Source of the DNA: Siphonodentalium dalli
Taxonomy: Eukaryota > Mollusca > Scaphopoda > Gadilida > Siphonodentaliidae
Direction of reading: 5' to 3'
Assembly: GCA_032622095.1 (NCBI GenBank)
Contig: CP136066.1
Coordinates: forward strand, 50,688,911 to 50,752,910
Length of the DNA: 64,000 nt
Part shown: piece by piece, positions 1-64,000 of the stretch
Numbering within the stretch: position 1 is the first letter of the stretch
Layout of the letters: each line of letters starts with the position of its first letter
Notes under the pieces: generated by a model
The model's input: only the letters and a program-made list of their open reading frames with translations
Database searches by the model: none
Told to the model about the DNA's origin: nothing
Position numbers and translations under genes: made by a program

Positions 1-19
1 TATTCCTATTCTTATTCTT

Positions 20-188
20 GAGCCATAAACTCATTTTCATTATAATTACCATGTTGTTTTACATCGTTCATAAAGTAAATGAGTGTATTTTGCACTCATT
101 CATGGGTCAAATTCATCCAATTGTTGCATATATTCCATTGAGTATAATAGGAGATGGTCCCATAAATGGCTAGATTTAGTGTACAGTC
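20..188. repeat. Dispersed repeat copy 1, diverged direct partner of 848-1017
   Basis: About 165 bp resembling 848-1017 in the same orientation (shared blocks such as TTTTCATTATAATTACCATG and TTTAGTGTACAGT) with scattered changes. The two copies flank MCCC2 exon 6. Family not recognised. Confidence 0.7.
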
Positions 189-259
189 CTCCTTCATCCA
201 CCAATAAAACTGCCAATAATCCAAACCAACTATGATCTAAAAGTTTCAGAATAATTGAC

Positions 260-372
260 CTGAGGTATCTTTTTTGCTGACATGTTAGCTTGGTTGTAGA
301 ATATCCTGCCGAAGTGCTGCCTGTCTGGAAAAACATCTGCTTGCCTTGGTAGGTTAGCTCCTCCAGAGTCAA
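260..372 (-). CDS. MCCC2: MCCC2 exon 6
   Basis: 113-bp exon, acceptor TTTATTTCAG and donor GTCAAT. Encodes [19 protein letters not shown] followed by [19 protein letters not shown], the family's SGGAxLPRQ loop and following helix. It ends in phase 0. No seventh exon is visible in bases 1-259. Confidence 0.94.
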
Positions 373-3300
373 CTGAAATAAAGCAAAGTAAAGTATTAAA
401 GTGATGTGAAACACTCCGGTAGGATGATCAAATAGAAATGGAGAACAATCTTGCTCAAAGTAGTTATTTTTGAGAATATTAATACAAATTGACAACACAC
501 ACTGTCATTCTTATATACTAATTAAAAGCAACGACTCTCGATGACAAAATCTTTTGCATTAGTTTATCGCCGATAGTTGCGTCCTGAATCGAGACGTAAA
601 TATTTACAATTGAGCATAGTTCAGACGATGTCTTCTATGGAGTGGTATGGTCAATTTCTTTGAGATTTAAGGCGATGTTAGTACAATGCTACATTCCCCA
701 AGTTGACATAGCGTCCAGCCCTCTTAATTCGGATTGTTTGGCTTCGGCAATCCACTACGGCAACCCTTTGCTGTGCCCCAGTTTGCTTCAGCAAATGGCT
801 TCGGCATTGCTGATTGCCATAGCCAATTATGAGGGCTGTAGTGCCTGGAGTCATAAATTCATTTTCATTATAATTACCATGTTGTTTGCATTGTTCATAG
901 AGCACATGAGTATTTTTGCACTAATCCATGGCTCAAATTCATTCATTTGTTGCATATATTCTGTTGAGTATAAAAGCAGACAATCCCATAAATGGCCGAA
1001 TTTAGTGTACAGTACCTCTTTATGTGTGTAAAGTGTAACTGTAACGCCATATTTAACATTGGATAAACAGGCAGTTATATCCTCTAGATGCAGAGTTTCT
1101 ATTTTCAACCCTTTAGCAAATTTAGCAAACGAATAACATACTGCTCCTTGGGACTTTAAAAAAAAAAAATATAATTCTTCAGCTTTGACATATACCCAGT
1201 CTAATTGGAATTACAGATTATTGAACAAGCTACGCATTCCAGAGTCTGAACTAAATAGCAGGGAATCCCATTACTTAGAAGAAGCATCACGTCAGTATCA
1301 GCCAATCATAATATTACATGGTAAAGCAATGAAACCAATCAGAAGTTTGTCGGATTTCCTATATAGAGACCTAAATTCCAGTAAATCTCACCACACAGCT
1401 AAAAATAGGCTAATAAATTTAGTCACATTGCTAATTTCACACAGCTTTTATAAATTAAGAGATTAAGTCAACTAATTAAATGCTAAGAAGAGTCTATGAA
1501 GAGTACAGAATCCACCAATAATACCTAGAAAGTAAAATAGAATTATTTCCAAGAATTTTAACAGTTAGCACCCTATTTGTTAATCGCGAAAACGAAACCG
1601 AATGCAGATATCTGTTAATCATCAACCCAACAAACCGGCCAAAACCGGCCAAATAAAGCTTCAACAGCTAAAATATCTTCGGTCTGTCTCAATAGAACCA
1701 TACAAATATGGATATCATTGGAACCGGCTCCTTGACCACATTGTGATAGTTACAGTTATGCCCTGTGCCAATGCATTCTCTTATATATGCGAGTCGACCA
1801 TAGGTCGCCTCGCATATATAAGAGAATGCATTGGCCTAAATTTGTTTTGTTTTTACATTTTTTCTTACATTCTTTAACAATTTTATAATTTTTAATGTGT
1901 TAAGCCAATGCATTCTCTTATATATGCGAGGCGACCTATGGTCGACTCGCATATATAAGAGAATGCATTGGCACAGGGCCCTTCTGTTGGGTAAAGGGTT
2001 AATCATCAACCTATTTTTAATGTGAAATGGTGAGAGGTGATGTCATACTGTGGGAATTGCCAGGGAAAACTATTTATAGCAGTGGTAATGATACGTACCC
2101 AGGTATATACAGGGAAGATGATTTATAGCAGTGGTTATGATACATACCCAGGTATATACAGGGAAGATGATTTATAGCAGTGGAAATGATACGTACCCAG
2201 GTATATACAGGGAAGATGATTTTCTTGTGCGATCTCCTGAGCTCGTAGATGTTTCTTTACCGTTATTGGATAATATGTTCCGCCTTTCACTGTTGGATCA
2301 TTTGTAACAATCATACATTCAACACTGAAAACATAGATAATACCATAGTAACGATCAACAACTAAAACAGAGACATATTGTAATACCATAGTAACGAAAC
2401 ACTGAAAACAGAAAAATAATGCATGGCACAAAACACCTGCACATGGTAATTTCAACAAACGGCCATAACTCTGGTGAAAATTGGCGGGCAAAACCCAAAT
2501 TTGAACTTTACCCTTTTGTATGGCTAGTAAACTCACATACCAAATTTAATTCCATTCAGTTAAAACTTACTAAAGTTATCATTTGGAAATGAAATTTAGT
2601 GCAAATTCCAACAAAAATGGCCGTCAACTCAGGTGAAAATTGTGGGTGGAACTCGATTTCGAACTTGACCTGCATTTTGGGCTAGTAAACTCACATACCA
2701 GTATCATGTTTATTTCCAATCAGTTCAGACTTACTAAAGCTATCATCCGGAAATGAAACTTGAGTGCATATTCCAACCAAAAGGGCCATAACTCTGGTAA
2801 AAATTGGCAGGCGGAACCCGAATTTGAACTTGGAACTGTATTTTGTGCTAGGAAACCCATATAATAGTACCAACTTCATTCAATTCAGATGAGACTATCT
2901 AAAGTCATCAACTGGAAACCAAAAGTGAATGGATGGATGGACGGGCAGACGGATGGACCAATAACATATTTTTTAAAATGGGTGTATATTAAAAAAGGAG
3001 TTTTTAATTGGCCACCCTCATCAACAAATATACATAAAGGTGTACATCAATTAAACTCATAAACATTTGTTTTATAAGCATGAATACTGATGAGGTTTCT
3101 TACTTGGATATATCCATCTTAGTGATTGTCACCATACTATGTTCAACATAAACTCATTAAAATATACAAATTACATTGATTTATATGTCGTCTTACCCAG
3201 AAACGCGACCGATACCGCTAATGATTCCACCCGCGGGTACCTCCTCGTTACCATACAGGTTATATCCAGCCAGCTGGCTCAGCTCTAGAAACGGAGATCT

Positions 3301-6300
3301 GGAAAAATTAAATCATCAAGATTAAGTGTGCATGGATTGTTTGAAGCCATATAGCGCACATGGTAAACTAGTATAAAACTCAGAGAGAGAGAGAGAGAGA
3401 GATAGAACACATCAAAACATACCTAAAGTGAACATTTTCAAGTGATGTGTCAACAGTTTGCTGAAATATGCATGACAATTCACTGAACTATTCAGATAAA
3501 TCATATCCACTGCCTGTCCATATACAGACTTGATTGTTTTGTGGAAATTGAATTTACATGTGATTGACACTGAGACTGATGTAAATTCAGAGAAAATTAG
3601 ATACCAACATTTTGTATATCGTCTCTAGATAGAGCGACACATTTCCGAAAGGGGTGAAAATTCAAAATCTGCCAAGAGGCTTTCGCCAGCAGACACATTC
3701 TGTGTGACTATTTCTCTTATGATTATCATTATTATTTCATATATATAAACATGGTAATGTTAGGTTAAACCATTAAGTGCCAGTAACAGTCAGAATATGG
3801 CTGCCATAAACCTCGTTATATTTAGAACAGGAAAATTGGAATGAGTTTATCAACTGCGCTCCATTGTAATTCAAGTTGAATATATGTCGCTCATATACAC
3901 ATTCCTATTGGTCGAAAGCTGCTAACTTTAAAGTATTCAAATGACCAGCATCGCCTGCCGGCGGGTGGACAAATTTGAATCGAGCATGTTGCAATTGACT
4001 ATGCGGAAACAAGATGATTGGTACCTTGGACGATTGGTACCTGGACGTTTCGTACCCACGGGACGATTGGTACCAGTCTGGTTTGGTTTGGTACCAAGTC
4101 AGGGAAGACGATTGGTACCAGATAATTTATTTAATGTTTTACGAATATATGTATATATTATGGTGTTATATCAGTAATAGCCTTAGATCCGATGGGTACG
4201 GGTTTATCATAGTACTAGAGTAACTCTCTTAAATTAAAGTGCTACTATATGTATTGTTTATTTTTTGTTTTTAATTGATTTGTTGTTATTTGTCGTCAGT
4301 GTATATGATATATCTGATATATTCCAATAAAACTGTAAAACACTATCACAAGTAACTTTAAATATAACCCAACACAATTTTATATGGTACCAATTAATCA
4401 TCCACACTGAAATGGTACTAATCGTCCACAGGGTACGGTATGAAACGTCCAGGTAGGCTGACCAATCAACCCATGGGTACGAAACGTCCAGGCACCAAAA
4501 GTCCAAGGTACATGTACCAATCGTCTAGAAGCCGACAATGCACATCAAATAAGTCATCGCGCAACCAGGAGTAACATAATTGAGTTTAACTAGAAACTTT
4601 TGATATTAAAGATTAAAAGGAAGTTGTTCGGGGCTATTCCACGTAACGCATCACATAGAATGCACCGATTTGATCAATGGAAAAAGGAGATCTCACTTCA
4701 TAGCATGTAATGCCGATAAAAAGTGCCTTTCATGTAGTTTCTTAAAAATTATTTTTGTGGATTGAATTACATATACAATGGAGAAAAACATACCTTGTTT
4801 CGAGCATGAAAACATGCTTGAGAACTCACTGGCAAAGCAGCTCATTCACAAACGGTTTCATGTTTGATTCCTGAATATACAACTCAACAGATTGGAACAA
4901 GCCTTTGTTTTATAGTGGTATAAAATTACATGTACACGTACACGTCACTAGAAATCAAACTTACTCTGGATCTAATAGTGTCTTTATCCTATCACGAGGT
5001 AGAAGCTTTCCTCTAGAAATATGTCTCTGTCTAGCTTTCTCACCTCCTCCTTAAAATTAATAGATAAATATTCAAAATCTCATATATATTTTGAAGACCT
5101 CTGTCTGTATGTATGTTTGTTTGTTTGTCTGTCTGTCATTTATACAAATCTACGATTCTCGACCGATCGGGACGAAACTTGGTACGTGTGTGTAGTTTGA
5201 CCAGGCGGTGAACGTTGTCGTATTGGCGAGCCCGTGCGGCGCCCGCTTCGCGCATGCGCAGACGAGATCTCGGAAACGGGTGGAGCTATCGACTTGATAT
5301 TTGGTATGTGAATGTATCTTGCCCCGGATACGAATTTTATCGGGTCGCCGAGCCCGTAAGACGCCAGCTTCGCGCATGCGCAGACGAGATCTCGGAAACG
5401 GGTGGAGCTATCGACTTGAAATTTGGTATGTGAATGTATCTTGCCCCGGATACGAATTTTATCGGGTCGCCGAGCCCGTGCGACGCCAGCTTCGCGCATG
5501 CGCAGACCTGATCTCGGAAACGGGTAGAGCTATCGACTTGAAATTTGGTTTTTGAATAGCCCGGACAACGTCGGGCTGGGTAGAGCTATCGACTTGAAAT
5601 TTGGTTTTTGAATAGCCCGGACAACGTCGGGCTCATCGGCTAGTCTATTATATATTTTGGGAGATATGTGTGTGTGTGTGAGGGTGTGTGTGTGGGGGAG
5701 GGTGTGTGTGTGTGTGTTCGTGATGGACTCGAAAACGGCCTAGCCCATTTCGATGAAACTTGGTATGTGGGGGTACTTTCGGTCGGGGAGTGGCATGGGC
5801 CTATTAATTTGCCCGTGCGACGTGACCTTGACATTGAAATGGGGTCATTTCAAGGTCAAACGCCCGAGGATCACGGGATTTCGGTGAAAATTAGTGTCTG
5901 TGGATAATTTCGTATGGGGAGTGTCGTAAGCCTATTCGTTTGCCCGTGCGACGTGACCTTGACCTTGAAATCGGGTCATTTGAAGGTCAAATCCCCACGG
6001 CCGAGCCGATTTCGATGAAACTTGGTATGTGGGGGTTCTTTCGGCCGGGGAATGGCATGGGCCTATTAATTTGCCCGTGCGACGTGACATTGACTTTGAA
6101 ATCGGGTCAATTCAAGGTCAAATCGCAATTTTGTATGGGATTTCGACGAAATTTTATACATAGTGTTACTTTTGTCCACTGAGTGTTTTGGATGGGTCAA
6201 ATCGTGACCCCGACCTGACATTGACCTTCAAAATGATCAATTCAAGGTCAAATCGGGTAAAACCGGATGGATTCCGACGGGTACTTTTGTCGGGTACTTT

Positions 6301-7442
6301 TGTCCGGGCAGTGTTTTGGACGGGTCAAATCGTGACCCCACCTGACCTTGACCTTCAAAATGGAAAATTCAAGGTCAAATCGCGCAATTCGCCGAAAAGC
6401 AGAGGGGAAACAGCCCGGACGAAGTCGGGTCCACCTGCTAGTGTTATATATATACATACATGTATTACCAATCCAGAAGACGTCACATATGATGAAATAT
6501 TTTCCAATATTCAGTTTATGTATCTCATAATTGTTTTAATTTAGAAAATCAACACCATCAGTTTGTTTTTATTTTAGAAGGAACCAGCTGTGCAATCCCA
6601 TAAATCATCAAGTCGATTTTAGCGTTAGAGCAAAATTATTGATTATAAACAAAATCTTTCTTTTCCCCACATACTGACATAGTTATTTTATACATATGTT
6701 TTGAATAATTTTCCAAAAATATATATCGGACTAAATTTGACCATTCTCAGGTATTAACCCTTTACCCAACAGAACGGACATGTGCCAATGCATTCTCTTA
6801 TATATGCGAGTCAACCATAGGTCGCCTCGCATATATAAGAGAATGCATTGGCTTAACACATATTGAAAATTGTCAAAGAATGTAGAAAAATTGTTAAAAA
6901 TTGTTAAAAAATGTAAGAAAAAATTCTAAAATTGTTAAAGAATGTAAGAAAAAATGGTAAAAAGTGTTAAAAAAAGATTGTTTTTAGGCCAATGCATTCT
7001 CTTATATATGGTCTTATATATGGTCGACTCGCATATATAAGAGAATGCATTGGCACAGGGCATAACTGTAACCATCACAATGTGGCCAATGAACCGGTTC
7101 CAATGATATCCATATTTGTATGGTGTTATTGAGACAGACCGAAGATATTTTAGGCTGTTGAAGCTTTATTTGGGCGTTTTTGATCGCTTTGTTGGGTAAA
7201 GGGTTAAAAGCAAGTCTATCGCTTTAATTTATATTATAAGTGAATGTTTGGGCAAACATGGGAGCAAGGCAAATATATCTCAACAAACCTTCACATATCT
7301 TTGAAACATTATCTTTCAATTCATCAACTAGCTTTTTCATCCGTGCATAATTGTCCTGTAATATAAAGAAAGTCAGAGAATGAGAAAACAGCTGCAGATC
7401 TAGTGTATACCGGTACGTAGCAGACTACGGTCACATCCATTC

Positions 7443-7477
<35 letters not shown>

Positions 7478-10400
7478 GGAGAATGCAGATGCAGGCCACT
7501 CTCCAAACTCTCATATCTCCACCATTGATGAAATAAATTGAAGTTATAATCGACAAAGGCAAAAATAATTCCCGAAGTACCTCGTTCGTCACTATGGGAG
7601 ACTCGAATATATAAGAGAATGCATTGGCTTTTCGGAAAATTTCATGAAGCTGCAGTCGGGGCCCCCGGTGGTCCAGACGCTAGACTGCCAGGTGCATTAC
7701 GCCGTCACAGGCCGTCCAGCGCTGACGAAGCTGGTTCGAACCCCGTCATAGGGAGGGTGACTGGAATCGTGTATCTGGGCAAGTTTGTCCGTTGCTTTCC
7801 GGGGGGCGGTGGTTTCTACACGCAGTGGAATAATTTCACGGTGAAATTAAGCCTCTGCGTGGTCTTTCCTCCACCCGTAAAATTGACAACGTCGTGTGTG
7901 GCCTAGCGGCTAGAACGACGATAAACCCTAATAGACAAAAAACAAACAAGGAAGCTGCAGTCATGGAAGGCTTAAGGTTGTTATTATAGTTGCACTTCAT
8001 TCAACTGCTGCACTTCACTATTCACTTCATTTCAGTGCAACTGACTTCACTTGCTCTGAATTGTGCTTCAGCCTTCAGTGGATATGATACCCAAGCCTTG
8101 AAATAGTGTGTCTGTCATTTGCAGAATGAGGTCCCCAGAGGGTGAATTTAGTGATGCTACCCCGTATAGCGGGCTAGTATCACCAAATTCACCCTCTGGG
8201 AACCTCATTCTGCTGAGGTGTAAGCAGAATGAGGTCTCCAGAGGGTGAATTTGGTGATGCTAGCCCACTTAACTTTCAATGGAAATTACCCCCTGCACTA
8301 TTATTTGGGCCTGCACTTTTATTTGGAGCCCGATAGTATGCTCTTGAATTGTGAGTAATCAATGTTTTGTTTCCTTGTGTAAAACCGGGAGTGCAGGTAC
8401 AGAGAATACAGGAGAAGTCGGCCCCCACACCAAGTCGGCCCCATACGAAGACAGCCCCGCGTGAAGTCGGCCCCAGAGAAGTCGCCCCATTTATAACAGA
8501 AACATTGTTTAAATTAATTTGTCACCATGCTTGACAATACTGGCGGAGAAGAATTGCAGGCATCGGACATATGTCATGCAGACTGCTTTTATAAAGCTGG
8601 GTACCAAATGTAAATTTTATAAAAGCAGGATACCCAACTGAAAATTTTAAAAAGCTGGATACCCAGTCAGTGAATGAAAAGGAGTGACCATTTCAGCGTC
8701 AGCGAATGAATAGGTCATTGTCGCCACATTTTGGTGTTTTTGGTACCCAGCTTTGGGAATACTCTTGAGTGCCTAATAAAAGTACAGGGTGGAATAATAG
8801 TACAGGTTGGAAAATGTCTCGTAACTGAATAATAGTACAGGGCGGAATAAACGTAGACTGGAAATATTAGTACCATACATCCCAACAAAACGCATCATCT
8901 GACTGGTTTACTGATGCCATGGGACAGAAATAGTTTTGATGGATAGCCAGGTCTGTGAATCTACAGTGTGCTGATCACTGTCAACAATCAAGAGTTCATT
9001 TATCTATGAATAACACAATTTAAGATTGGTGAATTATTTCTTTTGGTTAATTTAATAAACGTACAGGACCATATAACGATCGTACAGGTGGGAATTTTAC
9101 CTCGATTTTAATAATCGTACATGTATGTTTATTAGACACTCAAGAGTAGGTGTTTTAGGTACCCAGCTTGACCTTTGCAGTTTTATGTGATATATGTTGT
9201 TGTGAATAATAAAATTATATATCGCCGAGAAAAGGCAATGAATTATTAGTCAGAAATATCAATTTTGAAGGTTAGTACTCAGGTCAATTGTGTGCTATAA
9301 GATAACATGATTGTGGACTTCACAATTTGCCTACATAAACACTATTAGTATTAAAGCCGATTAATTTTAAGGCTTCACCCAACTCCCATCTAATTAACGG
9401 GGCCGACTTCTCTGGGGTCGTCTTCGTATGGGGCCGTCTTCATACGGGGCTGTCTTCACGCGGGGCCGACTTCTCCAGATACCGGTACTGATGCAGGTAA
9501 GGGGACCGTAGTGGTGTCTATCATGTGAGGTAGATGAGCAGCTCAGCACGCTCTTGGAATGACTCAATGAGGCCAACCCAACCGACACTGCCTATATTCA
9601 GGACGCATCAATGTTTAAGGATACCCTCCACAGTCATTTCTATGAACTCAGTAAAGGCAAGCAGGGCTCCTCCACAAAACCACCACCAGCCCGATCACCA
9701 TAGGGCCAAAATAATGGTACATAAAACTCAAATCCTCTTATTTTAATAATAAACAAAAAATTCTTTTACCCATGTAAATATCTTTTTTTCATGCGCCCCA
9801 TAATAAACCTCAGTTCATTGGGGGTATGGGGGGACATGTATACTGTAGATGTAGATGAGCCTAATTTGAGGGTACCGGAAATTGGTGTGGGTAATCAATG
9901 TGAGTGGTGGTGATCAATTGTGCACTTCCAAACAGATACCCTGCTGGACAAAACAAGTGTCCACTTAACCGCGGTGCGGTTAGCGTTGCCACCACGGCTG
10001 AAATGCAACTACAACGTGGCTCCACCGGCTAACTACAGTTGGGCCGCGGTGTTCTTGCCGTTCGGCAATGGTGTACATGTACATGTACATGTAGTTGCCG
10101 CGGTGTACGTTCATTAAACTGAAAAAAGACGATACAAACCAGAAATATAAACACGCCACAGTGTACATGTATGCCGTTCAGCCGCGGTGTAGTTGCCTTT
10201 CGGCCGTGGTGTACTTGCCATTCTGAATCTAAATCTGAAGTTTATACGGCACAGTATCCTTTCAGACGTATAAGTTCGGCAGCAGTGTAGTTGCTGTTCA
10301 GCCGCGGTGTACTTGCCGTTTGGCCGTGGTGCTCAACTGCAGTTACAAACTCTGACACCGCGGCCGAACGTCAAATACACTGCGGTGCCAATGAACACTT

Positions 10401-10725
10401 GTTTTGTCCAGCGGGGTATGGGTAAGGGGTTCATAGATACTATGGCTATGCCGATCAGGGATTAAAATCTGATGAGATTCAGACTGGCAAGAGTGAAGGA
10501 CTGTTCCTGTGCCTGTGGTCATCATGACTCAGGATGTGGCTGATTCAACACAAAACAGTCATTGATTGATTGATTGATAAAAAACAAAACCTTGTATTCG
10601 GGAGCGCTAGCATCGGGTTTTGATCCAATTGGCGCTGCGCTGTCGAAATGATACAATCGGGCAACAACACTCCGACATTTCAGCAAGCACTGGATGCCGA
10701 TATGAGGTCTGATCATCTTTATCAT
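260..10725 (-). CDS. MCCC2: Methylcrotonoyl-CoA carboxylase beta subunit, exons 1-6 (gene overview, 3' part off window)
   Basis: Carboxyltransferase (beta) subunit of 3-methylcrotonyl-CoA carboxylase. In the mitochondrial matrix it moves the carboxyl group from biotin on the alpha subunit to 3-methylcrotonyl-CoA, a step of leucine breakdown. Six minus-strand exons (10725-10591, 7355-7289, 5049-4965, 3298-3197, 2324-2197, 372-260) all have AG acceptors and GT donors, and join in frame to exactly 210 codons. The joined product follows the family in order: a basic, Arg-containing N-terminus suited to mitochondrial import, [87 protein letters not shown]. Family members are about 560 residues, so roughly the last 350 lie left of position 1. 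The text fits MCC better than the related propionyl-CoA carboxylase beta. Family match is from recognition, not a search. Confidence 0.95.
848..1017. repeat. Dispersed repeat copy 2, diverged direct partner of 20-188
   Basis: See the copy at 20-188. Lies in MCCC2 intron 5. Short open frames overlapping both copies are a by-product of the repeat. The remainder of 373-847 and 1018-1614 holds no gene, RNA or repeat I can recognise, apart from a run of A near 1159. Confidence 0.7.
1615..2002 (+). mobile_element. piggyBac-like hairpin MITE, family A copy 1
   Basis: Non-autonomous element in MCCC2 intron 5. The right end is GTTGGGTAAAGGG followed by TTAA, the same end as the other family A copies. 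It contains two 69-bp near-perfect hairpins (1767-1835, 1904-1972) with arm GCCAATGCATTCTCTTATAT; the second hairpin is the reverse complement of the first. The left end differs from the family: TTAATCATCAAC replaces TTAACCCTTTAC. No coding capacity. Confidence 0.8.
2060..2222 (-). repeat. 49-bp tandem repeat copying the MCCC2 exon 5 donor
   Basis: Three units of 49 bp; each contains the last bases of exon 5 and a donor (exon ends at 2197, 2148, 2099; donors GTACGT, GTATGT, GTACGT). Units differ by only a few bases. Confidence 0.9.
2197..2324 (-). CDS. MCCC2: MCCC2 exon 5
   Basis: 128-bp exon, acceptor TTTTCAG and donor GTACGT. Encodes [39 protein letters not shown] and IYL: the acyl-CoA-binding carboxyltransferase core with the GG(T/A)YYP motif. 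The last 24 bp of the exon and its donor are repeated twice more downstream at 49-bp spacing (ends at 2148 and 2099), so three similar donors compete. The first gives the phase needed by exon 6 (codon GTT for Val, split 1+2). Confidence 0.94.
2410..2975. repeat. About 160-bp tandem repeats plus GGAY microsatellite, 'pearl'/Helitron-like
   Basis: Three diverged units begin with GGCC(A/G)TAACTC near 2461, 2619 and 2784, spaced 158-165 bp, then a GGATGGATGGACGGGCAGACGG tract near 2930. A tandem core of about 160 bp followed by a GGAY/ACGG microsatellite is the layout of the pearl elements of bivalves, which are Helitron-like. Ends not resolved. Lies in MCCC2 intron 4. Confidence 0.55.
3197..3298 (-). 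CDS. MCCC2: MCCC2 exon 4
   Basis: 102-bp exon, acceptor TTTTTCCAG and donor GTAAGA. Encodes [19 protein letters not shown] followed by [15 protein letters not shown], which is nearly residue for residue the family sequence and contains the glycine-rich part of the first carboxyltransferase half-domain. Confidence 0.95.
3382..3402. repeat. (GA)n microsatellite
   Basis: About 10 GA units in MCCC2 intron 3. Bases 3403-4011 hold nothing recognised. Confidence 0.9.
4012..4535. mobile_element. MITE with long imperfect terminal inverted repeats (GATTGGTACC-rich)
   Basis: The left arm has repeated GACGATTGGTACC and TGGACGTTTCGTACCC units. The right arm (about 4385-4535) carries the inverse (GGGTACGAAACGTCCA, GTACCAATCGTC). 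The interior is AT-rich and without coding. Superfamily not determined. In MCCC2 intron 3. Confidence 0.7.
4965..5049 (-). CDS. MCCC2: MCCC2 exon 3
   Basis: 85-bp exon encoding [20 protein letters not shown] then IKTLLDP, split codons at both ends, with acceptor TTTTAAG and donor GTAAGT. The GGGEKAR..[10 protein letters not shown] motif is a family signature. Other AG choices at the GAGGAGG acceptor would remove one or two glycines; the one chosen restores the family's triple glycine. A Helitron-like element begins only 28 bp upstream of the exon. Confidence 0.92.
5078..5643 (+). mobile_element. Helitron-like non-autonomous element 1 with 123-bp tandem repeats
   Basis: Starts TCTCATATATATTTTG and ends with a GC-rich hairpin (AGCCCGGACAACGTCGGGCT) followed by CATCGGCTAG and then T, the CTAG/T ending expected of Helitrons. 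The core has three units with period 123 bp (CGCGCATGCGCAGAC at about 5248, 5371, 5494), then a duplicated end segment of about 63 bp (5525-5640). GC-rich against an AT-rich background. No Rep/helicase coding. Confidence 0.65.
5644..6441 (+). mobile_element. Helitron-like non-autonomous element 2, abutting element 1
   Basis: Begins TCTATTATATATTTTGGGAG right where element 1 ends, then a (GT)n tract (about 5666-5721). The core has about 125-bp tandem repeats containing GACGTGACCTTGA and TTCAAGGTCAAA. It ends with the hairpin AGCCCGGACGAAGTCGGGT, then CCACCTGCTAG and T. Same end structure as element 1 but a different core. Confidence 0.65.
6754..7207 (-). mobile_element. piggyBac-like hairpin MITE, family A copy 2 (inverted)
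   Basis: Flanked by TTAA on both sides (6754-6757, 7204-7207) with terminal inverted repeat CCCTTTACCCAAC. Carries the two family A hairpins; the second has lost part of an arm and gained a local duplication (TATATATGGTCTTATATATGG near 7000). The linker has a repeated TGTTAAA(G/A)AATGTA motif. Lies in MCCC2 intron 2, ending 81 bp from exon 2. Confidence 0.9.
7289..7355 (-). CDS. MCCC2: MCCC2 exon 2
   Basis: 67-bp exon between a TATTACAG acceptor and a GTTTGT donor. It encodes [20 protein letters not shown] then CEG (last codon split 1+2), matching the NYxxMkxLVxxL segment of MCCC2. A 32-base poly-G tract lies 89 bp upstream of it in the gene's direction. Confidence 0.9.
7445..7476. repeat. 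Poly-G tract, 32 bases
   Basis: Unbroken run of 32 G on the plus strand, which is poly-C in MCCC2 sense, in intron 1 near the exon 2 acceptor. Its true length may differ, since such runs are hard to sequence. Confidence 0.9.
7585..7977. mobile_element. Family B-like hairpin MITE remnant split by a SINE
   Basis: 7592-7628 carries the hairpin arm shared with families A and B (TATATAAGAGAATGCATTGG), and 7951-7977 resembles the family B end (GCAGTCATGGAAGG). The SINE at 7658-7950 interrupts it. The left boundary is not defined. Confidence 0.5.
7658..7950 (+). mobile_element. tRNA-derived SINE
   Basis: Body of 293 bp flanked by a perfect 12-bp target duplication GAAGCTGCAGTC (7646-7657 and 7951-7962). 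Near the 5' end are pol III promoter-like boxes: A box about TGGTCCAGACGC (7670) and B box GGTTCGAACCC (7733-7743). The 3' end is CGATAAACCC then an A-rich tail with AAACAAACAAG. The frame through it is not a gene. Confidence 0.8.
8092..8272. mobile_element. hAT-like palindromic MITE, family M copy 1 (right end lost)
   Basis: Begins CAAGCCTTGAAATAGTGTG, as in the intact copy at 19237, followed by a hairpin based on GCAGAATGAGGTCCCCAGAG and the start of a second one. It stops at about 8272 without the right terminal repeat. Confidence 0.75.
8411..9476. mobile_element. 1.07-kb element with terminal inverted repeats made of GTCGGCCCC units
   Basis: Left terminal repeat 8411-8490 and right 9399-9476 are inverse copies. 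Each is itself a short tandem array of about 18-bp units (GAAGTCGGCCCC, GAAGACAGCCCC). The interior has three copies of a TTTATAAAGCTGGGTACC-like unit at 8587-8670 and a nested TA-flanked element. No coding capacity or clear target duplication seen. In MCCC2 intron 1. Confidence 0.7.
8762..9146. mobile_element. TA-flanked MITE nested in the 8411-9476 element (family C)
   Basis: Terminal repeat CTCTTGAGTGCCTAATAAA on the left and its inverse TTTATTAGACACTCAAGAG on the right, flanked by TA (8760-8761, 9147-9148). Inside are repeated (A/C)GTACAGGGYGGAAT motifs. A TA duplication suggests Tc1/mariner-like transposition. Confidence 0.75.
9939..10416. mobile_element. TA-flanked MITE with GCCGCGGTGTA repeats (family E)
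   Basis: Ends are CCCTGCTGGACAAAACAAGT and inverse ACTTGTTTTGTCCAGCGGGG, with TA on both sides (9937-9938, 10417-10418). The interior has several GCCG(C/T)GGTGTACTTGCCGTT units in both orientations. In MCCC2 intron 1, 174 bp from exon 1. Bases 9477-9938 between this and the previous element hold nothing recognised. Confidence 0.75.
10591..10725 (-). CDS. MCCC2: MCCC2 exon 1 (start codon, transit peptide)
   Basis: Encodes 45 residues from an ATG at 10725, ending EYK before a GTTTTG donor. A second in-frame ATG at 10716 (fourth codon) is an equally possible start. The peptide is rich in Arg/Lys/Ser without acidic residues for its first 25 or so positions, as expected for mitochondrial import. 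The part after it ([14 protein letters not shown]) lines up with the AYHGDS...G..PD stretch of the human protein. The exon ends in phase 0 and joins DNYARMKKL of exon 2. Confidence 0.85.
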
Positions 10726-11037
10726 GGAAAATATTCCACTTTGCCCTCGAATGAGTTATATCCCGGTTATCAGCGCTTACTTCCCTTGGTCGGAGCCGTA
10801 TTTTCGGGCAGATAAAAACTCATAAATAAATATATGAATGAGAAACGATGAATTGTCATAGATGATGTCAACATTTAAAATAAGTCTTTTATATGTATCA
10901 CTTAATTTTAAATTTATTCTGACAAGAATTAAAATTCGAAACTAAATTTTTAAAACGTTTTCACAGTCCGGTGTCCGCAAAATCTCAAGTTGATTTACTT
11001 GTGTCACTTATTTTGTGAGATATACAACAAAAATAAA
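10726..11037. promoter_or_regulatory. Probable bidirectional promoter between MCCC2 and FAH
   Basis: 312 bp separate the divergent start codons, so both 5' UTRs and core promoters must fit here unless there are upstream noncoding exons. The MCCC2 side is the more GC-rich (around 10740-10810). The centre and FAH side are AT-rich, with TATA-like text (ATAAAAACTC, ATAAATAAATATA) near 10813-10840. No mobile element is seen inside this interval, although both neighbouring introns are full of them. The promoter role is inferred from position only. Confidence 0.6.
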
Positions 11038-11118
11038 ATGTCTTTTATACAAGTCAGCACAGAAAGTGATTTCCCAATCCAAAACCTACCATACGGCATC
11101 TTTTCAACGGATGACAAC
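11038..11118 (+). CDS. FAH: FAH exon 1
   Basis: 81 bp from ATG to a GTGAGT donor, encoding [20 protein letters not shown] then IFSTDDN. The MSFI..(E)SDFPI.NLPYG opening is diagnostic of FAH and fixes the start codon. 27 codons, phase 0. Confidence 0.96.
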
Positions 11119-14100
11119 GTGAGTTTGAACTGATAAAAGTGTATTTCAATCGGTGTGGGCAATATTGTTGAATGACCCTGAGCTGACAGCCAATCAAATT
11201 GCTGCAATAAATACACACCTTATTGGATCTATTGCCAACTCCAGACATCTACATCTACAGTAGATGTGTCTCCTTTACTAATTTTCAGACTTTTAAATCA
11301 CACTATTATCAAGTCCATAGCCAGTAATAATTAATTGGGGCATTGCCATTGGAAACTAGATGCAATTGCAAAGTGGGTAAGCGCAAGAGCTTGAAGAGGG
11401 GCTCATGTCCACCGTCTCATAGTCATAGAGTCATATGATATAGCCTAGGCTATAGGCTATATAGGCCTACTCTGGTACTCATATAGCCTTATAGGTCCGC
11501 TAGTAATAGTCAACCAAATGGCTGGACGATCGGAGCTGAAAATAATAATTTGATGCATATTGTGATAATTGGACCCGGGAAGCATTATTAGGTCTAGGAG
11601 CCCTGGTGGCTTTGAAAAAAAAAACATACTGGTGCCACCGTCTGATTTTCACGGAATAAACAGCACTGTATATGTAGTGTGCCATTGACAAATAATTAAG
11701 ATTCCACTCAAAACATTTACAACCCAGCCCACTTGCACCGGGTTTCCATACGTACGTACACTGCGACTGAAAATGGCAAAATGCCCAAAATCTCCTTTCT
11801 GCATGATCCAATTTTCACGCATTAAATGGCATTGTACGAATTTTAAATTCCACCTAAAAAACTAAAATTACCACCCAACCCATGTAGTAATGTCGTGATT
11901 ACAATATGTGTATTGTTGGGGGGTCCCCGGGGACTACCAAATGTACTCTTGTGTGCCAAATAATAGTACAGGACGGAAAAATAGTACAGGGCGGAAAATG
12001 GGGACAAAATTAATAATAGTACAAGGCGGAATAATACAAAACAGATTATGAAAAAGATCATTGTATGTTACAACAACAGCTACATGTACAGAATGCTGAT
12101 GAGATATGAAAAAGGATGCAGTGCGAGTGAAATGTATACCAAAGACCGGGTACTTTCCTTGGCTATGCTTAGAGTCTTAGACGGAAAAACATTTATAGCT
12201 TTAAGGAAAGACTATGTAAATCAACGAATGTTATTCTGGGTGCAATCTGCAATTCAGATATTATGTATCAATCTCCCTTGAATAAGGAGTGGACGGATTT
12301 ACTATACTTGTAAATGATAATTCCAAACACACATATGGACATTCATGTCTGAAATAAAATAATAATAATAATAAATAATAATAGTACAGGGTGATAACGC
12401 CGGGGTTTTCCCCTGAGTATTGTCACTCGTACTGAGATTTCTAGTGGGGCAATTTTGTTATCAAAATGTGTAATTTCTAAACCGGAAATATTTACTCTAT
12501 AGACTATTTATTACTCCGACGATACCGGTACACTTATGTTACACGAACTATAGTGACCTTTGAACTTCCCGTGATTCTCTTGGATTTCCCATAATTCTAA
12601 TATCGTGTATAAAACACTTTTCGCGCCGAAAATATTCACTCGATTTCGAATTTTTCGACATGGCACTTCGATTAAGTTTTCCCACCCACCCTATTCCCCT
12701 TTTTTTCTAATTTAGATAAGTTTTAGATGATTGTTCACGGTAATTCGCTTACCGCTAGAATAATGTTTATTTCTTGAGATTTTGTCTTGTTCTGATTACA
12801 TAATATTAATAATATGTGTTATATATTTATGTGGGCAGAAGTTGGAGAATTCATAATCATTTCGTGTGTAAAAGGTAGAGTGCAAGCATGAGGAGGAGAG
12901 AAAAGTGAGAGTAAGGTTTCATTATTGTTCACATGTTTAATGTATGTTTGTTGGGAGATCAGATCTCAATAAATAATATTATGGCTATTCCGTCTTAGTC
13001 ATAATTTCCAAATGGAGTGGTTCTAATTAATAGTGAAGGGCATAGTAATTGGGCAATTTTGTTATCAAAATGTGTAATTTCTAAACCGGAAATATTTACT
13101 CTATAGACTATATATTACTCCGACGATACCGGTACACTTATGTTACACGAACTATAGTGACCTTTGAACTTCCCATGATTCTCTTGGATTTCCCATAATT
13201 CTAATATCGTGTATAAAACACTTTTCGCGCCGAAAATATTCACTCGATTTCGAATTTTTCGACATGGCACTTCGATTAAGTTTTCCCACCCACCCTATTC
13301 CCCTTTTTTCTAATTTAGATAAGTTTTAGATGATTGTTCACTGTAATTCGCTTACCGCTAGAATAATGTTTATTTCTTGAGATTTTGTCTTGTTCTGATT
13401 ACATAATATTAATAATATGTGTTATATATTTATGTGGGCAGAAGTTGGAGAATTCATAATCATTTCATGTGTAAAAGGTAGAGTGCAAGCATGAGGAGGA
13501 GAGAAAAGTGAGAGTAAGGTTTCATTATTGTTCACATGTTTAATGTATGTTTGTTGGGAGATCAGATCTCAATAAATAATATTATGGCCATTCCGTCTTA
13601 GTCATAATTTCCAAATGGAGTGGTTCTAATTAATAGTGAAGGGCATAGTAATTCACTATTATCTCTATCATTTCATTCAAACCAATTTTTCGTATTGCCA
13701 ATATGAATTTGGATATTTCATGTCATAGTCGTTTCATTGTCCAAGTATGATCCTACAGTGAATGAATTGAACTATCATACACTAATTTTAGCGTCAATCT
13801 GACATTATAATTTACATCTTGTCCTATGTCACCATTGCAGAGTTGTGAGTTTTGGGGAAGTTTGGGACTCCATGCATACTGCCCAGTTTGTTATTTCTGC
13901 TCGCGACTGTACATATACAGCGCGCGCGACAGTCTGCAGACCACGTGGGAATTAAGACACCGGGAAGAGAGGTGTTTTAAATTGTAAAATCACCAAAAGC
14001 GGTAATTGGGTCATGGAGGCAACTTTTAATACGCTGTGTCTTTTTATTGGAATTAGAAAAAGTCATGCGTTACTAATTTGAATTCTGTGCTGTTCAAACA

Positions 14101-17100
14101 CGGCTATCATTTCGTAATTCCAATGTTAAACACAAATTATTAACTGCACCCGCACGGAGCCCCGAACCAGTGATGCCATGCTTTATATCATCACTAAAAG
14201 CAGAACGTTCCATTGCGTCGTTGGGATAACTGGTTAGCGAGTCAGCGACTGTTGCGAACCACGTGGTTCCCGTCATAGTACATTCAACAATCATTACCGA
14301 GTCGCCAGAGATATGTGGCTAAACAAAAGTAGACTCGTCCGCTGTTTTGTCGGAACATGATGCAAGTGTTTTTCCACGTGTCCAAATATTTACAACCGGC
14401 CGACTGTCCCGCGAATATACACATTTGATGAAGAAAAAAAAACGATAAACTGATTAGTTTGCCAAGTTCTTCGTGGACAGATCCATTGATTTTTAATAAT
14501 CGTACAGGTGCGAATAAGCATCGTACAGGGCGGATTTTTTATTGAAAATTAATAATCGTTCATGTACGATTATTTGGCACACGAGAGTACCACGGTTCAG
14601 AAAAGTGGCTATAGGATATCGTAGAAAAACCAAATACCCAACTTTTGGATTATGACCCTTCCATTCAGGGAGGGTCTTGGTCGTCCGAATACCCCTCTGG
14701 CCTCGATTTGGATAATTATTCCAATATAACTCAGTAAGTTGTGTAAGATATTTGTCCCATTTATGATCATGCAGTGTCAAAAGATAGACAATTTTCGCAT
14801 TTTGACTTGCAAATTTTTCCCATTCAAACAAATTACATTCAATCAACGTAACTGTTTCACTACTAGTATTCTAGTATGGTGTACTCAGCATTACAAACTA
14901 ATTTAAATTAATATTAACATTATGACCTGTCAAGCAGACATCAGGTGGGGGGACAACTCTATTGGGGAATTCATGTACATTGTATAACAAACCGCAGGTC
15001 AGCATTACGATCTATTTGAACACTACTATTATTAATTATCACTGTACATGTACATGTAGGTATGATAATGAGACATATCATCGGTGGGCTACCAAAAGGA
15101 CGTATATTACTTTTTGCAAATTTACAGGAGAAGCAAAAAACTGAATAAATCTCAAATGTGTTCTCAAAATAACAAGAGTTATGTATATATAATAAGAGCA
15201 CACAGAAGGGAAGATGCTCACTATGGTTAGAGACATAAAATACATGCAGTAGCTTTTTTAAAAATATTTATTTTTGTTGACATGTCACCAATTTTCGACA
15301 TACTTTTTTATACATACAAGGTTTTTGAATAGCGGCGGGAATTTTTTTTTCAATTCCATAATGTTGTATGCTAAACATTAAAACTGGATTATCTCGCTTC
15401 CCTTGAGTGTATCAGAACAGATCTGAGGTTCCCGCACCTTCCATTTGTGTGTGTTTGATATCCAATACACTGAATACTCTGACCAACAAGGATGCGTCTC
15501 CAAATAAACAAAAATTTCAGTCACCCAACCAAAATTAGATTATACAATATTTTGGAAATAACAATTCAATAATGAGGGAAAAGGTGTTTTCCAGATGACT
15601 AAGGGGCACACACTCTAAATATAATGTGTAATTTGACACGGAGAATCTGATTATGCAAAAAAGTGTTTCCCGCCAAAACCGGGTATACGTCCTTTTGGAA
15701 GCCCACCGACGATATATAAGAAGCTAAATTGTGCAGAATATTATGTCCGAGCAGAGAAATATAAATCTTGGAACTTGGTTGTTTTTCGGTGTTTAACGTC
15801 TAAGGAAGACGTTAATTTCCTCGAATCAACGAAACAGAAATAACTGGTTGGCAACAATAGATCTGAAAAATTGGTTACTTATCTAGGTGTAAAATTAGAT
15901 GAAAATTTGAAATTCCATCAACATATAAATTTTGTGTGTGCTAAAATTAGCATTACGAATTACTCTCTCAACAAAATCAAGCATTTTTTACCCCGTGAAT
16001 CACTGAAATCCTTGTATTTTTCATTAGTTCACAGCCATTTGATATATGCAATTCAAATATGGGGGAATTCAAATAAAAAACACAATGTTTTTAAACTTCA
16101 GAAAAAAGCAATGCGCATAATTAGTAATAAGAAATATAAAAGCCACTGTTCAAAAATATGGAAATTCTAAAATTTGCTGATCTGCATAACTTACACGCAA
16201 ATCTCCTAATACACAATTGGTTTCACAATCAACTACCTAGTTCATTTCAAAACTTTTTCACAATTTTCCAAAATAATACTCGTCGGAATGGAATGCTAAC
16301 GTCCGGAATACCTAAGAGTGTTTTCTGATAGAAGATTTACCGGAGCATAATTTTCCAAATATATGGAACCAATTAGAAGATAGAATTAAAGATCTCCCAA
16401 CAAGACCAATGTTTAAAAACGACTCTTCTTGAACGATCCTATCTACTTACCAAATGAAACCAAAATGTACATACAATAGATGTCCTGACTGTGCTCAGTG
16501 AGTAATCCGTCTTAACCCTTTACCCAACAAACCGGCCAAAACCGGCCAAATAAAGCTTCAACAGCCTAAAATATCTTCGGTCTGTCTCAATAGAACCATA
16601 CAAATATGGATATCATTGGAACCGGCTCCTTGACCACATTGTGATAGTTACAGTTATGCCCTGTGCCAATGCATTCTCTTATATATGCGAGTCGACCATA
16701 GGTCGCCTCGCATATATAAGAGAAGCATTGGCCTAAAAAAAATCTTTTTTTAACACTTTTTACCATTTTTTCTTACATTCTTTAACAATTTTTTAATTTT
16801 TAATGTGTTAAGCCAATGCATTCTCTTATATATGCGAGGCGACCTATGGTCGACTCGCATATATAAGAGAATGCATTGGCACAGGGCCCTTCTGTTGGGT
16901 AAAGGGTTAATTGATTGAGCTATTGTTTTTCTTTTCAGCCAAGGCACAGGATAGGAGTTGCAATAGGTGACCAGATTTTGGATTTGAGTGCCGTCAAACA
17001 TTTGTTTTGTGGCCCACTTCTGAGTAGCCAGCAAAATGTTTTTGATGAAGTAAGTGGCAAATCAAAATCTTGCATACTGTTCTCTCAGGGTCCACTCATC

Positions 17101-20100
17101 ATGGCTTGTCTCGAGTACATAATAATAGTAGATGTATATGGTTTAAAACAAAAAATTAAATAATGATAGTCTATCTCTTCCTAAATATGTTTTATATAGT
17201 TTCCAGGGTATACAATAATACATATGAGTCGAAGACACCTGACTAGAAACACTTATCAATTAATATTGATTTTATATAGATATTTTCTTATATAATGCGA
17301 TAGTCAATTAGGACAAGTTTTCGTTACTATTTTTAGATAGAGTTATGCTGCATGCTATGATCCGAAAGGAAAACAATCCTTAAAATGTCCTAAATTGTTT
17401 GTATATTATACCAAAAAAATTAGAAATAAAAACAATATTAATTGATAGAAGCGTTTCCTGACAGGGGTTTTCGATTCAAATTTATTAGTTTATACCCGGG
17501 AAACTAAATAAAACTTGTTATACTAGTACAGTAATGCCCAAAGTAATTGACCCCTTAACCACAGCAGAATTATGGGTAATTTTTCAGGATTTAGTCGGAA
17601 ATATAGCTTGTTGCCCTTCATCGGAAAGCTCTCGATCAGAAAGCTCTCGATCGGAAAGCTCTCGTCGAGAGCTTTCCGATGAATGGCAACAAGCCATATT
17701 TGCGACTAAATCCTGAAAAATTACCCATAATTCTGCTGTGGTTAAGAGGTCGATTAATTAGAGCATTACTGTATACTAGTATGTTATATTATTTGAGGGG
17801 GGCTTGGTGGCTCAGTTGGTAAAGTGCACGGTGTGTTAGACCAACATTCATAACCAAAGAAGAGATCAAATAACCAACCAATTTATCTCCCAGTGTTCAG
17901 TCAATGTTCATTTTTTTTTCTCCGGAAAATGACCAAAAGAAACTTTTATTTGCCCGAATAATTCTTCCTAAAATGTTTTCAGTTTTAGTCAGCAATAACC
18001 TCTCTGAGGTTTGTACATATTGTTACTATCACTATATCTTATTGAAACTATTATACCAGTTAATCAGCAGTTTCTTTTCTACCGTATGTTCAATAACAAT
18101 TTATCAGAAATGAAATTGCTTCTGAGGTGGTTTGGTCATGAATTTAGTGTGTCTGACATTTGCAGAATGAGGTCCCCAGAGGGTGAATTTAGTGATGCTA
18201 TCTTGCACTGCGGTCTTGCATCACCAAATTCACCCTCTGGGGACCTCATTCTACTTAGGCCTCATCTTCTGGGAAGTATCTATAGTCTCAAATGAACATT
18301 GTTTTTAGTAACTTTTTTCCTTCTGTTCAGTCTCTATATCCCATAATTTTCAGAAGATTAATTGCATAAACGAGGTGATTGGGTGAGGTCTCCAGAGGGT
18401 GAATTTGGTGATGTTAGCCCACCTTGTGGGATAGCATCACTAAATTCACCTTCTGGGGACCTCATTCTGCAAATGTCAGACACACTAAATTTAGGCCTGC
18501 TTGTCACTAATTTGTAAGTTCATGTATGTACATGTATATATAGCTGTTTCTTTTTCACTGAGAAGTGAAATTGTTTTACAGGCAAGTTAGCAAAGTTAAT
18601 TATATTAATTACAGTCAATTGCAAATTTCAATTAGCTTTTCCCTTGAAGTTATACAAGATTTCATAGTATGTTTTGTAACCATACTGGATTCATAAATAT
18701 TGTATTACTTTTACATTTCAACCTATCAACTTTAATAGCAATCTCCAATATCTTCATGGATCTCAGAAGTGTCTAGTAATACAGGGATATGGCAACCTGA
18801 TGGATTATCTCCTCCTAAACCTGTTTTATATATGGTAGTTTCCGGGCTATAAATAATTAATATGAGTCAATAACACCTGTCTGGAAACGCTTCTATTTTA
18901 TTAGTATTGATTTTTGTATCAATATTTCTTCTATAATGTGGTAATCAATTGGGATATTTTTTCGTTCCTTTTTTTTTAGTACAGACCATAATGAGACGAT
19001 CAGGTGATCTCAGATAGAGATAGAGTTCTCTTACTTGCTACGCTCCACAAGCTGAAAAATTTCCCAAATTGATAGTATGTATTATCCCATAAAATTTGAA
19101 ATATAATCAATAAATGATAGAAGCATTTCCGGACAGGAGTCTTCGATTCATATTTGTTATTTTATACCCAGGAAATTATATAAAACTTGTTATAGGAAGA
19201 GATGGACCATCTTTAACTTGTATATCAAACCCTCTACAAGCCTTGAAATAGGGTGCCTGTTATTTGCAGAATGAGGTCCCCAGAGGGTGAATTTAGTGAT
19301 GCTACCCCGCATAGCGGGCTAGCATCACCAAATTCACCCTCTGGGGACCTCATTCTGCTTACACCTCAGCAGAATGAGGTTCCCAGAGGGTGAATTTGGT
19401 GATGCTAGCCCGCTCGGGGTAGCATCACTAAATTCACCCTCTGGGAACCTCATTCCGCAAATGACAGACACCCTATTTCAAGGCTTGACCCTCTATAGCT
19501 TCATGGATCTGGAAAGTGCTTGGGTATTACGTGGATTAAAGGCAACCTGTTCACTTTTATAGCAAATCCTCAATACCTTCATCGATTTGGGAAGTGCTTA
19601 GTATTGCATGGATTAGACAACCTGTTAACTTTTATAGCAAACCTTCTTTAGCTTTAAGAGTTTGGGAAGTGCTTGGTATTACATGTATATGAAACATGTT
19701 CACTTTTATAGCAAACCCTCAATGCGTTCATGGGTCTGGGAAGTGCTTGTTGGCATGAGGCAAGAGCCACCATAAAAAAGAATTTATCAGCCGATGAGCC
19801 AGTACTCAGAGATGACATCTCACTGAGGAGCAGGTAATGCTATTTTATTTACCTGGATTCCTAACAATTTACTTCTGTCATAAAATAATAGACAGTACTA
19901 ATTAATGCTATGAGATTAACTGCTTGTTAACAGAGGTGTTAACTTCCCATAAACCTTATAAAACACCACTAATATAATTATGTTTCCTGAAATGATCGGT
20001 AATGATTGACCAATATTTTTCAAATTGCTTGAGGAATAAAAAAAATGACTTGCCAAAACTTTTGCCAAATGAAAATATTTTTTGCCAAATGTGAATTATT

Positions 20101-23100
20101 TTTGCCATTGGCAAGTGGCAGCGCGAACCCACGCAGGTGGGTAGTGAAAGAGAAAGAATTTGTAAAGAAACATGGTGAATTAGTTACCTTGATAATGTTT
20201 GTAATGTAATATTATTTTCAGTTGGTGTTTCTTTGTTGTTGTCTTTGAAGAGCTGTTACTTTTCAATACCAAGCGACACTATTTTCAAATTCAAATTAAA
20301 ATTCAAATTAGTTTATTCATCAGATAACTATACATAAATAAAATATAACAATACATATAGAACAAACATAGATATCTGATGGGGAGGGATATGACTATTC
20401 AGTCGTCTTCCTGTCCCACCCCTAGGCCACTTCAGCTACACATACATCACTGCTGAGTCACTGTGCTATAAACAAAAGTTATATTAATTGGAATTGTAGG
20501 TTGTTTTTGTTAGTTTTTTTGTTGTTTTCAGTGAAAAGCGTAAGTTTAAGTATAAACTAAAAAATTCTTAAAACTAATTCTTACAGTCAGGACAAAAGGT
20601 GCTACTGCATTGAACTGCATTCATCACACCAAAGCTTTTGTTACACTACCGATTTGAACAGATAAAATTAGTTTTTGTTGATGGCAGAAATGACGTGTTT
20701 GCTTTTCCTACAATGAGTATGGTACAGCACAGTTTGTCAGTTTCTTAAAGGGGGTATAAGATTGATATATTCGCTACCATAGTGAGATTATCCCTCTGTG
20801 TTGTCTCCCTCCACAGATAAAAGTGACCCTTTCAATGTGAAGCAGTCTAGCAGTAGAAGCTATGCTAAACGTAAACTAACTTTCAATTTTTAGTCATCAA
20901 TTTGCTCCTACATTGTAGCCAATTTCTAGGATGTGTCTCAATTGTCTTAAGATCTTTTTTGTAAAGTTTGGAAGATTAACACTTGCTTTTAAAATTATAA
21001 CAGATTCATCAAAGTTGTGGGTTGAATTTGAATGTTCAATATGGGATCAAATTGCTCACTGACCAAAAAGGAGTTGTGTACGACATTTGCATCCATTCCA
21101 ATGATGTGGAAAAATAGTTTAAGTTTTTACCCAATTTCAACTTTAACCCTTTCTATACTAAATACTCATCGATGAGTAGTTGTTATCCCATAGAAAAAGT
21201 TCAGATAATAAGTTCAACAACATTTTCACCCAATGAAAAAGAATAATTCTGCTCTTGCATTATCTGTTTTTCTGTCTGTCATCTACTTTTATTACCTGAA
21301 CACACCTCCAAATGATTAGTATACCATTCCAATGTATACTTTTATAACTAAATGGGAGAATCCATTTAGAATAGAAAGGGTTAAAGCAAGCATGCCCCCT
21401 TCATTAATGGATTATTACTTTCCAGAGCGCTGTTATCACAGAATACTGCTACTATGCATTTACCTGCCAACATTGGTAAGTCTCTTTTTCACCATTTAAA
21501 AATCTCTTGAAGTTTTCATGCTAATATAGGCACTCTATGTCATTCCAATCAATACATTTCGGCAAAAGAAGCCAAACTTATAGAAATCCTCCATCTTTTG
21601 CTTGTGATGGAATGTATTTTTCTGGGTGGTTTCCGTGCATCTGATTAATCATGCAGTCCTTCCCATGAGGAAAACATAGCAAGAGCACTTATTTGATCCC
21701 GCAATCCAGAGAACTGCACTCGTAATATAATAACAAGACCTATGTCAAGTTACACTTCATATGCCCATAATTGATTTGAGATGGAAAAGAATCTAAATAA
21801 TACATCATTCGAGGTAGGGACTATTTAGTAAAACACTTGAGCCTTGTGTTTGTACAACATCCCTGCCTCTCATGAATTATTTCTGTTTATTATATTCAAC
21901 TATAAACGTCTTATATACCAGAAATCTGAATAATACCGCCAATATACCAATGGCATATATATTTTGAAAGCACCTATGAATACACACGTTCTAGTTAAAG
22001 TGACATAAGTCACTAGTGAAATTATCATTTATAATCACTCGAGAAATCAAGTTAAATCACACATATGAATGTAATAAAATTATCTAATATTCGTTTGGAG
22101 GGATGTTAAGGATATATGAGCTGACGACATCCTGATGAAATGTTAATACGAGTGCAGAAGAATTGATATTCATTGGTGAGAAAACGACCTATTCCAATAA
22201 TATTAACTTGACCTTGTAAACCAGTACATTCTCTTATATATGTGAGGCTCCACTTGCATATATAAGAGAATGCACTGGCACATGATCTTTAATGCTGCAC
22301 CAGCACAGCTCCCATCGTGAAAGCGTTAATAACTATTGCTTTTGGCTAACAAAAGCATAAACCCTCTTTATTATATGATCATAAACTTTCTTCTAAAAGT
22401 CCCATACTAAATGATGGGCAAAAGAAGTTGATAAATCACGATATCTACCTGGTTGTTCTATAAATAGGTAAGATGGGTTAATAACAAGATCACGCGACGT
22501 GATTTTCGGATGTTCAATTAACTACAAGTGATTTGCAGATGTTCATGACAATGTAGTGATGTTTGGTAATATTTTTTATCATACATGTATTGTTTATTAA
22601 ATCTTGACTTGTTGAAAAACATTGATTTGCATTTTATGGATTTATATATATGGGTCAGTAAGGTAGTTCAGGCCTAATGGGCTTGATACCATTGGTGGAT
22701 CATATAATAAAACACTTATTGCATGGTTTTGAGGTTGACATGAGGATTTATCAACCCTTGGAAGTTAATAATCACCTCGGCCTGCGGCCTCAGTGAATAT
22801 TTACTTCCTCGGGTTGATAAATCCTCATGTCAACCTCAAAACCATGCAATAAATGTATATTATTGTATAAGCAACCATTCTACTGTTTGGGTGCCTGCCC
22901 ATCAAAATCTTCAGTGAGTTCCTAAGTTTCTAGAGAAAGACTTAGGCTATACAATAGTTTGATACCTTTTGATGTGAATACCATCAGTCAAGACACTTTT
23001 GTTCGACAACCCATATATAAGTGACGATATGAATACTGTAATCTTTAATTAAGTGCATCGGTTCATTAAAGAAACAAAACATTTCAGTCTCGACGTCTGA

Positions 23101-26100
23101 GACATAAGAACGCAAAAGCGAATTAACCATAATTGATGATATTTCGCCCTTGATGTTAGATATTTATCGAACCCAGTAAAGCTGTCGACACCATGCACAT
23201 GCAATACCTTTATCTCTCTCTCTCTCTCTTTCTCTCTCTATCTCTCCATCCTTCCTACCGTTTGCTTAATTTCAGTATCTCTATCACGTTTTTGTTGTAT
23301 CACTCTTCCTTCTCTCATACATAACATGTGAAACAATCCATCAATTCTTTCTACTGTTAGTTGTAATTACTTGTACATAGCTAAATTGTTATAACATATT
23401 TCCTTGCTCTTTTCAGCATTTAATTTGTATATATTCAGTGTTTTGACAATGAGGAGAGGATGTTACTGTAAGTGACAGCACTTGTCATCCCATCCCTTTT
23501 GCCTGTGTGTATGTTGCATTGAGCAAATAAAATATGTTTAAACTAAACTAAGTTTGATGTCATTATTTTGAGTATCGATAGCATAAAACTAGAAGTCGTA
23601 TGGTGTCAAATGAGATGGCGGTTCAAAAACTTACACCAATAAGGTAGTTTTGTTTTATTACATTGTTGTGTTCTATTACAGGTGACTACACAGACTTTTA
23701 TTCTTCAAGAAATCATGCAATTAATGTTGGGACCATGTTCAGAGGACCAGAAAATGCACTGATGCCAAACTGGTAGGGATTCAATTAGGGATCTGCAAAT
23801 CAGGGATTTTGCATCGAATCGAATCTCCTTCCTGATATCGACATCGAATCGAATCTCGAATCGAAATCAGCTAGTGATTGATATTGTTTACCAGTGTGTT
23901 TTTCGGTGTCTCATGACAAAAAAACTGAAAAATTCACTAGATACTATATAAAAAAGTTAATCTCCTTAAACATCCTTTGGAACTTGTGTTTTTTTGGGGA
24001 AAATCATGACATGGGCAAGTCACTCTCAGTCTCATGTAGGGTTTGGGATATGTTGCATTGAATTTCTATCTAGCTGTGTCATGGCAAACATGACACAAGA
24101 AGTGACTGTAAGACACTTAAAAACAGTACAATCAACATATCACAAACTCCATGGAATGGAAATTACTTGTCTACATTATTTAATAAAGATAATAAAGATT
24201 TGACACAAGTGGACATGGATACACCGTTCAGCTACATGTATATAATTGTTGTAGTCCGATAGCAATGGTAATTATCTGGTAAACTGTTCACCCACAATAG
24301 ATCAAACACCTATTCACATATTCACAATAGTTGTCTTCATGGAGGGGGGGTCCCAGAAAACAGACACAAATTACAAGTGTGAAACTTTGTGCAACGCGCT
24401 GGATTTAACGGGAAACAGAAACTGAAAGTAGGAAATTTATAGGAATTCTGCCGACAGTGTCGCAGATTACTGGTCGCACATTGTAATGTATATTTAAGAA
24501 CGTAATAGACTGATTGTTCTAAGGTTTCTCACCATTACTATTCATTCCAATTTATGTTTTGTCACTCATAACGGCAGCTAGCTGACATTGATTTTTATTC
24601 CTATAATCTGAATTGGATATCTCAAGTTCTCAACATAAGGTAATCAATTGAGTTCTGCATAAATTTTTTTACGAATCTAGCGATCACATACCGTGTAGAC
24701 AATCTATATAGTGTCGATACAGATTACAAATATATGAGGCGATATATCACCATCGTGGGTTGCGACCGAAGCACATAATTTGCATAATGCACATCTGTTC
24801 TGAATGGCAAACATTCAAAATTACCTACATTGGCTAACTTGGCAACCTTGTGCTTCAATTTTTGTGAGTTCAGGTCATTTGGCATGTGTTATTTAGACGC
24901 AAGAACGAGACTACACCAAAGTAGCACCGATTCGAAAATACCAGAATCAGCCGACTGATTCGGTGTCTATCTCGAACAGAGATGAAAGTTTTCCGGAATT
25001 TGTCACAAGTCTTCCGGAATGAAAATTAATTCCGGAATTATTTCATCAATATTCATTACTAAGCAGCTTTGGGTTATTGTTTCTTAAGATAACTACAAAT
25101 CCGAACGAAAATTATAGGGGGTGAGGTTTGCGAAGCGAAAATCTGACATCGATTAAGTTCGCTGGCGATTTGTTGTTCTTGTATAAAAAAAAAGCCGGCC
25201 GTTATTACGAGCACCGGCTAACTTTTCGATTCACCGGTCACAGACAAAGTTATTTACGATGCCTCTGTTGATTGGCGCTGCTATTGCAAGAGACTCTGCG
25301 ATGCTTCAATATCAGCCAATCGCGATGGATTATACATTGAAATTACAGTGCCGATCTGGCGCCAATATATTTCCAAGAATTCGAAGTGTTTATTGCTCGA
25401 TCGGCGATAATTATTTTGTGTTATCGGCATTAAATGATGGAATTGAAAAGTCAGGAAGATCTTTCGAAAAAGGAGGAGAATATTAAAAATAAATTTAAAT
25501 GGAGCTGGCTTCAGGAAAAAGATGCTAATGGTGACTATTTGTCTGACTTTGTGCGAAAAATTGACCGTCCTGGCTTCGCAAAATGTTTGTGGTGCAACAA
25601 AGATATCAGCTACGGAAACGAAGGAAAGAAGGCCTTAAAAGTACATTCAAACTCAGTGCTACATCGTGGACATCGTAAAAACATACAAACAAATCAGTCT
25701 CTACCTGCAACTTTCTTCAATGTAAAAGTCAAGCAGGGCATATTGCAACCAGAAGAAAAACAATCCCTTCCTGGTGGTGGTAATCGTGAAAGGTGCACTC
25801 TCCCCTATGGGGCACCTCTTAATGTGCATGATGGAAATCTGTGTTCCAATAACATTCGGAAGCCAGATGTGAAACCTTTTGTGAACATTATTGATAGAAA
25901 ATCGTATGCAGAAGGCCGAACATTGGCATTTTTGTGTGAGAATTCTCTTCCGTTATCACTTACACCACATCTGATAAAATATGCAAAGGAGATGGCTAGG
26001 GACACTAAAAAACTACACAATCCCAAAAAGAAAGAAAATGGAAAAGTAAACATCTTATGTTTACCATACCTGTATGTACAGTGTATAGATGAGTTAACTT

Positions 26101-28978
26101 TATTTAATTTGCAACTTCAACTGACTCTAAAGGAACTTTCCAATGTGTGTTCTATATATGTGAAATTACTGCAGTACATGAACTAGTACCTGTATGGACA
26201 ACAGCACCTCTGTATAAATGCAAATGGTCTCAATCAATACTTTTTGAGGTATGGTTATCATTCTATCAAATATTTGTGTATGTTCTTAATCTAATAATAT
26301 AATGAATTGGAGGATCTCCTAAAATATTGTGATATAGACCAAAATTTTCCAGCCAAAAAATGCCACTATAATAAAGTCAGAAAAGCTGCCAGGAGAGGCT
26401 GAGAATCAATCTCAGAGCTTCAAAAACCCTAGAGCTTCCAGGGGCCTATGCGGCCCCTGGACCCCGGCCAAAATATTTTCGCCTCGCTGCGCTCTGTTTC
26501 AGGGATTTTAAGAGATACCCTCTTTCATCTCTGATCTCAAATCGAGTGCCCGACATCGAATCGAATATTCGCAGGTCCCTAGATTCAATTAGGGCTCTTC
26601 AAATCAATTTAATTTTATGCTATTCGTAATAATTTGTCTTAACCCTTTTATGACGGAAGATGCGCTGGTGAAGCATTAGTGCAGTATTAAAGTGAATTAT
26701 CTTATATATGCGAGTCTCCCATATATAAGAGAATGCACTGGCTTACAAGGCCAAGGTGAATATTGTTAGGCCAATGTATTCTCTTATATATGTGAGGCTT
26801 CCTATGGGATAGTCGCATATATAAGAGAAGCTCCAGTCATGGAAGTGACTATTCGATTTGATTTGAGATCAGCTGATTCGAATTTTATCAAATCTTTTCC
26901 ATCAGGCAAGATACTATGAATGATTGCAGGTCCAGATAACACTGTCGCAAATGATCTATAAATAGACCTTCGATAAGAATGATGTCGTTCCAATGGAACT
27001 CAGTGGTTCATGGAATTTCTAGTTAGTTTTATACACGATAATACATGTAGTCTGTACGTATGCGTGGATAAAAATACAAGCCATCTATGCAAATAATTAT
27101 AGTGATACTTGTTTTAGGGGGTAGCAGGAAGACAGCCCGATAGGGCTAGGCTAACCCCCAACAATATATACAGCATTTATATTATTATATGTTACTGTCA
27201 TTGTATTATTCATGTGTATATTGTAAATAAATTATCCTATCCTATTGCACATCACAAGGAAATTACATTCAAAATTATTTGGCAGACTTCGTCAATAATA
27301 TATTGGAGAGAAATGATCGAATAATAAGTTCAACAAACGACCTATGGTCTCATTATTAATGGTAGTTTGTTGAACTTAATATCTGAACATTTAAACCTGA
27401 ACCTATTAAAGGGATAACTACTCATCGATGAGTATTTAGTGTAGAAAGTGTTTAAACCCCTATATTAAAATTTCTTTGGCTTTTCATCTTTCAATGAACA
27501 GCGTTATTATATTTCAATTTTTGAAATCTATTTAATTTCTATACCTCGTATTCCATATATGGTGATGCCTGGTTCAAACTGGAATTCCCCAGAATGTGTT
27601 ATCACAAATGTAAGCAAACATTTTCCGTCATGTGTGATAGGCATGGTACATGTATTAAACTTTTTTAAATGATGACAGGAATTGAATGATAACACCTTTA
27701 TAGAATCATACGGCTATACATATACATCAATATTTACCTTGACCTTGTAAGTCAGAGCTTTCTCTTATATATGTGAGGCTCCCTGTAGGAGACTCGCATA
27801 AAGAGAATGTACTCATGAGTTGATGAGTATCCCGCATTCAAATTGGCCGAGTCAATCTAAAATGCGACCAGAAGCGCGGAAAAAAGGTAGTAAACTAAAA
27901 TATGACATATTACATAGTATTTTGACAGCTACGAGCAGATGCTAAACTATTTTCCAAACAAGCTGATACCTCATTTATGTCAAATTCACATTTGTTTGCT
28001 CTAACATTCTGACCAAAGTTGTCAGTCGAAGAATTTTCCAGGGTGTATGGACTGGTGTATTCCACGCACCTGCGACTGGCAACTTTGGTCAGAATGTTAT
28101 AGAAAACTACTAAGTATTTCAGGACAAATAAGGTATCAACTTGTTTCAAATATAAACCAGCATATGCTCGTAACAGTCAAACTGCTATGTTTTGTGTCAG
28201 TTCCTCGTATTTTATGAATTTTTGCGTTTGCACCAACCTTGAAACCATGTGATTCCCCACCGTGGTACTGGCACAGGATCTTTAATGCTGCAACTGCACA
28301 GCTCCCGTCATGAAAGGGTTAAAGTGACAAGGTAGCTTTACTCTCTTACAAGGTATCTTACTCTCAATTGCTTCTCTAAGTTATCCCACATGGTTAGATC
28401 CCAATTGAGTTGTTTAACCCTTTACCCAACAAACCGGCCAAAACCGGCCAAATAAAGCTTCAACAGCCTAAAATATCTTCGGTCTGTCTCAATAGAACCA
28501 TACAAATATGGATATCATTGGAACCGGCTCCTTGACCACATTGTGATAGTTACAGTTATGCCCTGTGCCAATGCATTCTCTTATATATGCGAGTCGACCA
28601 TAGGTCGCCTCGCATATATAAGAGAATCCATTGGCCTAAAAAAAATCTTTTTTTAACATTTTTTCTTACATTCTTTAACAATTTTATAATTTTTAATGTG
28701 TTAAACCAATGCATTCTCTTATATATGCGAGGCGACCTATGGTCGACTCGCATATATAAGAGAATGCATTGGCACAGGGCCGTTCTGTTGGGTAAAGGGT
28801 TAACATTTTCTGGAGCTTCAGGTATTTACTGAATATTGAATTTCGTAGTAGCCCTATATGTATTTGCGTTATTTTAACAGGACACACTTGCCAGTTGGTT
28901 ACCATGGCAGAGCCTCGTCAGTAGTTGTATCAGGGACACCAATGCGCAGACCAAATGGACAAACAAGACCTGATGAAA
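11038..28978 (+). CDS. FAH: Fumarylacetoacetase, exons 1-6 (gene overview, exons 7 onward not in window)
   Basis: Fumarylacetoacetase is a cytosolic enzyme that hydrolyses 4-fumarylacetoacetate to fumarate and acetoacetate, the last step of tyrosine breakdown. Six plus-strand exons (11038-11118, 16939-17049, 19712-19833, 21426-21475, 23682-23772, 28881-28978) join in frame for 553 bases, giving 184 codons of a protein normally near 419 residues. Their lengths equal those I know for the first six human FAH exons (81, 111, 122, 50, 91, 98), so the product is collinear with no gaps. It includes the N-terminal SH3-like domain and the start of the catalytic barrel. Asp126 (metal), Tyr128, His133 (catalytic base), Arg142 and Tyr159 are kept. 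Remaining metal ligands (Glu199, Glu201, Asp233) would be encoded later. After exon 6 comes a >34-kb satellite. Confidence 0.97.
11946..14587. mobile_element. 2.64-kb TA-flanked element, long form of family C
   Basis: Left end CTCTTGTGTGCCAAATAAT and right inverse ATTATTTGGCACACGAGAG, with TA at 11944-11945 and 14588-14589. GTACAGGGCGGA-type motifs lie next to both ends, as in the copy at 8762. A 604-bp direct tandem duplication fills 12447-13653. No transposase is recognisable; a 77-codon open frame at 12048-12281 has no family I know. In FAH intron 1. Confidence 0.75.
12447..13653. repeat. 604-bp direct tandem duplication
   Basis: 12447-13050 and 13051-13653 are almost identical (I notice about six substitutions and one length change in a T run), so the duplication is recent relative to the surrounding diverged repeats. 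Confidence 0.92.
14588..15839. other. FAH intron 1 stretch with no recognised feature
   Basis: I see no conserved coding, RNA gene or complete repeat here. Short open frames at 14971-15201 and nearby lack any family signature. Confidence 0.5.
15840..16495 (+). pseudogene. Decayed LINE (non-LTR retrotransposon) reverse-transcriptase 3' end
   Basis: 15871-16170 reads [38 protein letters not shown] and [15 protein letters not shown] then [10 protein letters not shown]. This is the typical region after the catalytic core of Jockey/CR1-type reverse transcriptases. A frameshift near 16150 moves the homology to another frame ([20 protein letters not shown]), and a stop plus another shift near 16328 is followed by [17 protein letters not shown]. 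The enzyme is dead: the 5' part is missing and several breaks are present. In FAH intron 1. Confidence 0.85.
16512..16910 (+). mobile_element. piggyBac-like hairpin MITE, family A copy 3
   Basis: TTAA at both ends, terminal repeat CCCTTTACCCAAC / GTTGGGTAAAGGG, two 68-69-bp hairpins joined by a T-rich linker. Same layout and orientation as copies 1 and 4. Inserted 28 bp before FAH exon 2. Confidence 0.92.
16939..17049 (+). CDS. FAH: FAH exon 2
   Basis: 111 bp, acceptor TTTCTTTTCAG and donor GTAAGT. Encodes [20 protein letters not shown] followed by [17 protein letters not shown]. Phase 0 at both ends, as in human. A TTAA-flanked MITE ends 28 bp before the exon, leaving just the pyrimidine tract. 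Confidence 0.97.
17179..17523. mobile_element. Palindromic MITE, family D copy 1
   Basis: About 90-bp inverted arms: GTTTTATATAGTTTCCAGGG on the left and CCCGGGAAACTAAATAAAAC on the right, with AGACACCTGACTAGAAAC opposite GCGTTTCCTGACAGG. Second copy at 18813-19196. Superfamily unknown. In FAH intron 2. Confidence 0.7.
17529..17771. mobile_element. Tc1/mariner-like palindromic MITE with TA duplication
   Basis: Starts CAGTAATGCCC and ends GAGCATTACTG, flanked by TA (17527-17528, 17772-17773). The arms are almost perfect inverted repeats over about 115 bp each. The centre has three tandem 16-bp units, TCGGAAAGCTCTCGAT. The adjacent 17773-18139 has nothing recognised. Confidence 0.85.
18140..18500. 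mobile_element. hAT-like palindromic MITE, family M copy 2
   Basis: Outer arms AATTTAGTGTGTCTGACATT and inverse, then two AGAATGAGGTCCCCAGAGGG hairpins separated by a unique segment (CATCTTCTGGGAAGTAT) shared with copy 4 at 29013. Exact ends and target duplication not resolved. Confidence 0.75.
18722..18815 (+). repeat. Outlying partial copy of the FAH exon 3 acceptor unit
   Basis: AATAGCAATCTCC followed by ATATCTTCATGGATCTCAGAA resembles the start of exon 3 and its tandem copies, about 0.9 kb upstream of the real exon. Disabled by changes. Confidence 0.6.
18813..19196. mobile_element. Palindromic MITE, family D copy 2
   Basis: Diverged partner of 17179-17523 in the same orientation, with an extra interior stretch around 18975-19060. 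Confidence 0.7.
19226..19711 (+). repeat. Tandem decoy copies of the FAH exon 3 acceptor and exon start
   Basis: Units of about 74-78 bp each repeat CACTTTTATAG followed by the first ~40 bp of exon 3. Exon-start equivalents lie at 19226 (interrupted by a MITE), 19563 and 19638, and the real exon begins at 19712. The copies read [25 protein letters not shown]-stop and [13 protein letters not shown], recalling [13 protein letters not shown] of the true exon. Confidence 0.85.
19237..19487. mobile_element. hAT-like palindromic MITE, family M copy 3 (intact, with 8-bp target duplication)
   Basis: 251 bp with terminal inverted repeat CAAGCCTTGAAATAGGGTG and a perfect 8-bp duplication ACCCTCTA (19229-19236, 19488-19495), the hAT hallmark. 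The interior is two successive ~93-bp hairpins starting GCAGAATGAGGT. It sits inside one of the decoy exon 3 units, so it arrived after the tandem duplication. Confidence 0.93.
19712..19833 (+). CDS. FAH: FAH exon 3
   Basis: 122 bp, acceptor CTTTTATAG and donor GTAATG. Encodes [20 protein letters not shown] followed by [20 protein letters not shown] and two bases of Arg. It is preceded by several tandem copies of its own acceptor and first ~40 bp. Confidence 0.95.
19834..20280. other. FAH intron 3, no recognised feature
   Basis: AT-rich with a local cluster of TTTTGCCAAA(T/A)G words near 20050-20110. No coding or RNA gene seen. Confidence 0.5.
20281..20460 (-). mobile_element. Probable retroposon 3' tail
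   Basis: On the minus strand it ends with AATAAACTAATTTGAATTT then an AATTTGAA-type repeat, the look of a LINE or SINE 3' end. No coding part is attached. 20461-21142 holds nothing recognised. Confidence 0.4.
21143..21384. mobile_element. TTAA-flanked MITE, family H (CCCTTTCTA ends)
   Basis: TTAA at 21143-21146 and 21381-21384; ends CCCTTTCTATACTAAAT and inverse TTTAGAATAGAAAGGG. A diverged inverted relative, sharing ACTCATCGATGAGTA and AATAAGTTCAACAA, is at about 27315-27460. piggyBac-like by target and end sequence. Confidence 0.8.
21385..22202. other. FAH intron 3 end, exon 4, and intron 4 start; nothing further outside exon 4
   Basis: Apart from exon 4 (21426-21475) I see no gene or recognised repeat here. 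Confidence 0.5.
21426..21475 (+). CDS. FAH: FAH exon 4
   Basis: 50-bp exon, acceptor TTTCCAG and donor GTAAGT. Encodes [16 protein letters not shown] with split codons on both sides; matches the family's (A/C)FISQ..ATMHLPA.IG. Confidence 0.95.
22203..22329. mobile_element. Short TTAA-flanked hairpin MITE, family B copy 1
   Basis: 127 bp between TTAA at 22203-22206 and 22326-22329. Contains a hairpin with arms CATTCTCTTATATATG / CATATATAAGAGAATG, the same arm as in family A, and a right end CAGCTCCCATCGTGAAAGCG. Confidence 0.75.
22703..22866. mobile_element. Palindromic MITE in FAH intron 4
   Basis: Arms of about 50 bp (TTGCATGGTTTTGAGGTTGA and inverse) around a GC-rich centre (CGGCCTGCGGCC). 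No target duplication identified. 22330-22702 and 22867-23212 hold nothing recognised. Confidence 0.7.
23213..23247. repeat. (CT)n microsatellite
   Basis: Interrupted CT repeat in FAH intron 4. Confidence 0.85.
23440..23552 (+). mobile_element. Probable retroposon 3' tail
   Basis: Ends GAGCAAATAAAATATG followed by TTTAAACTAAACTAA, a short tandem tail like those of LINE or SINE 3' ends. Nothing coding attached. Confidence 0.35.
23682..23772 (+). CDS. FAH: FAH exon 5 (active-site exon)
   Basis: 91 bp, acceptor CTATTACAG and donor GTAGGG. Encodes [20 protein letters not shown] then [10 protein letters not shown] and two bases of Trp. Holds Asp126, Tyr128, His133 and Arg142 (human numbering). 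A hAT transposon's target duplication starts on the sixth intron base. Confidence 0.97.
23786..26581 (+). mobile_element. hAT transposon, internally deleted, with 8-bp target duplication
   Basis: 2796 bp with perfect target duplication GATTCAAT (23778-23785, 26582-26589) and terminal inverted repeat TAGGGAYCTGCRAAT. Subterminal ATCGAATCGAAT motifs occur at both ends. It carries the N-terminal part of a transposase-like frame (25434-26043) but no catalytic core, so it cannot move itself. Inserted on base +6 of FAH intron 5. Confidence 0.93.
25434..26043 (+). pseudogene. Truncated hAT-like transposase N-terminus with BED-like zinc finger
   Basis: Open frame of about 203 residues to a possible GTAAAC donor after KKKENGK; the frame runs on to 26186, but that tail looks like intron. 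Residues about 22-85 (FKWSWLQ, then [30 protein letters not shown]) form a C-x2-C ... H-x(5)-H zinc-finger pattern near the N-terminus, as in BED-type fingers of hAT-derived proteins. Residues about 160-185 ([17 protein letters not shown]) match the helix these proteins carry next. The RNase H core and C-terminal dimerisation region are missing. It lies inside the hAT element in the same strand as FAH. A domesticated short protein is possible but less likely. Confidence 0.7.
26639..26849. mobile_element. Family B hairpin MITE copy 2 (inverted)
   Basis: Left end TTAACCCTTTTATGACGGAAG; right end GCTCCAGTCATGGAAG lacks an intact TTAA. Contains two shared-arm hairpins (about 26697-26745 and 26770-26830). 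Confidence 0.65.
27110..27245 (+). mobile_element. Probable retroposon 3' tail
   Basis: Ends GTAAATAAATTATCCTATCC followed by TATT; a short TATCC tandem tail is common on LINE 3' ends. Upstream hairpin AGCCCGATAGGGCT. Confidence 0.4.
27315..27460. mobile_element. Diverged inverted relative of family H
   Basis: Shares ACTCATCGATGAGTA and ATAAGTTCAACAA with 21143-21384 in the opposite direction; terminal TTAA present but the end sequence is degraded. Confidence 0.55.
27733..28322. mobile_element. Family B MITE copy 3 carrying an inserted palindrome
   Basis: Left part CCTTGACCTTGTAAG plus shared-arm hairpin (27745-27805) and right part GCACAGCTCCCGTCATGAAA then GGGTTAA (to 28322) match family B, but about 455 bp interrupt it. 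The insert has GTACT at both edges (about 27804 and 28265) and contains inverted arms AACATTCTGACCAAAGTTG / CAACTTTGGTCAGAATGTT (27999-28108). Confidence 0.6.
28414..28803 (+). mobile_element. piggyBac-like hairpin MITE, family A copy 4
   Basis: TTAA at both ends, CCCTTTACCCAAC terminal repeat, two hairpins (about 28567-28635 and 28704-28773). Very close to copy 3, differing mainly in linker length. Ends 77 bp before FAH exon 6. Confidence 0.92.
28881..28978 (+). CDS. FAH: FAH exon 6
   Basis: 98 bp, acceptor TTTTAACAG and donor GTGAGT. Encodes [20 protein letters not shown] then [12 protein letters not shown] and one base of the next codon. Tyr159 of the substrate pocket is in the GYHGRASS motif. 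This is the last FAH exon in the window. Confidence 0.97.
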
Positions 28979-29012
28979 GTGAGTAGCAATAAATAATGCT
29001 AGATAACAATGT

Positions 29013-29540
29013 AAGCCTGAAAATAGTGTGTCTGTCATTTGCAGAATGAGGTCCCCAGAGGGTGAATTTAGTGACGCTATCCTGCATAGCAGGCTAGCAT
29101 CACCAAATTCACCCTCTGGGAACCTCATTCTGCTTAGGCCTCATCTTCTGGGAAGTATATATAGTCTCCAAATAACATTGGTTATAGTTACTTCTGTTCA
29201 GTTTCTATATCCCTTTATTTGTACAGTGGGTTAGCATTAACAAATTCCCCCTCTGAAAACCTCTGCTTAGGTCTCAACTGCTATGGGAGACCTAGGATCA
29301 GATTGAAGTTCCCCAGTTGATGTTGGTGATGTCCACCCATTAGTCACCCAGATTATGCATTTTATCTTCTGCAAAATAGGTCATATAGAACCTAAAGAGA
29401 AGGGAATAAGTAACCAAAACCAAAGTTAATTTGATACTTCCCAGAAGATGAGGCCTGAGCAGAATGAGGTCCCCAGAGGGTGAATTTTGTGATGCAAGCC
29501 TTCAAATTCTGCAAATGACAGACACTATTTACAGGCATGG
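29013..29540. mobile_element. hAT-like palindromic MITE, family M copy 4 (long form)
   Basis: Outer arms AAGCCTGAAAATAGTGTGTC and GACAGACACTATTTACAGGC. The left hairpin is intact (29040-29133) and the right one is partial. The interior shares GGCCTCATCTTCTGGGAAGT with copy 2 and carries it again inverted near 29445. Starts 34 bp after the FAH exon 6 donor. Confidence 0.75.
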
Positions 29541-29584
29541 ATACAATTCACTTCCATTTGTGGAAAATTAAATACATTTTAATA

Positions 29585-29667
29585 CTCTCATGTGCCTAAT
29601 AATAGTGTCAGCATGGTTATTCATTTTTTGAGAAACCCCACCATCACTATTATTAGGCACCTGAAAG
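29585..29667. mobile_element. 83-bp TA-flanked MITE (family C ends) next to the satellite
   Basis: CTCTCATGTGCCTAATAATA and inverse TATTATTAGGCACCTGAAAG with TA on both sides (29583-29584, 29668-29669). About 25 bp of non-repeat DNA separate it from the first satellite monomer. Confidence 0.75.
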
Positions 29668-29690
29668 TATTAAAACAGGAAAACATTCAA

Positions 29691-32600
29691 AAACTATCCG
29701 TAAGCTGTAAATGATTGACAATACAACATGAATTGCACTATCCGTAAGCTGTAAATGATTGACAATACAACATGAATTTCAAACTATCCGTAAGCTGTAA
29801 ATGATTGACAAAACAACATGAATTTCAAACTATCTGTAAGCTGTAAATGATTGACAATACAACATGAATTTCAAACTATCTGTAAGCTGTAAATGATTGA
29901 CAATACAACATGAATTTCACTATCTGTAAGCTGTAAATGATTGACAATACAACATGAATTTCACTATCCGTAAGCTGTAAATGATTGACAATACAACATG
30001 AATTTCTATCTGTAAGCTGTAAATGATTGACAATACAACATGAATTTCACTATCTGTAAGCTGTAAATGATTGACAATACAACATGAATTTCTATCTGTA
30101 AGCTGTAAATGATTGACAATACAACATGAATTTCAAACTATCCGTAAGCTGTAAATGATTGACAATACAACATGAATTTCTATCTGTAAGCTGTAAATGA
30201 TTGACAATACAACATGAATTTCTATCTGTAAGCTGTAAATGATTGACAATACAACATGAATTTCTATCTGTAAGCTGTAATGATTGACAATACAACATGA
30301 ATTTCTATCTGTAAGCTGTAAATGATTGACAATACAACATGAATTTCACTATCCGTAAGCTGTAAATGATTGACAATACAACATGAATTTCACTATCCGT
30401 AAGCTGTAAACGATTGACAATACAACATGAATTTCACTATCCGTAAGCTGTAAACGATTGACAATACAACATGAATTTCACTATCCGTAAGCTGTAAATG
30501 ATTGACAATACAACATGAATTTCACTATCCGTAAGCTGTAAATGATTGACAATACAACATGAATTTCACTATCCGTAAGCTGTAAATGATTGACAATACA
30601 ACATGAATTTCACTATCTGTAAGCTGTAAATGATTGACAATACAACATGAATTTCACTATCCGTAAGCTGTAAATGATTGACAATACAACATGAATTTCA
30701 CTATCCGTAAGCTGTAAATGATTGACAATACAACATGAATTTCACTATCCGTAAGCTGTAAATGATTGACAATACAACATGAATTTCTATCTGTAAGCTG
30801 TAAATGATTGACAATACAACATGAATTTCACTATCTGTAAGCTGTAAATGATTGACAATACAACATGAATTTCACTCTCCGTAAGCTGTAAATGATTGAC
30901 AATACAACATGAATTTCACTCTCCGTAAGCTGTAAATGATTGACAATACAACATGAATTTCACTCTCCGTAAGCTGTAAATGATTGACAATACAACATGA
31001 ATTTCACTCTCCGTAAGCTGTAAATGATTGACAATACAACATGAATTTCACTCTCCGTAAGCTGTTAATGATTGACAATACAACATGAATTTCACTCTCC
31101 GTAAGCTGTAAATGATTGACAATACAACATGAATTTCTATCCGTAAGCTGTAAATGATTGACAATACAACATGAATTTCTATCTGTAAGCTGTAAATGAT
31201 TGACAATACAACATGAATTTCCATCTAAGCTGTAAATGATTGACAATACAACATGAATTTCTATCTGTAAGCTGTAAATGATTGACAATACAACATGAAT
31301 TTCTATCTGTAAGCTGTAAATGATTGACAATACAACATGAATTTGTATCTGTAAGCTGTAAATGATTGACAATACAACATGAATTTCTATCTGTAGGCTG
31401 TAAATGATTGACAATACAACATGAATTTCTATCTGTAAGCTGTAAATGATTGACAATACAACATGAATTTCTATCTGTAAGCTGTAAATGATTGACAATA
31501 CAACATGAATTTCTATCTGTAAGCTGTAAATGATTGACAATACAACATGAATTTATATCTGTAAGCTGTAAATGATTGACAATACAACATGAATTTCACT
31601 CTCCGTAAGCTGTAAATGATTGACAATACAACATGAATTTCACTCTCCGTAAGCTGTAAATGATTGACAATACAACATGAATTTCACTCTCCGTAAGCTG
31701 TAAATGATTGACAATACAACATGAATTTCACTCTCCGTAAGCTGTAAATGATTGACAATACAACATGAATTTCACTATCTGTAAGCTGTAAATGATTGAC
31801 AATACAACATGAATTTCACTATCTGTAAGCTGTAAATGATTGACAATACAACATGAATTTCACTATCTGTAAGCTGTAAATGATTGACAATACAACTTGA
31901 ACTTCACTATCTGTAAGCTGTAAATGATTGACAATACAACATGAATTTCACTATCTGTAAGCTGTAAATTATTGACAATACAACATGAATTTCACTATCT
32001 GTAAGCTGTAAATGATTGACAATACAACATGAATTTATATCTGTAAGCTGTAAATGATTGACAATACAACATGAATTTCTATCTGTAAGCTGTAAATGAT
32101 TGACAATACAACATGAATTTCTATCTGTAAGCTGTAAATGATTGACAATACAACATGAATTTCACTCTCCGTAAGCTGTAAATGATTGACAATACAACAT
32201 GAATTTCACTCTCCGTAAGCTGTAAATGATTGACAATACAACATGAATTTCACTCTCCGTAAGCTGTAAATGATTGACAATACATCATGAATTTCACTCT
32301 CCGTAAGCTGTAAATGATTGACAATACAACATGAATTTCTATCTGTAAGCTGTAAATGATTGACAATACAACATGAATTTCACTCTCCGTAAGCTGTAAA
32401 TGATTGACAATACAACATGAATTTCACTCTCCGTAAGCTGAAAATGATTGACAATACAACATGAATTTCACTCTCCGTAAGCTGTAAATGATTGACAATA
32501 CAACATGAATTTCACTCTCCGTATGCTGTAAATGATTGACAATACAACATGAATTTCTATCTGTAAGCTGTAAATGATTGACAATACAACATGAATTTCA

Positions 32601-35600
32601 CTCTCCGTAAGCTGTGAATGATTGACAATACAACATGAATTTCACTCTCCGTAAGCTGTAAATGATTGACAATACAACATGAATTTCACTCTCTGTAAGC
32701 TGTAAATGATTGACAATACAACATGAATTTCACTCTCCGTAAGCTGTAAATGATTGACAATACATCATGAATTTCACTCTCCGTAAGCTGTAAATGATTG
32801 ACAATACATCATGAATTTCACTCTCCGTAAGCTGTAAATGATTGACAATACATCATGAATTTCACTATCCGTAAGCTGTAAATGATTGACAATACAACAT
32901 GAATTTCACTATCTGTAAATGATTGACAATACAACATGAATTTCACTCTCCGTAAGCTGTAAATGATTGACAATACATCATGAATTTCACTCTCCGTAAG
33001 CTGTAAATGATTGACAATACATCATGAATTTCACTCTCTGTAAGCTGTAAATGATTGACAATACATCATGAATTTCACTATCTGTAAATGATTGACAATA
33101 CAACATGAATTTCACTATCTGTAAATGATTGACAATACAACATGAATTTCACTATCCGTAAGCTGTAAATGATTGACAATACAACATGAATTTCACTATC
33201 TGTAAGCTGTAAATGATTGACAATACAACATGAATTTATATCTGTAAGCTGTAAATGATTGACAATACAACATGAATTTCTATCTGTAAGCTGTAAATGA
33301 TTGACAATACAACATGAATTTCACTATCCGTAAGCTGTAAATGATTGACAATACAACATGAATTTCACTATCCGTAAGCTGTAAATGATTGACAATACAA
33401 CATGAATTTCTATCTGTAAGCTGTAAATGATTGACAATACAACATTAATTTCACTATCAGTAAGCTGTAATGATTGACAATACAACATGAATTTCTATCT
33501 GTAAGCTGTAAATGATTGACAATACAACATGAATTTCTATCTGTAAGCTGTAAATGATTGACAATACAACATGAATTTCTATCTGTAAGCTGTAAATGAT
33601 TGACAATACAACATGAATTTCTATCTGTAAGCTGTAAATGATTGACAATACAACATGAATTTCTATCTGTAAGCTGTAAATGATTGACAATACAACATGA
33701 ATTTCACTATCCGTAAGCTGTAAATGATTGACAATACAACATGAATTTCACTCTCCGTAAGCTGTAAATGATTGACAATACAACATGAATTTCACTCTCC
33801 GTAAGCTGTAAATGATTGACAATACAACATGAATTTCACTCTCCGTAAGCTGTAAATGATTGACAATACAACATGAATTTCACTATCAGTAAGCTGTAAT
33901 GATTGACAATACAACATGAATTTCTATCTGTAAGCTGTAAATGATTGACAATACAACATGAATTTCACTATCCGTAAGCTGTAATGATTGACAATACAAC
34001 ATGAATTTCACTATCCGTAAGCTGTAAATGATTGACAATACAACATGAATTTCACTATCCGTAAGCTGTAAATGATTGACAATACAACATGAATTTCACT
34101 ATCAGTAAGCTGTAAATGATTGACAATACAACATGAATTTCACTATCAGTAAGCTGTAATGATTGACAATACAACATGAATTTCTATCTGTAAGCTGTAA
34201 ATGATTGACAATACAACATGAATTTCACTATCCGTAAGCTGTAAATGATTGACAATACAACAGGAATTTCACTCTCCGTAAGCTGTAAATGATTGACAAT
34301 ACAACATGAATTTCACTCTCCGTAAGCTGTAAATGATTGACAATACAACATGAATTTCACTATCCGTAATCTGTAAATGATTGACAATACAACATGAATT
34401 TCACTCTCCGTAAGCTGTAAATGATTGACAATACAACATGAATTTCACTATCTGTAAGCTGTAAATGATTGACAATACAAAATGAATTTCACTCTCTGTA
34501 AGCTGTAAATGATTGACAATACAACATGAATTTCACTATCTGTAAGCTGTAAATGATTGACAATACAACATGAATTTCACTCTCCGTAAGCTGTAAATGA
34601 TTGACAATACAACATGAATTTCACTATCTGTAAGCTGTTAATGATTGACAATACAACATGAATTTCACTATCTGTAAGCTGTAAATGATTGACAATACAA
34701 CATGAATTTCTATCTGTAAGCTGTAAATGATTGACAATACAACATGAATTTCTATCTGTAAGCTGTAAATGATTAACAATACAACATGAATTTCACTATC
34801 CGTAAACTGTAAATGATTGACAATACAACATGAATTTCACTATCTGTAAGCTGTAAATGATTGACAATACAACATGAATTTCACTATCCGTAAACTGTAA
34901 ATGATTGACAATACAACATGAATTTCACTATCTGTAAGCTGTAAATGATTGACAATACAACATGAATTTCACTCTCCGTAAGCTGTAAATGATTGACAAT
35001 ACAACATGAATTTCACTCTCCGTAAGCTGTTAATGATTGACAATACAACATGAATTTCACTCTCCGTAAGCTGTAAATGATTGACAATACAACATGAATT
35101 TCACTCCGTAAGCTGTAAATGATTGACAATACAACATGAATTTCACTCTCCGTAAGCTGTTAATGATTGACAATACAACATGAATTTCACTCTCCGTAAG
35201 CTGTAAATGATTGACAATACAACATGAATTTCTATCCGTAAGCTGTAAATGATTGACAATACAACATGAATTTCTATCTGTAAGCTGTAAATGATTGACA
35301 ATACAACATGAATTTCCATCTAAGCTGTAAATGATTGACAATACAACATGAATTTCTATCTGTAAGCTGTAAATGATTGACAATACAACATGAATTTCTA
35401 TCTGTAAGCTGTAAATGATTGACAATACAACATGAATTTGTATCTGTAAGCTGTAAATGATTGACAATACAACATGAATTTCTATCTGTAAGCTGTAAAT
35501 GATTGACAATACAACATGAATTTCTATCTGTAAGCTGTAAATGATTGACAATACAACATGAATTTCTATCTGTAAGCTGTAAATGATTGACAATACAACA

Positions 35601-38600
35601 TGAATTTCTATCTGTAAGCTGTAAATGATTGACAATACAACATGAATTTCACTCTCTGTAAGCTGTAAATGATTGACAATACAACATTAATTTCACTCTC
35701 CGTAAGCTGTAAATGATTGACAATACAACATGAATTTCACTCTCAGTAAGCTGTAAATGATTGACAATACAACATGAATTTCACTATCTGTAAGCTGTAA
35801 ATGATTGACAATACAACATGAATTTCACTATCTGTAAGCTGTAAATGATTGACAATACAACATGAATTTCACTATCTGTAAGCTGTAAATTATTGACAAT
35901 ACAACATGAACTTCACTATCTGTAAGCTGTAAATGATTGACAATACAACATGAATTTCACTATCTGTAAGCTGTAAATGATTGACAATACAACATGAATT
36001 TCACTATCTGTAAGCTGTAAATGATTGACAATACAACATGAATTTCTATCTGTAAGCTGTAAATGATTGACAATACAACATGAATTTCTATCTGTAAGCT
36101 GTAAATGATTGACAATACAACATGAATTTCTATCTGTAAGCTGTAAATGATTGACAATACAACATGAATTTCACTCTCTGTAAGCTGTAAATGATTGACT
36201 ATACAACATGAATTTCACTCTCCGTAAGCTGTAAATGATTGACAATACAACATGAATTTCACTCTCCGTAAGCTGTAAATGATTGACAATACATCATGAA
36301 TTTCACTCTCCGTAAGCTGTAAATGATTGACAATACAACATGAATTTCTATCTGTAAGCTGTAAATGATTGACAATACAACATGAATTTCACTCTCCGTA
36401 AGCTGTAAATGATTGACAATACAACATGAATTTCACTCTCCGTAAGCTGTAAATGATTGACAATACAACATGAATTTCACTCTCCGTAAGCTGTAAATGA
36501 TTGACAATACAACATGAATTTCTATCTGTAAGCTGTAAATGATTGACAATACAACATGAATTTCACTCTCCGTAAGCTGTAAATGATTGACAATACATCA
36601 TGAATTTCACTCTCCGTAAGCTGTAAATGATTGACAATACATCATGAATTTCACTCTCTGTAAGCTGTAAATGATTGACAATACATCATGAATTTCACTA
36701 TCTGTAAATGATTGACAATACAACATGAATTTCACTATCTGTAAATGATTGACAATAAAACATGAATTTCACTATCCGTAAGCTGTAAATGATTGACAAT
36801 ACAACATGAATTTCACTATCTGTAAGCTGTAAATGATTGACAATACAACATGAATTTATATCTGTAAGCTGTAAATGATTGACAATACAACATGAATTTC
36901 TATCTGTAAGCTGTAAATGATTGACAATACAACATGAATTTCACTATCCGTAAGCTGTAAATGATTGACAATACAACATGAATTTCACTATCCGTAAGCT
37001 GTAAATGATTGACAATACAACATGAATTTCTATCTGTAAGCTGTAAATGATTGACAATACAACATTAATTTCACTATCAGTAAGCTGTAATGATTGACAA
37101 TACAACATGAATTTCTATCTGTAAGCTGTAAATGATTGACAATACAACATGAATTTCTATCTGTAAGCTGTAAATGATTGACAATACAACATGAATTTTT
37201 ATCTGTAAGCTGTAAATGATTGACAATACAACATGAATTTCTATCTGTAAGCTGTAAATGATTGACAATACAACATGAATTTCTATCTGTAAGCTGTAAA
37301 TGATTGACAATACAACATGAATTTCACTATCCGTAAGCTGTAAATGATTGACAATACAACATGAATTTCACTATCCGTAAGCTGTAAATGATTGACAATA
37401 CAACATGAATTTCACTATCCGTAAGCTGTAAATGATTGACAATACAACATGAATTTCTATCTGTAAGCTGTAAATGATTGACAATACAACATTAATTTCA
37501 CTATCAGTAAGCTGTAAATGATTGACAATACAACATGAATTTCTATCTGTAAGCTGTAAATGATTGACAATACAACATGAATTTCTATCTGTAAGCTGTA
37601 AATGATTGACAATACAACATGAATTTCTATCTGTAAGCTGTAAATGATTGACAATACAACATGAATTTCTATCTGTAAGCTGTAAATGATTGACAATACA
37701 ACATGAATTTCTATCTGTAAGCTGTAAATGATTGACAATACAACATGAATTTCACTATCCGTAAGCTGTAAATGATTGACAATACAACATGAATTTCACT
37801 CTCCGTAAGCTGTAAATGATTGACAATACAACATGAATTTCACTCTCCGTAAGCTGTAAATGATTGACAATACAACATGAATTTCACTATCAGTAAGCTG
37901 TAATGATTGACAATACAACATGAATTTCTATCTGTAAGCTGTAAATGATTGACAATACAACATGAATTTCACTATCCGTAAGCTGTAATGATTGACAATA
38001 CAACATGAATTTCACTATCCGTAAGCTGTAAATGATTGACAATACAACATGAATTTCACTATCCGTAAGCTGTAAATGATTGACAATACAACATGAATTT
38101 CACTATCAGTAAGCTGTAAATGATTGACAATACAACATGAATTTCACTATCAGTAAGCTGTAATGATTGACAATACAACATGAATTTCTATCTGTAAGCT
38201 GTAAATGATTGACAATACAACATGAATTTCACTATCCGTAAGCTGTAAATGATTGACAATACAACAGGAATTTCACTCTCCGTAAGCTGTAAATGATTGA
38301 CAATACAACATGAATTTCACTCTCCGTAAGCTGTAAATGATTGACAATACAACATGAATTTCACTATCCGTAATCTGTAAATGATTGACAATACAACATG
38401 AATTTCACTCTCCGTAAGCTGTAAATGATTGACAATACAACATGAATTTCACTATCTGTAAGCTGTAAATGATTGACAATACAACATGAATTTCACTCTC
38501 TGTAAGCTGTAAATGATTGACAATACAACATGAATTTCACTATCTGTAAGCTGTAAATGATTGACAATACAACATGAATTTCACTCTCCGTAAGCTGTAA

Positions 38601-41600
38601 ATGATTGACAATACAACATGAATTTCACTATCTGTAAGCTGTTAATGATTGACAATACAACATGAATTTCACTATCTGTAAGCTGTAAATGATTGACAAT
38701 ACAACATGAATTTCTATCTGTAAGCTGTAAATGATTGACAATACAACATGAATTTCTATCTGTAAGCTGTAAATGATTAACAATACAACATGAATTTCAC
38801 TATCCGTAAACTGTAAATGATTGACAATACAACATGAATTTCACTATCTGTAAGCTGTAAATGATTGACAATACAACATGAATTTCACTATCCGTAAACT
38901 GTAAATGATTGACAATACAACATGAATTTCACTATCTGTAAGCTGTAAATGATTGACAATACAACATGAATTTCACTCTCCGTAAGCTGTAAATGATTGA
39001 CAATACAACATGAATTTCACTCTCCGTAAGCTGTTAATGATTGACAATACAACATGAATTTCACTCTCCGTAAGCTGTAAATGATTGACAATACAACATG
39101 AATTTCACTCCGTAAGCTGTAAATGATTGACAATACAACATGAATTTCACTCTCCGTAAGCTGTTAATGATTGACAATACAACATGAATTTCACTCTCCG
39201 TAAGCTGTAAATGATTGACAATACAACATGAATTTCTATCCGTAAGCTGTAAATGATTGACAATACAACATGAATTTCTATCTGTAAGCTGTAAATGATT
39301 GACAATACAACATGAATTTCCATCTAAGCTGTAAATGATTGACAATACAACATGAATTTCTATCTGTAAGCTGTAAATGATTGACAATACAACATGAATT
39401 TCTATCTGTAAGCTGTAAATGATTGACAATACAACATGAATTTGTATCTGTAAGCTGTAAATGATTGACAATACAACATGAATTTCTATCTGTAAGCTGT
39501 AAATGATTGACAATACAACATGAATTTCTATCTGTAAGCTGTAAATGATTGACAATACAACATGAATTTCTATCTGTAAGCTGTAAATGATTGACAATAC
39601 AACATGAATTTCTATCTGTAAGCTGTAAATGATTGACAATACAACATGAATTTCACTCTCTGTAAGCTGTAAATGATTGACAATACAACATTAATTTCAC
39701 TCTCCGTAAGCTGTAAATGATTGACAATACAACATGAATTTCACTCTCAGTAAGCTGTAAATGATTGACAATACAACATGAATTTCACTATATGTAAGCT
39801 GTAAATGATTGACAATACAACATGAATTTCACTATCTGTAAGCTGTAAATGATTGACAATACAACATGAATTTCACTATCTGTAAGCTGTAAATTATTGA
39901 CAATACAACATGAACTTCACTATCTGTAAGCTGTAAATGATTGACAATACAACATGAATTTCACTATCTGTAAGCTGTAAATGATTGACAATACAACATG
40001 AATTTCACTCTCCGTAAGCTGTAAATGATTGACAATACAACATGAATTTCACTCTCCGTAAGCTGTAAATGATTGACAATACATCATGAATTTCACTCTC
40101 CGTAAGCTGTAAATGATTGACAATACAACATGAATTTCTATCTGTAAGCTGTAAATGATTGACAATACAACATGAATTTCACTCTCCGTAAGCTGTAAAT
40201 GATTGACAATACAACATGAATTTCACTCTCCGTAAGCTGTAAATGATTGACAATACAACATGAATTTCACTCTCCGTAAGCTGTAAATGATTGACAATAC
40301 AACATGAATTTCTATCTGTAAGCTGTAAATGATTGACAATACAACATGAATTTCACTCTCCGTAAGCTGTAAATGATTGACAATACATCATGAATTTCAC
40401 TCTCCGTAAGCTGTAAATGATTGACAATACATCATGAATTTCACTCTCTGTAAGCTGTAAATGATTGACAATACATCATGAATTTCACTATCTGTAAATG
40501 ATTGACAATACAACATGAATTTCACTATCTGTAAATGATTGACAATACAACATGAATTTCACTATCCGTAAGCTGTAAATGATTGACAATACAACATGAA
40601 TTTATATCTGTAAGCTGTAAATGATTGACAATACAACATGAATTTCTATCTGTAAGCTGTAAATGATTGACAATACAACATGAATTTCACTATCCGTAAG
40701 CTGTAAATGATTGACAATACAACATGAATTTCACTATCCGTAAGCTGTAAATGATTGACAATACAACATGAATTTCTATCTAAGCTGTAAATGATTGACA
40801 ATACAACATTAATTTCACTATCAGTAAGCTGTAATGATTGACAATACAACATGAATTTCTATCTGTAAGCTGTAAATGATTGACAATACAACATGAATTT
40901 CTATCTGTAAGCTGTAAATGATTGACAATACAACATGAATTTCTATCTGTAAGCTGTAAATGATTGACAATACAACATGAATTTCTATCTGTAAGCTGTA
41001 AATGATTGACAATACATCATGAATTTCACTATCTGTAAATGATTGACAATACAACATGAATTTCACTATCTGTAAATGATTGACAATACAACATGAATTT
41101 CACTATCCGTAAGCTGTAAATGATTGACAATACAACATGAATTTATATCTGTAAGCTGTAAATGATTGACAATACAACATGAATTTCTATCTGTAAGCTG
41201 TAAATGATTGACAATACAACATGAATTTCACTATCCGTAAGCTGTAAATGATTGACAATACAACATGAATTTCACTATCCGTAAGCTGTAAATGATTGAC
41301 AATACAACATGAATTTCTATCTAAGCTGTAAATGATTGACAATACAACATTAATTTCACTATCAGTAAGCTGTAATGATTGACAATACAACATGAATTTC
41401 TATCTGTAAGCTGTAAATGATTGACAATACAACATGAATTTCTATCTGTAAGCTGTAAATGATTGACAATACAACATGAATTTCTATCTGTAAGCTGTAA
41501 ATGATTGACAATACAACATGAATTTCTATCTGTAAGCTGTAAATGATTGACAATACAACATGAATTTCTATCTGTAAGCTGTAAATGATTGACAATACAA

Positions 41601-44600
41601 CATGAATTTCACTATCCGTAAGCTGTAAATGATTGACAATACAACATGAATTTCACTATCCGTAAGCTGTAAATGATTGACAATACAACATGAATTTCAC
41701 TATCCGTAAGCTGTAAATGATTGACAATACAACATGAATTTCTATCTGTAAGCTGTAAATGATTGACAATACAACATTAATTTCACTATCAGTAAGCTGT
41801 AATGATTGACAATACAACATGAATTTCTATCTGTAAGCTGTAAATGATTGACAATACAACATGAATTTCTATCTGTAAGCTGTAAATGATTGACAATACA
41901 ACATGAATTTCTATCTGTAAGCTGTAAATGATTGACAATACAACATGAATTTCTATCTGTAAGCTGTAAATGATTGACAATACAACATGAATTTCTATCT
42001 GTAAGCTGTAAATGATTGACAATACAACATGAATTTCACTATCCGTAAGCTGTAAATGATTGACAATACAACATGAATTTCACTCTCCGTAAGCTGTAAA
42101 TGATTGACAATACAACATGAATTTCACTCTCCGTAAGCTGTAAATGATTGACAATACAACATGAATTTCACTATCAGTAAGCTGTAATGATTGACAATAC
42201 AACATGAATTTCTATCTGTAAGCTGTAAATGATTGACAATACAACATGAATTTCACTATCCGTAAGCTGTAATGATTGACAATACAACATGAATTTCACT
42301 ATCCGTAAGCTGTAAATGATTGACAATACAACATGAATTTCACTATCCGTAAGCTGTAAATGATTGACAATACAACATGAATTTCACTATCAGTAAGCTG
42401 TAAATGATTGACAATACAACATGAATTTCACTATCAGTAAGCTGTAATGATTGACAATACAACATGAATTTCTATCTGTAAGCTGTAAATGATTGACAAT
42501 ACAACATGAATTTCACTATCCGTAAGCTGTAAATGATTGACAATACAACAGGAATTTCACTCTCCGTAAGCTGTAAATGATTGACAATACAACATGAATT
42601 TCACTCTCCGTAAGCTGTAAATGATTGACAATACAACATGAATTTCACTATCCGTAATCTGTAAATGATTGACAATACAACATGAATTTCACTCTCCGTA
42701 AGCTGTAAATGATTGACAATACAACATGAATTTCACTATCTGTAAGCTGTAAATGATTGACAATACAACATGAATTTCACTCTCTGTAAGCTGTAAATGA
42801 TTGACAATACAACATGAATTTCACTATCTGTAAGCTGTAAATGATTGACAATACAACATGAATTTCACTCTCCGTAAGCTGTAAATGATTGACAATACAA
42901 CATGAATTTCACTATCTGTAAGCTGTTAATGATTGACAATACAACATGAATTTCACTATCTGTAAGCTGTAAATGATTGACAATACAACATGAATTTCTA
43001 TCTGTAAGCTGTAAATGATTGACAATACAACATGAATTTCTATCTGTAAGCTGTAAATGATTAACAATACAACATGAATTTCACTATCCGTAAACTGTAA
43101 ATGATTGACAATACAACATGAATTTCACTATCTGTAAGCTGTAAATGATTGACAATACAACATGAATTTCACTATCCGTAAACTGTAAATGATTGACAAT
43201 ACAACATGAATTTCACTATCTGTAAGCTGTAAATGATTGACAATACAACATGAATTTCACTCTCCGTAAGCTGTAAATGATTGACAATACAACATGAATT
43301 TCACTCTCCGTAAGCTGTTAATGATTGACAATACAACATGAATTTCACTCTCCGTAAGCTGTAAATGATTGACAATACAACATGAATTTCACTCCGTAAG
43401 CTGTAAATGATTGACAATACAACATGAATTTCACTCTCCGTAAGCTGTTAATGATTGACAATACAACATGAATTTCTATCCGTAAGCTGTAAATGATTGA
43501 CAATACAACATGAATTTCTATCCGTAAGCTGTAAATGATTGACAATACAACATGAATTTCTATCTGTAAGCTGTAAATGATTGACAATACAACATGAATT
43601 TCCATCTAAGCTGTAAATGATTGACAATACAACATGAATTTCTATCTGTAAGCTGTAAATGATTGACAATACAACATGAATTTCTATCTGTAAGCTGTAA
43701 ATGATTGACAATACAACATGAATTTGTATCTGTAAGCTGTAAATGATTGACAATACAACATGAATTTCTATCTGTAAGCTGTAAATGATTGACAATACAA
43801 CATGAATTTCTATCTGTAAGCTGTAAATGATTGACAATACAACATGAATTTCTATCTGTAAGCTGTAAATGATTGACAATACAACATGAATTTCTATCTG
43901 TAAGCTGTAAATGATTGACAATACAACATGAATTTCACTCTCTGTAAGCTGTAAATGATTGACAATACAACATTAATTTCACTCTCCGTAAGCTGTAAAT
44001 GATTGACAATACAACATGAATTTCACTCTCAGTAAGCTGTAAATGATTGACAATACAACATGAATTTCACTATCTGTAAGCTGTAAATGATTGACAATAC
44101 AACATGAATTTCACTATCTGTAAGCTGTAAATGATTGACAATACAACATGAATTTCACTATCTGTAAGCTGTAAATTATTGACAATACAACATGAACTTC
44201 ACTATCTGTAAGCTGTAAATGATTGACAATACAACATGAATTTCACTATCTGTAAGCTGTAAATGATTGACAATACAACATGAATTTCACTATCTGTAAG
44301 CTGTAAATGATTGACAATACAACATGAATTTCTATCTGTAAGCTGTAAATGATTGACAATACAACATGAATTTCTATCTGTAAGCTGTAAATGATTGACA
44401 ATACAACATGAATTTCTATCTGTAAGCTGTAAATGATTGACAATACAACATGAATTTCACTCTCTGTAAGCTGTAAATGATTGACTATACAACATGAATT
44501 TCACTCTCCGTAAGCTGTAAATGATTGACAATACAACATGAATTTCACTCTCCGTAAGCTGTAAATGATTGACAATACATCATGAATTTCACTCTCCGTA

Positions 44601-47600
44601 AGCTGTAAATGATTGACAATACAACATGAATTTCTATCTGTAAGCTGTAAATGATTGACAATACAACATGAATTTCACTCTCCGTAAGCTGTAAATGATT
44701 GACAATACAACATGAATTTCACTCTCCGTAAGCTGTAAATGATTGACAATACAACATGAATTTCACTCTCCGTAAGCTGTAAATGATTGACAATACAACA
44801 TGAATTTCTATCTGTAAGCTGTAAATGATTGACAATACAACATGAATTTCACTCTCCGTAAGCTGTAAATGATTGACAATACATCATGAATTTCACTCTC
44901 CGTAAGCTGTAAATGATTGACAATACATCATGAATTTCACTCTCTGTAAGCTGTAAATGATTGACAATACATCATGAATTTCACTATCTGTAAATGATTG
45001 ACAATACAACATGAATTTCACTATCTGTAAATGATTGACAATACAACATGAATTTCACTATCCGTAAGCTGTAAATGATTGACAATACAACATGAATTTC
45101 ACTATCTGTAAGCTGTAAATGATTGACAATACAACATGAATTTCTATCTGTAAGCTGTAAATGATTGACAATACAACATGAATTTCTATCTGTAAGCTGT
45201 AAATGATTGACAATACAACATGAATTTCACTATCCGTAAGCTGTAAATGATTGACAATACAACATGAATTTCACTATCCGTAAGCTGTAAATGATTGACA
45301 ATACAACATGAATTTCTATCTGTAAGCTGTAAATGATTGACAATACAACATTAATTTCACTATCAGTAAGCTGTAATGATTGACAATACAACATGAATTT
45401 CTATCTGTAAGCTGTAAATGATTGACAATACAACATGAATTTCTATCTGTAAGCTGTAAATGATTGACAATACAACATGAATTTCTATCTGTAAGCTGTA
45501 AATGATTGACAATACAACATGAATTTCTATCTGTAAGCTGTAAATGATTGACAATACAACATGAATTTCTATCTGTAAGCTGTAAATGATTGACAATACA
45601 ACATGAATTTCACTATCCGTAAGCTGTAAATGATTGACAATACAACATGAATTTCACTCTCCGTAAGCTGTAAATGATTGACAATACAACATGAATTTCA
45701 CTCTCCGTAAGCTGTAAATGATTGACAATACAACATGAATTTCACTATCAGTAAGCTGTAATGATTGACAATACAACATGAATTTCTATCTGTAAGCTGT
45801 AAATGATTGACAATACAACATGAATTTCACTATCCGTAAGCTGTAAATGATTGACAATACAACATGAATTTCACTATCAGTAAGCTGTAAATGATTGACA
45901 ATACAACATGAATTTCACTATCAGTAAGCTGTAATGATTGACAATACAACATGAATTTCTATCTGTAAGCTGTAAATGATTGACAATACAACATGAATTT
46001 CACTATCCGTAAGCTGTAAATGATTGACAATACAACAGGAATTTCACTCTCCGTAAGCTGTAAATGATTGACAATACAACATGAATTTCACTCTCCGTAA
46101 GCTGTAAATGATTGACAATACAACATGAATTTCACTATCCGTAATCTGTAAATGATTGACAATACAACATGAATTTCACTCTCCGTAAGCTGTAAATGAT
46201 TGACAATACAACATGAATTTCACTATCCGTAAGCTGTAAATGATTGACAATACAACATGAATTTCACTCTCCGTAAGCTGTAAATGATTGACAATACAAC
46301 ATGAATTTCACTATCTGTAAGCTGTAAATGATTGACAATACAACATGAATTTCACTCTCCGTAAGCTGTAAATGATTGACAATACAACATGAATTTCACT
46401 ATCTGTAAGCTGTTAATGATTGACAATACAACATGAATTTCACTATCTGTAAGCTGTAAATGATTGACAATACAACATGAATTTCTATCTGTAAGCTGTA
46501 AATGATTGACAATACAACATGAATTTCTATCTGTAAGCTGTAAATGATTAACAATACAACATGAATTTCACTATCCGTAAACTGTAAATGATTGACAATA
46601 CAACATGAATTTCACTATCTGTAAGCTGTAAATGATTGACAATACAACATGAATTTCACTATCCGTAAACTGTAAATGATTGACAATACAACATGAATTT
46701 CACTATCTGTAAGCTGTAAATGATTGACAATACAACATGAATTTCACTCTCCGTAAGCTGTAAATGATTGACAATACAACATGAATTTTACTCTCCGTAA
46801 GCTGTTAATGATTGACAATACAACATGAATTTCACTCTCCGTAAGCTGTAAATGATTGACAATACAACATGAATTTCACTCCGTAAGCTGTAAATGATTG
46901 ACAATACAACATGAATTTCACTCTCCGTAAGCTGTTAATGATTGACAATACAACATGAATTTCACTCTCCGTAAGCTGTAAATGATTGACAATACATCAT
47001 GAATTTCTATCCGTAAGCTGTAAATGATTGACAATACAACATGAATTTCACTATCAGTAAGCTGTAATGATTGACAATACAACATGAATTTCTATCTGTA
47101 AGCTGTAAATGATTGACAATACAACATGAATTTCACTATCCGTAAGCTGTAATGATTGACAATACAACATGAATTTCACTATCCGTAAGCTGTAAATGAT
47201 TGACAATACAACATGAATTTCACTATCCGTAAGCTGTAAATGATTGACAATACAACATGAATTTCACTATCAGTAAGCTGTAAATGATTGACAATACAAC
47301 ATGAATTTCACTATCAGTAAGCTGTAATGATTGACAATACAACATGAATTTCTATCTGTAAGCTGTAAATGATTGACAATACAACATGAATTTCACTATC
47401 CGTAAGCTGTAAATGATTGACAATACAACAGGAATTTCACTCTCCGTAAGCTGTAAATGATTGACAATACAACATGAATTTCACTCTCCGTAAGCTGTAA
47501 ATGATTGACAATACAACATGAATTTCACTATCCGTAATCTGTAAATGATTGACAATACAACATGAATTTCACTCTCCGTAAGCTGTAAATGATTGACAAT

Positions 47601-50600
47601 ACAACATGAATTTCACTATCTGTAAGCTGTAAATGATTGACAATACAACATGAATTTCACTCTCTGTAAGCTGTAAATGATTGACAATACAACATGAATT
47701 TCACTATCTGTAAGCTGTAAATGATTGACAATACAACATGAATTTCACTCTCCGTAAGCTGTAAATGATTGACAATACAACATGAATTTCACTATCTGTA
47801 AGCTGTTAATGATTGACAATACAACATGAATTTCACTATCTGTAAGCTGTAAATGATTGACAATACAACATGAATTTCTATCTGTAAGCTGTAAATGATT
47901 GACAATACAACATGAATTTCTATCTGTAAGCTGTAAATGATTAACAATACAACATGAATTTCACTATCCGTAAACTGTAAATGATTGACAATACAACATG
48001 AATTTCACTATCTGTAAGCTGTAAATGATTGACAATACAACATGAATTTCACTATCCGTAAACTGTAAATGATTGACAATACAACATGAATTTCACTATC
48101 TGTAAGCTGTAAATGATTGACAATACAACATGAATTTCACTCTCCGTAAGCTGTAAATGATTGACAATACAACATGAATTTCACTCTCCGTAAGCTGTTA
48201 ATGATTGACAATACAACATGAATTTCACTCTCCGTAAGCTGTAAATGATTGACAATACAACATGAATTTCACTCCGTAAGCTGTAAATGATTGACAATAC
48301 AACATGAATTTCACTCTCCGTAAGCTGTTAATGATTGACAATACAACATGAATTTCTATCCGTAAGCTGTAAATGATTGACAATACAACATGAATTTCTA
48401 TCCGTAAGCTGTAAATGATTGACAATACAACATGAATTTCTATCTGTAAGCTGTAAATGATTGACAATACAACATGAATTTCCATCTAAGCTGTAAATGA
48501 TTGACAATACAACATGAATTTCTATCTGTAAGCTGTAAATGATTGACAATACAACATGAATTTCTATCTGTAAGCTGTAAATGATTGACAATACAACATG
48601 AATTTGTATCTGTAAGCTGTAAATGATTGACAATACAACATGAATTTCTATCTGTAAGCTGTAAATGATTGACAATACAACATGAATTTCTATCTGTAAG
48701 CTGTAAATGATTGACAATACAACATGAATTTCTATCTGTAAGCTGTAAATGATTGACAATACAACATGAATTTCTATCTGTAAGCTGTAAATGATTGACA
48801 ATACAACATGAATTTCACTCTCTGTAAGCTGTAAATGATTGACAATACAACATTAATTTCACTCTCCGTAAGCTGTAAATGATTGACAATACAACATGAA
48901 TTTCACTCTCAGTAAGCTGTAAATGATTGACAATACAACATGAATTTCACTATCTGTAAGCTGTAAATGATTGACAATACAACATGAATTTCACTATCTG
49001 TAAGCTGTAAATGATTGACAATACAACATGAATTTCACTATCTGTAAGCTGTAAATTATTGACAATACAACATGAACTTCACTATCTGTAAGCTGTAAAT
49101 GATTGACAATACAACATGAATTTCACTATCTGTAAGCTGTAAATGATTGACAATACAACATGAATTTCACTATCTGTAAGCTGTAAATGATTGACAATAC
49201 AACATGAATTTCTATCTGTAAGCTGTAAATGATTGACAATACAACATGAATTTCTATCTGTAAGCTGTAAATGATTGACAATACAACATGAATTTCTATC
49301 TGTAAGCTGTAAATGATTGACAATACAACATGAATTTCACTCTCTGTAAGCTGTAAATGATTGACTATACAACATGAATTTCACTCTCCGTAAGCTGTAA
49401 ATGATTGACAATACAACATGAATTTCACTCTCCGTAAGCTGTAAATGATTGACAATACATCATGAATTTCACTCTCCGTAAGCTGTAAATGATTGACAAT
49501 ACAACATGAATTTCTATCTGTAAGCTGTAAATGATTGACAATACAACATGAATTTCACTCTCCGTAAGCTGTAAATGATTGACAATACAACATGAATTTC
49601 ACTCTCCGTAAGCTGTAAATGATTGACAATACAACATGAATTTCACTCTCCGTAAGCTGTAAATGATTGACAATACAACATGAATTTCTATCTGTAAGCT
49701 GTAAATGATTGACAATACAACATGAATTTCACTCTCCGTAAGCTGTAAATGATTGACAATACATCATGAATTTCACTCTCCGTAAGCTGTAAATGATTGA
49801 CAATACATCATGAATTTCACTCTCTGTAAGCTGTAAATGATTGACAATACATCATGAATTTCACTATCTGTAAATGATTGACAATACAACATGAATTTCA
49901 CTATCTGTAAATGATTGACAATACAACATGAATTTCACTATCCGTAAGCTGTAAATGATTGACAATACAACATGAATTTCACTATCTGTAAGCTGTAAAT
50001 GATTGACAATACAACATGAATTTCTATCTGTAAGCTGTAAATGATTGACAATACAACATGAATTTCTATCTGTAAGCTGTAAATGATTGACAATACAACA
50101 TGAATTTCACTATCCGTAAGCTGTAAATGATTGACAATACAACATGAATTTCACTATCCGTAAGCTGTAAATGATTGACAATACAACATGAATTTCTATC
50201 TGTAAGCTGTAAATGATTGACAATACAACATTAATTTCACTATCAGTAAGCTGTAATGATTGACAATACAACATGAATTTCTATCTGTAAGCTGTAAATG
50301 ATTGACAATACAACATGAATTTCTATCTGTAAGCTGTAAATGATTGACAATACAACATGAATTTCTATCTGTAAGCTGTAAATGATTGACAATACAACAT
50401 GAATTTCTATCTGTAAGCTGTAAATGATTGACAATACAACATGAATTTCTATCTGTAAGCTGTAAATGATTGACAATACAACATGAATTTCACTATCCGT
50501 AAGCTGTAAATGATTGACAATACAACATGAATTTCACTCTCCGTAAGCTGTAAATGATTGACAATACAACATGAATTTCACTCTCCGTAAGCTGTAAATG

Positions 50601-53600
50601 ATTGACAATACAACATGAATTTCACTATCAGTAAGCTGTAATGATTGACAATACAACATGAATTTCTATCTGTAAGCTGTAAATGATTGACAATACAACA
50701 TGAATTTCACTATCCGTAAGCTGTAATGATTGACAATACAACATGAATTTCACTATCCGTAAGCTGTAAATGATTGACAATACAACATGAATTTCACTAT
50801 CCGTAAGCTGTAAATGATTGACAATACAACATGAATTTCACTATCAGTAAGCTGTAAATGATTGACAATACAACATGAATTTCACTATCAGTAAGCTGTA
50901 ATGATTGACAATACAACATGAATTTCTATCTGTAAGCTGTAAATGATTGACAATACAACATGAATTTCACTATCCGTAAGCTGTAAATGATTGACAATAC
51001 AACAGGAATTTCACTCTCCGTAAGCTGTAAATGATTGACAATACAACATGAATTTCACTCTCCGTAAGCTGTAAATGATTGACAATACAACATGAATTTC
51101 ACTATCCGTAATCTGTAAATGATTGACAATACAACATGAATTTCACTCTCCGTAAGCTGTAAATGATTGACAATACAACATGAATTTCACTATCCGTAAG
51201 CTGTAAATGATTGACAATACAACATGAATTTCACTCTCCGTAAGCTGTAAATGATTGACAATACAACATGAATTTCACTATCTGTAAGCTGTAAATGATT
51301 GACAATACAACATGAATTTCACTCTCCGTAAGCTGTAAATGATTGACAATACAACATGAATTTCACTATCTGTAAGCTGTTAATGATTGACAATACAACA
51401 TGAATTTCACTATCTGTAAGCTGTAAATGATTGACAATACAACATGAATTTCTATCTGTAAGCTGTAAATGATTGACAATACAACATGAATTTCTATCTG
51501 TAAGCTGTAAATGATTAACAATACAACATGAATTTCACTATCCGTAAACTGTAAATGATTGACAATACAACATGAATTTCACTATCTGTAAGCTGTAAAT
51601 GATTGACAATACAACATGAATTTCACTATCCGTAAACTGTAAATGATTGACAATACAACATGAATTTCACTATCTGTAAGCTGTAAATGATTGACAATAC
51701 AACATGAATTTCACTCTCCGTAAGCTGTAAATGATTGACAATACAACATGAATTTTACTCTCCGTAAGCTGTTAATGATTGACAATACAACATGAATTTC
51801 ACTCTCCGTAAGCTGTAAATGATTGACAATACAACATGAATTTCACTCCGTAAGCTGTAAATGATTGACAATACAACATGAATTTCACTCTCCGTAAGCT
51901 GTTAATGATTGACAATACAACATGAATTTCACTCTCCGTAAGCTGTAAATGATTGACAATACATCATGAATTTCTATCCGTAAGCTGTAAATGATTGACA
52001 ATACAACATGAATTTCTATCTGTAAGCTGTAAATGATTGACAATACAACATGAATTTCCATCTAAGCTGTAAATGATTGACAATACAACATGAATTTCTA
52101 TCTGTAAGCTGTAAATGATTGACAATACAACATGAATTTCTATCTGTAAGCTGTAAATGATTGACAATACAACATGAATTTGTATCTGTAAGCTGTAAAT
52201 GATTGACAATACAACATGAATTTCTATCTGTAAGCTGTAAATGATTGACAATACAACATGAATTTCTATCTGTAAGCTGTAAATGATTGACAATACAACA
52301 TGAATTTCTATCTGTAAGCTGTAAATGATTGACAATACAACATGAATTTCTATCTGTAAGCTGTAAATGATTGACAATACAACATGAATTTCTATCTGTA
52401 AGCTGTAAATGATTGACAATACAACATGAATTTGTATCTGTAAGCTGTAAATGATTGACAATACAACATGAATTTCTATCTGTAAGCTGTAAATGATTGA
52501 CAATACAACATGAATTTCTATCTGTAAGCTGTAAATGATTGACAATACAACATGAATTTCTATCTGTAAGCTGTAAATGATTGACAATACAACATGAATT
52601 TCTATCTGTAAGCTGTAAATGATTGACAATACAACATGAATTTCACTCTCTGTAAGCTGTAAATGATTGACAATACAACATTAATTTCACTCTCCGTAAG
52701 CTGTAAATGATTGACAATACAACATGAATTTCACTCTCAGTAAGCTGTAAATGATTGACAATACAACATGAATTTCACTATCTGTAAGCTGTAAATGATT
52801 GACAATACAACATGAATTTCACTATCTGTAAGCTGTAAATGATTGACAATACAACATGAATTTCACTATCTGTAAGCTGTAAATTATTGACAATACAACA
52901 TGAACTTCACTATCTGTAAGCTGTAAATGATTGACAATACAACATGAATTTCACTATCTGTAAGCTGTAAATGATTGACAATACAACATGAATTTCACTA
53001 TCTGTAAGCTGTAAATGATTGACAATACAACATGAATTTCTATCTGTAAGCTGTAAATGATTGACAATACAACATGAATTTCTATCTGTAAGCTGTAAAT
53101 GATTGACAATACAACATGAATTTCTATCTGTAAGCTGTAAATGATTGACAATACAACATGAATTTCACTCTCTGTAAGCTTTAAATGATTGACTATACAA
53201 CATGAATTTCACTCTCCGTAAGCTGTAAATGATTGACAATACAACATGAATTTCACTCTCCGTAAGCTGTAAATGATTGACAATACATCATGAATTTCAC
53301 TCTCCGTAAGCTGTAAATGATTGACAATACAACATGAATTTCTATCTGTAAGCTGTAAATGATTGACAATACAACATGAATTTCACTCTCCGTAAGCTGT
53401 AAATGATTGACAATACAACATGAATTTCACTCTCCGTAAGCTGTAAATGATTGACAATACAACATGAATTTCACTCTCCGTAAGCTGTAAATGATTGACA
53501 ATACAACATGAATTTCTATCTGTAAGCTGTAAATGATTGACAATACAACATGAATTTCACTCTCCGTAAGCTGTAAATGATTGACAATACATCATGAATT

Positions 53601-56600
53601 TCACTCTCCGTAAGCTGTAAATGATTGACAATACATCATGAATTTCACTCTATGTAAGCTGTAAATGATTGACAATACATCATGAATTTCACTATCTGTA
53701 AATGATTGACAATACAACATGAATTTCACTATCTGTAAATGATTGACAATACAACATGAATTTCACTATCCGTAAGCTGTAAATGATTGACAATACAACA
53801 TGAATTTCACTATCTGTAAGCTGTAAATGATTGACAATACAACATGAATTTATATCTGTAAGCTGTAAATGATTGACAATACAACATGAATTTCTATCTG
53901 TAAGCTGTAAATGATTGACAATACAACATGAATTTCACTCTCCGTAAGCTGTAAATGATTGACAATACAACATGAATTTCACTATCCGTAAGCTGTAAAT
54001 GATTGACAATACAACATGAATTTCACTCTCCGTAAGCTGTAAATGATTGACAATACAACATGAATTTCACTATCTGTAAGCTGTAAATGATTGACAATAC
54101 AACATGAATTTCACTCTCCGTAAGCTGTAAATGATTGACAATACAACATGAATTTCACTATCTGTAAGCTGTTAATGATTGACAATACAACATGAATTTC
54201 ACTATCTGTAAGCTGTAAATGATTGACAATACAACATGAATTTCTATCTGTAAGCTGTAAATGATTGACAATACAACATGAATTTCTATCTGTAAGCTGT
54301 AAATGATTAACAATACAACATGAATTTCACTATCCGTAAACTGTAAATGATTGACAATACAACATGAATTTCACTATCTGTAAGCTGTAAATGATTGACA
54401 ATACAACATGAATTTCACTATCCGTAAACTGTAAATGATTGACAATACAACATGAATTTCACTATCTGTAAGCTGTAAATGATTGACAATACAACATGAA
54501 TTTCACTCTCCGTAAGCTGTAAATGATTGACAATACAACATGAATTTTACTCTCCGTAAGCTGTTAATGATTGACAATACAACATGAATTTCACTCTCCG
54601 TAAGCTGTAAATGATTGACAATACAACATGAATTTCACTCCGTAAGCTGTAAATGATTGACAATACAACATGAATTTCACTCTCCGTAAGCTGTTAATGA
54701 TTGACAATACAACATGAATTTCACTCTCCGTAAGCTGTAAATGATTGACAATACATCATGAATTTCTATCCGTAAGCTGTAAATGATTGACAATACAACA
54801 TGAATTTCTATCTGTAAGCTGTAAATGATTGACAATACAACATGAATTTCCATCTAAGCTGTAAATGATTGACAATACAACATGAATTTCTATCTGTAAG
54901 CTGTAAATGATTGACAATACAACATGAATTTCTATCTGTAAGCTGTAAATGATTGACAATACAACATGAATTTGTATCTGTAAGCTGTAAATGATTGACA
55001 ATACAACATGAATTTCTATCTGTAAGCTGTAAATGATTGACAATACAACATGAATTTCTATCTGTAAGCTGTAAATGATTGACAATACAACATGAATTTC
55101 TATCTGTAAGCTGTAAATGATTGACAATACAACATGAATTTCTATCTGTAAGCTGTAAATGATTGACAATACAACATGAATTTCTATCTGTAAGCTGTAA
55201 ATGATTGACAATACAACATGAATTTGTATCTGTAAGCTGTAAATGATTGACAATACAACATGAATTTCTATCTGTAAGCTGTAAATGATTGACAATACAA
55301 CATGAATTTCTATCTGTAAGCTGTAAATGATTGACAATACAACATGAATTTCTATCTGTAAGCTGTAAATGATTGACAATACAACATGAATTTCTATCTG
55401 TAAGCTGTAAATGATTGACAATACAACATGAATTTCACTCTCTGTAAGCTGTAAATGATTGACAATACAACATTAATTTCACTCTCCGTAAGCTGTAAAT
55501 GATTGACAATACAACATGAATTTCACTCTCAGTAAGCTGTAAATGATTGACAATACAACATGAATTTCACTATCTGTAAGCTGTAAATGATTGACAATAC
55601 AACATGAATTTCACTATCTGTAAGCTGTAAATGATTGACAATACAACATGAATTTCACTATCTGTAAGCTGTAAATTATTGACAATACAACATGAACTTC
55701 ACTATCTGTAAGCTGTAAATGATTGACAATACAACATGAATTTCACTATCTGTAAGCTGTAAATGATTGACAATACAACATGAATTTCACTATCTGTAAG
55801 CTGTAAATGATTGACAATACAACATGAATTTCTATCTGTAAGCTGTAAATGATTGACAATACAACATGAATTTCTATCTGTAAGCTGTAAATGATTGACA
55901 ATACAACATGAATTTGTATCTGTAAGCTGTAAATGATTGACAATACAACATGAATTTCACTCTCTGTAAGCTTTAAATGATTGACTATACAACATGAATT
56001 TCACTCTCCGTAAGCTGTAAATGATTGACAATACAACATGAATTTCACTCTCCGTAAGCTGTAAATGATTGACAATACATCATGAATTTCACTCTCCGTA
56101 AGCTGTAAATGATTGACAATACAACATGAATTTCTATCTGTAAGCTGTAAATGATTGACAATACAACATGAATTTCACTCTCCGTAAGCTGTAAATGATT
56201 GACAATACAACATGAATTTCACTCTCCGTAAGCTGTAAATGATTGACAATACAACATGAATTTCACTCTCCGTAAGCTGTAAATGATTGACAATACAACA
56301 TGAATTTCTATCTGTAAGCTGTAAATGATTGACAATACAACATGAATTTCACTCTCCGTAAGCTGTAAATGATTGACAATACATCATGAATTTCACTCTC
56401 CGTAAGCTGTAAATGATTGACAATACATCATGAATTTCACTCTATGTAAGCTGTAAATGATTGACAATACATCATGAATTTCACTATCTGTAAATGATTG
56501 ACAATACAACATGAATTTCACTATCTGTAAATGATTGACAATACAACATGAATTTCACTATCCGTAAGCTGTAAATGATTGACAATACAACATGAATTTC

Positions 56601-59600
56601 ACTATCTGTAAGCTGTAAATGATTGACAATACAACATGAATTTATATCTGTAAGCTGTAAATGATTGACAATACAACATGAATTTCTATCTGTAAGCTGT
56701 AAATGATTGACAATACAACATGAATTTCACTATCCGTAAGCTGTAAATGATTGACAATACAACATGAATTTCACTATCCGTAAGCTGTAAATGATTGACA
56801 ATACAACATGAATTTCTATCTGTAAGCTGTAAATGATTGACAATACAACATTAATTTCACTATCAGTAAGCTGTAATGATTGACAATACAACATGAATTT
56901 CTATCTGTAAGCTGTAAATGATTGACAATACAACATGAATTTCTATCTGTAAGCTGTAAATGATTGACAATACAACATGAATTTCTATCTGTAAGCTGTA
57001 AATGATTGACAATACAACATGAATTTCTATCTGTAAGCTGTAAATGATTGACAATACAACATGAATTTCTATCTGTAAGCTGTAAATGATTGACAATACA
57101 ACATGAATTTCACTATCCGTAAGCTGTAAATGATTGACAATACAACATGAATTTCACTCTCCGTAAGCTGTAAATGATTGACAATACAACATGAATTTCA
57201 CTCTCCGTAAGCTGTAAATGATTGACAATACAACATGAATTTCACTATCAGTAAGCTGTAATGATTGACAATACAACATGAATTTCTATCTGTAAGCTGT
57301 AAATGATTGACAATACAACATGAATTTCACTATCCGTAAGCTGTAATGATTGACAATACAACATGAATTTCACTATCCGTAAGCTGTAAATGATTGACAA
57401 TACAACATGAATTTCACTATCCGTAAGCTGTAAATGATTGACAATACAACATGAATTTCACTATCAGTAAGCTGTAAATGATTGACAATACAACATGAAT
57501 TTCACTATCAGTAAGCTGTAATGATTGACAATACAACATGAATTTCTATCTGTAAGCTGTAAATGATTGACAATACAACATGAATTTCACTATCCGTAAG
57601 CTGTAAATGATTGACAATACAACAGGAATTTCACTCTCCGTAAGCTGTAAATGATTGACAATACAACATGAATTTCACTCTCCGTAAGCTGTAAATGATT
57701 GACAATACAACATGAATTTCACTATCCGTAATCTGTAAATGATTGACAATACAACATGAATTTCACTCTCCGTAAGCTGTAAATGATTGACAATACAACA
57801 TGAATTTCACTATCTGTAAGCTGTAAATGATTGACAATACAACATGAATTTCACTCTCTGTAAGCTGTAAATGATTGACAATACAACATGAATTTCACTA
57901 TCTGTAAGCTGTAAATGATTGACAATACAACATGAATTTCACTCTCCGTAAGCTGTAAATGATTGACAATACAACATGAATTTCACTATCTGTAAGCTGT
58001 TAATGATTGACAATACAACATGAATTTCACTATCTGTAAGCTGTAAATGATTGACAATACAACATGAATTTCTATCTGTAAGCTGTAAATGATTGACAAT
58101 ACAACATGAATTTCTATCTGTAAGCTGTAAATGATTAACAATACAACATGAATTTCACTATCCGTAAACTGTAAATGATTGACAATACAACATGAATTTC
58201 ACTATCTGTAAGCTGTAAATGATTGACAATACAACATGAATTTCACTATCCGTAAACTGTAAATGATTGACAATACAACATGAATTTCACTATCTGTAAG
58301 CTGTAAATGATTGACAATACAACATGAATTTCACTCTCCGTAAGCTGTAAATGATTGACAATACAACATGAATTTCACTCTCCGTAAGCTGTTAATGATT
58401 GACAATACAACATGAATTTCACTCTCCGTAAGCTGTAAATGATTGACAATACAACATGAATTTCACTCCGTAAGCTGTAAATGATTGACAATACAACATG
58501 AATTTCACTCTCCGTAAGCTGTTAATGATTGACAATACAACATGAATTTCACTCTCCGTAAGCTGTAAATGATTGACAATACAACATGAATTTCTATCCG
58601 TAAGCTGTAAATGATTGACAATACAACATGAATTTCTATCTGTAAGCTGTAAATGATTGACAATACAACATGAATTTCTATCTGTAAGCTGTAAATGATT
58701 GACAATACAACATGAATTTCTATCTGTAAGCTGTAAATGATTGACATTACAACATGAATTTGTATCTGTAAGCTGTAAATGATTGACAATACAACATGAA
58801 TTTCTATCTGTAAGCTGTAAATGATTGACAATACAACATGAATTTCTATCTGTAAGCTGTAAATGATTGACAATACAACATGAATTTCTATCTGTAAGCT
58901 GTAAATGATTGACAATACAACATGAATTTCTATCTGTAAGCTGTAAATGATTGACAATACAACATGAATTTCACTCTCCGTAAGCTGTAAATGATTGACA
59001 ATACAACATTAATTTCACTCTCCGTAAGCTGTAAATGATTGACAATACAACATGAATTTCACTCTCAGTAAGCTGTAAATGATTGACAATACAACATGAA
59101 TTTCACTATCTGTAAGCTGTAAATGATTGACAATACAACATGAATTTCACTATCTGTAAGCTGTAAATGATTGACAATACAACATGAATTTCACTATCTG
59201 TAAGCTGTAAATTATTGACAATACAACATGAACTTCACTATCTGTAAGCTGTAAATGATTGACAATACAACATGAATTTCACTATCTGTAAGCTGTAAAT
59301 GATTGACAATACAACATGAATTTCACTATCTGTAAGCTGTAAATGATTGACAATACAACATGAATTTCTATCTGTAAGCTGTAAATGATTGACAATACAA
59401 CATGAATTTCTATCTGTAAGCTGTAAATGATTGACAATACAACATGAATTTCTATCTGTAAGCTGTAAATGATTGACAATACAACATGAATTTCACTCTC
59501 TGTAAGCTGTAAATGATTGACTATACAACATGAATTTCACTCTCCGTAAGCTGTAAATGATTGACAATACAACATGAATTTCACTCTCCGTAAGCTGTAA

Positions 59601-62600
59601 ATGATTGACAATACATCATGAATTTCACTCTCCGTAAGCTGTAAATGATTGACAATACAACATGAATTTCTATCTGTAAGCTGTAAATGATTGACAATAC
59701 AACATGAATTTCACTCTCCGTAAGCTGTAAATGATTGACAATACAACATGAATTTCACTCTCCGTAAGCTGTAAATGATTGACAATACAACATGAATTTC
59801 ACTCTCCGTAAGCTGTAAATGATTGACAATACAACATGAATTTCACTCTCTGTAAGCTGTAAATGATTGACAATACAACATGAATTTCACTCTCCGTAAG
59901 CTGTAAATGATTGACAATACATCATGAATTTCACCCTCCGTAAGCTGTAAATGATTGACAATACATCATGAATTTCACTCTCCGTAAGCTGTAAATGATT
60001 GACAATACATCATGAATTTCACTATCCGTAAGCTGTAAATGATTGACAATACAACATGAATTTCACTATCTGTAAATGATTGACAATACAACATGAATTT
60101 CACTCTCCGTAAGCTGTAAATGATTGACAATACATCATGAATTTCACTCTCCGTAAGCTGTAAATGATTGACAATACATCATGAATTTCACTCTCCGTAA
60201 GCTGTAAATGATTGACAATACATCATGAATTTCACTATCCGTAAGCTGTAAATGATTGACAATACAACATGAATTTCACTATCTGTAAATGATTGACAAT
60301 ACAACATGAATTTCACTATCCGTAAGCTGTAAATGATTGACAATACAACATGAATTTCACTATCTGTAAGCTGTAAATGATTGACAATACAACATGAATT
60401 TATATCTGTAAGCTGTAAATGATTGACAATACAACATGAATTTCTATCTGTAAGCTGTAAATGATTGACAATACAACATGAATTTCACTATCCGTAAGCT
60501 GTAAATGATTGACAATACAACATGAATTTCACTATCCGTAAGCTGTAAATGATTGACAATACAACATGAATTTCACTCTCCGTAAGCTGTAAATGATTGA
60601 CAATACAACATGAATTTCACTATCAGTAAGCTGTAATGATTGACAATACAACATGAATTTCTATCTGTAAGCTGTAAATGATTGACAATACAACATGAAT
60701 TTCACTATCTGTAAGCTGTAAATGATTGACAATACAACATGAATTTCTATCTGTAAGCTGTAAATGATTGACAATACAACATGAATTTCTATCTGTAAGC
60801 TGTAAATGATTGACAATACAACATGAATTTCTATCTGTAAGCTGTAAATGATTGACAATACAACATGAATTTCACTCTCTGTAAGCTGTAAATGATTGAC
60901 TATACAACATGAATTTCACTCTCCGTAAGCTGTAAATGATTGACAATACAACATGAATTTCACTCTCCGTAAGCTGTAAATGATTGACAATACATCATGA
61001 ATTTCACTCTCCGTAAGCTGTAAATGATTGACAATACAACATGAATTTCTATCTGTAAGCTGTAAATGATTGACAATACAACATGAATTTCACTCTCCGT
61101 AAGCTGTAAATGATTGACAATACAACATGAATTTCACTCTCCGTAAGCTGTAAATGATTGACAATACAACATGAATTTCACTCTCCGTAAGCTGTAAATG
61201 ATTGACAATACAACATGAATTTCTATCTGTAAGCTGTAAATGATTGACAATACAACATGAATTTCACTCTCCGTAAGCTGTAAATGATTGACAATACATC
61301 ATGAATTTCACTCTCCGTAAGCTGTAAATGATTGACAATACATCATGAATTTCACTCTCTGTAAGCTGTAAATGATTGACAATACATCATGAATTTCACT
61401 ATCTGTAAATGATTGACAATACAACATGAATTTCACTATCTGTAAATGATTGACAATACAACATGAATTTCACTATCCGTAAGCTGTAAATGATTGACAA
61501 TACAACATGAATTTCACTATCTGTAAGCTGTAAATGATTGACAATACAACATGAATTTATATCTGTAAGCTGTAAATGATTGACAATACAACATGAATTT
61601 CTATCTGTAAGCTGTAAATGATTGACAATACAACATGAATTTCACTATCCGTAAGCTGTAAATGATTGACAATACAACATGAATTTCACTATCCGTAAGC
61701 TGTAAATGATTGACAATACAACATGAATTTCTATCTGTAAGCTGTAAATGATTGACAATACAACATTAATTTCACTATCAGTAAGCTGTAATGATTGACA
61801 ATACAACATGAATTTCTATCTGTAAGCTGTAAATGATTGACAATACAACATGAATTTGTATCTGTAAGCTGTAAATGATTGACAATACAACATGAATTTC
61901 TATCTGTAAGCTGTAAATGATTGACAATACAACATGAATTTCTATCTGTAAGCTGTAAATGATTGACAATACAACATGAATTTCTATCTGTAAGCTGTAA
62001 ATGATTGACAATACAACATGAATTTCACTATCCGTAAGCTGTAAATGATTGACAATACAACATGAATTTCACTCTCCGTAAGCTGTAAATGATTGACAAT
62101 ACAACATGAATTTCACTCTCCGTAAGCTGTAAATGATTGACAATACAACATGAATTTCACTATCAGTAAGCTGTAATGATTGACAATACAACATGAATTT
62201 CTATCTGTAAGCTGTAAATGATTGACAATACAACATGAATTTCACTATCCGTAAGCTGTAATGATTGACAATACAACATGAATTTCACTATCCGTAAGCT
62301 GTAAATGATTGACAATACAACATGAATTTCACTATCCGTAAGCTGTAAATGATTGACAATACAACATGAATTTCACTATCAGTAAGCTGTAAATGATTGA
62401 CAATACAACATGAATTTCACTATCAGTAAGCTGTAATGATTGACAATACAACATGAATTTCTATCTGTAAGCTGTAAATGATTGACAATACAACATGAAT
62501 TTCAGTATCCGTAAGCTGTAAATGATTGACAATACAACAGTAATTTCACTCTCCGTAAGCTGTAAATGATTGACAATACAACATGAATTTCACTCTCCGT

Positions 62601-64000
62601 AAGCTGTAAATGATTGACAATACAACATGAATTTCACTATCCGTAATCTGTAAATGATTGACAATACAACATGAATTTCACTCTCTGTAAGCTGTAAATG
62701 ATTGACAATACAACATGAATTTCACTATCCGTAAGCTGTAAATGATTGACAATACAACATGAATTTCACTCTCCGTAAGCTGTAAATGATTGACAATACA
62801 ACATGAATTTCACTATCTGTAAGCTGTAAATGATTGACAATACAACATGAATTTCACTCTCCGTAAGCTGTAAATGATTGACAATACAACATGAATTTCA
62901 CTATCTGTAAGCTGTTAATGATTGACAATACAACATGAATTTCACTATCTGTAAGCTGTAAATGATTGACAATACAACATGAATTTCTATCTGTAAGCTG
63001 TAAATGATTGACAATACAACATGAATTTCTATCTGTAAGCTGTAAATGATTAACAATACAACATGAATTTCACTATCCGTAAACTGTAAATGATTGACAA
63101 TACAACATGAATTTCACTATCTGTAAGCTGTAAATGATTGACAATACAACATGAATTTCACTATCCGTAAACTGTAAATGATTGACAATACAACATGAAT
63201 TTCACTATCTGTAAGCTGTAAATGATTGACAATACAACATGAATTTCACTCTCCGTAAGCTGTAAATGATTGACAATACAACATGAATTTCACTCTCCAT
63301 AAGCTGTAAATGATTGACAATACAACATGAATTTCACTCCGTAAGCTGTAAATGATTGACAATACAACATGAATTTCACTCTCCGTAAGCTGTTAATGAT
63401 TGACAATACAACATGAATTTCACTCTCCGTAAGCTGTAAATGATTGACAATACAACATGAATTTCTATCCGTAAGCTGTAAATGATTGACAATACAACAT
63501 GAATTTCTATCTGTAAGCTGTAAATGATTGACAATACAACATGAATTTCCATCTAAGCTGTAAATGATTGACAATACAACATGAATTTCTATCTGTAAGC
63601 TGTAAATGATTGACAATACAACATGAATTTCTATCTGTAAGCTGTAAATGATTGACAATACAACATGAATTTGTATCTGTAAGCTGTAAATGATTGACAA
63701 TACAACATGAATTTCTATCTGTAAGCTGTAAATGATTGACAATACAACATGAATTTCTATCTGTAAGCTGTAAATGATTGACAATACAACATGAATTTCT
63801 ATCTGTAAGCTGTAAATGATTGACAATACAACATGAATTTCTATCTGTAAGCTGTAAATGATTGACAATACAACATGAATTTCACTATCCGTAAGCTGTA
63901 AATGATTGACAATACAACAGTAATTTCACTCTCCGTAAGCTGTAAATGATTGACAATACAACATGAATTTCACTCTCCGTAAGCTGTAAATGATTGACAA
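29691..64000. repeat. Satellite array, 42-44 bp monomers, head to tail, irregular higher-order structure
   Basis: Continuous array to the right edge, all monomers in one orientation, roughly 790 copies by division. Core of the monomer: GTAAGCTGTAAATGATTGAC then AATACAACATGAATTT. Length classes: 42 bp (TTTCTATCTG), 44 bp (TTTCACTATCCG or TTTCACTCTCCG), 43 bp (GCTGTAATG), and a 37-bp form that lacks GTAAGCT. The first few units at the left edge are longer (TTTCAAACTATC). Rare variants recur in a fixed order, so blocks of many monomers have been duplicated. The marker GAACTTC occurs at 31899, 35908, 39912, 44194, 49074, 52902, 55694 and 59230. No gene lies in the array; open frames exist only because 42 is divisible by three. 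Confidence 0.98.
51200..56780. repeat. 2792-bp direct duplication of a satellite block
   Basis: Block around 51.2-53.9 kb is repeated at 54.0-56.7 kb. Markers CCATCTAAGC (52058, 54850) and GAACTTC (52902, 55694) are both exactly 2792 bp apart. Both copies share the same inner expansion of six 42-bp monomers and the private variant AAGCTTTAAATG (53177, 55969), which I did not see in the other blocks. The outer limits given are approximate. Confidence 0.85.

Follow-up and report, generated by a model that had tools for sequence, protein, structure and literature searches.

An 87-kb locus-private minisatellite array in intron 6 of a predicted intact fumarylacetoacetase gene of Siphonodentalium dalli

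Intron 6 of the fumarylacetoacetase (FAH) gene predicted in the Siphonodentalium dalli assembly (2.23 Gb, 9 contigs) is occupied almost entirely by a tandem array of 44- and 42-bp units whose core sequence was found at no other locus. We consider it likely, with a probability of roughly 0.85, that FAH is intact and apparently single-copy, that a 44-bp minisatellite private to this locus originated within intron 6 and expanded there to about 87 kb, and that the array is likely spliced out. The window, i.e., the whole stretch of DNA analyzed, comprises 64,000 nucleotides of contig C6 (C6:50,688,911-50,752,910). A further 55 kb past its end was added, giving 119 kb read in total and numbered in joined coordinates. 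The features of the locus were as follows, in window positions unless a contig is named.

11038..11118, plus strand: FAH coding exon 1 (tblastn with mouse FAH; donor GTGAGT)
16939..17049, plus strand: FAH coding exon 2 (tblastn with mouse FAH, splice sites, joined coding sequence)
19712..19833, plus strand: FAH coding exon 3 (tblastn with mouse FAH, splice sites, joined coding sequence)
21426..21475, plus strand: FAH coding exon 4 (separate search of the window, splice sites, joined coding sequence)
23682..23772, plus strand: FAH coding exon 5 (tblastn with mouse FAH, splice sites, joined coding sequence)
28881..28978, plus strand: FAH coding exon 6 (tblastn, joined coding sequence; donor GTGAGT directly 3')
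28979..64000, plus strand: first 35.0 kb of FAH intron 6 (88,010 bp in all, to exon 7 at C6:50,805,899)
29015..29536, no strand assigned: MITE-like element with nested inverted repeats (I1, I4 and I5), in the spacer that separates exon 6 from the array
29577..29675, no strand assigned: short MITE-like palindrome adjoining the array (inverted repeat I3; high-copy in the genome)
29693..64000, plus strand: first 34.3 kb of the 44/42-bp tandem array (TRF and unit segmentation; ends outside the window at C6:50,805,469)
C6:50,805,899-50,814,816, plus strand: FAH exons 7-13 (same contig as exons 1-6, gene order kept)

A tblastn search of the assembly with mouse FAH (a sequence also present among the PDB matches) returned 11 plus-strand matches on C6 in gene order, five inside the window and the other six past its end (50,805,898-50,814,804), and one further row on C7 at chance level (E 4.4). 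The small exon 10 was located beyond the array by a separate search. The initial annotation had noted that exon 7 was lacking from the window and proposed looking for exon 7 onward on the plus strand past the array. Exons 7-13 were found there, and the KPPVYGACKLLD-like peptide that it anticipated is present as KPPVFGPCKLFD. It had also raised the possibility of later FAH exons elsewhere in the genome; the mouse FAH search of the 2.23-Gb assembly gave no second FAH locus, and the gene on C6 appears to be single-copy.

Joining the 13 coding exons at GT-AG sites yielded 420 codons with no internal stop, and the predicted protein was 73% identical to mouse FAH over 417 aa without a gap. The phase was preserved between exons 6 and 7, where a Thr codon is divided into A and CT, and the peptide across the predicted junction reads RPDE from exon 6 followed by TKPPVFGPCKLFD. 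The predicted protein matched solved fumarylacetoacetases in the PDB over residues 1-418 (E about 1e-217), and both PF09298 (N-terminal) and PF01557 (catalytic) were detected above the Pfam cut-off. On these sequence comparisons, we take the locus to be a full-length FAH gene with an undamaged coding frame. Exon 7 of S. dalli FAH presumably corresponds to human FAH exons 7 and 8 fused.

The extent of the array was defined from both sides. TRF reported a single array in the window, with period 44 and 95% matches, which begins at 29693 and occupies the remaining 34,308 bp, and exon 6 ends at 28978, so that the array begins 714 bp into the intron. These positions agreed with the initial annotation, which had described a GTGAGT donor at exon 6 and at least 34.3 kb of satellite inside FAH intron 6, starting about 0.7 kb past the exon and running off the window; its range of 28979-64000 holds for the intron start together with the array, whereas the array proper runs from 29693. 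Beyond the window, the array stops at joined coordinate 116559 (C6:50,805,469), and the exon 7 acceptor (TTTCTTACAG) follows 429 bp past its end. The array comprises about 2,016 units, gap-free and in one orientation, for a total of 86,867 bp as assembled, a length that depends on the resolution of near-identical blocks of about 25 kb. It accounts for 98.7% of the 88,010 bp of intron 6 and approximately three quarters of the 115-kb FAH gene, and the other FAH introns measured are a few kb each, compared with 88 kb for intron 6. No FAH exons were found inside the array, which lies as a whole between the donor and the acceptor of one intron, as in a satellite-filled intron. The earlier reasoning that transcription of an intact FAH must cross the array probably applies here, with the 13-exon frame open and exons on both flanks. 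Because loss of FAH in humans causes tyrosinaemia type I, the S. dalli gene is probably needed and would have to be transcribed across the array.

Segmentation yielded 2,015 units with 75 distinct sequences, mostly 44 or 42 bp in length. In this one assembly, the units are arranged head to tail with 95% matches, and their size is that of a minisatellite (about 10-100 bp). Identical unit order recurred at lags of 24.8, 9.0, and 4.9 kb. The segment at joined 40.9-65.7 kb is duplicated as 65.7-90.5 kb, and unit-level alignment of these two 24.8-kb copies (576 versus 576 units) gave 551 matches, 6 mismatches, and 38 gaps, with an exact run of 206 units (8.9 kb) common to both. Variants seen once were enriched at the left edge, where the first 8 kb of the array held 11 of the 27. 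Unequal exchange is suggested by the block duplications and by the clustering of private variants at the left edge. Such exchange would have homogenized the middle of the array and left more private variants at this edge; expansion in place to about 87 kb would most likely have proceeded by unequal exchange together with block duplication.

The sense strand of the array contained no stop-free run longer than 22 codons. Antisense open runs of up to 238 codons were given no weight as coding potential, because a frame free of stops arises readily in repeated units. AGGT was absent from the array and AATAAA occurred once, and the array therefore holds few signals for exon inclusion or polyadenylation; a weak donor-like GTAAG was present in most units. 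A U1 and polyadenylation argument for selection, based on this combination of many GTAAG and one AATAAA, was discarded because about 83% of shuffled units were free of polyadenylation hexamers and about 5% carried GTRAG, making the pattern little more than expected by chance.

With regard to the origin of the unit, the exact 23-base core occurred 1,754 times in the assembly, and all 1,754 copies were in the FAH array; the array therefore probably grew in place. Arrays of this unit at several loci, the hallmark of a dispersed or centromeric satellite, were not observed. When up to 3 mismatches were allowed, the genome contained 2,084 + 77 matches versus 2,016 in the array, leaving 145 places outside. 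The near matches inspected were members of a dispersed family whose similarity to the core covers 20-22 bp and is absent from the surrounding sequence. This family was rejected as the source of the unit, and the shared 20-22 bp were treated as a chance match multiplied by the copy number of the family; given the 145 near-match places, there is a small possibility of a dispersed source. Other FAH sequence was likewise rejected, as the search for an ancestral unit in the rest of the gene yielded only matches of 14-16 bp, at chance level. Most likely, the array grew in place from a local sequence that is no longer recognizable. The dispersed family itself (L043-L052) has about 100 or more copies and carries an almost constant word, TTATTAACAATACAACATGCATT, which resembles the satellite core. 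The short palindromic MITE at 29577-29675 (TTTTAATACTC...GCCTAATAATAGTG) has 960 first-look candidates genome-wide, and some of its other copies adjoin tandem repeats.

To place the array in its genomic background, we sampled 20 arbitrary 4-kb points, a small sample in which tandem repeats with a period of at least 10 made up 18.5% of the bases and one of the 20 points fell wholly within an array. This array (C8:39990001-40014000) has a 63-bp unit and spans at least 24 kb. A 22-base word from it occurred 2,753 times in the genome, in one orientation, and 99 of the 100 places listed were together on C8, with the remaining one on C6. If the unlisted copies also lie there, the C8 array would exceed 170 kb. 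Large private arrays are thus probably a general trait of the S. dalli genome, among which the FAH array would be one of many, and an intronic array therefore needs no special cause.

Four alternatives to in-place growth within an intact gene were weighed. It is unlikely that the array, although real, has been inflated or collapsed in size by the assembly, or that unrelated loci have been joined inside it. A 24.8-kb stretch followed by a near-identical copy with a long exact run is the kind of block that is difficult to assemble, but in a misjoin both unrelated loci would have needed the array, whereas its core occurs nowhere else, and the array is flanked by the two halves of a single gene, which join in phase. 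The count of zero N bases in the 119 kb also argues against a misjoin, although not against a wrong length. Because the core is private to the array and FAH was found once, the misjoined contig that the initial annotation had offered as an alternative is very unlikely. It is highly improbable that the unit was the tandem-repeat portion of a mobile element, inserted into the intron and subsequently amplified. Two MITE-like elements, one of them high-copy, lie in the 714-bp spacer, and the dispersed family has 20-22 bp in common with the core; however, the satellite unit was absent from all 11 of the other copies of the adjacent MITE that were checked, and the similarity to the dispersed family stops at 22 bp, so that a transposon origin is already weakened.

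A gene broken at this point, the other alternative put forward initially, found no support in the open 420-codon frame. Disruption or silencing of FAH by the array, with transcription stopping or being mis-spliced there, might be suspected from an intron of at least 88 kb, compared with a few kb for the other introns measured, and from the weak donor-like sites in most units. Such an outcome is nevertheless extremely improbable, because the frame is open on both sides of the array and aligns with mouse FAH without gaps, as would be the case if the gene were under selection or had been silenced only very recently; the scarcity of AGGT and AATAAA in the array and the transcription of far larger satellite-filled introns in Drosophila (PMC6508621) also argue against it. 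An array kept by selection for a regulatory effect on the timing, expression level, or chromatin state of FAH would be compatible with its near-complete occupancy of the intron, with its strong homogenization, and with the roles proposed for the giant satellite-filled introns of Drosophila (PMC6508621). We regard it as quite improbable, since unequal exchange alone would give homogenization, one of the 20 arbitrary genome points likewise fell in a large array, and RNA of the unit folded no better than shuffles (z = +1.5). The chance is similarly slim that the amount of functional FAH is influenced by the array together with the splice edges copied in tandem at exons 3 and 12; if this were the case, array length or splice-site competition would tune a metabolic gene. 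The array is most likely a passive passenger of an intact FAH gene, which would be transcribed within the FAH pre-mRNA and removed upon splicing of exon 6 to exon 7, and it is best described as striking but ordinary repeat growth in an array-rich genome.

The FAH array resembles minisatellites and VNTRs in unit size, in its variant units, and in its locus-private expansion, and is much longer than usual minisatellite loci. It provides a clean natural example in which a metabolic gene has retained its coding frame with 99% of one intron made up of satellite, and it could serve to test how polymerase and the spliceosome handle arrays of this kind in a setting other than the Drosophila Y chromosome. 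Satellite-filled introns as such are already known, and the new elements here are the metabolic gene and the private unit. In Y-linked fertility genes of Drosophila, satellite-filled introns are established and their satellites are transcribed (PMC6508621). As in the gigantic introns of kl-3 and kl-5, the intronic satellite makes up most of the gene length, the exons are intact, and the satellite must be transcribed to make mRNA (PMC6508621). In contrast to those Y-linked genes, whose introns reach megabases and consist of simple satellites (PMC6508621), FAH is a metabolic gene with one 88-kb intron and a locus-private 44-bp unit, and its transcription across the array is probable. Large tandem arrays inside introns have also been listed for the human genome (PMC2588610, Table 2C); these are likewise tens of kb long, wholly intronic, and explained by unequal crossing over, but their units exceed about 2 kb, compared with 44 bp in FAH (PMC2588610).

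Other tandem repeats were observed in and around the gene. At 19488-19749, about 3.5 tandem copies (75-bp period) of the exon 3 acceptor and the beginning of exon 3 are present, so that the real exon 3 acceptor is preceded by decoy acceptors (TTTTATAGCAAA) whose exon starts are degenerate. The 3' end of exon 12 and its donor form 12 repeats that extend into intron 12 (C6, L004:1604-2065), 9 of which are followed by GTGAGT or GTAAGT and could compete as donors. Intron 5 contains a stop-free 250-aa frame (25434-26186) with a zinc-finger-like motif ending ...H...H; it had no Pfam match and is possibly a transposon remnant. Upstream of FAH, a degenerate tandem repeat cluster at 5227-6254 showed periods of 122, 56, 131, and 262 bp.
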